The notes under the pieces: generated by a model | Seen by the model: only the letters and a program-made list of their open reading frames with translations | What the model was told of the DNA's origin: nothing | The model's database searches: none | Translations under genes and position numbers: made by a program | DNA from: Arthrobacter sp. HY1533 | Lineage (GTDB): Bacteria; Actinomycetota; Actinomycetes; Actinomycetales; Micrococcaceae | Length of the DNA stretch: 50,127 bases | NCBI RefSeq assembly: GCF_027568515.1 | Contig: NZ_JANKZF010000034.1 | Location: 1-50,127, forward strand | Direction of reading: 5' to 3' | Part shown: positions 1 to 50,127 of the stretch, in pieces | Layout: each line of letters opens with the position of its first letter | How positions within the stretch are numbered: the stretch's first letter is position 1

Positions 1-28
1 CCCCCCCCCCCCCCCCCCCCCCCCCCCC
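1..28. repeat. 28-base poly-C homopolymer
   Basis: The window opens with 28 consecutive C residues. A run this long is unusual in bacterial DNA. It could be a real slippage-prone tract or an assembly or sequencing artefact, and the sequence alone cannot tell. No gene reads through it. Confidence 0.9.
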
Positions 29-34
29 ACACAG

Positions 35-170
35 ACGCTCCCTCAGATCATGGGCACTTATGGCAAACGCTCCCTCACCGTCCGGGTGGAAAGTGAGGGA
101 GCGTTTGCCATAAGACCCCCGGAAGTGAGGGAGCGTCGGCGAAAAAGCCCCCTAAAGTGAGGGAGCGTCG
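35..170. repeat. Cluster of five TGAGGGAGCGT repeats
   Basis: The 11-mer TGAGGGAGCGT occurs five times in 136 bases. It is on the minus strand at 35-45 and 67-77, and on the plus strand at 94-104, 126-136 and 158-168. The last two copies extend to GTGAGGGAGCGTCG and are 32 bases apart. The cluster lies just past the stop codon of the amidohydrolase gene, so it could act as a 3' boundary or REP-like element. No protein is encoded here. Confidence 0.8.
58..113. repeat. Perfect 21-bp inverted repeat with 14-nt loop
   Basis: Bases 58-78 are the exact reverse complement of bases 93-113, with bases 79-92 between them. Each arm carries one TGAGGGAGCGT copy flanked by TTTGCCATAA. The hairpin lies downstream of the minus-strand operon that ends at 176 and could terminate or stabilise its transcript, but there is no clear U-tract. 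A mobile REP-like origin is equally possible. Confidence 0.75.
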
Positions 171-175
171 AGGGG

Positions 176-1375
176 TCAGGGGACGATCTGGCCGGCCTGG
201 ATGACGGTCCGGGGGCGGGTTTCATCCCACAGCACGGAATCGTCCTCGAAGGGGTTGCCGTCCAGGATCACGGCGTCGGCATACGAACCGGTGCGCAGGC
301 TGCCCAGCAGCGGGTCCTGCAGGATCTCGGCATTGACGCCCGTCATGGATCGCAGCGTTTCCAGCACGCCGGACGCCTGGACCTGCAGCCGCACGCCTGC
401 GAGCTGTTCGCTTTCCAGCACTCCCATGAGGTCCGAGCCGAAGCCCACCTTGACCCCTGCCGCAAGGGCCAGCCCAATGGCATCCTTGCCGGCCGAGAGC
501 ACCTGCTTGTTCTTCTCCTGCGAGACGGGATGCAGGCCAAAGCCCTCCCCCAGCCGGTCCATGGCGTCATAGGCGGCCAGCGTGGGCACCAGGTAGGCGC
601 CGTGCCGTGCCATCAATTCCGCCGTGGGCGCATCCAGCAGGTTCCCGTGTTCAATGGAACGCACCCCGTTTTCCACCGAATGCGCAATGGCCTCGGGTGA
701 ATAGGCGTGGGCGGCGACATAGCTGTTGCGCCGCGCCGCCTCCTGGGTGACCGCCCGGATCTCCTCGGGCGAATATTGCGGCACCCGGATGGGGTCGGTC
801 AGCGAGACCACCCCGCCGGAGGTCATGATCTTGATGGCATGGGCGCCCGTGCGGAACCTGTTCCGGACGGCCTTGCGGAGCTCGTCCACGCCGTCCACCA
901 CATCGCACATGTGGCCATGGCTGAAGCACAGGTCCAGGTCCTCGGCGCGGGGGTCCCCGTGCCCGCCTGTCTGGCTCAGGGCAGGTCCCGTGAACAAGTA
1001 GCGCGGGGACGCGAACAGGCCCTCGCGCACGGCCTTGGCCAGGCCAATGTCCCCGCCGGCCACGTCGCGCACAGTGGTGAAGCCGCGGCGCAGAGCCTTG
1101 CCCAGCCGCAGCGACCCGGCCAGGGCGGCGTAGCTCAGCGGCCCCCGCTCCACCTCGAGTCCGCCAAGCCCCACGGCGTAGGCGTGGAAGTGCGCATCGA
1201 TGAGCCCGGGGACCACGACTTTTCCGCCGGCGTCGAGCACCTCACCGTCCGCGGGCACGTCACCCACGGCGGTGACAGTTCCCCCGGACATGGTGATGGA
1301 GCCATGCACCAGCTCAGCGGAGGCGCCGTCGAAAATCAGCGCATTGGTGATGGTCAGCGTAGCTGTGCGGCTCAT
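176..1375 (-). CDS. Metal-dependent amidohydrolase (imidazolonepropionase-like)
   Basis: The 399-residue protein has the amidohydrolase layout. An N-terminal beta-sandwich strand is followed by the metal-binding HxH of GLIDAHFHAY (His62, His64), a lysine in HAIKIMTSGG, histidines in VAAHAYSP and SIEHGN, and the late Asp in GFGSDL. This is the subgroup of imidazolonepropionase-like and Xaa-Pro/Xaa-Arg dipeptidase-like enzymes, which hydrolyse cyclic amides or small peptides. The real substrate is unknown. The start is the ATG at 1375, because it overlaps the stop of the VOC gene in an ATGA junction, which implies translational coupling. A longer upstream reading frame is an artefact. It is the last gene of the run that begins with the siderophore-binding protein. 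Confidence 0.88.
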   Translation of the reverse strand: MSRTATLTITNALIFDGASAELVHGSITMSGGTVTAVGDVPADGEVLDAGGKVVVPGLIDAHFHAYAVGLGGLEVERGPLSYAALAGSLRLGKALRRGFTTVRDVAGGDIGLAKAVREGLFASPRYLFTGPALSQTGGHGDPRAEDLDLCFSHGHMCDVVDGVDELRKAVRNRFRTGAHAIKIMTSGGVVSLTDPIRVPQYSPEEIRAVTQEAARRNSYVAAHAYSPEAIAHSVENGVRSIEHGNLLDAPTAELMARHGAYLVPTLAAYDAMDRLGEGFGLHPVSQEKNKQVLSAGKDAIGLALAAGVKVGFGSDLMGVLESEQLAGVRLQVQASGVLETLRSMTGVNAEILQDPLLGSLRTGSYADAVILDGNPFEDDSVLWDETRPRTVIQAGQIVP

Positions 1376-1797
1376 CCCTGGGCGTCGCCGCCGGGGGCAC
1401 CTGCGATGTTGACCATCCACGGCACGCCGAACTTGTCGGTGAGCATGCCAAAGGTGTCGCCCCAGGGGGCCTTGGTCAGCGGCTCGGAGATGGTGGCGCC
1501 GTCGGCGAGCGCATCCCACCAGCTGCGCAGCATGGCCTCGTCGTCGCCGCTAAGGGAAATGCTGGAGTTGCTGCCGATTTCCATGTGGTTGGGGACGTCG
1601 GCACCCATGAGCACCACGCCGTTGTCGCCGGTCAGCATGCCGTGCATGATCTTCTCGGCCTCTTCGGGGCTGTCAAAGACCGGCATGTCCCCGTAGGTGC
1701 TCAGGTCCAGCGAGCCGCCAAACACGGAGTGGTAAAACTCCATGGCACTCCGGGCGGTGTCGCGGAAGTTCAGGTAGGGATTGAGTCGAACGGTCAT
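1372..1797 (-). CDS. VOC-family protein (PhnB/glyoxalase-like)
   Basis: This 141-residue protein has the vicinal-oxygen-chelate fold of the PhnB-like group. Recognisable segments are the opening LNPYLNFRDTARSAMEFY, the central GVVLMGADVP and the closing WGDTFGMLTDKFGVPWMVNI. Members are often called 3-demethylubiquinone-9 methyltransferase-like or glyoxalase-like, but few have a proven reaction, so no substrate is assigned. The start at 1797 (MTVRLNPYL) is chosen over an extension to 1872 because the family begins here. It lies 87 bases downstream of the siderophore-interacting protein and overlaps the amidohydrolase by four bases, so those two are co-translated. Confidence 0.85.
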   Translation of the reverse strand: MTVRLNPYLNFRDTARSAMEFYHSVFGGSLDLSTYGDMPVFDSPEEAEKIMHGMLTGDNGVVLMGADVPNHMEIGSNSSISLSGDDEAMLRSWWDALADGATISEPLTKAPWGDTFGMLTDKFGVPWMVNIAGAPGGDAQG

Positions 1798-1884
1798 GGC
1801 GCAGGCTCCTGTGGTTTTGATCCAGTGGATGCATGACATTATGCTCCCCGGCGCCGCCCCTGTCACGGCCACGGCTGGCCGGCC

Positions 1885-2910
1885 CTAGTCCAGCGCCTGG
1901 CCCTGCCGCCAATAGCCCATGAACGCCACCGCGTTGCGGTCCATGCCCACGTCCCGGACCAGGTAGCGGCGCAGCTCGCGGATGGTGGCCGCCTCCCCCG
2001 CAATCCAGGCGTACAGGCCGTGGCCGGCGCCCGCCTCCGGTGTTTCCCACAGGATGGTGGAATCAATGTCCACGTCCTCCGGCTCCTCGCCGATGCTGCA
2101 CGCCGCAGGCACCACGACGGCTCGAACCCGGGCCGAGAGCGCCTCCCCGTGCGGCCGCTGCCCGCGTGCCAGCCAGGTAACCTCCACGCCGGAGGGTGCC
2201 GCCATGTCAAGGAAGTCCTCCGCCACGGGCACCTCCATGACGGCGTGGCCCGTGACATGTTCCGGCAGGGATTCCAGGATCGCGGCGATCGCCGGGACAG
2301 CCGTTTCATCGCCCACCAGCAGGACCCGCTCGGCCGCCCCGGGCGCAAACTCAATGCCCAGGCAATCGCCCCAGCGCGCGCACGGCCCAATGAGGGTCAT
2401 GGAGTCGCCCGGCAGTGCCGTTGCGGCCCACTCGGCTGCGGGGCCCGATCCGCCGTCCAGGTGCAGCACAAAGTCAATGTCCAGCTCGGCAGGGGTACCG
2501 GCGGCACCACCAGTAGCTGGGAGAGCGGGGCGCAGCGCCCGGACCGTGTAGGTGCGCATGGCGCCGCGGGTGGACTCATCGTGCGAGCGCCAGTTTTGGT
2601 ACCAGTCCTCCTGCAGCGAGCCGCGCAGGTGGCGCAGTTCCGGAAGCGGATGCCCCAGGGCCGGGATCATGACCTTGACGCGCAGGTCAAGGGTCTGCCC
2701 GGCGGCGTTGGCGCCGAACAGTTCCAGGTCACCGCCCGTGAAGGTGATGCGCCGGAAGTGCGGTGTCAGCTGTTGCACGGCACTGACGCGCAGCTCGAAG
2801 GCCCTGATCGGGCGCAGCGGATCTTCCGCGCCGCCGTCGGCCATGAATCCCGCCAAGCCTCCGGAGAAACCGCCGTGAATGCCGTTGCGCTCCACTATTG
2901 CCGCACTCAT
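1885..2910 (-). CDS. Siderophore-interacting protein (FAD/NAD(P)H ferric-siderophore reductase)
   Basis: The protein has 341 residues and belongs to the SIP/ViuB family of flavoreductases that reduce imported ferric siderophores in the cytoplasm to release iron. The N-terminal half is the FAD-binding barrel, with LTPHFRRITFTG and the flavin-binding RTYTVR. The C-terminal half is the NAD(P)H domain, with LLVGDETAVPAIAAIL and GLYAWIAGEAATIRELRRYL. The last residues, FMGYWRQGQALD, resemble the usual SIP tail. The start ATG overlaps the stop of the ATPase gene (ATGA), so it is translated with the importer whose cargo it probably reduces. Family assignment is firm; the cognate siderophore cannot be read from sequence. 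Confidence 0.93.
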   Translation of the reverse strand: MSAAIVERNGIHGGFSGGLAGFMADGGAEDPLRPIRAFELRVSAVQQLTPHFRRITFTGGDLELFGANAAGQTLDLRVKVMIPALGHPLPELRHLRGSLQEDWYQNWRSHDESTRGAMRTYTVRALRPALPATGGAAGTPAELDIDFVLHLDGGSGPAAEWAATALPGDSMTLIGPCARWGDCLGIEFAPGAAERVLLVGDETAVPAIAAILESLPEHVTGHAVMEVPVAEDFLDMAAPSGVEVTWLARGQRPHGEALSARVRAVVVPAACSIGEEPEDVDIDSTILWETPEAGAGHGLYAWIAGEAATIRELRRYLVRDVGMDRNAVAFMGYWRQGQALD

Positions 2911-3824
2911 GCCTGGACACCTTTCGTTGCTTGAACCAATTCCTGCGTTGCCGCGCCCGCCAGTCCGGAGAGCCGCTGGGCAGCGGCGTCGGCCAGCAGG
3001 GCTGCCCGGCGCCCGATCGGCACCACCATGGGCGTGCCCACCACGGGGTCCGCGACCACCACGGATTCGAGCCCAAAGACCTCCTGCACCAGCTCCGCCG
3101 TGAGCACCTCGCCCGGTGCGCCCTGTGCCACGATGGCGCCGCCCTTCATGGCCACCAGGTGGTCCGCGTAGCGGGCGGCCAGGTTGAGGTCGTGCAGCAC
3201 AATGGCCACCGTGATGCCGCGGCGCGCATTGAGCTCGGACACCACGTCCAGGACCTCCACCTGGTGCGCCAGATCGAGGTAGGTGGTGGGCTCATCGAGC
3301 AGCAGGACGTCAGTTTCCTGCGCCAGGGCCATGGCAATCCAGACCCGCTGGCGCTGCCCGCCGGAGAGCTCGTCAATGCTGCGCCCGGCCAGTTCCGCCG
3401 TGCCGGTCACGGAGAGCGCGGCCGCAACGGCGTCGTCGTCGGCCGCCGTCCACTGCCGGAACCAGCCCTGGTGCGGGCTTCGGCCGCGCCCCACCAGATC
3501 GGAGACGCTGATGCCGTCGGGTGCCGTGGGGGTCTGCGGCAGGATGCCCAGTTCGCGCGCGAGTTCACGCGTGGGCACCTTGTGAATGTCGGTGCCGTTG
3601 AGCTGCACGACGCCGGCACTTGGCTTGAGCAGCCTGGCCAGGCCGCGGAGCAGGGTGGATTTTCCGCAGGCGTTGGCGCCCACAATGATGGTCACCTTTC
3701 CTGCGGGCAGTTCCGCGGAGAGGTCTTCCACGATGTGGCGGTCCCCGTAGCCCAGGGAGAGCCCGCGGGCGGACAGCGTTGCGGCCTGCTGTTGCAGGTC
3801 CAGGGGCGTGTGCGGCTTGGGCAT
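2907..3824 (-). CDS. Iron-siderophore ABC transporter ATP-binding protein
   Basis: The 305-residue ATPase is of the FecE/FhuC type. Walker A is GANACGKST (residues 49-57), the signature is LSGGQRQRVWIAMAL, and Walker B is VLLLDEPTTYLDLAHQ, a sequence typical of iron-siderophore importers. The H-loop follows in VLHDLNLA. The ATG at 3824 is preferred over one at 3845 because AAGGAGG lies five bases upstream of it and the earlier codon lies inside the permease gene. It energises the two FecCD permeases encoded just upstream, and one base separates it from the nearer one. Confidence 0.94.
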   Translation of the reverse strand: MPKPHTPLDLQQQAATLSARGLSLGYGDRHIVEDLSAELPAGKVTIIVGANACGKSTLLRGLARLLKPSAGVVQLNGTDIHKVPTRELARELGILPQTPTAPDGISVSDLVGRGRSPHQGWFRQWTAADDDAVAAALSVTGTAELAGRSIDELSGGQRQRVWIAMALAQETDVLLLDEPTTYLDLAHQVEVLDVVSELNARRGITVAIVLHDLNLAARYADHLVAMKGGAIVAQGAPGEVLTAELVQEVFGLESVVVADPVVGTPMVVPIGRRAALLADAAAQRLSGLAGAATQELVQATKGVQA

Positions 3825-3825
3825 C

Positions 3826-4866
3826 TCAGCCTCCTTGGTTGGCACGGTTGGATGAAATGAGCAGCCAGAGCAGGAACGGGGCGCCGAGGGCGCCCGTCAC
3901 CACGCCCACGGGCAGCGAGGTTCCGGGGATGGCGTTGACGGCGGCGAAGTGGGCGGCCAGCACAATCGCGGCACCCACCAGGGCGGACAGCGGCAGGCTG
4001 GGCTCGCCGCGGTTGAGGCGCTTGGCAATGGGGCCGGACAGGAATGCCACGAAGGCAATGGGTCCGGCGGCGGCCGTTGGGAAAGCCGCGAGCAGCACGC
4101 CCAGGATGGTCAGCAGGAGCCGGGCGCGGGGCACGTTGAAGCCCAGTCCGGCAGCGGTGTCATCGCCCAGGGCCAGCCCGCGCAGGTCCCTGGAGCCGAC
4201 GGCAAGCAGGGGCACCAACAGGAGCAGGGCCACGGACAGGATGGTGACGCGTTCCCAGTTGGCCGAGTTCAGCGAGCCGGTCAGCCACACCATGAGCTCC
4301 TGGGCGTTGGTGATGTCGGCACGGGAGAGCAGGAACGTCACGGCGGCCTGCATGAAGGCCGCGGCGCCGATTCCGACCAGGATCAGCCCCGTGCCGCCGC
4401 GTCCGCGGGCCAGCAGCGTGATGAGCAGGGCCACGAGCAGCGCGCCCACGATGGCGGCGACGGACACCCCCGCACCGCGCACACCGAGCAGCACCACGGC
4501 GGCAACGGCGGTGGCACTGGCCCCGTAACTGATGCCGATGATGTCGGGGCTGGCCAGCGGGTTGCGCAGCATGGTCTGGAAGACGGCGCCGGCCACGCCG
4601 AAGGAGGCCCCGGCCAGCAGGCCCAAAAGCGCCTGGGGCAGCTTGTTTTCCATGACGATGAAGCTGGCGCCGGGGATGGTTTGCCCGCCCAGCATGGCGA
4701 AGAAGTCGGGGATGGTGACGGTGTAGCTGCCCAACAGCACATTGAGCGCCAGCAGGGCGAAGACCAGCACGCCCATGCCGCCCATGAGCCAGGCACGACG
4801 GCGGCGCGGCGCCCTGCGCTGTTGCCGCACCCACGCGCCCGTGGTGGCCCTGTCCAGGACACTCAC
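3826..4866 (-). CDS. FecCD-family siderophore ABC permease (second subunit)
   Basis: The protein has 346 residues and many hydrophobic segments, and it matches the FecCD/BtuC permease family. Family hallmarks are ENKLPQALLGLLAGASFGVAGAVFQTMLRNPLASPDIIGISYGA near the N-terminal third and GLALGDDTAAGLG, the cytoplasmic loop that contacts the ATPase. I chose the GTG at 4866 as the start because it overlaps the stop of the preceding permease in a GTGA junction; the reading frame open further upstream is not coding. It should pair with the other permease to form the membrane channel for ferric-siderophore import. Confidence 0.93.
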   Translation of the reverse strand: MSVLDRATTGAWVRQQRRAPRRRRAWLMGGMGVLVFALLALNVLLGSYTVTIPDFFAMLGGQTIPGASFIVMENKLPQALLGLLAGASFGVAGAVFQTMLRNPLASPDIIGISYGASATAVAAVVLLGVRGAGVSVAAIVGALLVALLITLLARGRGGTGLILVGIGAAAFMQAAVTFLLSRADITNAQELMVWLTGSLNSANWERVTILSVALLLLVPLLAVGSRDLRGLALGDDTAAGLGFNVPRARLLLTILGVLLAAFPTAAAGPIAFVAFLSGPIAKRLNRGEPSLPLSALVGAAIVLAAHFAAVNAIPGTSLPVGVVTGALGAPFLLWLLISSNRANQGG

Positions 4867-5924
4867 AGTTCTGCCTTCCTTCCGCGGCGCACCACGGCGA
4901 TGAACACCGGTGCGCCAATCATGGCGGCGAGGATGCCTGCGGGCACCTCGCCGGGGAGCAGGATGACCCGGCCCGCCACGTCGGCCAGCAGCAGCACCAC
5001 GGGGGCCGCGAGCAGCGACAGCGGCAGCAGCCAGCGGTAGTCCGGACCCACCAGGCCGCGCAGCAGGTGCGGGACAATCAGGCCAATGAAGCCGATGGGC
5101 CCGGCCAGCGCCGTGGCAGATCCGCACAAAAGGACAATGCCCAGGGCGGAGACGGCCCGGCCAAGGCCGGGCTTCTGGCCCAGGCCGCGGGCCATGTCGT
5201 CGCCCAGGGCCAGGCTGTTCAGCAGCCGTCCGGTGGACAGCAAAATGACGGCGCCCACGCCCACAAACGGCAGCACTGACAGCACCTGCTCCCAGGACTT
5301 GCCCGCCAGCGCGCCCACCTGCCAGGTGCGGAACAGCTCCAGCGAATCCTGGCTCGTGACGAGCATGGCGCTCATGAGCGATCCCATGCCGGCAGCCACC
5401 GCGGCACCGGCCAGGGCCAGTTTCACGGGGGTTGCGCCGCTTCGGCCCAGGCTCGCCACGGAGTACACCACGACGGCGGCAACGGCGCTGCCGGCGAAGG
5501 CGTACCAGAGGTAGCTGGAGACGCTGGCTGCGCCAAAAAAGAAAATGCCGGCCACAACGGCAAGTGCGGCTCCGGCGTTGACGCCGAGGATGCCGGGATC
5601 AGCAAGCGGGTTGCGGGCCACACCCTGCATCGCGGTGCCGGCGAGGCCCAGCGACATGCCCACCACCAGCCCGGCGGCCGTGCGCACCATGCGGGAGAAC
5701 ACCACCGCGTGGTCACCGTTGGCGGAGTCAAAGTGGAACAGCGACTCCAGCACGGTGGCGGGTGGAATGCTGCGCGCCCCCACGGCCAGTGAGGCCAGGC
5801 AGGCCAGAACCAGGGCAGCCAGAAGAACCGCTAGCCACATGGCGCGGCCGCGGTTGCTGGACCTGGCCGCCGGCGCCGGCAGGGGTGTTCCCTGCCGGAG
5901 CACGGCGGTTGGTGCGGTGGACAT
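4863..5924 (-). CDS. FecCD-family siderophore ABC permease (first subunit)
   Basis: This 353-residue membrane protein is a FecCD/BtuC permease. It carries the hallmark MSLGLAGTAMQGVARNPLADPGILGVNAGAAL and the coupling loop SLALGDDMARGLG. It ends in a short basic tail (VRRGRKAEL). The start at 5924 (MSTAPTAV) is 11 bases from the stop of the binding-protein gene; an open frame continuing upstream to 6686 is out of frame with that gene and is rejected. With the second permease it forms a heterodimeric channel. The closeness of all five transport genes points to one transcript. Confidence 0.93.
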   Translation of the reverse strand: MSTAPTAVLRQGTPLPAPAARSSNRGRAMWLAVLLAALVLACLASLAVGARSIPPATVLESLFHFDSANGDHAVVFSRMVRTAAGLVVGMSLGLAGTAMQGVARNPLADPGILGVNAGAALAVVAGIFFFGAASVSSYLWYAFAGSAVAAVVVYSVASLGRSGATPVKLALAGAAVAAGMGSLMSAMLVTSQDSLELFRTWQVGALAGKSWEQVLSVLPFVGVGAVILLSTGRLLNSLALGDDMARGLGQKPGLGRAVSALGIVLLCGSATALAGPIGFIGLIVPHLLRGLVGPDYRWLLPLSLLAAPVVLLLADVAGRVILLPGEVPAGILAAMIGAPVFIAVVRRGRKAEL

Positions 5925-5935
5925 GGAAGCTGCGC

Positions 5936-6991
5936 CTAGGCCTTGCTCGCCGCTGCCGCGAGCTGGGGCAGGAATGCGTCCAATGCCCAAGGCAGGCTCA
6001 GCGGGGAGGAGGCGGAGATGGCCAGGGTCAGCGTGTTGTCCGAGTCCGCCACGAAGGCGCCGGACTTGACGGCCGGAATCTGGCCCAGCAGCGGGTCTGC
6101 CACGATGGCTTCCTTGGTCTTGTTGTCCGGAACCCAGCTGATGAACACCTGCGAGTCCAGCTCGTTGGCCTTCTCGGCCGACCACGGCATGTAGAACTCC
6201 TTGGTGTTCTTTTCCGCCTCGACCACCACAGGGGCCAGCTCCATGCCGATGCTGGAGAGGAACTTGGGGCGGTTGTCGCCTGAGAGGTAGACGTTGACGC
6301 CGTCGCTCTTGGCCGGTTCCAGGTTGCCGTAGATGAACGTCTTGCCCTTGATGGAGGGGTGCTTGGCGGCCTGCTCGGCAATGGTCTTTTCCGTGGCGGA
6401 AATGAGGTCCTTGGCGGCCTGCGAACGGCCCAGGGCTGCGCCGATCATGGTGGTGGAGTCCTGCCATGAGGTGCCGTAGGCAGCCTCGGGGAAAGCAATG
6501 ACGGGGGCAATCTTGCTTAGCTTGTCGTAATCTTCCTGGCTCAGGCCCGAGTAGGCGGCCAGGATGATGTCCGGGCTGGCCTTGGCAACTTCGGTGAAGT
6601 TGATGCCGTCGTCCTCGGAGTACTGCGCGGGGGCCTTGTCGGTGCCGATTCCGGCGCCGGCCTTTTCCAGGGCGGCGTCCTTCCACGGGGTGGAGCCCTT
6701 GTCATTGCCGCCCCAGTCATTCTTGGGCATGCCCACGGGGATGACACCGAGCGCAATGGCCACGTCGTCATTGACCCAGGAAACGGTGGCCACGCGCTGC
6801 GGGGCGGCCTTGATGACCGTTTCGCCGTAGATGTGCTTGACCGTGACGGGGAAGGTGTCTGCCGCAGCCTTCGTGTCCTGAGCCCCGGAGCCGCCAACGG
6901 CACCCGTGGAGCAGCCGGCCAGGCCGGCTCCGAGAGCTGCCAGTGATGCTGCCAGGCCAAGCTGCAGGCCCTGACGACGAGTAAATTCCAT
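5936..6991 (-). CDS. Iron-siderophore substrate-binding lipoprotein
   Basis: The 351-residue protein has a twin-arginine-like start (FTRRQGLQLG) and a lipobox LAGC with Cys27, so it is probably a lipoprotein anchored outside the membrane. The body is a periplasmic-binding fold of the FepB/FecB class: VKHIYGETVIKAAPQRVATVSW, then ASPDIILAAYSGLSQEDYDKLSKIAPVIAF. The start at 6991 is preceded by TTAGGAAG on the minus strand. An iron box lies upstream. It captures ferric siderophores for the two permeases that follow. The exact siderophore is unknown. Confidence 0.93.
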   Translation of the reverse strand: MEFTRRQGLQLGLAASLAALGAGLAGCSTGAVGGSGAQDTKAAADTFPVTVKHIYGETVIKAAPQRVATVSWVNDDVAIALGVIPVGMPKNDWGGNDKGSTPWKDAALEKAGAGIGTDKAPAQYSEDDGINFTEVAKASPDIILAAYSGLSQEDYDKLSKIAPVIAFPEAAYGTSWQDSTTMIGAALGRSQAAKDLISATEKTIAEQAAKHPSIKGKTFIYGNLEPAKSDGVNVYLSGDNRPKFLSSIGMELAPVVVEAEKNTKEFYMPWSAEKANELDSQVFISWVPDNKTKEAIVADPLLGQIPAVKSGAFVADSDNTLTLAISASSPLSLPWALDAFLPQLAAAASKA

Positions 6992-7032
6992 AACACTTCC
7001 TAACGGTGACCCCAAGACTATGCGTGCCACAC

Positions 7033-7051
7033 TTAGGCAAGCCTTAGCTAC
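7033..7051 (-). promoter_or_regulatory. DtxR/IdeR-type iron box
   Basis: The plus-strand 19-mer TTAGGCAAGCCTTAGCTAC agrees with the DtxR/IdeR consensus TTAGGTTAGCCTAACCTAA at 14 positions by eye. It lies about 40 bases upstream of the siderophore-binding-protein start, where a repressor would block transcription. Iron-loaded DtxR-family repressor (DmdR1 in streptomycetes) is the expected regulator. The site explains how the siderophore operon would respond to iron. Confidence 0.75.
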
Positions 7052-7215
7052 CCTACGACACGGGGCGCCCATTAGGAAAGATTCCGCTGCCCTATTTGAC
7101 ACTTTGGGCAACAATGTCCGCAAAGTTCCGCGGGCGGAGGTGCTGAAATGTGTGCAGAGTCACGCCGTGCGGGGGCTGCGAACCAGATCAGGGGCGGCGC
7201 CGTCGACCCTCGCCG

Positions 7216-7713
7216 TCAGGCCTGCGGCTCCTGCGGGCGGAGCGTCCAGTGCGATTCATCCAGGCCCTGCACCAGCTTGCGGCCAATGCGGGCCAGTGCG
7301 GCAACATCCCGCGCGTCGAGAGGGTCAAAGACAAACTCCCGGACAGTCTCCACGTGCATGGGCGCCAAGCCGCGGATGAGCGACATGCCCGCGTCCGTAA
7401 TGGCAGCCTGGGTGACCCGGGCGTCGTCCACGTGGACGGAACGCTCCACATAGCCGCGGCCCTGGAGCTTCTTGGCCACATGCGAGAGCCGGGACAGCGA
7501 AGCGCTGGTCCGCGCGGCGAGCTCACTCATGGGCAGCGCCTCGCCGTCCGCCTCGGACAGCATGGCCAGCACGTTGTATTCAAAGAGCGACAACTTGGCC
7601 GCCTGCTGCAGCGGGGCTTCCAGCGCACCGGGCAGCAGGGTGGTGATGGACAGGAGGGCAAGCCACGCGGCACGCTCCTCGGCGTTCAGCCAGCGCGGTT
7701 CCAAGTCAGTCAT
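7216..7713 (-). CDS. MarR-family transcriptional regulator
   Basis: The protein has 165 residues. The winged-helix core runs from KLSLFEYNVLAMLSEA through LPMSELAARTSASLSRLSHVAKKLQGRGYVER, followed by the wing HVDDARVTQAAITDAG, as in MarR regulators of stress, solvent or quinone response. It is divergently oriented to the NADP-binding reductase at 7855, and the intervening region carries a nested inverted repeat that fits a MarR operator. It therefore probably represses both itself and that reductase, released by an unknown ligand. No cysteine-based redox switch is evident. Confidence 0.92.
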   Translation of the reverse strand: MTDLEPRWLNAEERAAWLALLSITTLLPGALEAPLQQAAKLSLFEYNVLAMLSEADGEALPMSELAARTSASLSRLSHVAKKLQGRGYVERSVHVDDARVTQAAITDAGMSLIRGLAPMHVETVREFVFDPLDARDVAALARIGRKLVQGLDESHWTLRPQEPQA

Positions 7714-7765
7714 GGCGCCATCTTTTCACGATTCATTAGGAGGGCGCGGGATCCCCAAAGTTTTT

Positions 7766-7814
7766 ACTTGACACTTCAACTAATCAGATTTACGCTTTAG
7801 TTGTAGCTTCAAGT
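7766..7814. promoter_or_regulatory. Divergent promoter with nested MarR-type operator
   Basis: A 49-bp imperfect palindrome has arms at 7766-7784 (ACTTGACACTTCAACTAAT) and 7796-7814; 15 of 19 arm positions match on inversion. Each arm itself contains ACTTGA and CAACTA elements. The left arm holds a plus-strand -35 TTGACA (7768-7773), with a 17-base spacer to a weak -10 TACGCT (7791-7796). Binding here would cover the reductase promoter and reach toward the MarR start, as expected for autoregulation. Confidence 0.65.
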
Positions 7815-7854
7815 AAATGACTTCCAGCTAAACCGACAAGGCAGGAACAAAAAA

Positions 7855-8490
7855 ATGAGCACAATCACCATCATCGGCACCGGAAACATGGCCCGCGGCA
7901 TCGCAGCCCGCGCACTCGCCGCAGGACGCACCGTGGAACTTCTCAACCGCGACGCCGGCAAAGCTGCGGCCGTTGCTGCCGAGCTTGGCGGCAACGCAAC
8001 CTCAGGCACCGTGGGCCAGGCCCCGGCCGGAGACATCGTGGTCCTGGCAGTGCCGTTCGGCGCAGCCAAGGAAATTGTCACCGCCTACGGCGAAGCACTG
8101 GCCGGCAAGACGGTCGTGGACATCACCAATCCCGTCAACTTTGAGACCTTTGATTCGCTCGTGGTGGCCCCCGGCACCTCGGCCGCCGAGGAAATCGCCG
8201 CACTGACCCCCGGCAACGTGGTCAAGGCCTTCAACACCACCTTCGCCGGCACCCTGGTGGCCGGGGAAGCCGGCGGCGCCCCGCTGGACGGCTTCATCGC
8301 AGGCGACAACGCCGAGGCGACCGCCGCCGTGGCCTCCCTCCAGGCAGACTCAGGCATGCGCCCCCTCGTGGTGGGCCCGCTCAAGCGCTCACGCGAGCTC
8401 GAGGGCTTCCAGTTCCTGCTCATGACCCTCCAGGCCAACCCTGCCTTCGAGACGTTCAACTGGAACACAGGCCTGAAAATCGTCGGCTGA
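7855..8490 (+). CDS. NADPH-dependent F420 reductase-like / NAD(P)-binding protein
   Basis: The 211-residue protein opens with a Rossmann fingerprint (ITIIGTGNMARGIAARAL) and has VVLAVPFGAAKEIV and VVDITNPVNFETF, the order seen in the F420H2:NADP oxidoreductase (Fno) and F420-reductase-like family. Such proteins move hydride between NADPH and cofactor F420 or act as NADP-dependent dinucleotide-binding proteins. The segment VVKAFNTTFAGTLV is a family hallmark. It is divergent to MarR and probably induced when that repressor leaves. Use of F420 is inferred from family and taxonomy, not shown. Confidence 0.85.
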   Translation: MSTITIIGTGNMARGIAARALAAGRTVELLNRDAGKAAAVAAELGGNATSGTVGQAPAGDIVVLAVPFGAAKEIVTAYGEALAGKTVVDITNPVNFETFDSLVVAPGTSAAEEIAALTPGNVVKAFNTTFAGTLVAGEAGGAPLDGFIAGDNAEATAAVASLQADSGMRPLVVGPLKRSRELEGFQFLLMTLQANPAFETFNWNTGLKIVG

Positions 8491-8520
8491 TCCCCACCTG
8501 CTCCCCCGCCAGGCTAATCA

Positions 8521-8557
8521 ACAGCCCTCACGCGTCCACGGGACGTGTGGGGGCTGT
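8521..8557. terminator. Bidirectional hairpin terminator
   Basis: Arms 8521-8537 and 8541-8557 pair over 17 positions, with two G-U wobbles and a 3-nt loop. A TTCCTTTTCC stretch follows on the plus strand. It sits between the convergent reductase and Ecm4-type genes and overlaps the last codons of the latter, so it probably serves both. Confidence 0.7.
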
Positions 8558-9532
8558 TCCTTTTCCGAAGGGGCTTCCGCCCAGCGACTCGCGGCCGTGC
8601 GCCGTCGTCCATCCCGCGGTGTCCGGGCCCAGCGGCACGATCTGGGTCGGGTTCAGGTCGGTGTGGACGATGTAGTAGTGGTCCTTGATCTGCTGGAAAT
8701 TCACTGTGTCGCCGAATCCGGGGGTCTGGAAAAGGTCCCGGGCATAGGCCCACAGGACAGGCATCTCGATGAGCTTGTTGCGGTTGCACTTGAAGTGGCC
8801 GTGGTAGACGGCGTCAAAACGGACCAGCGTGGTGAAGAGGCGGACGTCGGCCTCCGTGATGGAGTCACCCATGAGGTAGCGCTGCGTGGCGAGGCGTTCC
8901 TCGAGCCAGTCGAGGGCAACGAAAAGTCGCCCGTAGGCGGCGTTGTAGGCGTCCTGGCTGCCGGCAAAGCCGCAGCGGTACACCCCGTTGTTGATCTCCG
9001 TGAAGATCCGCTTGTTGACCACGGCCATTTCCTCGCGCAGCGCCTCCGGATAGAGGTCCGGGGCACCCTCACGGTGGAATTCAGTCCACTCGGTTGAGAA
9101 GTCGAGTGTGATCTGCGGGAAATTATTCGTCACAACCGCGCCGCTGGGCACGTCCACAATGGCCGGCACGGTGATGCCGCGCGGGTAGTTCGGGGTGCGC
9201 TTGAAGTACGCCTCCTGCAGGCGCTCGATGCCCAGGACCGGGTCCACGCCGCCCTCATCGAGGTCAAAGGTCCAGGAGCGGACGTCGTGCGTGGGCCCCG
9301 TGACGCCAATGGAAATGGCATCCTCCAGCCCCAGCAGTCGCCGGACAATGGTGGAACGGTGCGCCCACGGGCACGCCCGCGCCACGACGAGCCGGTAGCG
9401 CCCTGCCTCCACGGGGTAGCCGTCCTCGCCACCGCGGGTGATCCGGGTTTCAATGTAGTTGGTGTCCCGCGTGTACTCCGCCCCCGTGACGTAGGCGCCC
9501 TTGGTGCTGAATTCGGTGTTTTGCGTGTCCAT
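8528..9532 (-). CDS. Ecm4/YqjG-type S-transferase (glutathionyl-hydroquinone reductase family)
   Basis: The 334-residue protein contains VARACPWAHRSTIVRRLLGLEDAISIGV, with the family's catalytic Cys54 in CPWAHR. A thioredoxin-like N-terminal domain and an all-helical GST C-terminal domain (YLMGDSITEADVRLFTTLVRFDAVYHGHFKCN) follow. Known relatives reduce glutathionyl-hydroquinones with glutathione. Actinobacteria of this type generally make mycothiol instead, so the thiol partner here may differ. It converges on the F420-reductase-like gene and is divergent from the osmoprotectant operon. Confidence 0.9.
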   Translation of the reverse strand: MDTQNTEFSTKGAYVTGAEYTRDTNYIETRITRGGEDGYPVEAGRYRLVVARACPWAHRSTIVRRLLGLEDAISIGVTGPTHDVRSWTFDLDEGGVDPVLGIERLQEAYFKRTPNYPRGITVPAIVDVPSGAVVTNNFPQITLDFSTEWTEFHREGAPDLYPEALREEMAVVNKRIFTEINNGVYRCGFAGSQDAYNAAYGRLFVALDWLEERLATQRYLMGDSITEADVRLFTTLVRFDAVYHGHFKCNRNKLIEMPVLWAYARDLFQTPGFGDTVNFQQIKDHYYIVHTDLNPTQIVPLGPDTAGWTTAHGRESLGGSPFGKGTAPTRPVDA

Positions 9533-9746
9533 GGGGCCAGCCTAGCGCCATGGCCTGGGCGGCTCCGGAGTCCCGGCCCAGGCCTGCCCGGGCACGGTCC
9601 GGGCACGACGGCGGCACGCACCGTTCGCCGTCGTTTGCGGCCGGGAAACCCGGGCACGGCTTTACTGTGGAAAATATCCCTGCCTATGATCGAAAGGCAC
9701 GAGGTGAACTTTTCCTAAGAGCGCCACCCACAGTGAGGACTCAGCC

Positions 9747-10907
9747 ATGGCGGCCCCAGAAGCCACCGCCGCAGCACAGGGCACCAATGCAACAGCCCAG
9801 GAGACCATCGGCCGCGCGGGCACCGCGATGGTTGAATTTTCGCGGGTCAGCAAGATTTACCAGGCCGGGGCCCCCGCCGTGGAAAACCTCAGCCTGAGCG
9901 TGGACAAGGGCAAGATCACGGTGTTCGTTGGCCCCTCGGGCTGCGGAAAGACCACCTCGCTGCGCATGATCAACCGCATGGTGGAACCCACCAGCGGCAC
10001 CATCACCGTGGGCGGGCGCGACGTCGCATCCATTCCGGCCCCCGAGCTGCGCCGTTCCATGGGCTACGTCATGCAGCAGTCCGGGCTGCTCCCCCACCGC
10101 ACGGTGGTGGACAACATTGCCACCGTGCTGCGGCTGAACAAGGTGCCGCGCGCGGCCGCACGGAAGCGCGCCCTGGAACTGCTGGAAACCGTGGGCCTGC
10201 CGGCCGGCATGGCCCGCCGCTACCCCAACCAGCTCTCCGGCGGCCAGCAGCAGCGGGTGGGCGTGGCCCGGGCACTGGCCGCGGATCCGCCCGTGCTGCT
10301 CATGGACGAGCCGTTCTCCGCCGTTGACCCCGTGGTCCGTGCCGAACTCCAAGCCGAACTGCTGCGGCTGCAGCGCGAGCTGGCCAAGACCATCATTTTT
10401 GTCACGCACGACATTGACGAGGCCACGCTGCTGGGCGACAAGGTGGCCGTCTTTGCCACGGGCGGGCGGGTGGCCCAGTACGCGCCGCCGGAGGAGATCC
10501 TGCGCGCGCCGGTTGACGACTTTGTGGCCAACTTTGTGGGCCGCGACCGCGGCTTCCGGCACCTGTCCTTCAGCCCCGGCACCGATGTTCCGCTCCACCG
10601 GGCTCCCACGTTCCTGATGGACGACGCCGGCAGGAACCAAGCCGCCGCTTCGGCGGCCTGGGCCTTGGCTGTGGACGGTGACGGGCACCCTTTGGGCTGG
10701 CTCCCGCCGGGTGCTTCCGGATTGGAAATCGTGCCGGGCGGCTCGCTGTTCCACCCGGGCGACAGCCTCCGCAACGCCCTCGATGCGGCATTGTCCTCCC
10801 CGTCCGGGCAGGGCGTGGCCGTGGACGCGGACGGGCGCGTCGCAGGCCTGGTCCAGGCCCCAGAAGTTTTGGCAGCAATTGATGCCGCACGGGAGGGCCG
10901 GAGCTGA
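9747..10907 (+). CDS. Osmoprotectant ABC transporter ATP-binding protein
   Basis: The 386-residue protein is an OpuCA/ProV-type ATPase. Walker A is GPSGCGKTT (residues 62-70), the signature is LSGGQQQRVGVARAL, and Walker B is VLLMDEPFSAVDPVVRAELQ, followed by VTHDIDEATLLGD. The segment after about residue 285 has the size of the CBS pair that senses ionic strength in OpuA/OpuC, but only part (ASAAWALAVDGDGHPLGWL and GVAVDADGRVAGLVQAPEVLAAI) looks CBS-like. An alternative ATG lies at residue 28 (MVEFSRVSKIY). The stop overlaps the next start (TGATG). Confidence 0.92.
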   Translation: MAAPEATAAAQGTNATAQETIGRAGTAMVEFSRVSKIYQAGAPAVENLSLSVDKGKITVFVGPSGCGKTTSLRMINRMVEPTSGTITVGGRDVASIPAPELRRSMGYVMQQSGLLPHRTVVDNIATVLRLNKVPRAAARKRALELLETVGLPAGMARRYPNQLSGGQQQRVGVARALAADPPVLLMDEPFSAVDPVVRAELQAELLRLQRELAKTIIFVTHDIDEATLLGDKVAVFATGGRVAQYAPPEEILRAPVDDFVANFVGRDRGFRHLSFSPGTDVPLHRAPTFLMDDAGRNQAAASAAWALAVDGDGHPLGWLPPGASGLEIVPGGSLFHPGDSLRNALDAALSSPSGQGVAVDADGRVAGLVQAPEVLAAIDAAREGRS

Positions 10908-11590
10908 TGGACTGGTTCCTGGCCAACCTGCCACAGGTGCTGAACTTGGCCGGCTACCACCTCATCCAGGCCGTGGTGCCCCTGGTGCTCAGCGTGGCCA
11001 TCGCCATCCCGCTCGCACAGCTGGCCCGCCTGAACAAGGTGGCCGGAGGCATCATCCTGTCCGCCGGATCGCTGCTGTACACCGTGCCCTCACTGGCCCT
11101 GTTTGTGATCCTGCCGAGCATCCTGGGCACCCGGATCCTGGACTTCACCAACATCATCGTGGCCCTGACCATCTACGCCGTTGCCCTTCTGGTGCGCTCC
11201 ACCCTGGACGCCCTGAACTCAGTTGACGACTCCCTGCGCCAGGCCGCCACCGCCATGGGCTACAAGCCGCTGGCGCGCTTCCTGCAGGTGGATTTGCCGC
11301 TGTCCGTCCCGGTCCTGTTTGCCGGGCTGCGCGTCATCTCGGTCAGCAACATCTCACTCGTGACGGTCGGCTCGCTGCTGGGCATCCCGAGCCTGGGATT
11401 CTTCTTCACCGACGGGCTGCAGCGAAATTTCCCCACTGAAATTGTGGTCGGAATTCTCGGCACCCTGGTCCTGGCGCTGCTCATGGACGTGGTGCTGGTG
11501 CTGTTGCAGCGCCTGCTGACGCCGTGGCTGCGTGCTGGCGCCCAACCGTCACGCGCTTCCACGGCCCGGACGACGGCGGTGCCTGCGTGA
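10907..11590 (+). CDS. Osmoprotectant ABC transporter permease
   Basis: The 227-residue permease has about six hydrophobic segments and the ABC inner-membrane coupling motif in NSVDDSLRQAATAMGYKPLARFLQVDLPLSVPVLFAGLR. This matches OpuBB/OpuCB-type permeases that carry glycine betaine, choline or related solutes. It begins one base inside the ATPase stop (TGATG) and ends in a GTGA overlap with the second permease. With the other permease it forms the channel. Substrate specificity cannot be read from this subunit. Confidence 0.92.
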   Translation: MDWFLANLPQVLNLAGYHLIQAVVPLVLSVAIAIPLAQLARLNKVAGGIILSAGSLLYTVPSLALFVILPSILGTRILDFTNIIVALTIYAVALLVRSTLDALNSVDDSLRQAATAMGYKPLARFLQVDLPLSVPVLFAGLRVISVSNISLVTVGSLLGIPSLGFFFTDGLQRNFPTEIVVGILGTLVLALLMDVVLVLLQRLLTPWLRAGAQPSRASTARTTAVPA

Positions 11591-12378
11591 GCTTCCCCGC
11601 CGCGGCCCGCCCGCTCACCACCTACACGTCCACCAGCCCCTTCGGCCAAGGCTGGGAATGGCTGTCGGACCCGCTGAACTGGCAGGGCCCGGCCGGCATC
11701 CCCGCCCGCGTCCTGGAACACCTGGGATATTCGTCGCTGGTGCTGGCCATTTCCCTGGCCATTGCCGTGCCCATCGGCCTGTACGTGGGGCACACGGGCA
11801 GGGGCCGTGTTGTGGTGGTTTCCCTCGCGGGCATGCTCCGGGCCCTGCCCACGCTGGGCATCATGACCCTGTTCGCCCTGATCGCCACCTCGACGCTGTC
11901 GCTCATGCCTGCCATTTGGGCGCTCGTGCTGCTCGCCGTGCCGCCCATCCTGACCGGCACCTATGCCGGCATTGCCGCTGTGGACCGGGACCTGGTGGAC
12001 GCGGCCCGGGCCATGGGCATGGAGGAACGGCAGGTCCTGTTCGGCGTTGAGGTGCCCAATGGACTGCCGGTCATGCTGGGCGGGCTGCGCTCGGCCGTGC
12101 TCCAGGTGGTGTCCACAGTGGCCGTGGTGGCCTTCATCAGCCTGGGCGGACTGGGCCGGTTCATCATTGACGGCCTGGCCGTGCAGGATTACGGCCAGGT
12201 CCTGGGCGGCGCCGTGGTCATTGCCGTGGTGGCCATTGTGCTCGACGGGCTTCTGGCCCTGCTCCAGCGCAGCGTGGTTTCACCCGGGCTGGGCGTTGCC
12301 CCGGCCCCCGGGCAGCCGGCAGCAGACGCCCCACAGAAGCAACTTCATCCAACCCGACCATCAGGAGACAAACCATGA
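11587..12378 (+). CDS. Osmoprotectant ABC transporter permease
   Basis: This is the second permease of the same importer, 263 residues from the GTG at 11587. That codon is chosen because it overlaps the previous stop in a GTGA junction; an upstream ATG would overlap far more. The coupling motif is DRDLVDAARAMGMEERQVLFGVEVPNGLPVMLGGLR, and VVAFISLGGLGRFI is typical of OpuCD/OpuBD. The hydrophilic C-terminal tail of about 35 residues is proline-rich. The stop overlaps the start of the binding-protein gene (ATGA). Confidence 0.92.
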   Translation: MSFPAAARPLTTYTSTSPFGQGWEWLSDPLNWQGPAGIPARVLEHLGYSSLVLAISLAIAVPIGLYVGHTGRGRVVVVSLAGMLRALPTLGIMTLFALIATSTLSLMPAIWALVLLAVPPILTGTYAGIAAVDRDLVDAARAMGMEERQVLFGVEVPNGLPVMLGGLRSAVLQVVSTVAVVAFISLGGLGRFIIDGLAVQDYGQVLGGAVVIAVVAIVLDGLLALLQRSVVSPGLGVAPAPGQPAADAPQKQLHPTRPSGDKP

Positions 12379-13316
12379 GCCAGAACTCCACTCCCACCCG
12401 CCGCCGCGCGTTCCTCGGGGCCGCCGCAGGGCTTTCCATCGCCTTCGCCCTGTCTGCCTGCGGTGGTTCCCCCCTGGCCACCGGCTCCTCCAGCGGTGGC
12501 GGCGGGCCCGTGGTGGTGGGCTCGGCCAACTTCCCGGAAAACGCCATCATTGCCGAAATCTATGCCGGGGCATTGAACGCCGCAGGTGTTCAGGCCACCA
12601 CCAAACTGAACATCGGCGCCCGCGAGGTCTACATCAAGGCCATCGAGGACGGTTCGGTGGATGTGGTGCCGGACTACAGCGGCAACTTGCTGGGCTTTGT
12701 GGACGCAGCCAACACGGTCACGGACCCCGCCGGAATCCTCACGGCGCTGCCGGGCAAGCTGCCGTCCGGGTTGTCCGTCTTGGCCGCCTCGGCGGCCGAG
12801 GACAAGGACGCCCTGGTGGTCACGGCCGACACCGCCGCCAAGAACGGCAACCTCAAGACCATTGAGGACCTTGCCAAGGTCTGTGGCAGCATGACGCTGG
12901 GCGCGCAGCCGGAATTCCAGACCCGGCCGTACGGGCTGCCGGGGCTGGCGAAGCTCTACAACTGCGTGCCGAAGGCGTTCACGCCCATCAGCGACGGCGG
13001 CGGCCCGCTGACCGTCAAGGCGCTGCTGAACAATGAGATCCAGGTGGCCGACATTTACACCACCTCCCCCGACATTGCGGCGAACAAGCTCGTGGTGCTC
13101 GAGGACCCCAAGAACAACTGGCTGGCCCAGCAGGTCCTGCCGCTGGTCAAGACGGACCGCGTCAACGATGCAGCCAAGACTGCCCTGGACAACGTCTCCA
13201 AGATCCTGACCACGGCGGATTTGATCTCGCTGCGCGAAAAGGTCGAGGGCAGCGCGAAAATGGACCCCAAGGCAGCCGCAACGCAGTGGCTGGCGGACAA
13301 GGGAATCAGCAAGTAG
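12375..13316 (+). CDS. Osmoprotectant substrate-binding lipoprotein (OpuAC/OpuCC-like)
   Basis: The protein has 313 residues. The signal region RRRAFLGAAAGLSIAFALSAC ends in a lipobox with Cys29. The mature part is an OpuAC-type domain: VVVGSANFPENAIIAEIYAGAL, then VDVVPDYSGNLLGFV and VADIYTTSPDIAANKLVVLEDP. Such proteins bind quaternary amines such as glycine betaine, choline or carnitine. It is the fourth gene of a four-gene importer with overlapping junctions; the flavoprotein gene begins six bases after its stop. Confidence 0.92.
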   Translation: MSQNSTPTRRRAFLGAAAGLSIAFALSACGGSPLATGSSSGGGGPVVVGSANFPENAIIAEIYAGALNAAGVQATTKLNIGAREVYIKAIEDGSVDVVPDYSGNLLGFVDAANTVTDPAGILTALPGKLPSGLSVLAASAAEDKDALVVTADTAAKNGNLKTIEDLAKVCGSMTLGAQPEFQTRPYGLPGLAKLYNCVPKAFTPISDGGGPLTVKALLNNEIQVADIYTTSPDIAANKLVVLEDPKNNWLAQQVLPLVKTDRVNDAAKTALDNVSKILTTADLISLREKVEGSAKMDPKAAATQWLADKGISK

Positions 13317-13322
13317 GCGGCC

Positions 13323-14756
13323 ATGGCCACGGCGAGTGAAGTCGAAAACGTTGATGTGGTGGTGCTTGGCATGGGCCCGGGAGGCGAATCCGCCGCCGGG
13401 GAGTTGGCCGCCGCAGGCCTTGCGGTGGTGGGCGTGGAGGCCCGCCTGGTGGGCGGCGAGTGCCCCTACTACGGCTGCATCCCGTCCAAGATCATGATCC
13501 GGGCGGGCAACGCGGTGGCCGAGGCGCACCGCGTGCCCGGGCTCGCCGGCACCGTGCAGGCGCACCCAGACTTCAGCCAGGTTGCCCGGCGCATCCGCGA
13601 CGAGGCAACCGACAACTGGAACGACGCCGCGGCCGCCAAGCGCTTCACCGGCAAGGGCGGGGTGCTGGTGCGCGGAACGGGCAGGCTCAGCGGTCCCCGC
13701 GAGGTCACGGTTGACCTGCACGACGGCGGCCGGCGCACCTTCCGCGCGCGCCTGGCCGTGGTGCTCAACCCCGGCACCAACCCCGCCGTCCCGGACGTCC
13801 CGGGCCTGGCGGGCACACCCTTCTGGACCAACCGGGAGGCCGTCCAGGCTGCGGATGCGCCGGCGTCGCTCATTGTGTGGGGCGGCGGAGCCGTTGCCGT
13901 GGAGCTGGCCCAGGCTTTCACGCGCTTTGGCACCAAGGTGACAATGGTGCTGCGCGGGCCCCGCCTGCTCTCGCGGGAGGAACCCGAGGCGGGCCAGCTG
14001 CTGGCCAAGGTGTTCCGCGAGGAAGGCATCAAGGTCCTGCGCAACAGGGATGTCACGGCCGTCTCACACAAGGACGGGAAGTTCAGCCTGGAACTGTCAC
14101 CCGCCGGCGGCCGGTCCGGCGGGTCACGGTCCACACGCCTCACTGCCGGACAGCTGCTCGTGGCGACGGGGCGCACCCAGGCGCTGGCCGGCGTCGGGCT
14201 TTCCGAAGCGGGCATTGTGTGGGACGGGAAGGCGGCACCGGAACTCGATGATCACCTGCAGCTGGCCGATGGCCTCTACCTGATCGGCGACGCCGCGGGG
14301 GCCGGGGCCTTCACCCACATGTCGATGCACCACGGCAACATTGTCACCGGGCACATCCTCGCGCGGCACAACGGGCAGCCGGACCGGGGCGGCGCGGACA
14401 ACCACGCCGTGCCGCACGTGACGTTCACGGACCCGGAGATCGGCGGCGTGGGCCTCACGGAACAACAGGCGCGGGAGGCCGGCCTCGAGGTGCGCGTGGG
14501 CTTCACGGACCTGGCCGATTCCACGCGCGGGTGGATCCACAAGTCAGGAAACCAGGGCTTCATCAAGGTGGTTCAGGATGCCTCGAGCGGCGTCCTGGTG
14601 GGGGCCACCTCCGCAGGCCCCATGGGCGGCGAGGTGCTGTCCATGCTGGCGCTGGCCGTGCACGCGCGCATCCCCGTGGCCACCCTGAAGACCATGGTCT
14701 ACGCCTACCCCACATTCCACCGGGCGGTTCCGGAGGCGCTCAAGGACCTGGCGTAA
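13323..14756 (+). CDS. FAD-dependent pyridine nucleotide-disulfide oxidoreductase
   Basis: The 477-residue protein has the family's FAD fingerprint (VDVVVLGMGPGGESAAGELA), the redox-active pair Cys47 and Cys52 in GGECPYYGCIPSK, a second nucleotide site (SLIVWGGGAVAVELAQAFTRFGTKVTMV), the FAD contact LYLIGDAAGAGAFTH, and a dimerisation domain ending YAYPTFHRAVPEAL. This is the layout of dihydrolipoamide dehydrogenase and mercuric-reductase relatives. The C-terminal His-x-x-x-x-Glu differs from the dihydrolipoamide dehydrogenase HPTxxE. The disulfide substrate is unknown. Six bases separate it from the osmoprotectant lipoprotein gene, so it is probably co-transcribed, though a functional tie is not obvious. 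Confidence 0.9.
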   Translation: MATASEVENVDVVVLGMGPGGESAAGELAAAGLAVVGVEARLVGGECPYYGCIPSKIMIRAGNAVAEAHRVPGLAGTVQAHPDFSQVARRIRDEATDNWNDAAAAKRFTGKGGVLVRGTGRLSGPREVTVDLHDGGRRTFRARLAVVLNPGTNPAVPDVPGLAGTPFWTNREAVQAADAPASLIVWGGGAVAVELAQAFTRFGTKVTMVLRGPRLLSREEPEAGQLLAKVFREEGIKVLRNRDVTAVSHKDGKFSLELSPAGGRSGGSRSTRLTAGQLLVATGRTQALAGVGLSEAGIVWDGKAAPELDDHLQLADGLYLIGDAAGAGAFTHMSMHHGNIVTGHILARHNGQPDRGGADNHAVPHVTFTDPEIGGVGLTEQQAREAGLEVRVGFTDLADSTRGWIHKSGNQGFIKVVQDASSGVLVGATSAGPMGGEVLSMLALAVHARIPVATLKTMVYAYPTFHRAVPEALKDLA

Positions 14757-14795
14757 CGCCCCCGGGCTGGCTTCGGGCCGGTCCGGAGGCGCCGG

Positions 14796-16364
14796 TCAGC
14801 TGCCGAGCAGCAGAGTTTGCCAGCCGCCGGTGCCGATCTGTGACCGGGTGCCGAACCTGTCCTTGAGGATTGCGTAGTGATGCAGGTTGCCTGCGCCGTC
14901 GCGGGCCAGGACGCCCCAGGCCTTGGTGCCCAGATGGTTGCTGATTCCGGACAGGTGGGTCATGGAGCCCCATCCGGTGCCGATCACCTTGCGCGGCTCA
15001 TCCATGAAGCCGCCAACGCCGTTGCCCCGGTACAAAATCAATTGTCCTGCTGCGTTGCGTGCCGCCAGGTCGGTGCGGCCGTCGCCGTCGAATTCAACGG
15101 CAATGATGGTCAATGGCCCCCATCCCACGCCGATCTTGCTTGGCATGGCCAGGGCGGAACCGTCAGCGGAGGCATAGTGAAAAAGCTCCCCCGAGAGGCG
15201 CTGCTTGGCCACAATGCCGGGATACTTGTCAGACATGCGCCACTTGGTGGCAATGATGTCGAAGTTGCCCCACCCCCACCCGATCTGCCTGGTGGCTGCC
15301 AGGGTGCCGTTCGCCTGTCCGAGGCTCAGTGTCAGCCGGCCATCGGCCCACTTGCCCACGATGTCCTGCCGGCCGTCGGAGTTGAAGTCAATCAACTCCA
15401 GCTGCGCCACCCCTGCCCAGCCGCCCGAGACAAACGTGCGCTTCCACAAGTCGGCACCGTTGGCGGAGCCGTAGATGAACAGATTGCCGGCGGAGTCAAT
15501 CGCTGCCACATCCCCGTCGTTGGCCACAGCCACGGGCCCCGGCGTGGGAGTGGGCGTGGGAGTGGGCTGGGGCTGGTTCACACGCGAGGACTCGTAGCCG
15601 GCCAGGTTGGCCACCACAATCCTCATGCCGCCCCAGCCGCTCTTGGTGGTCTGGACCTGGCCGATGCCGATATCGGTTGCACGCTTGTCCAGCATGGCGG
15701 CCTTGTGGGCGGGCGATCCCATCCACCAGTCAACAATGTTCGCGGGCGTGTAGTTGATGCCAATGATTTCCGAGTACATGTCGGCGCCCTTGGGCAGGAT
15801 CGACAGCCCGGCATCTGGTCGGTGAACCTGCCCCATGTTGAGGTTGCCGTCCTTGTTCAGGCGCGTGTTCAAGGTGGCGGCCCACTGCTGGGACCCCGTG
15901 GCAATGGTCGCATTCCAGACAAGCGGCCCGGCGCCGCTGGCGGCCCGGCGGTTGTTGATCAGGGCCAGGACCTGGACTAGGTAGGGGTCGCTGCTCGCTG
16001 CGGCAGCGTACGGGGCGGCGGCGTAGGGGGCGGCAATGCCCCTTCCGGCCTTGTCCGGCGCAGGGACGGGCGCGGTGGGCGTGGCCACAGAGCCTGTTGG
16101 CTCCATGCTCGGGACCGGCTGGGCGGTGGCCTCCGGCGGGGTGGTGGACGCTGCCGTTGCGGGCGGCGTCGTGGCCGGAGCCGGCATTTCCGTTGCGTTT
16201 GCCGTGGGGCCCGCCAACGGAACGGCTGCGGGCGTGGGGGCGGCAGTTGACTCGGCCGCCGCGGGCGCGGCCAGGGCCGGCGCCGCCCCGGAAACCAGGA
16301 ATCCTGGCAGCAGGAGGGAAGCGGTCAGGGCCAATGCCGGAATGCGTCCGGGATGTTTTCGCAT
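14796..16364 (-). CDS. Secreted CAP-domain protein with FG-GAP/VCBS-like repeats
   Basis: The protein has 522 residues. A signal peptide (residues 1-33) is followed by a long Ala/Pro/Thr-rich linker to about residue 125. A CAP/SCP domain then runs from VLALINNRRAASGAGPLVWNATI to GMRIVVANLAGY. A PTPTPTPTP linker, encoded by a 12-bp tandem repeat near 15541-15564, leads to repeats such as LELIDFNSDGRQDIVGKWADGRLTL and AVEFDGDGRTDLAARNAAGQLILY, which are calcium-binding FG-GAP-type blades. It is probably exported and associated with the cell wall or medium. It converges with the flavoprotein gene. Its function is unknown. Confidence 0.88.
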   Translation of the reverse strand: MRKHPGRIPALALTASLLLPGFLVSGAAPALAAPAAAESTAAPTPAAVPLAGPTANATEMPAPATTPPATAASTTPPEATAQPVPSMEPTGSVATPTAPVPAPDKAGRGIAAPYAAAPYAAAASSDPYLVQVLALINNRRAASGAGPLVWNATIATGSQQWAATLNTRLNKDGNLNMGQVHRPDAGLSILPKGADMYSEIIGINYTPANIVDWWMGSPAHKAAMLDKRATDIGIGQVQTTKSGWGGMRIVVANLAGYESSRVNQPQPTPTPTPTPGPVAVANDGDVAAIDSAGNLFIYGSANGADLWKRTFVSGGWAGVAQLELIDFNSDGRQDIVGKWADGRLTLSLGQANGTLAATRQIGWGWGNFDIIATKWRMSDKYPGIVAKQRLSGELFHYASADGSALAMPSKIGVGWGPLTIIAVEFDGDGRTDLAARNAAGQLILYRGNGVGGFMDEPRKVIGTGWGSMTHLSGISNHLGTKAWGVLARDGAGNLHHYAILKDRFGTRSQIGTGGWQTLLLGS

Positions 16365-16506
16365 GGGGTTGTGCCTCGCGTCGGGGTGTGGGCCCGGCTG
16401 AGACCGGGGAGCATACCCATGGTAACCGCAGCGGGGCCGGGCAGGGCAAGGGTTCCGGGGAACCCGCCCAACACCTGACTGCCCGGAGCCGGCGGCGCCG
16501 CGAGCC

Positions 16507-17643
16507 CTATCCGGCCAGGATGGCGCTGCGCACGGCTGCGCTGAGTTGCATGGCCCGGCCCACGGTGGTGCCTTCCTCGTTCCGTGCCGGGACGTAGCCG
16601 AAGCCGATGCCGTACAGCGGGTCGGCGTAGCCCAGCGAGGCGTTGGCTCCCTCGTGGCCGAAGGCCTCGGCGCTGCCGAAGTCCATGCGCGGGTGCGATT
16701 TCATGAACGTGAGGGCAAACGCGCTCGTGGTGCAGAAGACCCGGTCCAGGCCCCAGACCTGCTCCTGCGCCATGACGGCTATGGTCTTCTCGTTGAGGTA
16801 GGCGGGCAGGCCGTCAATTCCTGTGATGGCGCCGGCGTATACGCGGGCCAGGCCGTCGGCCGAGCCCACGCCTGCGCCGCTGGTGCTGCCCTCGGCCCTG
16901 ATGCTGCGCAGGTTGGGCATGCCCAGCAGGTTGCCGGCCTGGACGTTGCCGGAGACACCCGCGATGGAATGCGGGTCAAAGAAGCCCGGCGCCGGTTCCT
17001 CATCGAACAGGACGGGACGGTAGCGGTGGTCCTCGGATTCGGGCAGGCCCAGGAACATGCTGGCCGCATAGGGTTCACGGATGCGGCGGTTGTACACGTC
17101 CTGCAGGCGTTCCCCGGTGACGCGGCGGCAGAGCTCCTCCAGGAACACGCCCATGGTCAGGGCGTGGTAGCCGAACGTTCCGCTGCCGGGGCGCCACATG
17201 GGCGCCAGAGCCGCGAGCCGGTCCGCAACCGCCGGAAGATCGTTGTACTCCTCCATGGCGAAGCCGCCCTGCACGCCCAGCAGGCCGGCCTGGTGCGAGA
17301 GCAGCTGCCGCACAGTCACGGCGCCCTTGCCGTTCTGCGCAAATTCGGGCCAGTAGGCGGCCACGGGCGCATCCACATCCACCAGCCCGTCCTGGACCAG
17401 CAGGCTGAAGGCGAGTGCCGCAACACCCTTGGAGCAGGAAAAGACGCCTGTCACCGAGTCCGCGGCGGAGTCGGGGCCGCCCACCAGGTCCAGGACCTTT
17501 GTCCCCTGGTGGTAGACGGCGAGTTGCGCGCTGTAGCGGGGGTCGGCGTCGAGCATTGAATCAAAAAGGTCCCGGACGGCGGCGAAGCGGCCGGTGGCAA
17601 GGCCCTGGGATGCGCCGGTTGCCGGCAGCTGGGTAGACGTCAT
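16507..17643 (-). CDS. Beta-lactamase-fold serine hydrolase/esterase
   Basis: The 378-residue protein belongs to the class C beta-lactamase/EstB group. The SxxK motif is S69-C-S-K72 in GVFSCSKGVAAL. The Tyr motif is in FGYHALTMG, and the third motif is the HEG of FGHEGANASLGYADP. Related proteins hydrolyse esters or peptides rather than beta-lactams. No export signal is seen, so it is probably cytoplasmic. It stands between the CAP gene and the GH125 gene on the same strand, with 40 bases separating it from GH125. A true resistance role is unlikely from sequence alone. Confidence 0.9.
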   Translation of the reverse strand: MTSTQLPATGASQGLATGRFAAVRDLFDSMLDADPRYSAQLAVYHQGTKVLDLVGGPDSAADSVTGVFSCSKGVAALAFSLLVQDGLVDVDAPVAAYWPEFAQNGKGAVTVRQLLSHQAGLLGVQGGFAMEEYNDLPAVADRLAALAPMWRPGSGTFGYHALTMGVFLEELCRRVTGERLQDVYNRRIREPYAASMFLGLPESEDHRYRPVLFDEEPAPGFFDPHSIAGVSGNVQAGNLLGMPNLRSIRAEGSTSGAGVGSADGLARVYAGAITGIDGLPAYLNEKTIAVMAQEQVWGLDRVFCTTSAFALTFMKSHPRMDFGSAEAFGHEGANASLGYADPLYGIGFGYVPARNEEGTTVGRAMQLSAAVRSAILAG

Positions 17644-17683
17644 GGCACCACTCTAGGGAATGCCGGCCCCGCGCAGGGAATGC

Positions 17684-19006
17684 CTAGCCGCCGATCCCGC
17701 AATAATCCAGCAGCAGCTCGGCGAACATGGAGTTGGCCCAGGAGAACCACGGCCGGGTGAACTGTTCCGGACAATTCGGGTCGAAGCCCTCGTGCATCAA
17801 GCCGGTGCCGCCCGTGGTGTCGCGCAGCAGCTGCAGCATGCGCAGCTTTTCCTCCCGGTCCGCGGTGGTCAGCCCCTGGACGGCGAGCGCAATGGGCCAG
17901 ATGTACCCAGGCGGGGTGTGCGGGCTGCCAATGCCGGCCGCCTGCAAGCCTTCGTGGAAGAACGGGTTTTCGGGACTGAGGATGAACGCCCGCGTCGCCA
18001 GGTACAGGGGGTCATCCGCCGCCAGGCCACCGGTCAGCGGAAGTGACAGCAGGCTGGGCATGTTGGCGTCGTCCATGAGCAGTGTGCCGCCCAGCCCGTC
18101 CACCTCGTAGGCGTAGATGTCCCCGTGCACGGGGTGTGCCACCACGCCAAAGGTGGCAACGCCGTGGGTGATTTCCCCGGCAAGGTCGACGGCGCCTGCC
18201 GCCAGTTCGGCGTCGCCGTAGACCTCCCCGGCAATCTCCGCCAACAGCCGCAGGGCCTGTGCGGCGAACAGGTTTCCGGGCACGTTGTAGCTGTAGACGC
18301 AGGCGTCGTCGCTGGGCCGGAAGGCCGCCCAGGTCATGCCTGTGTAGCCGGTCTCCGGGCCCCGGCCGTCGCGCTGCAGCGTCTCGCTGGGCAGCTCTGT
18401 TTGGCGCACAAAGGTGTACGGGGAGTTGTTTTCGTGGTCCTGTTCCAGGCGCAGCTGGGCCACCACCGTACGCAACACCGCGTGGACGGCGTCGTCAAAA
18501 ACGTCCGTCCGGCCCGTGCGCCGCCAAACAGTGTGGGCCAGCCAGATCGGGAAGGCCAGCGAGTCCAGCTCGTACTTGCGCTCCCAGATCCACGGGTCCT
18601 CGCACGCATCCGCCGGATCCCAGGCGGCACCGTTGGCACTCTGGTTGAAGGCGTTGGCGTAGGAATCCTGGGCCATGTAGGCAAATTGGCGCCTGCTCAG
18701 CCCGGCCAGCACCCCATACAGTTCCTGCGCATCGGCGCCGCCGGCCGGCCCCAGGAAGCGCAGGAACGGCAGCATCTGGGCGGAGGAATCGCGCAGCCAC
18801 ATGGCCGGAATGTCGCCCGTGATGACGAAGGTGGTTCCGTCGGGCTCGCGCGTGAGCGTGGTTTCCAGTGTGTTGCGCATGCCGCTGTGGAACATCTCCG
18901 CGAGTGCCACATCCCCTGTGGTGCTCTCAATGCGCGCGGCGCAGTCCAGAAGTTGCTGCTTCAAAAACCCGCTGGCATCCCATTGCGGCTGTGCTGTTGT
19001 GACCAC
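17684..19006 (-). CDS. Glycoside hydrolase family 125 exo-alpha-1,6-mannosidase
   Basis: The 440-residue protein carries the GH125 signature TGDIPAMWLRDSSAQ (residues 63-77) and later YTGMTWAAFRPSDDACVYSYNVPGNLFA, LMDDANMPSLLSLPL and LMHEGFDPNCPEQFTRPWFSWANSMFAEL. GH125 enzymes remove alpha-1,6-linked mannose with inversion and work on fungal mannan or host N-glycan fragments. The start is a GTG at 19006 with GGGGAGAAC upstream. No signal peptide is present, so oligosaccharides are probably cut inside the cell. It is divergent from the GH38 gene, and they share a 115-base intergenic region. Confidence 0.93.
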   Translation of the reverse strand: MVTTAQPQWDASGFLKQQLLDCAARIESTTGDVALAEMFHSGMRNTLETTLTREPDGTTFVITGDIPAMWLRDSSAQMLPFLRFLGPAGGADAQELYGVLAGLSRRQFAYMAQDSYANAFNQSANGAAWDPADACEDPWIWERKYELDSLAFPIWLAHTVWRRTGRTDVFDDAVHAVLRTVVAQLRLEQDHENNSPYTFVRQTELPSETLQRDGRGPETGYTGMTWAAFRPSDDACVYSYNVPGNLFAAQALRLLAEIAGEVYGDAELAAGAVDLAGEITHGVATFGVVAHPVHGDIYAYEVDGLGGTLLMDDANMPSLLSLPLTGGLAADDPLYLATRAFILSPENPFFHEGLQAAGIGSPHTPPGYIWPIALAVQGLTTADREEKLRMLQLLRDTTGGTGLMHEGFDPNCPEQFTRPWFSWANSMFAELLLDYCGIGG

Positions 19007-19121
19007 GTTCTCCCCATTTTTTCTCTCCGGAACATCCCCACCTTATGCGGCCCCGGCGTGAGCTGCCCCACTAGACTGAAAATCCATTCCTCGGTCACCG
19101 TTACCGAAAGGTCCCGCGCAG

Positions 19122-22100
19122 ATGCATGACAAACACGGCCTGATCCAAGACCGGCTCAAACGAGTCCTGGTGGAACGGATCATCCCGGCCATCCACACCC
19201 CTGTTGCGCCGCTGGGACTGACGGCCTGGCATGTGCAGGGCGGCCAGGGCGAGCCGGTCTCCCCCGCCGCGGCACTGGACGGCTCCGCCGCCTATGAACC
19301 ATTTTCCGTGGGCCGGCAGTGGGGGCCGGCGTGGGGCACCAGCTGGATCCATGTCACGGGCACCGTCCCGGACACGGCACGCGGCCAGCGGGTCGAGCTC
19401 GTGGTGGACCTGGGCTTCAGCCAGTCCTGGCCGGGTTTCCAGGCCGAGGGGCTCGTGTACCGCCCGGACGGCACCGCCATCAAGGGCCTGAACCCGCTCA
19501 ACAGCTGGGTGCCGGTGTCCCCCCATGCCCGGGGCGGGGAAACCATCGACCTCTATGTTGAGGCCGCAGCCAACCCCTTTGTTTTCACTGACAACCCCTT
19601 CATCCCCACGCAGCTGGGCGAAAAATTCACGGCCGGGGGCGCCCCGCGGTACACCATGGCCCGGGCCGACATCAACATCTTCAACACCGAGGTGTGGGAA
19701 CTTGTCCAGGACCTTGAGGTGTTGGACCAGCTTGCCGCCGAGCTGGATTTGGGCAACCCGCGCCGCTGGGACATTCTCTATGCGCTGGAACGCGCGCTCG
19801 ACACCGTCTCCCTCACCGACATTGCCGGCACCGCTGCCGCGGCCCGGGCCCTACTGGCGGACGTTCTGGCGCAACCGGCCAATGCCAGCGCCCACCAAAT
19901 CACTGCCATTGGGCACGCCCACATTGATTCAGCCTGGCTGTGGCCCGTGCGTGAAACGGTGCGCAAGGTGGCCCGCACCGCCTCCAGCGTGGTGAACCTG
20001 CTGGATGAATTCCCCGAGTTCCAGTTCGCCATGTCCTCGGCCCAGCAGTACGAGTGGCTCAAGGAGCACCGGCCCGAGGTGTTTGCGCGGGTCAAGGAGG
20101 CCGTGGCCGAGGGGCGTTTCATCCCCGTGGGCGGCATGTGGGTGGAATCCGACACCAACATGGTGGGTTCCGAGGCCATGGCCCGCCAGTTCGCCTACGG
20201 CCAGCGCTTCTTCAGGGAAAATTTCGGCGTGGAATGCCAGGAGGTGTGGCTGCCGGATTCCTTTGGCTATTCGGCCGGGCTGCCGCAGATTGTGAAGCAG
20301 GCCGGCGCCAAGTGGTTCCTGACGCAAAAGATCTCCTGGAACACCGTCAACAAGTTCCCGCACCACACCTTTAATTGGGAGGGCATCGACGGCACCCGGG
20401 TGTTCACGCACTTCCCGCCCGCAGACACGTATAACTCGCAATTGTCCGGCGCCGAGCTGGCCCATGCCGTGCGAAACTTCCGCGACAAGGGAGCAGCGAA
20501 GAATTCGCTGGTGCCTTTCGGCTGGGGCGACGGCGGCGGCGGGCCCACGCGCGAGATGCTGGCACGTGCCAAGCGCACCCGCAATCTTGAAGGCTCCCCG
20601 CAGGTCACCATCCAAAGCCCGGCCGAGTTCTTCACCGCGGCAGAGGCCGAGTACCCCAACGCTCCCGTCTGGAAGGGCGAGCTCTACCTTGAGCTGCACC
20701 GCGGCACCTACACCTCCCAGGCACTGACCAAGCAGGGCAACCGGAGCAGCGAACACCTGCTGCGCCAGGCGGAGCTGTGGAGTGCCACGGCCGCCACGCG
20801 CGGGCTGATCGACTACCCCTACGAGGAACTGGACCGCCTCTGGAAGCTGGTGCTGCTGAACCAATTCCACGACATCCTGCCCGGCTCCTCCATCGCCTGG
20901 GTGCACCGCGAAGCCGCCGAAAGCTACGCCCGGATCGCGCAGGACCTCAACGAGACCATCTTCGCAGCCATGGGCGCGCTGGCGCTGTTTGAGGAGCCTG
21001 TCCCGCTGGTCGAGCCTGGATCTCGACAGGCTCGATCACCGGTGGTTGAGCCTGTCGAGACCCTGCACTTCAACGCCTCGCCCTATCCCCGCCTGGGCAT
21101 CGCCCCGCTCAGCGCTGGCGTCCCGGTCCGGGACACAGCTGAGGTGACGGTGGAGCACGACGGAAGTGACGTCGTCGTGCGCAACGGGCTCATCACCGTA
21201 CGCTTCGGGGCGGACGGCGTCATCAGCTCCATCGTGGATGTGGCGGCGGACCGCGAGCTGGTGCCGGCCGGGCAGGGCGCCAACCTGCTGCAGCTGCACG
21301 CCGACTTCCCCAACATGTGGGACGCGTGGGACATTGACGAGTTCTACAAGAACACCGTGACGGACCTTCGCGAGCTGGATTCGATGGAGGTCACCATGCT
21401 GGGCGAGCAGCCCGAGGTCACCATCAAGCGCAGTTTCCGAGCCTCGCACATCACCCAGCGTGTGCGCATTTCCCCTGACTCCAAGGTCATCACGGTCTAC
21501 ACGGACGTCGACTGGCACGAGCAGGAGACGCTGCTCAAGGCCGCGTTCCCGCTCGATGTGCACGCCGACCACGCCCGCTTTGAGACCCAGTACGGGCACA
21601 TTCAGCGCGCCACGCATGAGAACACGTCCTGGGACAACGCCCGTTTTGAGGTCTGCGCACACCGCTGGGTGCATGTGGGCGAACCCGGCTTTGGCGCGGC
21701 CGTCATCAACGATTCCACCTACGGCCACGACGTGTCCCGCCACCCCGGCAGCAACGGTTCAAGCTTCACCACTGTGCGGCTGTCGCTGCTGCGCGGGCCG
21801 CGCTTCCCCGATCCGGAGACGGACCAGGGCCCGCATTCCTTTAGCTATGGGCTCGTGGTGGGGGCCGAGGTGGCGGACGCCGTGGCTGCGGGCTATGCCA
21901 TGAACCTGCCGTGGCGCGGCACGCACTCTTCAGGTGCCGCCGTGGAGGCCCTTGTCAGCACGGATTCGCAGGATGCCCTGATTGAGTGCGTCAAGCTGGC
22001 CGATGACCGCAGCGGCGACGTCATTGTGCGCCTCTATGAGCCGCTGGGCGCCCGGGCGAAGGTGACGCTCTCGGCGTCGTTCCCCGTGGCCTCCGTGGTC

Positions 22101-22238
22101 GAGAACAACCTCCTCGAGCAGCCGTACGACGCCGGATCCCTTTCCGTGGGTGCCGCGGACGGCGCCGGCAACCCATCCATCAAGTTGTCCCTGCGCCCCT
22201 TCCAAATCCTGACCTTGAGGCTGCGACAGGACGGCTAG
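19122..22238 (+). CDS. Glycoside hydrolase family 38 alpha-mannosidase
   Basis: The 1038-residue protein has the GH38 metal and substrate site HAHIDSAWLWPVRETVRK (residues 265 onward) and the nucleophile Asp379 in VWLPDSFGYSAGLPQI. Helical-bundle and beta-domains follow (LLNQFHDILPGSSIAWV; then VTVEHDGSDVVVRNGLITVRF). Family members cleave alpha-linked mannose and need zinc. No signal peptide is visible. It should complement the divergent GH125 in breaking down alpha-mannan oligosaccharides. Residues 629-647 (LVEPGSRQARSPVVEPVET) are encoded by a palindromic dispersed repeat inserted in frame between two domains. Confidence 0.94.
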   Translation: MHDKHGLIQDRLKRVLVERIIPAIHTPVAPLGLTAWHVQGGQGEPVSPAAALDGSAAYEPFSVGRQWGPAWGTSWIHVTGTVPDTARGQRVELVVDLGFSQSWPGFQAEGLVYRPDGTAIKGLNPLNSWVPVSPHARGGETIDLYVEAAANPFVFTDNPFIPTQLGEKFTAGGAPRYTMARADINIFNTEVWELVQDLEVLDQLAAELDLGNPRRWDILYALERALDTVSLTDIAGTAAAARALLADVLAQPANASAHQITAIGHAHIDSAWLWPVRETVRKVARTASSVVNLLDEFPEFQFAMSSAQQYEWLKEHRPEVFARVKEAVAEGRFIPVGGMWVESDTNMVGSEAMARQFAYGQRFFRENFGVECQEVWLPDSFGYSAGLPQIVKQAGAKWFLTQKISWNTVNKFPHHTFNWEGIDGTRVFTHFPPADTYNSQLSGAELAHAVRNFRDKGAAKNSLVPFGWGDGGGGPTREMLARAKRTRNLEGSPQVTIQSPAEFFTAAEAEYPNAPVWKGELYLELHRGTYTSQALTKQGNRSSEHLLRQAELWSATAATRGLIDYPYEELDRLWKLVLLNQFHDILPGSSIAWVHREAAESYARIAQDLNETIFAAMGALALFEEPVPLVEPGSRQARSPVVEPVETLHFNASPYPRLGIAPLSAGVPVRDTAEVTVEHDGSDVVVRNGLITVRFGADGVISSIVDVAADRELVPAGQGANLLQLHADFPNMWDAWDIDEFYKNTVTDLRELDSMEVTMLGEQPEVTIKRSFRASHITQRVRISPDSKVITVYTDVDWHEQETLLKAAFPLDVHADHARFETQYGHIQRATHENTSWDNARFEVCAHRWVHVGEPGFGAAVINDSTYGHDVSRHPGSNGSSFTTVRLSLLRGPRFPDPETDQGPHSFSYGLVVGAEVADAVAAGYAMNLPWRGTHSSGAAVEALVSTDSQDALIECVKLADDRSGDVIVRLYEPLGARAKVTLSASFPVASVVENNLLEQPYDAGSLSVGAADGAGNPSIKLSLRPFQILTLRLRQDG
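21008..21062. repeat. Palindromic dispersed repeat inside the GH38 gene
   Basis: Bases 21021-21040 and 21041-21060 are inverted copies that match at 18 of 20 positions, centred on CACCGGTG. A further half-copy (GGTCGAGCCTG) lies at 21008-21018. The unit is the same family as the four repeats at 49851-49987 (GAGCCTGTCGAGACC-type). It keeps the GH38 reading frame open and adds 19 residues at a domain junction. Confidence 0.85.
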
Positions 22239-22336
22239 TGGCCGCCCTAGCCGCGGCGTGTGGCGCGGAGTAGGCTCGGCTCAAAGCACCGCATCCGCAT
22301 GCCGGCCGGGTCCGCGCCGGGGGAATCGAGGAAGCC

Positions 22337-24289
22337 ATGAGCGCAGACACTGCTCCCGGCGGGGTCCACGCAACCGCCACTGACGCCCGAAACGCCGCAG
22401 AGGCGGCGCGTGAGACGGCATGGGAGCGGCCCAGCTTCGCCAAGGGCCTGTACCTGGGCGATTTCGACATCGGGCTGATCCACCCCCACCCGCAATCCAC
22501 CCTGGAAGACACCGAACGCGGCGAGGCCTTCCTGGAAAAAGTGCAGGCCTATGCCAAGACCCTTGACGGACCGCGCATCGAGCGGGAGGCCAAGATCCCT
22601 GACGAATACCTGGCCGGCCTGGCGGAGCTGGGCGTGTTCGGCATGAAGATCCCGCTTGAATACGGTGGCCTGGGGCTGAACCTGACGTACTACGGCCGGG
22701 CCCTGGCCATCCTGGGCAGTGTCCACCCGTCGTTCGGCGCGCTGGTGTCAGCACACCAGTCCATTGGCGTGCCGGAGCCGGTCAAGGTTTTTGGCACAGC
22801 CGAGCAAAAACAAAAGTACCTGCCCCGCTGTGCGGCCGGGGCCGTCACGGCGTTCCTGCTGACCGAACCGGATGTTGGCTCGGACCCGGCCAGGATGGCC
22901 TGCGCTGCAGTCCCCAGCGAGGATGGCTCGGAGTACATCCTGGACGGGGTGAAGCTGTGGACCACCAACGGCGTCATTGCCGAGCTGGTGGTGGTCATGG
23001 CCGTGGTCCCGTCCCGGGGCCCGGATGCCGCGAGGCGCCCCACAGGCGGCATCACCGCCTTCGTGGTCGAGGCGGACTCGCCCGGCATCACGGTGGAGCA
23101 CCGGAACGCGTTCATGGGCCTGCGCGGCATTGAAAACGGCGTCACCCGATTCCACCAGGTGCGCGTCCCGGCGGAAAACCGCCTGGGCCGCGAGGGCCAG
23201 GGCCTGAAAATTGCCCTGACCACGCTCAACACCGGCAGGCTCTCCATTCCGGCCATGGCCGCGGGCGCGGCGAAGTGGTCACTGAAGATCGCGCGCGAGT
23301 GGTCCAATGCCCGCACCCAGTGGGGCCATCCCGTGGGGCAGCACGAGGCGGTGGGCAAAAAACTGGCGTTCATGGCGGCGACGGCATTTGCGCTGGAGTC
23401 CGTGTTCGAGCTGTCGGCCGCCCTGGCCGACGCCGGCATGAAGGATGTGCGGATCGAGGCCGCACTGGCCAAGCTCTGGTCCTCGGAATTCTCCTACAAG
23501 TGCGCCGACGAGCTGGTCCAGGTCCGCGGCGGGCGGGGCTACGAGACGGCAGCCTCACTGGCAGCCCGCGGTGAGCGCGCCGTGCCGGCCGAGCAGCTGT
23601 TGCGGGACCTGCGCATCAACCGGATCTTTGAGGGCTCCACCGAAATCATGCACCTGCTCATTGCCCGCGAGGCCGTCGATGCCCATCTGGCGGCGGCAGG
23701 CGACCTCGCATCCACCACGGCAACCTTGGCCGAAAAAGGCAAGGCCGCCATGGAAGCCAGCGGCTTCTACGCAAAGTGGCTGCCGCAGCTGGTGGTGGGC
23801 AAGGGCCTGGACCCCCGCTCCTACAGCGACTTTGGCCCGCTGGCCAAGCACCTGCGCTTTGTGGAGCGGGAATCACGGAAGCTGGCGCGCCAGACCTTCT
23901 ACGCCATGGGCCGCTGGCAGGGAAAGCTCGAATACAAGCAGGCCTTCCTGGGCCGGATTGTGGACATCGGCGCCGAGCTGTTCGCCATCTCGGCATGCTG
24001 CTCCCGAGCGGAAATGCTCCGGCTCAAGGACACGGAACAGGGCCGCCACGCACTGCAATTGGCCGACGCCTTCGCCTGGCAGTCCCGGCTGCGTGTGGAG
24101 GCGCTCTTCGGCGAGCTCTGGCACAACACCGACGACTCCGACAGGGCCCTGAGCGAAGAGCTGCTGGCAGGGAACTTCACATGGCTCGAGGCAGGCGTGC
24201 TGGACCCCTCCGAGGGCACCGGCCCGTGGATCGCGGACGCAACACCCGGCGCCTCCTCACTGAAAAATCAGCACCGACGCTACCGCTGA
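22337..24289 (+). CDS. Acyl-CoA dehydrogenase (long, VLCAD-like)
   Basis: The protein has 650 residues, longer than the usual 380-400. It has the N-terminal helical domain, then AFLLTEPDVGSDPARM and LWTTNGVIAELVVVMAVV in the flavin-binding strand region. The helical domain contains QWGHPVGQHEAVGKKLAFMAATAFALE, and RIFEGSTEIMHLLIAREAVDAH holds the expected catalytic Glu (FEGSTE). A C-terminal extension of about 190 residues resembles very-long-chain acyl-CoA dehydrogenases. It should introduce the 2,3 double bond in fatty acyl-CoA with FAD. It stands alone with a terminator behind it, so no beta-oxidation partner genes are in reach. Confidence 0.92.
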   Translation: MSADTAPGGVHATATDARNAAEAARETAWERPSFAKGLYLGDFDIGLIHPHPQSTLEDTERGEAFLEKVQAYAKTLDGPRIEREAKIPDEYLAGLAELGVFGMKIPLEYGGLGLNLTYYGRALAILGSVHPSFGALVSAHQSIGVPEPVKVFGTAEQKQKYLPRCAAGAVTAFLLTEPDVGSDPARMACAAVPSEDGSEYILDGVKLWTTNGVIAELVVVMAVVPSRGPDAARRPTGGITAFVVEADSPGITVEHRNAFMGLRGIENGVTRFHQVRVPAENRLGREGQGLKIALTTLNTGRLSIPAMAAGAAKWSLKIAREWSNARTQWGHPVGQHEAVGKKLAFMAATAFALESVFELSAALADAGMKDVRIEAALAKLWSSEFSYKCADELVQVRGGRGYETAASLAARGERAVPAEQLLRDLRINRIFEGSTEIMHLLIAREAVDAHLAAAGDLASTTATLAEKGKAAMEASGFYAKWLPQLVVGKGLDPRSYSDFGPLAKHLRFVERESRKLARQTFYAMGRWQGKLEYKQAFLGRIVDIGAELFAISACCSRAEMLRLKDTEQGRHALQLADAFAWQSRLRVEALFGELWHNTDDSDRALSEELLAGNFTWLEAGVLDPSEGTGPWIADATPGASSLKNQHRRYR

Positions 24290-24324
24290 GAGCCCGGCAA
24301 CGTCCCGGCGCCACCCCAGGACGC

Positions 24325-24370
24325 ACAAAACCCCCGCAACGCGGCGCGAGCCGTGTTGCGGGGGTTTTGT
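24325..24370. terminator. Strong hairpin terminator between convergent genes
   Basis: Arms 24325-24340 and 24355-24370 are perfect 16-base complements (ACAAAACCCCCGCAAC type) around a 14-nt loop. The A/T ends give U-runs in both directions, so it fits as a bidirectional terminator for the acyl-CoA dehydrogenase and the universal stress protein genes. Confidence 0.9.
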
Positions 24371-24381
24371 GTTGAAAGGTC

Positions 24382-24807
24382 TTAGCCTTCGGTCTTGACG
24401 ATGTAGACGTCGCACGGTGCGTTGTGCGAAACAGCGTTGGCAACCGAGCCCAGCACGCGGGCCAGGCCCTGCATGCGGACGTTGCCCACAACGATCATGT
24501 CTGCCTTGAGCTTCGTGGCTTCTTCCAGAAGAACGTCGGCAGGCTTGCCAAGTGCGGAGGAGTATTCGGTCTTGACGCCGCTGATCTTCAGCTCTTCGGC
24601 AACGCGCTGTGCAACACGCTCGGCCTCGTCAGCCGTGGACAGGAACCACTCGTCATTGCCGATGGCAACCTTCTCGGTCTTGTCCTCGCCGAACGCGGTC
24701 ACGACGCGCAAGGTGCGGCCCGTGGCCTTGGCCAGTTCCGCTGCCACGCGGGCAGCCTTCATGGAGGTTGAGTTGCCGTCGACGCCGACAATGATGATTC
24801 CAGCCAT
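24382..24807 (-). CDS. Universal stress protein (UspA family)
   Basis: The 141-residue protein is a single Usp domain: IIIVGVDGNSTSMKAARVAAELA at the start, and MIVVGNVRMQGLARVLGSVANAVSHNAPCDVYIV at the end, which carries the Gly-rich nucleotide-binding loop and Ser. Usp proteins help cells survive starvation and stress; this one has the ATP-binding pattern. The start at 24807 has AAAGGA eight bases upstream; an ATG nine bases earlier would sit on top of that site, and the extension to 24882 lacks family sequence. Confidence 0.93.
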   Translation of the reverse strand: MAGIIIVGVDGNSTSMKAARVAAELAKATGRTLRVVTAFGEDKTEKVAIGNDEWFLSTADEAERVAQRVAEELKISGVKTEYSSALGKPADVLLEEATKLKADMIVVGNVRMQGLARVLGSVANAVSHNAPCDVYIVKTEG

Positions 24808-24927
24808 TTGCTTCATCCTTTGCTTGATCCAAACACCAGTGCGTTGGACACTGGCGCCATTCTTGATCCCCACTTTAGCCACAAAACCGCGTGTTTTGGC
24901 CGAAACGTGCGCGAACTTACCCTCCTG

Positions 24928-27786
24928 TTACGCCCTTTTGGCAGAAACGGCCTCGGACAGCAGTTCCAGCACGTGCCGGTAGTCCTGGCCCGTGGCCCGG
25001 GTCATGCCGAGTTCGCATGTCCTGTTGCAGGAGGCGTGCGCCGCGGCGTCCATCTCCGCCACGTCCGCGGCCTGCGCCGCCGTGGCCGAGGCCGTGAGCT
25101 CGGGGTGCAGCATGCCCCTGTCGCCGGCAAATCCACAGCAGCCCCAGCGCTCCGGCACGTGCACCGAATCGGCCACGGCCTCCGCCACCTGAACGAGCGC
25201 CGGGTTCAGCCCCATGCGCGCGGAGGAACAGGTGGGGTGCAAGGCCAGCGATTGAATCCGCTGCCAGTCCCCGCCCAGCAGCGGCAGCAGGCGGGCGGCC
25301 GTGAATTCCACGGCATCCACCACGCGCAGGGGCTTCTGCCCCGGCGCCAGCTGCTCGCTTTCAATTGTGTGCAGCAGGCCCTCGGTGCAGCTTGAGGCGT
25401 CGCAGATGACGTCCAGCTCGCCGTCCCGGGTGGCCTCCCGCAGCAGCTTCAGGGTCCGGGCATGCATCTCGGCGAGCCCGCCGGCCATGCCCTTCGAGGA
25501 CCACGGAGTCCCGCAGCACGCATCGGAAATGCCCTCCGGCACCAGCAGTTCCACGCCCGCCGCGGCACACAGCTGCTCAAAGCTGGCCTGCACGCCGGCG
25601 GAACCGGCACCGGCCGGGCCAAACATGACGTTGACGCAGGCGGGGAAGTACACGGCCGCCGCCTCCCCCACGGGTGCCGGACGACGTCGGGCCTTGCCAC
25701 CGGCGGGCAGCTCGGCAGAGTAAAGGGGCAGCGTGTCCTCGCCCAGGAGCTTGCGGCCCAGCCTGTTCACGGGCAGCACGACGGCGGCCGGCACCTTCGC
25801 GGCCACGCCCAGTGCCAGCCCGGCGCCCTGGGTGACGGCGCCCCAATGCTTGGCGGCCGTTCCCCACACGGCGCCCTCCACCTTGCCTGCGTCCCTGGTG
25901 CGCAGATGCTTGACGAGAGTTCCTGTGTTGATGCCGACGGGGCAGGCGGTCTGGCACATGCCATCCACGGCACACGTATCCACGCCGGAGTATTCGTAGT
26001 CCCTGGCAAGCTCATCGGCCAGCGCCGTATCGCCGTCGCGGCGGGCGGCTTCCATGTCCCGCAGGGTGACGATGCGTTGGCGCGGGGTCAGGGTCAGGTT
26101 CTTGCTGGGGCACACGGGTTCGCAGTAGCCACAGGAGACGCAGCGGTCCACCTCGGGGTCAACCGCCGGCGGCGCCGTCTTTATGTGGCTCAGATGTGCC
26201 ATAGGGTCATCGTCGAGGATGACCCCGGGGTTCAGCATGCCGGCAGGGTCGCACAATTCCTTGATCCTGCGCATCACGGAGTACAGCTCATCGCCGTACT
26301 GGCGGCGCACAAACGGCGCCATGACGCGGCCAGTGCCATGTTCGGCCTTGAGGGATCCCCCCTCACCCAGGACCACATCCACCATGTCCTCCGTGAAGGC
26401 GGCGTAGCGGTCCAGTTCACCCTTGCTGGCAAACTTGTCGGTGAGCATGAAGTGGATGTTGCCGTCCTTGGCATGCCCAAAAATGACGGAATTAGCATAG
26501 CTGTACTTATTAAAGAGGGTGTTCAGTTCCAGGCAGGTGTGGGCCAGTGCGGGGACCGGCACCACCACATCCTCGAGCAGGGCCGTGGTGCCCGCCGGCC
26601 GGGCGCCGGCCACCGAGGTGTAGAGACCCTTGCGCAGGTGCCACAGTTCTGCACGGGCAGTGGCATCGGCACTGAATTCGGCAGGGCGGTCCAGCGCTAG
26701 CGATCCGGCGAGGGCCACGGCGCGGGCACTGAGTTCCGGCAGCTGGGCGGCGTCGGCACTTTGGTACTCCACCAGGAACGCCGCATGCTGGTCCACGGCC
26801 AGGCCGCGGACCACTCCGGGAACCTGGGACAGGCCCTGCCCCACCTTCAGGGAGAGTGAATCCATGAGCTCAACCGTGGCTGCCCCGCTGTCCACAAGGG
26901 CCGGCAAGGCCGTGTTGGCAGCCTCAAGGTCCTTGAAGACAAGCAGGCCCGAGGTGGCGTGGGCAAGCCTGGGGACGGTGCGGAACACGGCCTCGGCAAC
27001 AAAGCCCAGCGTGCCTTCACTGCCCACCACCAGGTGGGCCAGGATGTCCACGGGATCCTCAAAATCCAGCAGTGAGTTCAGCCCGTAGCCCATGGTGTTT
27101 TTCATGGCGAACTGGCGCTCAATTTCGGCGCGGGAGGCCGGGTTGCCGCGTACCCTTTCCGCGAGCTCGCCCAGCCCCTTGAACAGTTCCGGCTCGAGCG
27201 AGCGCAGCCGGGCCGACGCATCTGCAGCTCCCGTGTCAATGACAGTTCCGCTAGGCAGCACCAGGGTCAGCGACTCCAGGGTGCGGTAGGCGTTGTCGGT
27301 GGTTCCGCAGGCCATGCCGGAGGAATTGTTGGCCACCACGCCACCAATGGTGCAGGCGGCCTCGCTGGCCGGGTCCGGGCCGAACTTCCGGCCGAAGCGC
27401 AGCAGCCTGGCGTTGAGTTCGCGCACCGTGACCCCCGGCTGCACGCGGACCCGGGCGCCGCCGTCGAACACGTCAATGTTCCGGAAGTTCTTGCGTACAT
27501 CCACCAACAGGCCGTCGCTGACAGCCTGGCCACTGAGGCTCGTGCCGCCCGAACGGAGGGTCAGGGGAAGGCCGCGGGCCGTGCTCAGGCGCATGAGCGC
27601 AGCCACCTCGGCGGCGTTTGAGGGGACGGCGACTGCCTGCGGGATCAGCAGGAAGTGGGAGGCGTCGTGGGCATTGGCGTGGCGGTCAAGGAGGCGCGTT
27701 GAAGTTTGTCCTGATCCCGGCAAGGCCGCCAAGGCGCCGCCCCAGCTGTCCCGCTCCGTCGGCACCTGCGCCGTTTTCATGGCCAT
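24928..27786 (-). CDS. FAD/Fe-S D-lactate dehydrogenase-like oxidoreductase
   Basis: The 952-residue protein fuses an FAD-linked oxidase with an iron-sulfur domain. The FAD part holds LTLRSGGTSLSGQAVSDGLLVDV, TIGGVVANNSSGMACGT and FGHAKDGNIHFML. Two ferredoxin-like clusters follow: CVSCGYCEPVCPSK (from about residue 546) and CAVDGMCQTACPVG (about 603). Two CCG motifs (SDACCGTPW, about 753; WGCCGFAGD, about 882) come last, as in GlpC/heterodisulfide-reductase-type domains. It fits single-chain D-lactate or 2-hydroxyacid dehydrogenases that feed electrons to the membrane. It is not overlapped by neighbours; 144 bases separate it from bioY. Confidence 0.92.
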   Translation of the reverse strand: MAMKTAQVPTERDSWGGALAALPGSGQTSTRLLDRHANAHDASHFLLIPQAVAVPSNAAEVAALMRLSTARGLPLTLRSGGTSLSGQAVSDGLLVDVRKNFRNIDVFDGGARVRVQPGVTVRELNARLLRFGRKFGPDPASEAACTIGGVVANNSSGMACGTTDNAYRTLESLTLVLPSGTVIDTGAADASARLRSLEPELFKGLGELAERVRGNPASRAEIERQFAMKNTMGYGLNSLLDFEDPVDILAHLVVGSEGTLGFVAEAVFRTVPRLAHATSGLLVFKDLEAANTALPALVDSGAATVELMDSLSLKVGQGLSQVPGVVRGLAVDQHAAFLVEYQSADAAQLPELSARAVALAGSLALDRPAEFSADATARAELWHLRKGLYTSVAGARPAGTTALLEDVVVPVPALAHTCLELNTLFNKYSYANSVIFGHAKDGNIHFMLTDKFASKGELDRYAAFTEDMVDVVLGEGGSLKAEHGTGRVMAPFVRRQYGDELYSVMRRIKELCDPAGMLNPGVILDDDPMAHLSHIKTAPPAVDPEVDRCVSCGYCEPVCPSKNLTLTPRQRIVTLRDMEAARRDGDTALADELARDYEYSGVDTCAVDGMCQTACPVGINTGTLVKHLRTRDAGKVEGAVWGTAAKHWGAVTQGAGLALGVAAKVPAAVVLPVNRLGRKLLGEDTLPLYSAELPAGGKARRRPAPVGEAAAVYFPACVNVMFGPAGAGSAGVQASFEQLCAAAGVELLVPEGISDACCGTPWSSKGMAGGLAEMHARTLKLLREATRDGELDVICDASSCTEGLLHTIESEQLAPGQKPLRVVDAVEFTAARLLPLLGGDWQRIQSLALHPTCSSARMGLNPALVQVAEAVADSVHVPERWGCCGFAGDRGMLHPELTASATAAQAADVAEMDAAAHASCNRTCELGMTRATGQDYRHVLELLSEAVSAKRA

Positions 27787-27930
27787 TCCAGCATCCTCAC
27801 ATCCGCGTGTCCAAGGTTTCCGTTCTGCCCGGGCATGCCGAAGCGATCAACGCAAGTGTGCTGCGCAACCTGGGAGACTTCAATTGTCATACCAGCATGG
27901 CCCACAATCCGCGGCGGACCATTAATGTCA

Positions 27931-28608
27931 CTATGCGCCGCGCCGTCCACCGCGGCGCCGCACCAGCAATTCGGGAAAGGCTCGATGCAGTGGCAGCACG
28001 ATTGCCACGGCGATGGCGCATTTGAGCAGGTCCCCGGGAACAAACATCAGGTCCGCCGCGGCGGCCGCCTGCGCCGACAATTTCCCATTGACCATCATGC
28101 CTAAGATGCCCATTGCATGAATAGCCGCTGTGCCGGCCAACGCAGCAATGGACAGTCCCACCACCCTGGGAACTGATCGGTGCAGCAACAGCGTGGTGAC
28201 AGCGCCGGCCACGAACGCCCCGGCAACGAAGCCCAGGATGTACCCAGCACCGGGGCTCAGCAGAATTCCGGGGCCGCCTCGGAACGAGGAGAAGATGGGC
28301 AGGCCCATGACACCCAGCAGCACATAGAGGCCCAGGGCAGCCCCCGCCCGCACGGCACCCAGTGCCAGGCCAACCATAATCACCATCATCGTCTGAATCG
28401 TGATGGGGACTCCGAGCAAATTGCCCGCCGGCAGGGCGGGAACCACCGCCGCCACAGCAACCAACGCCGCAAAAACTGCCACGTAGGCAAGATCCTGGGC
28501 GGTCCAGGCCCTTCTCGCTCCCGCCCGAGAACGGCCGGGTTGCCCCTTAGCCAGCCCGGCCGCGGCCAGTCCACCGGCGGCCGGGTCAGCGGATTCTGGC
28601 GCCAGCAT
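27931..28608 (-). CDS. bioY: Biotin transporter BioY (ECF S component)
   Basis: The 225-residue membrane protein has about six hydrophobic segments after a cytosolic N-terminal stretch. Its BioY features are VPITIQTMMVIMVGLALGAVRAGAALGLYVLLGVMGLPIFSSFRGGPGILLSPGAGYILGF. BioY binds biotin for uptake with or without the ECF energy module, and no ecfA/ecfT genes are in this window. Its start overlaps the stop of the aconitase X small subunit by one base (TGATG), so it is translated with that operon. This placement next to a biotin-dependent carboxylase suggests it supplies that enzyme's cofactor. Confidence 0.93.
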   Translation of the reverse strand: MLAPESADPAAGGLAAAGLAKGQPGRSRAGARRAWTAQDLAYVAVFAALVAVAAVVPALPAGNLLGVPITIQTMMVIMVGLALGAVRAGAALGLYVLLGVMGLPIFSSFRGGPGILLSPGAGYILGFVAGAFVAGAVTTLLLHRSVPRVVGLSIAALAGTAAIHAMGILGMMVNGKLSAQAAAAADLMFVPGDLLKCAIAVAIVLPLHRAFPELLVRRRGGRRGA

Positions 28609-29030
28609 CAGAGTTCCCTGCCATCCACAGTTTCAAGCACCGTCAGTTCCATGTTGGCTGGATCAAGGCTGATCCTGTCGCCGGTCTTGATGCCGCTGAG
28701 GCAGGCACCATCGATTCCGCTGGCAATCGGGATGCCAGCCGTTACGGCACCTTGCACCATGACCGGATTGGTGTCGCCAAAAACCAAGCCGGCGAAGCCC
28801 ACACCCCGCTGCGCCATGGCCAGGAGGGCCCACCCGGCAGCCACGCCGCCCTGAACCCCGGGGGAGATGAAAATCTTCCCCGTGATGGACTCACCCCGCA
28901 GGGGATGATCGATCCTGCTGATAATGCCGCGGGTGCGGTCCAGGTCGTAGCGGGCACTAAATGGCACCGGGCTGACCAGAGCCTCTCCCTCGATGGTCTT
29001 TCCGACGGCTCGTTTCAGGGCGTATTTCAT
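28608..29030 (-). CDS. Aconitase X small (swivel, DUF126) subunit
   Basis: The 140-residue protein is the swivelling beta-domain of aconitase X. Visible features are LVSPVPFSARYDLDRTRGIISRIDHPLRGESITGKIF, then PGVQGGVAAGWALLAM and FGDTNPVMVQGAVTAGIPIASGI. In this superfamily the small domain closes over the active site. The start at 29030 has AAGGAG seven bases upstream, inside the end of the large-subunit gene, whose stop lies at 29032. It works as a pair with that subunit. Confidence 0.92.
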   Translation of the reverse strand: MKYALKRAVGKTIEGEALVSPVPFSARYDLDRTRGIISRIDHPLRGESITGKIFISPGVQGGVAAGWALLAMAQRGVGFAGLVFGDTNPVMVQGAVTAGIPIASGIDGACLSGIKTGDRISLDPANMELTVLETVDGREL

Positions 29031-29031
29031 T

Positions 29032-30282
29032 TCAGCTCTCCTTGGCTTGTGATTCAACAGGGACCGTCGCCGCCAGGATGCAGTCCCCCGTGGTCATGAT
29101 GGTTGGCGCGTAGCCGTGGGCCTTAACAATGTTGGCCAGCTTGGCGGAGTTCGTCACCAGTGTGTTCCAGCCGAAGTCCTTGCGCTGCTGTGCCGGATCC
29201 ATCAGGTACCAACAGGTGTCCTGCAAGATGGCCGCGCCTGCGCCCATGAGGACTTCGAGCAGGCCGGTGCGTTCGGCTTCAACAAACACGCTGCGATTGG
29301 TGGTGATAATGAGCTTCGTTTCAGCCTTCACCTTCCGTCCTTGCAGTTTTTGCGCCAGGCCTTGCATTTCGAACAGGGAGAGCTGGGGGGCGGTAAACAC
29401 GACCACATCCGGCGCCGCCGCCCCCGGTTCGGCCCGCCCCAGGTAGCCTTCCAAATCGGTCTGGCCAAACTCAGCCTCGCCCAGCCTTTTCCGGTTCCCA
29501 CAGGCCTGCTCCAGCGTCGCCGCCTCGGGCGTGTGGCCCACAACGTGGAACATTGCCATGGAACCGTAGCTGGCTATGGCTGCGGCCAGGTGCTTGAGCG
29601 CATCCGAAGAAGGGACGACACCTTCAGGGAGCACAATTGCCGGCACATTGTCATAGCCGCGGTAGGCGGATCCTGCGAACGCCCCCAGCGCACCCCAATG
29701 GGCAAGGTCGGTCATCTCTGCCGTCACGGTGACCACCGCATTGGCCCGCCGGTTCTCGTCCAGGTGGAAGCCATACCCCGGGGTGCGGCCGGTGATGCCT
29801 GCCAGCAGTGAGGCAGTGCCTGCCTCGTAGTTGCTCCGCGCCCCGAGAACAGAGTTTGCGTAAGCAACAGTGCCAGTGTCACCCCATGCCACATGTTCCC
29901 CGAGCCTGGGTTGGTACAGAGTTTGGTATCCGATGCAGGTATTCACCACCAGCACGCCCAAGGTGGTTAGGGACTTGCGTACCCCCACCTCCTCCTTGGC
30001 AAGGGACGCCAACTGCTGAAAGCTCTCCATCTGGTCCAAGTCGACGCAAGTGGCATTGCGGCTAGTGGGAACCACAACCTTCAACCCGGCATTTGTCATG
30101 CGTTCCAGGTAGGCAATGCCGGCGGCGCCAAACACTTCCGGGTCCCCTGTGAAGTGGGCGTTGGCCACTGGAACCATTCGCTCGGCGCCGAAGAACTCCC
30201 CAACCTGAATCTGTTCCCTGAGCGCCTCAGCGCGGGCGTCCCCCTGCTCAAGAATTTCCTGCTCTTCCTGGGTCAAGATCAT
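29032..30282 (-). CDS. Aconitase X catalytic (DUF521) subunit
   Basis: The 416-residue protein is an aconitase X large subunit. It has VPVANAHFTGDPEVFGAAGIAYL, cysteines in SRNATC (about 79), VVNTC (116) and LQDTC (about 352) placed as Fe-S ligands, and ending TNSAKLANIVKAHGYAPTIMTTGDCI. Known members dehydrate cis-3-hydroxy-L-proline in bacteria or mevalonate 5-phosphate in archaea. Other substrates are possible and this one is unknown. The ATG at 30282 has GGAGG five bases upstream; the TTG at 30294 is an alternative. Its promoter carries operator A. Confidence 0.93.
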   Translation of the reverse strand: MILTQEEQEILEQGDARAEALREQIQVGEFFGAERMVPVANAHFTGDPEVFGAAGIAYLERMTNAGLKVVVPTSRNATCVDLDQMESFQQLASLAKEEVGVRKSLTTLGVLVVNTCIGYQTLYQPRLGEHVAWGDTGTVAYANSVLGARSNYEAGTASLLAGITGRTPGYGFHLDENRRANAVVTVTAEMTDLAHWGALGAFAGSAYRGYDNVPAIVLPEGVVPSSDALKHLAAAIASYGSMAMFHVVGHTPEAATLEQACGNRKRLGEAEFGQTDLEGYLGRAEPGAAAPDVVVFTAPQLSLFEMQGLAQKLQGRKVKAETKLIITTNRSVFVEAERTGLLEVLMGAGAAILQDTCWYLMDPAQQRKDFGWNTLVTNSAKLANIVKAHGYAPTIMTTGDCILAATVPVESQAKES

Positions 30283-30305
30283 GATCGCCTCCAAATCCGA
30301 TGTAG

Positions 30306-30359
30306 ATACGTTTCGATACCTTTACATACCTTTATAGACGTTCGGTGATTGTGACGCAA
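30306..30359 (-). promoter_or_regulatory. Promoter and operator A of the aconitase X operon
   Basis: On the minus strand a -35 TTGCGT (30359-30354), a 17-base spacer and a -10 TATAAA (30336-30331) precede operator A, AGGTATCGAAACGTAT (30321-30306). The operator lies just downstream of the expected transcription start. The 9-mer ATACCTTTA occurs on the plus strand at 30316 and 30326, ten bases apart, and the second copy overlaps the -10. A repressor here would block elongation or open complex formation. Confidence 0.6.
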
Positions 30360-30462
30360 GTCTCTGTTGAAGAAACGTCCCCGGAACCCCGGCACGAGCC
30401 CCAGCGGGCGGCAAATATTGGATTCGCGGGCCATCCAATCAAAAATTGATCTCCCAGTGCGC

Positions 30463-30517
30463 TTGCGATTCAAGTCACAAGTGATTACCGTTGAAGAAAA
30501 TACGTATCGAAACGTAT
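30463..30517 (+). promoter_or_regulatory. Promoter and operator B of the DUF35-thiolase operon
   Basis: A -35 TTGCGA (30463-30468), a 17-base spacer and a -10 TACCGT (30486-30491) are followed after ten bases by operator B, ACGTATCGAAACGTAT (30502-30517). It sits inside a perfect 7-6-7 inverted repeat (30499-30518). The gene start is at 30554. Operators A and B match at 15 of 16 positions and face opposite ways in this divergent region. Confidence 0.6.
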
Positions 30518-30553
30518 TGCTGATTTCCCAACGAGCAGGAGCTTGACGGACTC

Positions 30554-30943
30554 ATGAATTCCAATGCATACTTCCGCGAATACAGCGCAAGAGCCGCAAG
30601 CGGCAGCGCCGTGCTGCCGCGCTGTGGCCACTGCAGCACCGTTTTCATGCCGCCACGGGCTGCCTGCCCCGAATGCGGTGCAGCGGATCCCGGCTGGATG
30701 CCGGCCAACGGCGCCGCCGGAACCCTTTACAGCTTCACTGTGATGGGAGAGGGCGCCCAGGAACGGATCATCGGCCTGGCGGAGCTGGATGCCATCACCG
30801 ACGGCAGCAAGTTCTATGCGCAGCTCCTGTGCGATGACACGTCCCAGCTGACCATGGGGGCCGCGGTCACGGTGGGCACGGCAGATCTCGGCAGTGGCGA
30901 ACTGGTTCCCGTGCTGACGCTGCGGGGTGCTGGCAATGACTGA
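30554..30943 (+). CDS. DUF35 OB-fold/Zn-ribbon protein (acyl-CoA-associated)
   Basis: The 129-residue protein has a zinc ribbon (Cys24, Cys27, Cys38, Cys41 in PRCGHC and CPECG) and an OB-fold: GTLYSFTVMGEGAQERIIGLAELDA. DUF35 proteins partner with thiolase-fold enzymes, and some form thiolase-DUF35 complexes that condense or cleave acyl-CoA. Here the next gene overlaps its end and encodes such a partner. It is the first gene of the plus-strand catabolic operon, behind operator B. Confidence 0.9.
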   Translation: MNSNAYFREYSARAASGSAVLPRCGHCSTVFMPPRAACPECGAADPGWMPANGAAGTLYSFTVMGEGAQERIIGLAELDAITDGSKFYAQLLCDDTSQLTMGAAVTVGTADLGSGELVPVLTLRGAGND

Positions 30944-32069
30944 GACGGCACTGGCAGGAATGGGCATGAGCGCCACCAGCGCCCCCCACCACCGGGACGC
31001 CCTGGACATCATGGCTGACTCCGCACTCGCCGCCGTGCGGGATTCCGGACTCAGCCTCAAGGACATCGACGGCATCTTCACGGCCACGGCACAAGTTGAC
31101 CTGCCCACACTGGCATTGAGCGAACATCTGGGCATCACGCCCCGGTATCTGGACTCCACGGTCCACGGTGGGGCATCAAACCTCTCGCACATCCACCATG
31201 CCGTCAGCGCCATCCGCGACGGCAAGTGCGAGGCGGCCCTGGTGGTCTACGGCAGCACCCAGCGCACCATGCTCAAGGCAACGGGAAAGCGCCCCGCTGT
31301 GGCATCCTGCCCCCCTGTGGAATCCCTGTACAACCCCTTGTTCCCCATCTCCTCGTATGCGCTGATGGCACAACGGCACATGCTCGAATTCGGCACCACC
31401 CGCCGGCAGCTCAGTTCCGTGGCCGTGGCGGCAAGCCGCTGGGGCGCCCTCAACCCGGCAGCCCAGCGCAGGGACATCATTTCGGCCGAGGATGTTACGG
31501 CGTCACCAAAGATCTCCTCCCCGTTCCACAAGCTGGACTGCTGCCTGATCACGGACGGGGCCGGCGCCGTGGTGGTGACGACGGCACAGCGGGCCGCCCG
31601 TCTGGGCCGCGCTCCCGTGGCAATCCTCGGCTCCGGCGAATACTCATCGCACGAAGGCATGATGGCCATGAAGGACTTGGTGCGCACGGGCGCTGCCGTC
31701 TCAAGTCAGGCCGCCTTCGCCCAAGCTGGGCTGGGGCCAGCGGACATGGACGTGGCCCAGGTGTACGACGCCTTCACCATCAACACCATCCTGCTGCTGG
31801 AGGACCTGGGCTTTTGCGCCAAGGGCACCGGCGGGCAGTTCATTGAAGAAGGTCACACCAGCCCGGGCGGCCGCTTGCCCACCAACACCAGCGGCGGCGG
31901 ACTCGCCTTTTCACACCCCGGCATGTTTGGCATCTACACCGTATTGGAGGCCATGACACAGCTGAGGGGCCAAGGTGGCGACCGGCAGGTGCCAGGGGCC
32001 GCAAAAGCCGTGGCCCACGGAATTGGCGGCACAATGTCCGCCCACACCACTTTGGTCCTGGGCGGCTAA
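30936..32069 (+). CDS. Thiolase-fold protein (SCP2-thiolase-like, non-canonical)
   Basis: The 377-residue protein has the thiolase fold: DIMADSALAAVRDSGLSLKDIDGIFTATAQ at the start, VYDAFTINTILLLEDLGF (Tyr277) in the middle, GGGLAFSHPGMFGIY near the end and GIGGTMSAHTTLVLGG at the C-terminus. The nucleophilic cysteine normally found in the first third is absent (STVHGGASNLSH). Related Cys-less proteins, such as the Ltp2 steroid aldolase, cleave C-C bonds by retro-aldol chemistry with a DUF35 partner. It overlaps the DUF35 gene by eight bases. An alternative GTG start lies at 30927. Confidence 0.88.
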   Translation: MTETALAGMGMSATSAPHHRDALDIMADSALAAVRDSGLSLKDIDGIFTATAQVDLPTLALSEHLGITPRYLDSTVHGGASNLSHIHHAVSAIRDGKCEAALVVYGSTQRTMLKATGKRPAVASCPPVESLYNPLFPISSYALMAQRHMLEFGTTRRQLSSVAVAASRWGALNPAAQRRDIISAEDVTASPKISSPFHKLDCCLITDGAGAVVVTTAQRAARLGRAPVAILGSGEYSSHEGMMAMKDLVRTGAAVSSQAAFAQAGLGPADMDVAQVYDAFTINTILLLEDLGFCAKGTGGQFIEEGHTSPGGRLPTNTSGGGLAFSHPGMFGIYTVLEAMTQLRGQGGDRQVPGAAKAVAHGIGGTMSAHTTLVLGG

Positions 32070-32124
32070 ACAACGCCGCCACAGACCACACAACGAGCAA
32101 GCCAACTTAGAACCAGGAGCAGCA

Positions 32125-34197
32125 ATGGAGCGCTTATTCAACCCCCGCAAGATCGCAGTTGTGGGAGCATCGGCCAATGAGGATGCGATTGGCGGCAAGC
32201 CAATCAAGCAATTGCGCAGTCACGGTTTTGGCGGGGAGATTTTTCCCGTCAACCCCAATCGCGACGTGGTCCAGGGCCTGCCCTGCACCACGTCCGTCAG
32301 CGCGCTGCCAGACGGAATAGACCTGGCCATCATCGCCGTGGCCGCTCCGAGGGTGGCAGGAGTTATCACCGAATGCGGCGAGCGCAACATCCCCTATGCA
32401 TTGGTCCTCAGCTCCGGATTCGCCGATGCCGGATCAAGCGGGGCGGCACTTCAGGACGAGCTGCTGGAAGCAGCAGCTGCCGCCAAGGTGCGCATCATGG
32501 GCCCCAACGGGGTTGGCTTCATCAACATGAAGGACGGCATCTACGCCGGGTTCGGCGCCTTCTTTGACTACCACTTCAACGCCGGCGGTGTGGGGTTCGT
32601 GACCCAGAGCGGTGGAGTGGGCGGTTCCATGCTGACCATCGCCGATGACGAAGGGATCGACTTCGGCTACTTCGTCCACACCGGCAACGCCGCGGACATT
32701 GACATTGAATCCATCCTGGAGCATTTTGTGGGCGATGACTCGGTCACCACAATGGTGGCCTACGTCGAAGGGCTCGGCCAGTCAGCGGCTTTGAAGTCCA
32801 TCGCGTACAGCGCGCTGCAGGCCGACAAGCCCCTGGTCATCTGGAAGGCCGGGCAGCACGCCAGCAGCATGTCCGCCGTCGTATCCCACACGGGGCGATT
32901 GGCCGGAGACATTGAACGGTACCGTTCCATATTTGCCAAGTACGGTGTCATCGAAGTGGATGACTCCCTGGACATGGTTGATGTCCTGCGGCTCTCGCAA
33001 AACCAATTCCGGCCAGCTGGTGGCCGCGTGGGCGTGGTCTCCGTATCCGGCGGTGCCGGCGTAGTGGCAGCGGACGTCCTGGAGGGCGCCCAGCACCTGG
33101 AATTGGCCCAGTTGGGGGAAACCGCCGAGGCCCAGATCGGCGCCCTGCTGCCCACGTTCGCAACGGCGCAGAACCCAATCGACGTCACCGCCCAGATCTT
33201 CAACGAGCCGGACCTGTTTGAGAAGGTGGTATCGGTGCTGCAGGAGAATGCGGCCGTGGACCAGATCCTGGCCTGCGTCGCCTCAGTCCACAGCGAGGTG
33301 GGAGTCAAGATCGCCACGGCAATCGTGGCCGCCGCAGACTCGCTCAAACTGCCCATCGTTGTCTCCTGGGCGTCCCGGGACAGCCTGAACGCGGAGGCAT
33401 TCAAGCTCCTGGCGGACGCCAACATCCCCGTGTTCCGGAGTCCGGAACGCGGGCTCAAGGCCATGGACCGGATCACGGCGTTCACAAGCGCCCAGGCCGG
33501 GCTCGCGGACATGATTGCGCCAAATGCAGCCGCCACCGGTGGCGGCACACGCGACTGGCACCGCAGCGTCGAATTTGACGTCTTGTCTGCTCTGGCAAGC
33601 TACGGCGTTGAGGTGCCGGAGCAACGCCTGGCCACCACGGCAGAGGAAGCGGTCGCCGCGGCGGATGCGGTCGGCTTTCCCGTGGCCGTGAAAATCCAGT
33701 CACCCGACATCCCCCACAAGGTGGACGCCGGCGGGGTGAAACTGCGCCTGCACGATGCCGCCCAGGTCTTCTCCGGCACCGCTGAAGTTTTCGCCAATGT
33801 GGCCAAGCTCGGCCCCGTTGAATCACGTGGCGTCGTAGTCCAGCGCATGGCCAATCCGGGCACGGAACTCATTCTCGGGTACATCAAGGACGCCTCCCTG
33901 GGTGGCTTCATCCTGTGCGGGGCCGGCGGCTCCAACGTGGAGTCCATCAATGACCGCGTGCTGATTCCCACCCCTGCAACCCAGGACGAAATCCGGGCCG
34001 GACTTGCGTCACTGGCCGTGCTGGCGGACTTCACCGGAGACGACACCATGCTGGGAAAGGTGGCCGGCGTCATGGAGGCCCTGCAGCAATTTGTGGCAGA
34101 TTCCTCCCCGAATCTCCAGGAAGTGGAAATCAACCCGGTCATCATCAGCGACGGTCACGTCACCGCCGTGGACGCACTCGCCATCCAAGCCCATTAA
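32125..34197 (+). CDS. ADP-forming acyl-CoA synthetase (acetate-CoA ligase type, fused alpha-beta)
   Basis: The 690-residue protein fuses the CoA-binding Rossmann domain (RKIAVVGASANEDAIGGKPIKQL), two succinyl-CoA-ligase-like domains and a C-terminal ATP-grasp domain (RSVEFDVLSALASYGVEVPEQRLAT; AVKIQSPDIPHKVDAGGV). The phosphorylated histidine of this family is His255 in VVSHTGRLAGD. It converts an acid, CoA and ATP to acyl-CoA, ADP and phosphate, or runs backwards to make ATP. The substrate is not known. Start 32125 has AGGAG five bases upstream; an earlier in-frame ATG lies in the preceding gene and is rejected. Confidence 0.93.
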   Translation: MERLFNPRKIAVVGASANEDAIGGKPIKQLRSHGFGGEIFPVNPNRDVVQGLPCTTSVSALPDGIDLAIIAVAAPRVAGVITECGERNIPYALVLSSGFADAGSSGAALQDELLEAAAAAKVRIMGPNGVGFINMKDGIYAGFGAFFDYHFNAGGVGFVTQSGGVGGSMLTIADDEGIDFGYFVHTGNAADIDIESILEHFVGDDSVTTMVAYVEGLGQSAALKSIAYSALQADKPLVIWKAGQHASSMSAVVSHTGRLAGDIERYRSIFAKYGVIEVDDSLDMVDVLRLSQNQFRPAGGRVGVVSVSGGAGVVAADVLEGAQHLELAQLGETAEAQIGALLPTFATAQNPIDVTAQIFNEPDLFEKVVSVLQENAAVDQILACVASVHSEVGVKIATAIVAAADSLKLPIVVSWASRDSLNAEAFKLLADANIPVFRSPERGLKAMDRITAFTSAQAGLADMIAPNAAATGGGTRDWHRSVEFDVLSALASYGVEVPEQRLATTAEEAVAAADAVGFPVAVKIQSPDIPHKVDAGGVKLRLHDAAQVFSGTAEVFANVAKLGPVESRGVVVQRMANPGTELILGYIKDASLGGFILCGAGGSNVESINDRVLIPTPATQDEIRAGLASLAVLADFTGDDTMLGKVAGVMEALQQFVADSSPNLQEVEINPVIISDGHVTAVDALAIQAH

Positions 34198-34227
34198 CCC
34201 GTTGTGAACCAGAAAGCGATGAGAATC

Positions 34228-34779
34228 ATGACAGAACAAGCACCCATCCTCACGTTCCAGGAACTCGACAGCATCCTGCGCATCATCGACTCCGCACCAC
34301 GGGACGGCGAAATCAAGATCACCGTGGGGGATGTGACACTGGAGGTGGCCACCCGCAGCGGCACCGTTGCCAGCCCCTCGGCCATTGCCCCGGCGCCCGC
34401 GGTAGAGGCGGCGACACCGACTCCGGCCCCCGCCGCGGTAGCCGCGCCCACCGCCGCTCCCGCCCCCGCAGCCGCCACAACCGCGCCGGCACCCGCAGCC
34501 CCGGAAGCCGAGGGGGAGCTGGCCGGGCTCGCCGTCGTGGCCGCGCCAATGACGGGCGTGTTCTATGCCAAGCCAAGTCCCACAGCGGACCCGTTCGTCC
34601 AGGTGGGCGAGAGCGTAACCGAGGGCCAGGACCTGGGCATCATCGAGGTCATGAAGCTTATGAACCGCATCACCTCACCCGTGGCCGGCGTGGTGCGCCG
34701 CATCAATGCAAGCAACGAGGACCTTGTGGAACATGGTTCGGCGCTGTTCTACATTGAGGCCTCGGACGGGGACTCCTAA
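34228..34779 (+). CDS. Biotin carboxyl carrier protein
   Basis: The 183-residue protein has a leading helical segment (LTFQELDSILRIIDSA), a long Ala/Pro linker (residues about 55-105) and a C-terminal biotinyl domain with the motif EVMKLMN, where Lys143 is biotinylated. AccB-type organisation is clear. It is the carrier arm shared by the biotin carboxylase and carboxyltransferase encoded next. The start at 34228 is a choice; ATGs at 34219 and a GTG at 34204 are possible. The stop overlaps the next start by one base (TAATG). Confidence 0.92.
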   Translation: MTEQAPILTFQELDSILRIIDSAPRDGEIKITVGDVTLEVATRSGTVASPSAIAPAPAVEAATPTPAPAAVAAPTAAPAPAAATTAPAPAAPEAEGELAGLAVVAAPMTGVFYAKPSPTADPFVQVGESVTEGQDLGIIEVMKLMNRITSPVAGVVRRINASNEDLVEHGSALFYIEASDGDS

Positions 34780-36164
34780 TGCGCCGCGTCCTAGTGGCCA
34801 ACAGGGGTGAGATTGCGGTCCGGATCATTCGGGCCTGCCAGGAAGCCGGAGTGGAAAGCGTGGCCGTCTACTCCGAGGCCGACGCTGCATCCCGGCACGT
34901 GCTCCTGGCCGACCGCGCCGTGCGGATCGGCCCGTCCAAGCCGGCCGAGAGCTACCTGCGGGCGGACACCATTGTCCAGGTCGCCCTGGCCACCGGCTGC
35001 GATGCCGTGCACCCCGGCTACGGCTTTCTTGCCGAGAATGCTGCGTTCTCCAGAATGTGCGCCGAGAACGGGCTGATTTTCATTGGCCCTTCCCCCGAGG
35101 TCATCGACCAGCTTGGGGACAAGGTGTTTGGCCGCCGGATCGCCACCCAAGCGGGAATCCCCGTGGTTCCGGGCACCGGCGACAAGGCCGCAACGTACGA
35201 GGACCTGGTGGAGCTGGGCCGCACGGCGGGGTTCCCCATCCTGATCAAGGCCGCGGCCGGCGGTGGCGGCCGCGGCATGCGGATCCTGAATTCCGAAGCC
35301 GAGGTCCGCAGCAACTTTGAGGACGCCCAGCGTGAATCGCTGGCCGCATTTGGCTCCGAGGTGATCTTTGCGGAGCGGTTCCTGACGGAAATCCGGCACG
35401 TGGAGGTCCAGGTCCTGGGTGACCACGGCGGCACCGTGGTGCATGTCGGCACCCGCGACTGCAGTGTCCAGCGCCGTTACCAGAAGGTCATTGAGGAGGG
35501 CCCCGCGGTCAGCATCCCCCTCGAGTCGCGCCACCGGATTGAGGACGACGCCGTGAAGCTCGTCTCCGAGATTGGCTACGTGGGCGCAGGAACCGTGGAA
35601 TTCGTGGTGGACATGAAGACCGGCAACCACCATTTCATCGAGATGAACACCCGCATCCAAGTGGAGCACCCGGTCTCGGAAATGATTTCCGGATTCGATC
35701 TGGTCCGTGAGCAGCTGTGGGTGGCTGATCCTGAGCATCGGCTCTCCTTCACCCAGGAGGAGGTCTCGCTGCGCGGAAACGCCATTGAATTGCGCATCTG
35801 CGCGGAAAACCCGTCCAACGGCTTCGCCCCCTCCCCCGGCCTGATCACCGAGCTCGTCCTGCCCGGCGGGCCGGGCATCCGGGTTGACACCCACTGTGTG
35901 CCCGGTTGGAAAGTCTCTCCCTACTACGACTCGATGATCGCCAAATTGGTGATTCACGACGTCGACCGTCCGGCAGCCATCCGGCGGGCCCTGCGGGCAC
36001 TCGATGAGACCCGGATCGGAGGGATCCACACCAACATCATGTTCCTCAAGAGCATCCTCAGCCACCCTGACTTCGTGGCCAACTCCGTCCACACCAAATG
36101 GGTGGAGCAACACCAAGACGAGTTGCTGGAGCCGCCGGTCCGCACAACGCTGCAGCCGGCCTAG
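34779..36164 (+). CDS. Biotin carboxylase (AccC-like)
   Basis: The 461-residue protein is a complete biotin carboxylase. It has the N-terminal LVANRGEIAVRIIRACQEAG, the ATP-grasp glycine-rich loop LIKAAAGGGGRGMRI, EVQVLGDHGGTVVHVGTRDCSVQRRYQKVIEE, and FIEMNTRIQVEHPVSEMI with metal and bicarbonate contacts. It carboxylates the biotin on the carrier encoded upstream, using ATP and bicarbonate. The absence of an acyl-CoA carboxyltransferase (crotonase fold) nearby and the presence of a pyruvate-type one suggest it serves a keto acid rather than an acyl-CoA. Confidence 0.94.
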   Translation: MRRVLVANRGEIAVRIIRACQEAGVESVAVYSEADAASRHVLLADRAVRIGPSKPAESYLRADTIVQVALATGCDAVHPGYGFLAENAAFSRMCAENGLIFIGPSPEVIDQLGDKVFGRRIATQAGIPVVPGTGDKAATYEDLVELGRTAGFPILIKAAAGGGGRGMRILNSEAEVRSNFEDAQRESLAAFGSEVIFAERFLTEIRHVEVQVLGDHGGTVVHVGTRDCSVQRRYQKVIEEGPAVSIPLESRHRIEDDAVKLVSEIGYVGAGTVEFVVDMKTGNHHFIEMNTRIQVEHPVSEMISGFDLVREQLWVADPEHRLSFTQEEVSLRGNAIELRICAENPSNGFAPSPGLITELVLPGGPGIRVDTHCVPGWKVSPYYDSMIAKLVIHDVDRPAAIRRALRALDETRIGGIHTNIMFLKSILSHPDFVANSVHTKWVEQHQDELLEPPVRTTLQPA

Positions 36165-36181
36165 AAAGGAAAAATTCGACA

Positions 36182-37666
36182 ATGGCCAAGAAAGTCACCC
36201 TCGAAGACATCACCATCCGCGACGGCGCCCAATGCCTGTGGGCCACCCGGCTCTCCACCGAGGAAATTATCCCAATCGCAACCACGATGGACCGGGTCGG
36301 GTTCGAAATTGTCGACGTGGCGGGAGGGGCCATGATGGACACCTCCATCATGTACCAGCAGGAAGACCCGTTTGAGCGAATCCGCATGCTCAAAAAGCTC
36401 ATGCCCAACACCGTCCTGAACTTCAACTCACGGGGCCAAAGCGTCTACCGCTGGACCCAGTACCCGGACGATGTTGCCGAGCAGAGCTTGCGCACCTTCG
36501 CCGCCAACGGGATTGGCTCGGTCATGCTGTTCGATCCGCTCAATGACATGCGGAACCTGGAATTTTCGGCCAAGGTCTCCCACGACCTCGGGCTGAATAT
36601 CATTGGCAGCGTCACGTACACCGAGAGCCCGTACCACACAGACGAACACTTCATTGAAAAGACCAAGGAACTGGTGGCCATGGGTGTCCACCACGTCTCC
36701 CTCAAGGACCCCAGTGGCCTGCTGACCCCCGACCGGGCTCGCATGTTGCTGAAGCGAATGCGTGGCGTGCTGCAGGGCCAAAAGCTGCAGTTGCACTGCC
36801 ACACCTCCACGGGAACCGGGCCAGCCGTGCACCAGGCGGCCATGGAACTGGGCGAAGATGCCCCTGACGTGTTCCACGGCGCCGTGCCGCCGTTTGCTTG
36901 GGGAACCTCGCACCCTTCACACGACTTCCTGCTGGACAACCTTGCCGACCATGGCTTCGAGGTCGACGTGGACCGCCAGGCCATCCGTGAAATGGAGGCC
37001 TACTTCACGCTGCTGGCACGCAAGCGCGGCATGCCCACCAGCCACGAAGTCAAGCATGATCCGGAGATGCTCAAGCACCAGGTGCCCGGCGGCATGCTCA
37101 GCAACCTGCGCCAGCAGCTTACCGACCAGGGCATGGCGCACAGGCTTCAGGAAGTCCTGGACGAGGTGGGCAACGTGCGCCGGGACCTGGGCTATCCGCT
37201 GCTCGTCAGCCCCATGGCGCAGTACGTGGGCATCACGGCCGTGCTCAACGTGGTCACGGGAGACCGCTACTCCGTGGTCCCGGACGAGATCCGCAGCTAC
37301 CTGCTGGGTTACTACGGGACACCTCCGGGCCCGGTGGACCAAAACGTCCTGGACAAGGTCACCAAGGGGCAGGCGCCCATCACGGGCCGCCCAGGCGAGG
37401 TGCTCGAGCCCATGGTGGACAAATTCAAGGCCGAGAACGGCCCGTTTGAAAGCGAGGAAGCCCTGAACCTGGCGTTGTTCTACTCACCGCCCATCCTGCG
37501 CGGCTGGAACCTCAAGGACTGGGACGGCTACCGCAATGTCCCCACCAACGCCTTCAGCTACTTGATTGACTCCGTCAACAGGAACCAGAAGATCAGCAAT
37601 TTCCGACTCACCCGGCCCAACCAGTCGGTTCACATGAACTACAACACTGCAAAGGAATCACTCTGA
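36182..37666 (+). CDS. Pyruvate/oxaloacetate-type carboxyltransferase subunit
   Basis: The 494-residue protein has the HMGL-like barrel plus PYC/OADA domain of the pyruvate carboxylase, oxaloacetate decarboxylase alpha and transcarboxylase 5S group. Key parts are ITIRDGAQCLWATRL with the metal Asp, Lys175 in VSLKDPSGLL (the carboxylated lysine), and the metal histidines in LHCHTSTGTG. It moves CO2 between biotin and a keto acid, usually pyruvate or oxaloacetate, but the group has other acceptors. No biotinyl domain is fused; the carrier is the separate protein at 34228. Start 36182 has AAAGGA upstream. Confidence 0.92.
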   Translation: MAKKVTLEDITIRDGAQCLWATRLSTEEIIPIATTMDRVGFEIVDVAGGAMMDTSIMYQQEDPFERIRMLKKLMPNTVLNFNSRGQSVYRWTQYPDDVAEQSLRTFAANGIGSVMLFDPLNDMRNLEFSAKVSHDLGLNIIGSVTYTESPYHTDEHFIEKTKELVAMGVHHVSLKDPSGLLTPDRARMLLKRMRGVLQGQKLQLHCHTSTGTGPAVHQAAMELGEDAPDVFHGAVPPFAWGTSHPSHDFLLDNLADHGFEVDVDRQAIREMEAYFTLLARKRGMPTSHEVKHDPEMLKHQVPGGMLSNLRQQLTDQGMAHRLQEVLDEVGNVRRDLGYPLLVSPMAQYVGITAVLNVVTGDRYSVVPDEIRSYLLGYYGTPPGPVDQNVLDKVTKGQAPITGRPGEVLEPMVDKFKAENGPFESEEALNLALFYSPPILRGWNLKDWDGYRNVPTNAFSYLIDSVNRNQKISNFRLTRPNQSVHMNYNTAKESL

Positions 37667-38466
37667 TGACTACCACCACGGAAAGCAAGACTGCGCTCGG
37701 CTCACTGTTCGACTTGACCGGCCGCAAGGCGCTCATTGTCGGTGCCAGCGGCGGTCTCGGCCTGGAACTGTCCAAGGGCCTGGCAGCCTACGGCGCCGAG
37801 CTGGTGTGCTCGGACCGGAACCTGGAGCTGACCAACGCGGCGGTGGAAGCCTTGGCTTCCGATGGCCTGCAAAGCACCGGCCAAGTGCTGGACATGATGT
37901 CCACGGAGGCCATCGACGCCCTCGTTGAGGCCAATGCCGACGTCGAGATCCTGGTCATCACGCCGGCTGCCCTGGTCCGCAAGACCCTGCTGGACCACAC
38001 CGAGGCCGACATTGACCTGCAGATGGACCTGAACATCAAGTACACCCTACTCCTGGCCCGTGCCTTCGGCGCCAAAATGGCCGAACGCGGCAGGGGCTCC
38101 ATCATCACGTTCTCCAGCATCCGTGCTTCAGTCGTGGAGCCGGGTTCGGGAATGTATGCCGCCACCAAGGCCGCATTGATCCAGCTGATGCGGACCCTTG
38201 CGGTTGAACTGGGCCCGCAGGGCGTCCGGGTCAACATGATTGCCCCCTCCCCGGTGGCAACGCCGTTGACGGCGGATGTCAGGTCCAAACAGGAATGGGT
38301 GGACATCGTCTCGCAGCGCTCCATGCTGCGACGCTGGGCCGAGCCCCGGGACTTCGTTGGCCCCATGCTGTTGCTTGCCTCGGATGCAGGTGCATTTGTC
38401 ACTGCCTCAAACGTGATGGTCGACGGCGGCTGGACCGCCACGGATGGGCTGGCACGCATCGAGTAG
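37666..38466 (+). CDS. Short-chain dehydrogenase/reductase
   Basis: The 266-residue protein is a classical SDR. The cofactor site is GASGGLGL, the catalytic Ser lies in FSSIRAS, and YxxxK is Y164-A-A-T-K168. The ending AFVTASNVMVDGGW is typical. It oxidises or reduces a hydroxyl/keto pair with NAD(P); the substrate is unknown. Its start overlaps the carboxyltransferase stop (TGATG), so it belongs to the operon, which then ends in a strong terminator. Its probable role is to interconvert a hydroxy acid and a keto acid in the pathway. Confidence 0.92.
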   Translation: MTTTTESKTALGSLFDLTGRKALIVGASGGLGLELSKGLAAYGAELVCSDRNLELTNAAVEALASDGLQSTGQVLDMMSTEAIDALVEANADVEILVITPAALVRKTLLDHTEADIDLQMDLNIKYTLLLARAFGAKMAERGRGSIITFSSIRASVVEPGSGMYAATKAALIQLMRTLAVELGPQGVRVNMIAPSPVATPLTADVRSKQEWVDIVSQRSMLRRWAEPRDFVGPMLLLASDAGAFVTASNVMVDGGWTATDGLARIE

Positions 38467-38476
38467 ACCTGTCCAC

Positions 38477-38514
38477 AAAGAGGCCGGCCCCACGCTGACG
38501 GGGCCGGCCTCTTT
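38477..38514. terminator. Perfect 15-bp hairpin terminator
   Basis: Arms 38477-38491 and 38500-38514 (AAAGAGGCCGGCCCC and its complement) are perfect, with an 8-nt loop and flanking A/T runs. It ends the catabolic operon after the SDR gene and can also serve the minus-strand TauE gene, whose stop overlaps its edge. Confidence 0.9.
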
Positions 38515-39257
38515 CATGTCCACAGCCCCAAGATTCCGCGCAACATGGCTCCAGCGGCGCCGGCATAGGCAATGCCCACCGCCAGGATCCGCGCCCGGGC
38601 CGGGCGAATCCACCGGGTGAGCAACTCGCCCAAACACAATCCAGACAGTATGCCCACACCCGCCCACGCCATCATGTCCCCTAGGTCAGGTGGCATGATC
38701 TGGGGGCTGGCCAGGTATTTCACTACCAGGGACGTCACCCCGGTGGTGAAAAAGCAAGGCTGCAGTGTTGCCGCGAAGGCACGCTGCTCCCAGTTGGAAA
38801 CCACCGCATAGACACTGATGGCCGGCCCGCCAATGCCCGCAGTTGCGCCCATGATGCCGCTGGCTGCGCCTGCCAGCATCAACGGGCGCACGCCTGCACC
38901 AACGGTGGAACCCCGCAGCGTAAGCGAGGTGGTCAAGGCCACCAAGACAACGCAACCCACACCCATCTCCAGCCACGGCCCCGGAAGCGCTCCCACGATC
39001 AGCACGCCCGGAAATACCCCCAGCACAGCGGAGGGGCCCAGGATTGCGTATTTCTTCCAGTCAACGTGCATGAACACGCGGCACAACACCAGGATTGACG
39101 CCGTCGCACCACAAAAGTTGACCAGTACCACGCCGGTGACGGGCCCCATGATCAACACAAGGAAGGGAGCCGCCACCAGGGCAAGCCCCATGCCGGTCAA
39201 CCGCTGCAGGGCAGCGCCGGCACACACGGCCAACGCCACCAGAACCATGGAATCCAT
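38514..39257 (-). CDS. TauE/SafE-family membrane permease
   Basis: The 247-residue membrane protein belongs to the TauE/SafE (DUF81) group, with the two repeat regions GAALQRLTGMGLALVAAPFL and GAASGIMGATAGIGGPAISVYAV. Such proteins are thought to export sulfite, sulfoacetate or other small organic anions. It lies alone between two terminators, and on the minus strand. The start at 39257 has AAGGGA four bases upstream; the open frame to 39395 would run through the terminator hairpin. It may remove a by-product of the surrounding pathway, which is a guess. Confidence 0.88.
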   Translation of the reverse strand: MDSMVLVALAVCAGAALQRLTGMGLALVAAPFLVLIMGPVTGVVLVNFCGATASILVLCRVFMHVDWKKYAILGPSAVLGVFPGVLIVGALPGPWLEMGVGCVVLVALTTSLTLRGSTVGAGVRPLMLAGAASGIMGATAGIGGPAISVYAVVSNWEQRAFAATLQPCFFTTGVTSLVVKYLASPQIMPPDLGDMMAWAGVGILSGLCLGELLTRWIRPARARILAVGIAYAGAAGAMLRGILGLWT

Positions 39258-39286
39258 CTGTTCCCTTCGAAGCCACTGAACAAAAG

Positions 39287-39322
39287 GACTCGGCTGCCGG
39301 AGGTATCTCCGGCAGCCGAGTC
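39287..39322 (-). terminator. Hairpin terminator behind the ABC operon
   Basis: Bases 39287-39302 and 39307-39322 form a perfect 16-bp stem with a GTAT loop. On the minus strand it is followed by TTTTG, which fits a terminator for the importer operon that ends at 39355. It separates that operon from the TauE-like gene. Confidence 0.9.
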
Positions 39323-39354
39323 GTGTTGGACGTGCCCTGTGCGGGCGGTGTTTG

Positions 39355-40179
39355 CTACCCTCGGCCCAGCCAGTGGACAAGCTTCTTTTCCACAAACCCC
39401 AGTGTGAGGTTCAGTGCAAGCCCAATCAGGCCAATCAGGATGATGCCAATAAAGACAGTGGGAATGTCGAAGAACAGGGCGGCCTGGTTGATCATGAACC
39501 CCAGCCCCTTCTGGGCCCCGACGAGTTCCGCGGCCACCACCACGGCCCAGCTCAGGGCCAGCGCCACCTTCAGACCGGCAAAAATGTTCGGCAGCGCCGA
39601 GGGCACAATGACGTGGAAGAATTCCTGCACCCGGCTCACGCCCAAGGTGGCGGCTGCCCGGCGATACGCCACCGGAACACCTGCCGCCCCTGCTTGGGCG
39701 TTGACCACCGTGTAGTTGAAGGACGTCACCGTGATCAGCACAATCTTTCCCGTCTCACCCAATCCGAAGTAAAGCACCGCCATCGGAATGAACGCGATGG
39801 GGGGAATGGGGCGGATGAAAGACATGATCGGTGAAATTGCAGCGTTGAAAACCCGGTTGGACCCAGCAATGAGACCTACTATGATGCCCGCAACGGAGCC
39901 AATGACAAATCCCACCAAGGTGCGGGTCAGGCTGATGCCGATGTGGCCGAGCAAACTCGCACCGCCGTAGCCGTCACGGGCCAGTTCCAGGAACCGGGAC
40001 AGGAGTGCCTGGGGTGAGGGGAACTGGCGTTCGCCCACAATCCCCGTGTTGGTCAGCACAAACCACAACACCAAAATCACCACGAGTGAGATGACCGAGA
40101 TGACCGGGCTGGGCATCTGGCGTTTGCGTGAATCACTCGCTGCTGGAACGGCCACTCGGGCCGACTTGGTCAGGACCAT
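39355..40179 (-). CDS. ABC transporter permease (SsuC/TauC/NitT family)
   Basis: The 274-residue permease has six or so hydrophobic segments and the family coupling motif in YRRAAATLGVSRVQEFFHVIVPSALPNIFAGLKVALALSWAVVVAAEL. This is the NitT/TauT branch that carries taurine, alkanesulfonates, nitrate or aromatic and other small acids. It lies two bases after the stop of the second binding-protein gene, and ends the importer operon before a terminator. It is the only permease for two binding proteins. Confidence 0.92.
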   Translation of the reverse strand: MVLTKSARVAVPAASDSRKRQMPSPVISVISLVVILVLWFVLTNTGIVGERQFPSPQALLSRFLELARDGYGGASLLGHIGISLTRTLVGFVIGSVAGIIVGLIAGSNRVFNAAISPIMSFIRPIPPIAFIPMAVLYFGLGETGKIVLITVTSFNYTVVNAQAGAAGVPVAYRRAAATLGVSRVQEFFHVIVPSALPNIFAGLKVALALSWAVVVAAELVGAQKGLGFMINQAALFFDIPTVFIGIILIGLIGLALNLTLGFVEKKLVHWLGRG

Positions 40180-40181
40180 GG

Positions 40182-41228
40182 CTACTTCGCCTCCTTTACT
40201 GCCGACTGCAGGTACTGGGGATCCAGTGCCTTGCGCAAGGTTTCCTCGGGAACCGGTGCCTTGATGACCCCCAAGTCGGCAAACGTTGTCGAGGCGAGGT
40301 TCAGTTGTGCAAACAGCCCCTTGTCCCCGACGAAGGAGTACCGGTTTCCGGCGTCGAGTTCGTCGGCAAATGACGGATTCGCGTCGATGTAGAGCTTCGC
40401 CACTTCATCGGCCACGGCCTTGGAGACATGGAGGCGCTTCACCAATGCCTCGCTGGCCACATTGTGGTCGGCATTGATGTCCGCCCACGCCCGACCCAAC
40501 GCCTTGAGCATCTTCGCAGGAATCTCGGGGTTTTTGTCCAGGAAGGTGGGATTTCCCGCATGCATCTCCGGGCAGCTGCCGCCGCCGGGGACCCAGTCCT
40601 TGTCGTAGCCGATGAGTTTTTGCCCCTGCTGGCTGAGGTCAACCAGGTACGGTGACCAGGAGAAGCCGGCACCGATGGACTTGCTGGAGAACGCGTTGGC
40701 GTAGAGGTTGGGCGTGATGTTCACGGTGTCCAGATCCGCATAGTTGACCCCTGCCGCCTTGGCTGCCCAGTAGGCGGAAATTTGGGCGCAGGTGCCGGTC
40801 GGGACACCTATCTTCCCCGCTTGGGCGAGGTCCTTGACGGACTTCACCGGCGAATCTGCGGAAACCACCAGTCCTTCGGCTGCCGACGCGTCCCCTTCTA
40901 GGGCAATGTAGCGCAGCGGGATTCCCTGGCCCAGGGCAAAAACGGAGGCCAGTCCGGTGGTGATGACGTCCAGGCTGTTGCTCTGCAGTCCAGCCAGCAT
41001 GGGCGTTCCGGTTTGGAAAACCTGGAATTGCGGATCCAGACCCTCATCCTTGAAGTAGCCTTTGTCGTCTGCAACGTAGAGGGCCAGGTACGACCCCTGG
41101 GCAATTCCCCAGTTGAACTTGACCCCCGAGTTGTCGTTGTTGGGAGTGGCGGCACCGGCGTTGCCGCAGGCAGCCAGAGTGCCAAGGAGTGCCACGGACG
41201 CAAGCGCCGCGAGTGTTTTCCTGATCAT
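40182..41228 (-). CDS. ABC substrate-binding lipoprotein (TauA/SsuA-like), copy B
   Basis: The 348-residue lipoprotein has a lipobox LAAC (Cys21). The binding domain begins FNWGIAQGSYLALYVADDKGYFKDEGLDP and includes SLDVITTGLASVFALGQG and GKIGVPTGTCAQIS. It is of the NMT1/TauA type. It is strikingly similar to the neighbour at 41288 and of equal length, so the two arose by tandem duplication. Its ligand-site residues may differ. No sulfonate-specific hallmark can be read with confidence. Confidence 0.92.
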   Translation of the reverse strand: MIRKTLAALASVALLGTLAACGNAGAATPNNDNSGVKFNWGIAQGSYLALYVADDKGYFKDEGLDPQFQVFQTGTPMLAGLQSNSLDVITTGLASVFALGQGIPLRYIALEGDASAAEGLVVSADSPVKSVKDLAQAGKIGVPTGTCAQISAYWAAKAAGVNYADLDTVNITPNLYANAFSSKSIGAGFSWSPYLVDLSQQGQKLIGYDKDWVPGGGSCPEMHAGNPTFLDKNPEIPAKMLKALGRAWADINADHNVASEALVKRLHVSKAVADEVAKLYIDANPSFADELDAGNRYSFVGDKGLFAQLNLASTTFADLGVIKAPVPEETLRKALDPQYLQSAVKEAK

Positions 41229-41287
41229 GATTGTTGCTCCTGTTGCTGGTCGTAACGAGAGTTGTTGGCAACGTGGGGTGGCTGCGC

Positions 41288-42334
41288 CTACTTGGCCGCC
41301 AGCCCCGCCGCCTGGACATATTGGGGGTCGAGGGCCTTGCGCAGCACGTCCTTGGGCACCGGCGCCTTGATGACCCCCAACTTGGCAAAAGTTTCAGAGG
41401 CAACTGTCAGTTGTGCAAACAAGCCGTTGTCCCCCGTGAAGGAAAACTGGCTGTTGGGGTCCAGCTGCTGTTCCAGGGTCGGGTAGGTTTCGATGTAGCG
41501 TTCGGCCGTAACTTCCGCCACCTCCTTGGAAACATGGAGGCGCTTCATGAGTGTGTCCACGGCAATGGATTTGTCGGCCTTGATGTCAGCCCAGGCCTTG
41601 CCCAGCGCCCGGACAATCTTGGTGGGCACCTGCGGGTTCGCATCCAAAAATGCGGGGTTGCCGGCGTGCATCTCAGGGCACGCTGCACCGCCGGGCACCC
41701 ATTCGGCGTCATACCCCACGATGCGCTGCCCCTGAAGGGACAAATCGGCCAGGTAGGGCGACCAGGAGATGCCTGCTGTGATGGACTTGCTCGCAAAAGC
41801 ATTTCCCATGAGATTGGGCGTGATGTTCACAATGTCCAGATCCGAAAGCTCAAGCCCGGCTGCCTTCGCCGCAAAGTATGCCGAAATCTGCGCACACGTT
41901 CCGGTCGGCACCCCGATCTTGCCCGCCTGGGCGAGATCCTTGACGGACTTGACTGGCGAATCCGCGGCAACCACCAGCCCTTCAGTGGCAGAGGCATTCC
42001 CTTCGGCCACGATGTAACGCAGGGGGATGTCCTTGCCCAGGGCAAAAATGCTGGCAAGGCCGGTGGTGACCACGTCCAGACTGTTGCTTTCAAGTCCCGC
42101 AAGTAATGGCGCCCCGGTCTGAAACACCTGGAACTGCGGGTCCAGGCCTTCGTCTTTGAAGTAACCCTTCTCGTCGGCAACATACAAGGTGAGGTATGAC
42201 GCCTGGGGCACTCCCCAATTGAATTTTGTACCTTCGCCGGGCCCGCCTGCAGCAGGTGCCGCCGCGTTGCCGCACCCGGAGATGGCTGCGAGGAGGGAAC
42301 CGGCCGCCATGGCCGCCAGAATTCGCTTGTTCAT
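41288..42334 (-). CDS. ABC substrate-binding lipoprotein (TauA/SsuA-like), copy A
   Basis: This 348-residue lipoprotein has a lipobox ISGC (Cys21) and the same layout as the copy at 40182: FNWGVPQASYLTLYVADEKGYFKDEGLDP, then SLDVVTTGLASIFALGKD and GKIGVPTGTCAQIS. The copies differ in scattered positions (for example TGTPMLAGLQ against TGAPLLAGLE), which may tune ligand preference. It is 14 bases downstream of the ATPase gene and 59 bases upstream of its twin. It captures the substrate for the shared permease. Confidence 0.92.
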   Translation of the reverse strand: MNKRILAAMAAGSLLAAISGCGNAAAPAAGGPGEGTKFNWGVPQASYLTLYVADEKGYFKDEGLDPQFQVFQTGAPLLAGLESNSLDVVTTGLASIFALGKDIPLRYIVAEGNASATEGLVVAADSPVKSVKDLAQAGKIGVPTGTCAQISAYFAAKAAGLELSDLDIVNITPNLMGNAFASKSITAGISWSPYLADLSLQGQRIVGYDAEWVPGGAACPEMHAGNPAFLDANPQVPTKIVRALGKAWADIKADKSIAVDTLMKRLHVSKEVAEVTAERYIETYPTLEQQLDPNSQFSFTGDNGLFAQLTVASETFAKLGVIKAPVPKDVLRKALDPQYVQAAGLAAK

Positions 42335-42348
42335 CGGCTGTATTCCTG

Positions 42349-43158
42349 TCAGTGTCCGGCGCGGGAGGCCGTGATTTCCTGTTGCACGGTTTCCAAAATC
42401 TGGTGCTCCAGGCTGGTGAATGAAGGCGTGGTGAGGAAGTCAATGGAGCGCGGCTTCGGTTCGGTGACATCCACCTCGAGCTTGACCCGACCGGGCCGCG
42501 CCCCCATGACGATGACCCGGTCGGAAATGTAGATGGCCTCCGACACGTCGTGGGTGATGAAGAGGATGGTGGGGCGGAACTCCGCCCAAAGCTCAAGCAG
42601 CAGTTGCTGCATAAGGATGCGTGTTTGATAGTCGAGGGCGCCAAATGGTTCGTCCATCAGCAGCACCTCGGGGTTGGAAATCAAGGCCCGGGCAATCTGG
42701 ACCCGCTGCTGCATGCCGCCGGAAATTTGATACGGGTAGTGTTTTTCAAAGCCGCTGAGGCCCACAGCCTTGATGAACTTCTCGGCGCCGGCCTGATACT
42801 GCTCCTTGTCCATGCCGCGTGACTTGACCCCGAAGACCACGTTTTCGAAAACGTTCATCCAGGGAAACAGGGCAGCATGCTGGAACACGACGGCGCGGTC
42901 CGGGCCCGGTTTGTGGATGTGCGATCCGTCCAGCAGCAGGCTGCCGTTGCTGGGTGAATCGAAGCCGGCCACCATGTTCAGTGCAGTGGACTTTCCACAG
43001 CCCGTGGGGCCCACAATGGAGACGATTTCTGATTCCTTTACAGCCAAGTTCAAGTCGAGAAGTGCGGAGATCCGGTCTCCCGTCTTCGACGGAGCTGCGA
43101 AGATCTTGTCTACCTGGGAAAAGACAATCTTGCCTGATTCGGCGGTCACCTTGTTCAT
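42349..43158 (-). CDS. ABC transporter ATP-binding protein (SsuB/TauB-like)
   Basis: The 269-residue ATPase has Walker A GPTGCGKST, signature ISGGMQQRVQIARAL and Walker B VLLMDEPFGALDYQTR, followed by FITHDVSEAIYISDR. It is the NitT/TauT type and powers the permease at 39355. Start 43158 has AAGGAG six bases upstream; a second possible start at 43206 has GGAG eight bases upstream, and would add 16 residues without homology. It is the first gene of the importer operon, behind operator C. Confidence 0.92.
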   Translation of the reverse strand: MNKVTAESGKIVFSQVDKIFAAPSKTGDRISALLDLNLAVKESEIVSIVGPTGCGKSTALNMVAGFDSPSNGSLLLDGSHIHKPGPDRAVVFQHAALFPWMNVFENVVFGVKSRGMDKEQYQAGAEKFIKAVGLSGFEKHYPYQISGGMQQRVQIARALISNPEVLLMDEPFGALDYQTRILMQQLLLELWAEFRPTILFITHDVSEAIYISDRVIVMGARPGRVKLEVDVTEPKPRSIDFLTTPSFTSLEHQILETVQQEITASRAGH

Positions 43159-43485
43159 GCCCTGCTCCTTGGCAATGCTGGTTTCAGCGGAAAGTACGGT
43201 TTGCATCTTTGCGGCTCCAATGAGGTTATGGAACTAGGAACGTATAGATACGTATTTGAGTCAACGATAACCATATGTGACACAGATCGCAATACCTTTA
43301 GGTATGAATGTTGCCCGCGAATCCCACCAGCCGCACGTTCGGACGCCCGGATTGGCCAGATATCCAATGAATCGCCCAAATTGTTCGTCTCGAATGAGTG
43401 GCTGCGTGCTAGCATCAAGACATACCTAATTGTCACTAAACCTTCTGGAATAATGTCGACTCTGCCACTACACCATGGGGGAATC
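43159..43485. other. Divergent intergenic region of importer and HutC regulator
   Basis: This 327-base region holds the promoters of the importer operon and the regulator gene. It contains operator C, an ATACCTTTAGGTAT palindrome at 43292-43305 and no other convincing coding sequence. The stretch 43306-43485 shows nothing beyond a short ATACCTAAT element near 43425. If translation of the ATPase starts at 43206, the first 48 bases are coding. Confidence 0.8.
43240..43305 (-). promoter_or_regulatory. Promoter and operator C of the importer operon
   Basis: On the minus strand a -35 TTGCGA (43292-43287), 17-base spacer and -10 TATCGT (43269-43264) are followed by operator C, ACGTATAGATACGTAT (43255-43240), which matches operator B at 14 of 16 positions. 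The operator lies eight bases after the -10, as at the aconitase X promoter. ATACCTTTAGGTAT (43292-43305), a perfect palindrome holding the 9-mer seen twice at 30316-30334, abuts the -35. Confidence 0.6.
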
Positions 43486-44268
43486 ATGGCCGATTCAAGA
43501 TCCAATGGACTGTCCGTCCTGCAGCGCAATAGCGCCGTTGCCGTCTACCAACAGATGGCCGACGTCCTGCTGGACCAGGTCCGGAGCCTTCAGCCGGGCT
43601 CCCGCTTCCACACAGAGGAAGAGCTCATCGAGCAATACGGCGTCAGCCGCACCACTGTGCGCAAGGCCATTCAGACCTTGACGGAGAAGGGCTTCCTGGT
43701 CCGCCGCCAAGGCAAGGGAACCTTCGTTACATCCACCCGGCCCATTCAGTCGATGAACCGTCTTGCACCCTTCGTTGAGTCATTCACCGCTGCCGGACTG
43801 AACCCGGTTGTCTCCCTGCTGGACTATCGGTGGGTCGAGGGAAACCGCGGCGTTCCCGGCCATATTGCGAACGCAGACACGTCATTCCTTGTGGTCCGGC
43901 GGGCATACCTTTCCGAGGGCACACCGTTTGCCGTGGCAGACATTTTTGTTCCGGCCTCCATTGGCCGGCTCGTCAGCCGTGCCGACGTTGAAAAGCACCC
44001 CATCTACCACGTCATTCAGGAACGTTCCGAGAAGCAGGTGACCCACGCGGAACTCATTGTGACCCTGCAGGCCCCGCCCGCGGACCTGGTGGAAATGCTC
44101 AATGTCGCCGAATTCCCTTTAATTCCTAGGCTCGAACGAGTCACATACGGTCTCAACGACGAGATACTCGAATGCACTGTCACACATTTTCACCCTAGCG
44201 GCTTTGAAATCCGCACCGACGTCGCCACCGATGCCCAGCAAGACTTCAATTACACCTTCAACACTTAG
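43486..44268 (+). CDS. GntR/HutC-family transcriptional regulator
   Basis: The 260-residue protein has an N-terminal winged helix (VAVYQQMADVLLDQVRSLQPGSRFHTEEELIEQYGVSRTTVRKAIQTLTEKGFLVRRQGKGTFV) and a C-terminal UTRA effector domain (LDYRWVEGN; SFLVVRRAYLSEGTPFAVADIFVP; LERVTYGLNDEILECTVTHFHP). HutC members bind small acids, amino acids or sugars. It is divergent from the importer. The four operators in the island make it the likely controlling repressor. The ATG at 43486 has GGGGGAATC upstream; longer upstream frames lack domain sequence. Confidence 0.93.
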   Translation: MADSRSNGLSVLQRNSAVAVYQQMADVLLDQVRSLQPGSRFHTEEELIEQYGVSRTTVRKAIQTLTEKGFLVRRQGKGTFVTSTRPIQSMNRLAPFVESFTAAGLNPVVSLLDYRWVEGNRGVPGHIANADTSFLVVRRAYLSEGTPFAVADIFVPASIGRLVSRADVEKHPIYHVIQERSEKQVTHAELIVTLQAPPADLVEMLNVAEFPLIPRLERVTYGLNDEILECTVTHFHPSGFEIRTDVATDAQQDFNYTFNT

Positions 44269-44281
44269 CCCACCACAGCGA

Positions 44282-44316
44282 AAAGGGCCGCAGCCCGCAT
44301 GGAGCTGCGGCCCTTT
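44282..44316. terminator. Hairpin terminator after the HutC gene
   Basis: Stem AAAGGGCCGCAGC (44282-44294) pairs with 44304-44316 over 13 bases, with a 9-nt loop and T-rich ends. It lies between the HutC gene and the convergent EthD-like gene and probably serves both. Confidence 0.88.
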
Positions 44317-44327
44317 CTGCCCACCGA

Positions 44328-44645
44328 CTAGATTTCGATGTGCCGAGTTTCCTTCAGCCAGGTCCTGATGGTCTTGGCCCCACTGGCGGCCGTGTGCTCA
44401 CGTGCGGCCTTCCATTCCTCCGAGTTGTACGCCGTCATTGCGGCGTCCCAGTCGGCAAATTCGAGGTAGTCGGTTCCTGCGATGGCGGGGTCATTGTTTG
44501 CCTCGTCGGAACCGGCCAAGTTGATGGTGTAGCTGAGCAGCCCCGGCATCTGCTTGGCCAGTGGCGCGTGCTCCTCCAACCACCAGCGGTGCTGCTCGTC
44601 CAGGGACTGTTCATTGCGGAACAGGATGATGGCGATCTTGGTCAT
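44328..44645 (-). CDS. EthD-domain protein
   Basis: The 105-residue protein opens with KIAIILFRNEQSLDEQHRWWLEEHAPLAKQMPGLLSYTINLA and continues TDYLEFADWDAAMTAYNSEEWKAARE, the ferredoxin-like fold of EthD and small dimeric alpha/beta-barrel proteins. Some members act as lactone-muconolactone isomerases or assist oxygenases; this one has no assigned reaction. The start at 44645 has AAAGG seven bases upstream. It is 53 bases downstream of the MFS gene and probably in the same transcript. Confidence 0.85.
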   Translation of the reverse strand: MTKIAIILFRNEQSLDEQHRWWLEEHAPLAKQMPGLLSYTINLAGSDEANNDPAIAGTDYLEFADWDAAMTAYNSEEWKAAREHTAASGAKTIRTWLKETRHIEI

Positions 44646-44698
44646 GATGAAACCTTTCGATGAGGATTGATGGGTGGGTGAAAAATCCAATGGCGCAA

Positions 44699-46060
44699 CT
44701 ACGCGTGTGCAAAAAGCCTGGCTTTCGTCCTTTCCGGCCTGATGAGAACCATGGCCAGGACACCACCGACCACCATGAGCATTCCCAGGAGGCCGAAAGC
44801 GCGGGCGAAGCCCTCAGCGGCAGTGCCGGCCCCGTCGATCATCAGGCCGGTGACGTAGGGGCCAACCAGCCCGCCCAAGGTGAGCAGCGCCAGGAACGTA
44901 CCTTGCACCGCGCTGCGCTGCGCGGTGGGGGTGATGTCGGCCAGGACCACCATGGAAACCACATGGATCATGTGGCCAAATTCGAATCCGACCACCAAGG
45001 CAATGAGCGCCACGATGCCGCCGGGCCCCCAGGCCAGAACAGAGACTGCCACGCCGGCAATCAGGACACCGACGCCACCCACAAAACCCCGAGCCCACCG
45101 GGAACTGATGCCCCGGCTTAGGAGCCGTTGCGAGACCAGCGGCTGCAACAACAGACCGATGGCGCCGAATATCCACGGAAGGATAATCAAGGTTCCCGTT
45201 TGCGTTGGCGTATAGCCCAGGACCGTTTCCATGAACGACGGCACCCACGCGACAAGGACGGACAAAGACCAGTAAGCCGCGAAGCTGGCCACGAGACACC
45301 CCACAAACGTTCCACTGGTGAACAGCCGCCAGTAGGAAAATACGTACTTCTCCTCCTCCGGAATGGCAGCGGGGGACTCGCCACGCCCGGCCGCCGGCGC
45401 AACAACGCCTACGCCGCGCTTGAGGCGGACCGTGAGGGGTCCGTCTTTGCCAACAAAGGCCCAAGCGACAGCCCATGCCGCGCTCAGGACGCCCAGCAGC
45501 ACGAAGGCTGTGTGCCAGTTGAAAGTGGCGATGACCCATGTCAGGCCTGGGCCTGCCACCACCACGCCCAGGGTCGAGCCGACAGTGATTATTGCCGTGG
45601 GCAGGTTCCGCCGGGTGTCCGTAAACCAGCTGTGGGCCGTGTGCACGGCCATTGGGTAGGCCGGGCCCTCGCCTGCGCCCAGCGCGATGCGGCTGATCAT
45701 CAGAGCCGTGAAGCCCACGGCGCCCGCCATGGGAACTAATGAAATGGTCCAGACAATGGCCAAGGAGAACAGGATCCACTTGGGTGAGACCCGAGTGGTG
45801 ATGAATCCGACCACCAAGGCTGAAATGCTAAAAAGGAAGTAGAAGCCGCTTGCCAACAGGCCAAACTCTCCGGCGGTCAGGCCAAGCTCTTCACGAATCG
45901 GAGTTGCAGCCAATCCAATGACGGCTTTGTCTCCGAAGTTGATCAGAATGAACAGGAACAACATGGCCACAACAATCCAGCCGCGCACGCCGGAATGCCC
46001 TCTTGAGACCTCCCGGGCAGGCCGAAGGGCCAGCGTTGAGTTGGACCGTGGGGATTGCAT
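44699..46060 (-). CDS. MFS transporter (anion:cation symporter type)
   Basis: The 453-residue protein has about twelve hydrophobic segments. It opens with GWIVVAMLFLFILINFGDKAVIGLAATPIREELGLTAGEFGLLASGFYFLFS and has RIALGAGEGPAYPMAVHTAHSWF, a signature of the ACS branch that carries hexuronates, galactonate, phthalate or related acids. It is a second uptake route in the island beside the ABC importer. Start 46060 is chosen for a nearby AGGAAT; an earlier in-frame codon at 46090 is less likely. Confidence 0.92.
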   Translation of the reverse strand: MQSPRSNSTLALRPAREVSRGHSGVRGWIVVAMLFLFILINFGDKAVIGLAATPIREELGLTAGEFGLLASGFYFLFSISALVVGFITTRVSPKWILFSLAIVWTISLVPMAGAVGFTALMISRIALGAGEGPAYPMAVHTAHSWFTDTRRNLPTAIITVGSTLGVVVAGPGLTWVIATFNWHTAFVLLGVLSAAWAVAWAFVGKDGPLTVRLKRGVGVVAPAAGRGESPAAIPEEEKYVFSYWRLFTSGTFVGCLVASFAAYWSLSVLVAWVPSFMETVLGYTPTQTGTLIILPWIFGAIGLLLQPLVSQRLLSRGISSRWARGFVGGVGVLIAGVAVSVLAWGPGGIVALIALVVGFEFGHMIHVVSMVVLADITPTAQRSAVQGTFLALLTLGGLVGPYVTGLMIDGAGTAAEGFARAFGLLGMLMVVGGVLAMVLIRPERTKARLFAHA

Positions 46061-46385
46061 GTGATTCCTAACTGGTGAAGATCCGCGCACAGCTGCCCCT
46101 CAGTCACCCGTGTGAACCACGTGACGGAGGGCACTTCAATGAGTGCCTACTAGATAGGAAACGTTATGAAACGTCTCTTGTCAACGCTTGGTCGTCGATT
46201 GTGACGTTCGCTCCGACACTCCGCCACCAATCTCCCCAGGAAACCAGGCACCTGCCGGGGCGAGAACTGGCCACCATCTGACTCGGGCAGCCTTCCTTCG
46301 CATGCATTGTTGCGGCAAAACTCTCGCGTTCCCCGAGTATTGCACTTTATGCTGAAGCCAACACTCACCTGAAGTTGGGAAATCC
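46061..46385. other. Divergent intergenic region with operator D
   Basis: This 325-base region separates the MFS and RraA genes. Operator D (ACGTTATGAAACGTCT, 46161-46176) matches operator B at 12 of 16 positions. A minus-strand TTGACA (46184-46179) with a weak TTTCCT 17 bases on lies across it, so the MFS gene could be repressed. A separate perfect palindrome, GGCACT-N6-AGTGCC, spans 46130-46147. A TATGCT at 46348-46353 may be a -10 for RraA. No other gene is seen. Confidence 0.6.
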
Positions 46386-46862
46386 ATGGCCATCTCCACT
46401 GCAGACCTGTATGACCAATACGGCACCGGGATGGCTTCGGTGTCTCTGCAGTTCAGGGATTTTGGCGGCCTGCCGGCCTTCAGCGGCGCCGCCCGCACCA
46501 TCCAGTGCGCGGCCGACAACGGCCTGGTCAAGGCAACATTGGCCACCCCCGGCCGTGGATCCGTGCTGGTGGTCGACGGCGGCGGCTCGCTCCAGAGCGC
46601 CCTGATGGGGGACATGATTGCCCAGTCGGCGGTGGACAACGGCTGGGCGGGTGTCATCATCAACGGCGCCATACGCGACAGCGTGGTCATCGCAACCCTT
46701 CCCCTGGGCGTCAAGGCGCTGGGGACCAACCCGGCCAAGAGTTCCAAGGCAGGTGTGGGGCGGGTCGATGTCCCCATCCACTTGGGGCATGTCACGGTCC
46801 ACGCCGGAGCCATGGTCTACGCGGATGCGGACGGGATCCTCATCGCGGCCAGCCACATGTGA
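46386..46862 (+). CDS. RraA-family aldolase (HMG aldolase-like)
   Basis: The 158-residue protein is an RraA/HMG-aldolase type. Features are LYDQYGTGMASVSLQFRDFGG, VLVVDGGGSLQSALMGDMIAQSAVDNGWAGVIINGAIRDS (Arg-Asp pair needed for metal-bound aldol cleavage) and YADADGILIA. Members split 4-hydroxy-4-methyl-2-oxoglutarate into two pyruvates and decarboxylate oxaloacetate, while true RraA proteins inhibit RNase E. The Arg-Asp pair favours the aldolase. Pyruvate or oxaloacetate would link it to the biotin-dependent carboxyltransferase, an inference. Confidence 0.9.
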   Translation: MAISTADLYDQYGTGMASVSLQFRDFGGLPAFSGAARTIQCAADNGLVKATLATPGRGSVLVVDGGGSLQSALMGDMIAQSAVDNGWAGVIINGAIRDSVVIATLPLGVKALGTNPAKSSKAGVGRVDVPIHLGHVTVHAGAMVYADADGILIAASHM

Positions 46863-46867
46863 ACCTG

Positions 46868-47356
46868 CTAGAAGTTGGAATCCCCGCGCAGCGGCTCCAA
46901 CTGCTCCCTCATGCCGGGCGTGAGCCGCACCAGGGTGCCGCTGGGCTCATGGAAGAACGCCAGCACGGTCTCCGCGATGACGCATCGCGTGGCCGTCACG
47001 GGGTCCTGGATTTCGTAGGCCACCGTGAAGCTGGCGCCCTTGACTGCGCTGATCCACACCCGGACCGTGGCCGGAATGTTGCGGTAGTTCAGCGGCGAGA
47101 CATAGCGGACCCGGTGCTCAACAACAAGGGCCTGCACATCGGAGTCCAGGCCGGAGAAGATGGGACGGGCCACGTCAACGCCGGGCATGCCGGTACCTGC
47201 CGGCGGGCCGAAGGCATGCACGCGCGCCTCCTCAAGGATCCGCAGCACCTCCACATTGTTGATGTGGCCGTAGGCGTCCATGTCACCCCAGCGCATGGGG
47301 ACCTGCAGCGAAAGGCGGGTGCCGCCGTCGTGCTTGTTTTCCGGCAAGGGGGTCAT
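46868..47356 (-). CDS. Acyl-CoA thioesterase (4HBT hotdog)
   Basis: The 162-residue protein has a 4HBT-type hotdog domain: MRWGDMDAYGHINNVEVLRILEEARV, with the Asp of GDMDAYGH expected to take part in thioester cleavage, and VRYVSPLNYRNIPATVRVWI. It hydrolyses acyl-CoA or 4-hydroxybenzoyl-CoA-type substrates. The start at 47356 overlaps the upstream FadR-type gene stop in an ATGA. It lies 5 bases from the convergent RraA gene. Confidence 0.88.
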   Translation of the reverse strand: MTPLPENKHDGGTRLSLQVPMRWGDMDAYGHINNVEVLRILEEARVHAFGPPAGTGMPGVDVARPIFSGLDSDVQALVVEHRVRYVSPLNYRNIPATVRVWISAVKGASFTVAYEIQDPVTATRCVIAETVLAFFHEPSGTLVRLTPGMREQLEPLRGDSNF

Positions 47357-48087
47357 GGCAATCCATCTCTTTCCGCCGGCATGGCTGCCAACACGTGGGC
47401 CTGCGCCTGTTGCAGGTAGCCGTCCATTTCCCGGGCGGCAGCTTCGCAGTGCCCTGCTTTCCACTGGGCAAAAATGTGCGCGTTGCTGACGCTGAAGGGG
47501 GCGTGGAACGCGGGGTCGCCGGCCAGGGCGTGGAACACGAGCCGCATTTCGGCCTGCACGTGCGCCATCATGGTGTCCAGGCGCGGGCTCCTGGCCAGGG
47601 CCACCACGAGGGCGTGGAATTCCTGGTTGGCCGCCGCCATCCCGGGCACGTCGTGGCCAGCGCGAGCGGCCATTCCGCGGTCGACGGCCCGCTCCAGGGC
47701 ATTTTGCAGGGCGGGCCGGGCGGCGCCGTGGGCATCCTGCCGCAGCGCTGCCGGCTCCAGCACGCGCCGGATCCGGTACATCTCCTCCACATCGGCGCGC
47801 GAGGGCCTGGCCACAAAAACGCCCCGGTTGGGGATGCGCGTGATGATGCGTTCGGCACCGAGCACCGTGAACGCCTCGCGCAGCGTGTTGCGGGAAACGC
47901 CCAGCTCCGCACCGAGCGTGCGTTCGGACAGTTTGGCCCCGGGGCGCAGGCCGCCGGACAGAATTGCCGCACGCAGCTTCTGCGCCACGGCGATGCCTGT
48001 GTGCGCGTGGGTCGTGGTGGCTGCCTTGCCTGCTTCCTTTGCCAGGGCCGGCGTCGCCCCTGGCTGCAGCGTCACCGGCTCAGGCAT
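47353..48087 (-). CDS. GntR/FadR-family regulator
   Basis: The 244-residue protein has an N-terminal winged helix (VAQKLRAAILSGGLRPGAKLSERTLGAELGVSRNTLREAFTVLGAERIITRIPNRGVFV) and an all-helical FCD domain (ADVEEMYRIRRVLEPAALR; ANQEFHALVVALA; HIFAQWKAGHCEAAAREMDGYL). FCD regulators sense acids such as acyl-CoA, lactate or uronates. It overlaps the thioesterase gene and the stop of the acetyltransferase gene. The start at 48087 is preferred for its spacing from AAGG; a GTG at 48093 is an alternative. Confidence 0.9.
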   Translation of the reverse strand: MPEPVTLQPGATPALAKEAGKAATTTHAHTGIAVAQKLRAAILSGGLRPGAKLSERTLGAELGVSRNTLREAFTVLGAERIITRIPNRGVFVARPSRADVEEMYRIRRVLEPAALRQDAHGAARPALQNALERAVDRGMAARAGHDVPGMAAANQEFHALVVALARSPRLDTMMAHVQAEMRLVFHALAGDPAFHAPFSVSNAHIFAQWKAGHCEAAAREMDGYLQQAQAHVLAAMPAERDGLP

Positions 48088-48688
48088 GTCCACCGCCTTG
48101 CCATTCGCGGTTGAGGATGGCGTAGTGGCGCAGGGTGATCCACTCGCCCTTGCACCAGTCGGACTCCACGAAAGTTGCCTCGAGGCGCATCCCGAGGCGG
48201 GTCATGAGGGCAGCCGACTTTTCGTTGCGGTCATCGCAGATTCCCTCGACACGGTGCCAGCGGAAGTTGTTGAAGGCGATGTTGAGCGCTGCCGTGCAGG
48301 CGGCGAAGGCAATGCCCTGGCCTTGGACAGCCGGGCTGAAGACAAATCCAATCTCGCCTCTTTGCGGGTTGGCCGCGTCCCACTTGAGCAGCACCTCCCC
48401 CACGGTGTCGTGGGAGTCGCCGTGCTCCACGGCGAGGTCCAGCCACTGGCCCGGGGTGGAAAGCTCCCGTTGCGACAGCATCGACTGCACTGTCAGTTCG
48501 GTGTCGGCCAGGCTGTGGGGCGGATGTGGCAGGTAGCGGGCCACCTCGGGAATTGAGCGGTAGGCGTTCACGGCATGCACATCGGATGCCTCGACGGGCC
48601 GCAACCGGACGTCAAGGGCGGGACTGTCGGCACGGAAGGGGTAGGCCGGCTGGGCGGGAGAGTCGATCCCTGAAAGGTCAAAGGACAT
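48080..48688 (-). CDS. GNAT-family acetyltransferase
   Basis: The 202-residue protein has the RimJ/RimL-type GNAT layout: LRPVEASDVHAVNAYRSIPEVARYLPHPP at the start, GEIGFVFSPAVQGQGIAFAACTAALNIAFNN at the acetyl-CoA loop, and CDDRNEKSAALMTRLGMRLEATFVESDWCKGEWITLRHYAIL at the end. It transfers an acetyl group from acetyl-CoA to an N-terminus or small amine; the target is unknown. It is the first gene of a three-gene overlapping run with the FadR-type regulator and thioesterase. Confidence 0.9.
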   Translation of the reverse strand: MSFDLSGIDSPAQPAYPFRADSPALDVRLRPVEASDVHAVNAYRSIPEVARYLPHPPHSLADTELTVQSMLSQRELSTPGQWLDLAVEHGDSHDTVGEVLLKWDAANPQRGEIGFVFSPAVQGQGIAFAACTAALNIAFNNFRWHRVEGICDDRNEKSAALMTRLGMRLEATFVESDWCKGEWITLRHYAILNREWQGGGHA

Positions 48689-48815
48689 GTTCAGATCCTA
48701 GCGGCCATCACCGCAGGGGCCCGCTGAAATGGCAGCATCCCGGCCGCCGTCCGCTCCCCGGCGGTGCCAATGTTTCTTTCGGGAAACGGTCAGAGTGGTT
48801 GGGTAACATGGGCCC

Positions 48816-49286
48816 ATGCCTGCTGCTCCAACAACCCGCCGACGAGTGGAACTTGTTCTTGTTCCCATCGTTGCCGCTTTCTGCATGGCCTTCATCATCA
48901 GCGCCATCGTGTTGGACCGTGACCGGGGCAGCTGCCCCTCCCCCACCTGGAACAACCACCTGAGCCTGTCGCTGGCCGGCAACGTGGCTGAGAGCAGTGC
49001 GGCGTCGGCCGTGACGGCGTGCGTTGGCAAGGACTGCGTGCCGCTGTCGCCGTCCATTGCCAAGAGTTCCAACGGCAACACGAAACTGTTGACGCACCAG
49101 AAGGACGGCTCCTGGCTGCTGACGCTCGGGGCGCAGCCGGCCAGCTCCATCAGCTTCAACGTATACGACCAGAATGGCAAGGTTCTCGCGGCCCAGTCCG
49201 CCAAGGTGAACTGGACGCGCATCTCAGGCAATGAACGTTGCGGCGGCCCGATGGCCGACGTCGGCATGGTGCTGGACGTACCCTAG
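48816..49286 (+). CDS. Membrane-anchored protein of unknown function
   Basis: The 156-residue protein has one N-terminal membrane segment (about residues 12-33, LVLVPIVAAFCMAFIISAIV) and an outside part with cysteines in GSCPSPTW, TACVGKDCVP and ERCGG. The outside region is a small beta-rich domain by appearance (SWLLTLGAQPASSISFNVYDQNGKVLAAQ). I do not recognise the family. It is divergent from the acetyltransferase and converges with the DUF456 gene. Confidence 0.8.
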   Translation: MPAAPTTRRRVELVLVPIVAAFCMAFIISAIVLDRDRGSCPSPTWNNHLSLSLAGNVAESSAASAVTACVGKDCVPLSPSIAKSSNGNTKLLTHQKDGSWLLTLGAQPASSISFNVYDQNGKVLAAQSAKVNWTRISGNERCGGPMADVGMVLDVP

Positions 49287-49308
49287 CCACCACGTCTTTC
49301 TGGGACCG

Positions 49309-49809
49309 CTATCGGTTCAGGAAGTGAATCAGCACGCCCGTGGCCCATGTCCCTGCCGCGAGCGAGGCGAAGCCAAACTCCGCCAGCATGCCCATTCCCA
49401 TGGCCTTCAGTGCAGCCCCGGAGGACGACACTGCCGGGCGGAATTCCCGCTGCCGGGCAAACTCCGAGAGGAACAGGCCCACCACAAATCCCACCAGCAG
49501 ACCCACGACCGGGATGAGGAAGAACCCCACCACCCCCAACACAAGGCCGATCACCACGGAGCGGCCCGGGATGGCGCGTTCTTTCATGGCCTTGCCTGTC
49601 AAGACTGCACTCGAGGCCATGCCAGCGGCCACGAACAGCACGCCGATTCCAAACACGATCCAGCCAAGCGGGGAGCCCAGCACGATTGCCCACACGAGCA
49701 GGCTGATCCCGATCAGCACGCTGCCCGGGAGCACGGGAATGATGACCCCTGTGGCGCCAACAACAATGGCAAGGCCGCAGACAACGGTCCAAATGATCTG
49801 TGCATCCAT
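49309..49809 (-). CDS. DUF456-family membrane protein
   Basis: The 166-residue protein is hydrophobic throughout. It matches DUF456: VVGATGVIIPVLPGSVLIGISLLVWAIVLG, a middle glycine-rich segment (VVIGLVLGVVGFFLIPVVGLLVGFVVGLFLSEFAR) and a C-terminal membrane segment. No function is known for the family. The coding frame is clear and the start at 49809 is the first ATG. The gene is followed upstream by a cluster of dispersed repeats. Confidence 0.88.
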   Translation of the reverse strand: MDAQIIWTVVCGLAIVVGATGVIIPVLPGSVLIGISLLVWAIVLGSPLGWIVFGIGVLFVAAGMASSAVLTGKAMKERAIPGRSVVIGLVLGVVGFFLIPVVGLLVGFVVGLFLSEFARQREFRPAVSSSGAALKAMGMGMLAEFGFASLAAGTWATGVLIHFLNR

Positions 49810-49850
49810 GCTGCAATCGTGCCATGTCCCGCTGGCCCGGCCCGCCGCCC

Positions 49851-49987
49851 GGTGGTCGAGCCTGTCGAGACCCAGACCCGCCGCCCGGTGGCCGCTCGGT
49901 GGTCGAGCTTGTCTAGACCCTATGGCCGCTCGGTGGTCGAGCTTGTCGAGACCCGGTGCGCGCCCGGTGGTCGAGCTTGTCGAGACC
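49851..49987. repeat. Four copies of a dispersed GGTCGAGCTTGTCGAGACC-type repeat
   Basis: A 22-base unit with core GGTCGAGCTTGTCGAGACC occurs at 49851-49872, 49898-49919, 49932-49953 and 49966-49987, the last three spaced by 34 bases. Copy one has CCTG in place of CTTG and copy two has a TCTAG variant. Each copy is partly self-complementary around GTCGAG. The same family is inside the GH38 gene at 21008-21062. This is a REP-like family expected across Arthrobacter genomes. Confidence 0.85.
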
Positions 49988-50010
49988 AGGGCCCTGGGCC
50001 GAATATGTTG

Positions 50011-50028
50011 TTAGAACATTCTTTCTAA
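50011..50028. promoter_or_regulatory. Dyad TTAGAA-N6-TTCTAA upstream of the truncated gene
   Basis: TTAGAACATTCTTTCTAA is a perfect 6-bp inverted repeat with a 6-base centre, 41 bases upstream of the ATG at 50070. It contains a partial match to the actinobacterial LexA box pattern (GAAC-N4-GTTC, with TTTC at the second half). An operator is plausible; the identity of the binder is not known. Confidence 0.4.
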
Positions 50029-50069
50029 AAACTATTGCGGTTGTATTACGGTGGGCGTAGTGTGGGGGT

Positions 50070-50127
50070 ATGAGTATTCCGGTGGTTGTCCCCGGGGACC
50101 GGGGCGGTGGCGCTGCACAGGATGTGG
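50070..50127 (+). CDS. Truncated start of an unknown protein
   Basis: An ATG at 50070 preceded by GGGGG opens a frame (MSIPVVVPGDRGGGAAQD) that runs off the right edge. The 19 visible residues are too few to name. Upstream sequence is AT-richer than the rest, as at a promoter. It is read as a coding start because the frame is open and a dyad lies at a promoter distance. Confidence 0.4.
   Translation, partial: MSIPVVVPGDRGGGAAQDV

Follow-up and report, generated by a model that had tools for sequence, protein, structure and literature searches.

A rare, conserved gene cluster in Arthrobacter combines a divergent aconitase X, a biotin-dependent carboxylase and a predicted DUF35-dependent retro-aldolase

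Introduction

What might an aconitase X (AcnX), a three-part biotin-dependent carboxylase, an ADP-forming CoA ligase and a DUF35/thiolase-fold pair accomplish together in one bacterial gene cluster? The question is raised by a DNA stretch of 50,127 nt from Arthrobacter sp. HY1533 (GCF_027568515.1, contig NZ_JANKZF010000034.1, positions 1 to 50,127), the whole of which is referred to here as the window. The enzyme families encoded in the cluster look like ones not previously known to work together, and no description of this gene combination was found among the listed titles and abstract starts of open-licence PMC papers. A sequence-only reading had proposed that the genes form a catabolic island tied together by a shared operator. 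A profile scan of the window confirmed the gene content of that proposal, with a Pfam or NCBIfam match for each gene that it named (Table 1).

Table 1. Genes and operator copies of the cluster, in window coordinates.
Feature	Coordinates	Strand	Support and remarks
BioY biotin importer	27931..28608	-	PF02632
AcnX small (swivel) subunit	28608..29030	-	140 aa; PF01989
AcnX large subunit	29032..30282	-	416 aa; PF04412, E 5.8e-106; start position checked
Three overlapping operator-like copies	30307..30342		One copy with 1 mismatch and two with 2; 5' of AcnX
Operator copy	30501..30516		Perfect; upstream of DUF35
DUF35/ChsH2-like zinc-ribbon partner (zf-ChsH2)	30554..30943	+	PF12172
Thiolase-fold protein, predicted retro-aldolase	30936..32069	+	Thiolase_C_1 PF22691, NF004811
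ADP-forming acyl-CoA synthetase	32125..34197	+	690 aa, fused alpha-beta; CoA-binding/Succ_CoA_lig/ATP-grasp_5; SHTG motif, presumably the phospho-His loop
Biotin carboxyl carrier protein (BCCP)	34228..34779	+	EVMKLM motif, Lys143
Biotin carboxylase (BC)	34779..36164	+	Domain matches
Carboxyltransferase (CT), PC/OadA class, altered pocket	36182..37666	+	HMGL-like and PYC_OADA
SDR, predicted reductase of carboxylated keto acid	37666..38466	+	SDR domain
TauE/SafE-family permease	38514..39257	-	PF01925
ABC importer permease	39355..40179	-	PF00528
NMT1/SsuA-type substrate-binding protein 1	40182..41228	-	PF09084
NMT1/SsuA-type substrate-binding protein 2	41288..42334	-	PF09084; AlphaFold model pLDDT 85.2
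ABC importer ATPase	42349..43206	-	PF00005
Operator copy	43239..43254		Perfect; between ABC operon and GntR
GntR-UTRA regulator	43486..44268	+	PF00392 and PF07702
EthD-family small protein, predicted pathway enzyme	44328..44645	-	PF07110
MFS transporter	44699..46060	-	PF07690; operator copy upstream
Operator copy	46160..46175		2 mismatches; upstream of MFS

Conservation and linkage of the core genes

Three related loci, two in Arthrobacter and one in Leucobacter, were found through the CT gene, so that the linkage seen in them is conditional on CT. All three keep both AcnX subunits, the DUF35 and thiolase-like proteins, the ADP-forming CoA ligase, BCCP/BC/CT, the SDR, an NMT1-type ABC importer, GntR and EthD. 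Identities to the window's genes reach 64-76% for the AcnX large subunit, 68-75% for the ABC permease, 72-79% for the ABC ATPase and 48-69% for the GntR regulator. The SDR gene lies directly 3' of CT in the window and in each related locus, and gene order couples the carboxylase with the SDR, and the DUF35/thiolase-like pair with the ligase, in 4/4 loci. Whether the genes travel together in other genomes was the test that the sequence-only reading had set for itself, and the core passes it at all three CT-found loci. BioY and the RraA aldolase, which it had included, gave no tblastn match at any of the three and are rejected as core parts. TauE has one relative, of 33% identity, at locus L004 and was not found at the other two, and a 60% identical MFS gene occurs at L002 only. 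BioY, RraA, MFS and TauE are thus local additions. The BioY gene overlaps the end of the AcnX small subunit gene by one base and is the second BioY of this genome, the other being at C33.

The cluster is rare, yet tightly conserved where found. Among protein-database matches (61 of the 120 listed for CT, all 120 listed for AcnX and all 55 for EthD), contig sizes were shared in 6 CT-AcnX, 13 CT-EthD and 8 AcnX-EthD cases. Where the longest contig of a clade CT cluster reached at least 10 kb, 9 of 15 clusters matched an AcnX or EthD hit in contig size. Elsewhere in 396 Actinomycetota genomes AcnX had two other matches, on short contigs without such a carboxylase, ligase or thiolase. Six plasmid AcnX loci (6 of 10 matching records, three of them unannotated) likewise carry no carboxylase, ligase or thiolase of the cluster's kind within 10-12 kb on each side, and two of them carry tripartite tricarboxylate transporter genes. 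This AcnX subclass therefore has other uses. No AcnX was seen within 9 kb of four related plasmid carboxylase loci (4 of 31 matching records, one unannotated), no CT relative was found in a scan of viral contigs and no EthD match in plasmids.

A shared operator

A palindromic operator, WACGTWTNNAWACGTW, is present at the promoters of AcnX/DUF35, ABC/GntR and MFS. Allowing up to two mismatches, it occurs six times in the window, with three of the copies overlapping one another, against 0.05 expected, and at 15 places genome-wide, including these six. The reversed pattern, used as a control, occurs at 24 places genome-wide at the same threshold, so that matches with two mismatches are background on the genome scale. 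Both perfect copies of the genome and its sole one-mismatch copy all lie in the window, and the shared operator claimed earlier is borne out. The GntR protein would presumably control the gene set through it. RraA begins roughly 210 bp away from the operator copy closest to it, the one upstream of the MFS gene.

Active-site residues of the cluster enzymes

In the small subunit of AcnX, Gly62 stands where the archaeal enzyme has the catalytic Ser62. Of the three cluster Cys, two are retained, as is the active-site Lys; the third is absent in comparison with either known type. Mevalonate-5-phosphate dehydratase is marked by Ser62 of the small subunit, Cys283 of the large subunit and the phosphate loop Gly48-Val49-Ser50, which are here Gly62, Ala298 and Gly-Asp-Pro, so the protein does not qualify as that enzyme. 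On NF051439 it scores 210 of 700 bits, with Gly, Thr, Tyr and Ile at the aligned diagnostic positions. Membership in the known types is rejected on the catalytic residue, the third Cys and the substrate residues, and by these marks the protein is outside the characterized AcnX types.

The CT residues Asp15, Lys176, His206 and His208, which we take to be metal ligands, are kept in 24/24 clade sequences. Arg14 and Gln18 are kept in the same 24 and in 28/28 sister sequences, and through the RD-x-x-Q motif they can be equated with Arg548 and Gln552, described as binding pyruvate in Rhizobium etli PC (PMC10653868). All 24 clade sequences thus combine the metal ligands with the keto-acid Arg/Gln of the PC/OadA class. 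Positions 17, 116 and 209 differ from the Pyc of two hosts: the RDAHQ His is Ala or Val here, the Arg at 116 is Met, and the Asp that follows the HxH motif is mostly Thr. The protein passes NF006761 (441.6 of 402 bits), a broader domain model that carries the name 'pyruvate carboxylase subunit B', and scores below the cut-offs of the pyruvate carboxylase equivalog models TIGR01235 and NF009554; on these models and its pocket residues it is not a strict pyruvate carboxylase. From this alignment, CT is an enzyme that keeps its keto-acid-binding residues in a changed pocket. Pyruvate anaplerosis as its job is weakened by the full-length canonical Pyc encoded elsewhere in all four host genomes. 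In Sulfitobacter dubius, the neighbourhood of a more distant CT cluster includes a citryl-CoA lyase encoded on the opposite strand, and a BioY/ECF set adjoins another CT cluster; this set and the BioY of the window fit a demand for biotin.

The DUF35 protein has a C-x2-C-x10-C-x2-C zinc ribbon (Cys 24, 27, 38 and 41), and its best solved match is ChsH2(DUF35) 6ok1_B (E 5e-06). Its thiolase-fold partner passes NF004811, an acetyl-CoA acetyltransferase model by name, and has Gly79 in place of the nucleophilic Cys, Tyr277 in a YDAF motif, which aligns with Tyr294 of 6ok1_A as counted in the alignment, and His327. In 4/4 loci the aligned proteins carry Gly in the column of the nucleophile and have the Tyr of YDxF; the comparator thiolase L020, on a Novosphingobium plasmid, retains Cys and His. 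The Tyr is described as the base in the steroid aldolases Ltp2 and Sal, and Sal has Gly at the nucleophilic Cys position (PMC12329534). The second acid residue, Tyr344 of Ltp2 and Cys304 of Sal, is His and Ala here, respectively, so that the pair is predicted to work like the Ltp2/Sal type as a retro-aldolase and is not a member of it. By its residues, the thiolase-fold protein carries the marks of DUF35-dependent retro-aldolases, not of thiolases, and ordinary thiolysis is rejected on the Gly at the nucleophile. The enzyme had been called Cys-less, which is right where it matters; of the proposed C-C cleavage by thiolase and DUF35, the cleavage holds, with retro-aldol a better reading than thiolysis.

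The EthD family is narrow, with 55 proteins at E 1e-15. Its residues Arg9, Glu23, His25, Arg81 and Arg93 (numbered on the first row of the alignment, without Met1) are invariant in 30/30 aligned sequences.

A proposed pathway and its alternatives

We consider it somewhat short of an even chance that the core encodes one regulated catabolic pathway of import, carboxylation, reduction, hydroxyl shift, CoA ligation and retro-aldol cleavage. Linkage and active-site residues are observed, while the order of steps, the AcnX reaction and the substrate are what we infer. The ABC importer would bring in a small organic acid, and the pathway would act on a 2-keto acid, R-CH2-CO-COOH, imported as such or made from the import; we know of no NMT1-type importer for keto acids. 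BC/BCCP/CT would add CO2 at the carbon adjacent to the keto group and so form R-CH(COOH)-CO-COOH, a labile product that the SDR encoded directly downstream would reduce to a 3-substituted malate. By removing water and adding it back, AcnX would then relocate the hydroxyl to the adjacent carbon and produce a tertiary alcohol, the ADP-forming ligase would make its CoA thioester, and the DUF35/thiolase-fold pair would split this by retro-aldol cleavage into acetyl-CoA and R-CO-COOH, a keto acid one carbon shorter. The probable role of EthD is to act on a labile keto or enol intermediate, or else to unmask the keto acid. The least secure step is that of AcnX, which has Gly in place of the catalytic Ser: the two types of known function only dehydrate (PMC8184944) and one cluster Cys is absent, so that its isomerization is putative. 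The cost, two ATP and a reductant, is also unusual for a catabolic route unless ordinary oxidation is prevented by R.

Another order would draw on the same linkage and residues. An imported hydroxy or unsaturated di- or tricarboxylic acid would first be converted by AcnX and then split by the ligase and retro-aldolase into an acyl-CoA plus a 2-keto acid, which the carboxylase and SDR would turn into an oxaloacetate- or malate-type acid. The tricarboxylate transporter genes at two plasmid AcnX loci would suit this order, but the hosts have their own Pyc and the CT pocket is unlike it, a combination that calls for the release of an unusual keto acid; we judge this order unlikely. A further alternative has the SDR producing a ketone, which the biotin enzyme would carboxylate to a beta-keto acid; the ligase would make the CoA ester of this acid and the thiolase would split it. 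In its favour, a Novosphingobium plasmid carries a related CT (33%) together with an AMP-forming ligase and a thiolase that has its Cys. In the four loci studied here, Gly replaces the nucleophilic Cys of the thiolase-like protein, which has the aldolase Tyr, CT retains keto-acid-binding residues, and AcnX is left without a role, making this route highly improbable.

The cluster could also hold separate functions parked under one regulator, such as AcnX and carboxylase modules for different compounds. The AcnX subclass does occur elsewhere without the rest, as do the four plasmid carboxylase loci without AcnX. The shared operator, joint retention in 3/3 related loci although the ABC operon is placed elsewhere in the window, and AcnX, CT and EthD matches on contigs of the same size stand against such a division, which we regard as quite improbable. 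Sulfonate degradation, suggested by TauE and the SsuA-like importer, was rejected: TauE occurs at one of three related loci and no desulfonating enzyme is among the scanned cluster genes. Biotin as the pathway substrate was not supported, with BioY at 0/3 related loci and also beside another biotin carboxylase cluster.

For a single regulated pathway, then, the parts listed by the sequence-only reading (dehydration, CoA activation, C-C cleavage and CO2 transfer to a keto acid) fit the gene set; its core linkage stands, and thiolysis and the place of BioY and RraA in the core do not. The branched or hydroxylated di- or tricarboxylic acid that it suggested is one candidate for the substrate. That the pathway is a CO2-consuming route shortening 2-keto acids by one carbon with release of acetyl-CoA, the reverse of leucine-type 2-keto acid elongation, with an isomerizing AcnX, a citryl-CoA-lyase-like aldolase and a new EthD enzyme, is possible, though on balance doubtful. 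If the proposed pathway is right, an uncharacterized kind of AcnX, a CT clade whose name comes from homology only, a thiolase-like subfamily that is Cys-less and the narrow EthD family would each gain a first function. Since the cluster is compact, with its own importer and predicted operator, in named Arthrobacter strains, growth tests could reveal the substrate.

Comparison with known systems

Characterized AcnX enzymes share the fold family and two-subunit form with the cluster AcnX, which has changed substrate residues; for types IIc-IIf, a description from 2021 gives none of the residues that are landmarks of the two known activities (PMC8184944). The metal ligands and keto-acid Arg/Gln are common to the cluster CT and the CT of pyruvate carboxylase and oxaloacetate decarboxylase. 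Ltp2/ChsH2-DUF35 and Sal/Shy-DUF35, as described in PMC12329534, are alike in the DUF35 partner, the missing nucleophilic Cys and the Tyr of YDxF, whereas the cluster protein passes NF004811/PRK06158, has YDAF and His as the second acid residue, and is accompanied by no steroid genes in the cluster.

The closest parallel in logic is the two-step reductive TCA arm described for Aquificaceae/Hydrogenobacter, with 2-oxoglutarate carboxylase, oxalosuccinate reductase, aconitase, citryl-CoA synthetase and citryl-CoA lyase (PMC5441870). The order of reaction types, a biotin carboxylase of the PC class, an NDP-forming CoA ligase and the cleavage of a tertiary hydroxyacyl-CoA would be alike. The aconitase, ICDH-type reductase and citrate-synthase-type lyase of that arm are not those of the cluster, where an AcnX, an SDR and a DUF35/thiolase-fold protein take their places in a catabolic setting with importer and regulator. 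The likeness is thus an analogy of logic only, the families being different; if the proposed pathway is true, that logic would have been rebuilt from other enzymes in Arthrobacter-type bacteria.

Gene organization and conservation

An ORF listing and family scans of the window, with the gene starts of the cluster checked, recovered every gene named in the sequence-only reading. The minus strand carries both subunits of aconitase X (AcnX), BioY and a GlcD-like FAD/Fe-S oxidase, and a divergent promoter leads on the plus strand to DUF35, a thiolase-like protein, a CoA ligase, biotin carboxyl carrier protein (BCCP), biotin carboxylase (BC), carboxyltransferase (CT) and SDR. Within this run, the carboxylase neighbors the SDR, and DUF35 and the thiolase-like protein neighbor the ligase. 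Past the SDR, the minus strand encodes TauE and an ABC importer that has two NMT1-type binding proteins. A GntR-UTRA regulator comes next, on the plus strand, followed by EthD and MFS on the minus strand and RraA on the plus strand. AlphaFold models of EthD and one NMT1-type binding protein have pLDDT values of 97.7 and 85.2, respectively; by sequence, the best match of EthD to solved structures was no better than E 0.077.

Coordinates of features, or of the regions that hold them, in the window and in other loci (L numbers)
Feature	Locus	Coordinates	Strand	Context
GlcD-like FAD/Fe-S oxidase	window	24928-27786	minus	same run as AcnX subunits and BioY
ABC importer operon region	window	38514-43206		far side of cluster, inverted relative to L002-L004
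FAD-linked 2-hydroxyacid oxidase	L014	11167-12909		near AcnX
FAD-linked 2-hydroxyacid oxidase	L007	8414-9850		near AcnX
FAD-linked 2-hydroxyacid oxidase	L028	14413-18245		near AcnX
AcnX pair	L028, Pseudorhizobium banfieldiae NT-26 plasmid	9956-20238		with malate synthase G, glycolate-oxidase subunits, acetate-CoA ligase
Third, more divergent NMT1-type binding protein	L003	13247-14269		near GntR/EthD
Third, more divergent NMT1-type binding protein	L004	12389-13366		near GntR/EthD
BCCP/BC/BCCP/CT	L018, Sulfitobacter dubius plasmid	4319-10470		near citryl-CoA lyase (other strand), TRAP transporter, GntR
CT/BCCP/BC	L019, Arthrobacter sulfonylureivorans plasmid p1	8938-15921		LacI regulator, then biotin ECF transporter set including BioY
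CT/BC/BCCP	L020, Novosphingobium resinovorum plasmid pSA1	1252-17920		AMP-forming ligase, Cys-bearing thiolase, two PEP-utiliser/PPDK-like proteins, two large proteins without Pfam match

Peptide patterns derived from CT were run against genome_contigs, a collection described as covering 84,980 species; the 22 stretches that matched fall into three loci, in Arthrobacter sp. 35W (L002), Arthrobacter sp. MYb229 and Leucobacter chromiisoli. A match requires 8 identical consecutive residues, so that relatives less than about 70% identical may escape, as did the Aquisalimonas CT (66% identity). The core genes had been expected to travel together, and at all three loci, extended from CT, they do, a linkage that is conditional on CT: both AcnX subunits, ABC ATPase and permease, NMT1 binding protein(s), DUF35, thiolase-like protein, ligase, BCCP, BC, CT, SDR, GntR and EthD are kept. 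At the related loci, a single long run of genes includes the ABC genes, placed between AcnX and DUF35. NMT1 binding proteins number one in 35W and three each in MYb229 and Leucobacter; the window's cluster has no counterpart of the third, more divergent type. BioY and RraA, which had been counted with the set, drop out of it, being matched, like the window's FAD oxidase, at none of the three loci (tblastn, E 1e-4). By the same search, MFS and TauE each matched at one of the three; absences at the Leucobacter locus are less complete, the contig stopping about 4.5 kb past EthD.

The set is rare. A search for CT at E 1e-100 detected it in 1 of 396 genomes from the order (its own), 2 of 23 from the genus, 3 of 395 from its own family, and 1 of 299 from Leucobacter's family (the Leucobacter genome itself); contig coordinates identify the non-own matches in the genus and own-family searches as 35W and MYb229 again. 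AcnX (E 1e-90) occurred in 3 of 396 genomes of the phylum, including its own; the contigs of the other two matches measure 11.7 and 7.4 kb and gave no further core gene.

Among the best 120 of 5145 CT matches in the protein database, a clade of 24 clusters (at least 61% identity; 59% in another search) is separate from a next group of 28 at 47-54%. The EthD family is narrow, with 55 proteins at E 1e-15. Equal-sized contigs among matches (61 of the best 120 CT, the best 120 of 6133 AcnX and all 55 EthD) served as a proxy for co-occurrence, which is a fingerprint rather than proof, and shorter sizes may agree by chance. Among the matches listed, CT-AcnX pairs share 6 sizes and AcnX-EthD pairs 8; the 13 sizes shared by CT-EthD pairs take in Aquisalimonas and four CTs from the group at 47-54%. 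Nine of the 15 clade CT clusters with a longest contig of at least 10 kb pair with a listed AcnX or EthD match and six do not; the Leucobacter locus is among the six, yet holds both.

A predicted shared operator

The proposal of a shared operator is borne out by the palindrome WACGTWTNNAWACGTW. With as many as 2 mismatches allowed, it occurs 6 times in the window (0.05 expected), and three of these occurrences overlap. Genome-wide, 15 places match, 6 of them in the window; a reversed-pattern control gave 24, more than the true pattern, so the genome-wide count at 2 mismatches is background. The perfect and near-perfect copies, and where they lie, therefore carry the case: both perfect copies and the sole 1-mismatch copy of the genome fall in the window. 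AcnX has this operator as well. Copies with 1-2 mismatches occur in the AcnX-ABC gap of the three related genomes, among other places, and 35W has a further such copy before MFS. We infer that the local GntR protein binds the palindrome.

Carboxylase and its possible substrate

The 120 CT sequences (24 clade, 28 next group, 68 others) were compared by alignment with Pyc, the full-length pyruvate carboxylase, of two hosts, over its CT domain. Arg14, Gln18, Asp15, Lys176, His206 and His208 are invariant throughout the clade (24/24), the last four being residues that we take to be metal ligands. Ser occupies, in 120/120 sequences, the position of the catalytic Thr, which we place in the VTP motif. 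Pyruvate carboxylase is described as having this Thr (PMC5895798), and the R. etli enzyme as binding pyruvate through Arg548 and Gln552 (PMC10653868), the equivalents of Arg14 and Gln18 by a common RD-x-x-Q motif. Position 17 is Ala/Val in 24/24 of the clade, Gln in 26/28 of the next group, and His in 60/68 others and both Pyc; position 116 is Met in 24/24 and 25/28, respectively, Thr in 65/68 others and Arg in Pyc. These deviations in the pocket speak for a substrate that is a 2-keto acid but not pyruvate, although the CT does pass NF006761, a broad model named ‘pyruvate carboxylase subunit B’. Canonical Pyc is encoded elsewhere in 4/4 genomes.

The more distant Sulfitobacter dubius CT (37%) lies near citryl-CoA lyase, so that carboxylases of this kind may plausibly be paired with cleavage of the citryl-CoA type; this locus is possibly a parallel pathway in which another enzyme does the cleavage. 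The Novosphingobium set looks like ATP-driven ketone carboxylation. In the window, BioY overlaps the small AcnX subunit, though the genome holds bioB and another BioY; this gene and the biotin ECF set beside the A. sulfonylureivorans carboxylase both fit biotin demand.

Aconitase X

In the alignment (numbering of PMC8184944; S and L, small and large subunit), the window's AcnX has Gly for Ser62(S), the proposed base (PMC8184944), Ala for Cys283(L), and Asp/Thr in place of the Glu129/Ser130 pair; it keeps equivalents of Cys110, Cys342 and Lys361. Gly stands at the Ser62 place in 11/11 aligned small subunits, preceded by an FS[AP]RYDL motif in 10, the remaining one being cut short. AcnX types IIc-IIf are termed uncharacterised in that account (PMC8184944). 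Isomerisation by AcnX is a putative step of the pathway.

Relatives of AcnX on plasmids have transporters of the tripartite or TRAP kind as neighbors, and some of these loci also encode FAD-linked 2-hydroxyacid oxidases. Such oxidases, of different families, stand beside or near AcnX in four loci; the window's oxidase had no tblastn match in loci L012 or L013. For the NT-26 plasmid, a role of this subclass of AcnX in supplying glyoxylate metabolism is possible.

Predicted cleavage step and comparison with steroid retro-aldolases

The thiolase-like protein passes NF004811, a model named acetyl-CoA acetyltransferase. It had been called Cys-less, and the alignment agrees, with Gly at the position of the nucleophilic Cys of thiolases, and Tyr within a YDAF motif, in 4/4 loci; a comparator from the Novosphingobium plasmid retains Cys and His. 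In the DUF35-dependent steroid retro-aldolases Ltp2 and Sal, the Tyr of the YDxF motif is described as the base, and Sal has Gly in place of the Cys, which is stated to rule out thiolysis (PMC12329534). Their second acid residue is not conserved here, and we therefore suggest from these residues that the protein works like Ltp2 and Sal, rather than that it belongs with them.
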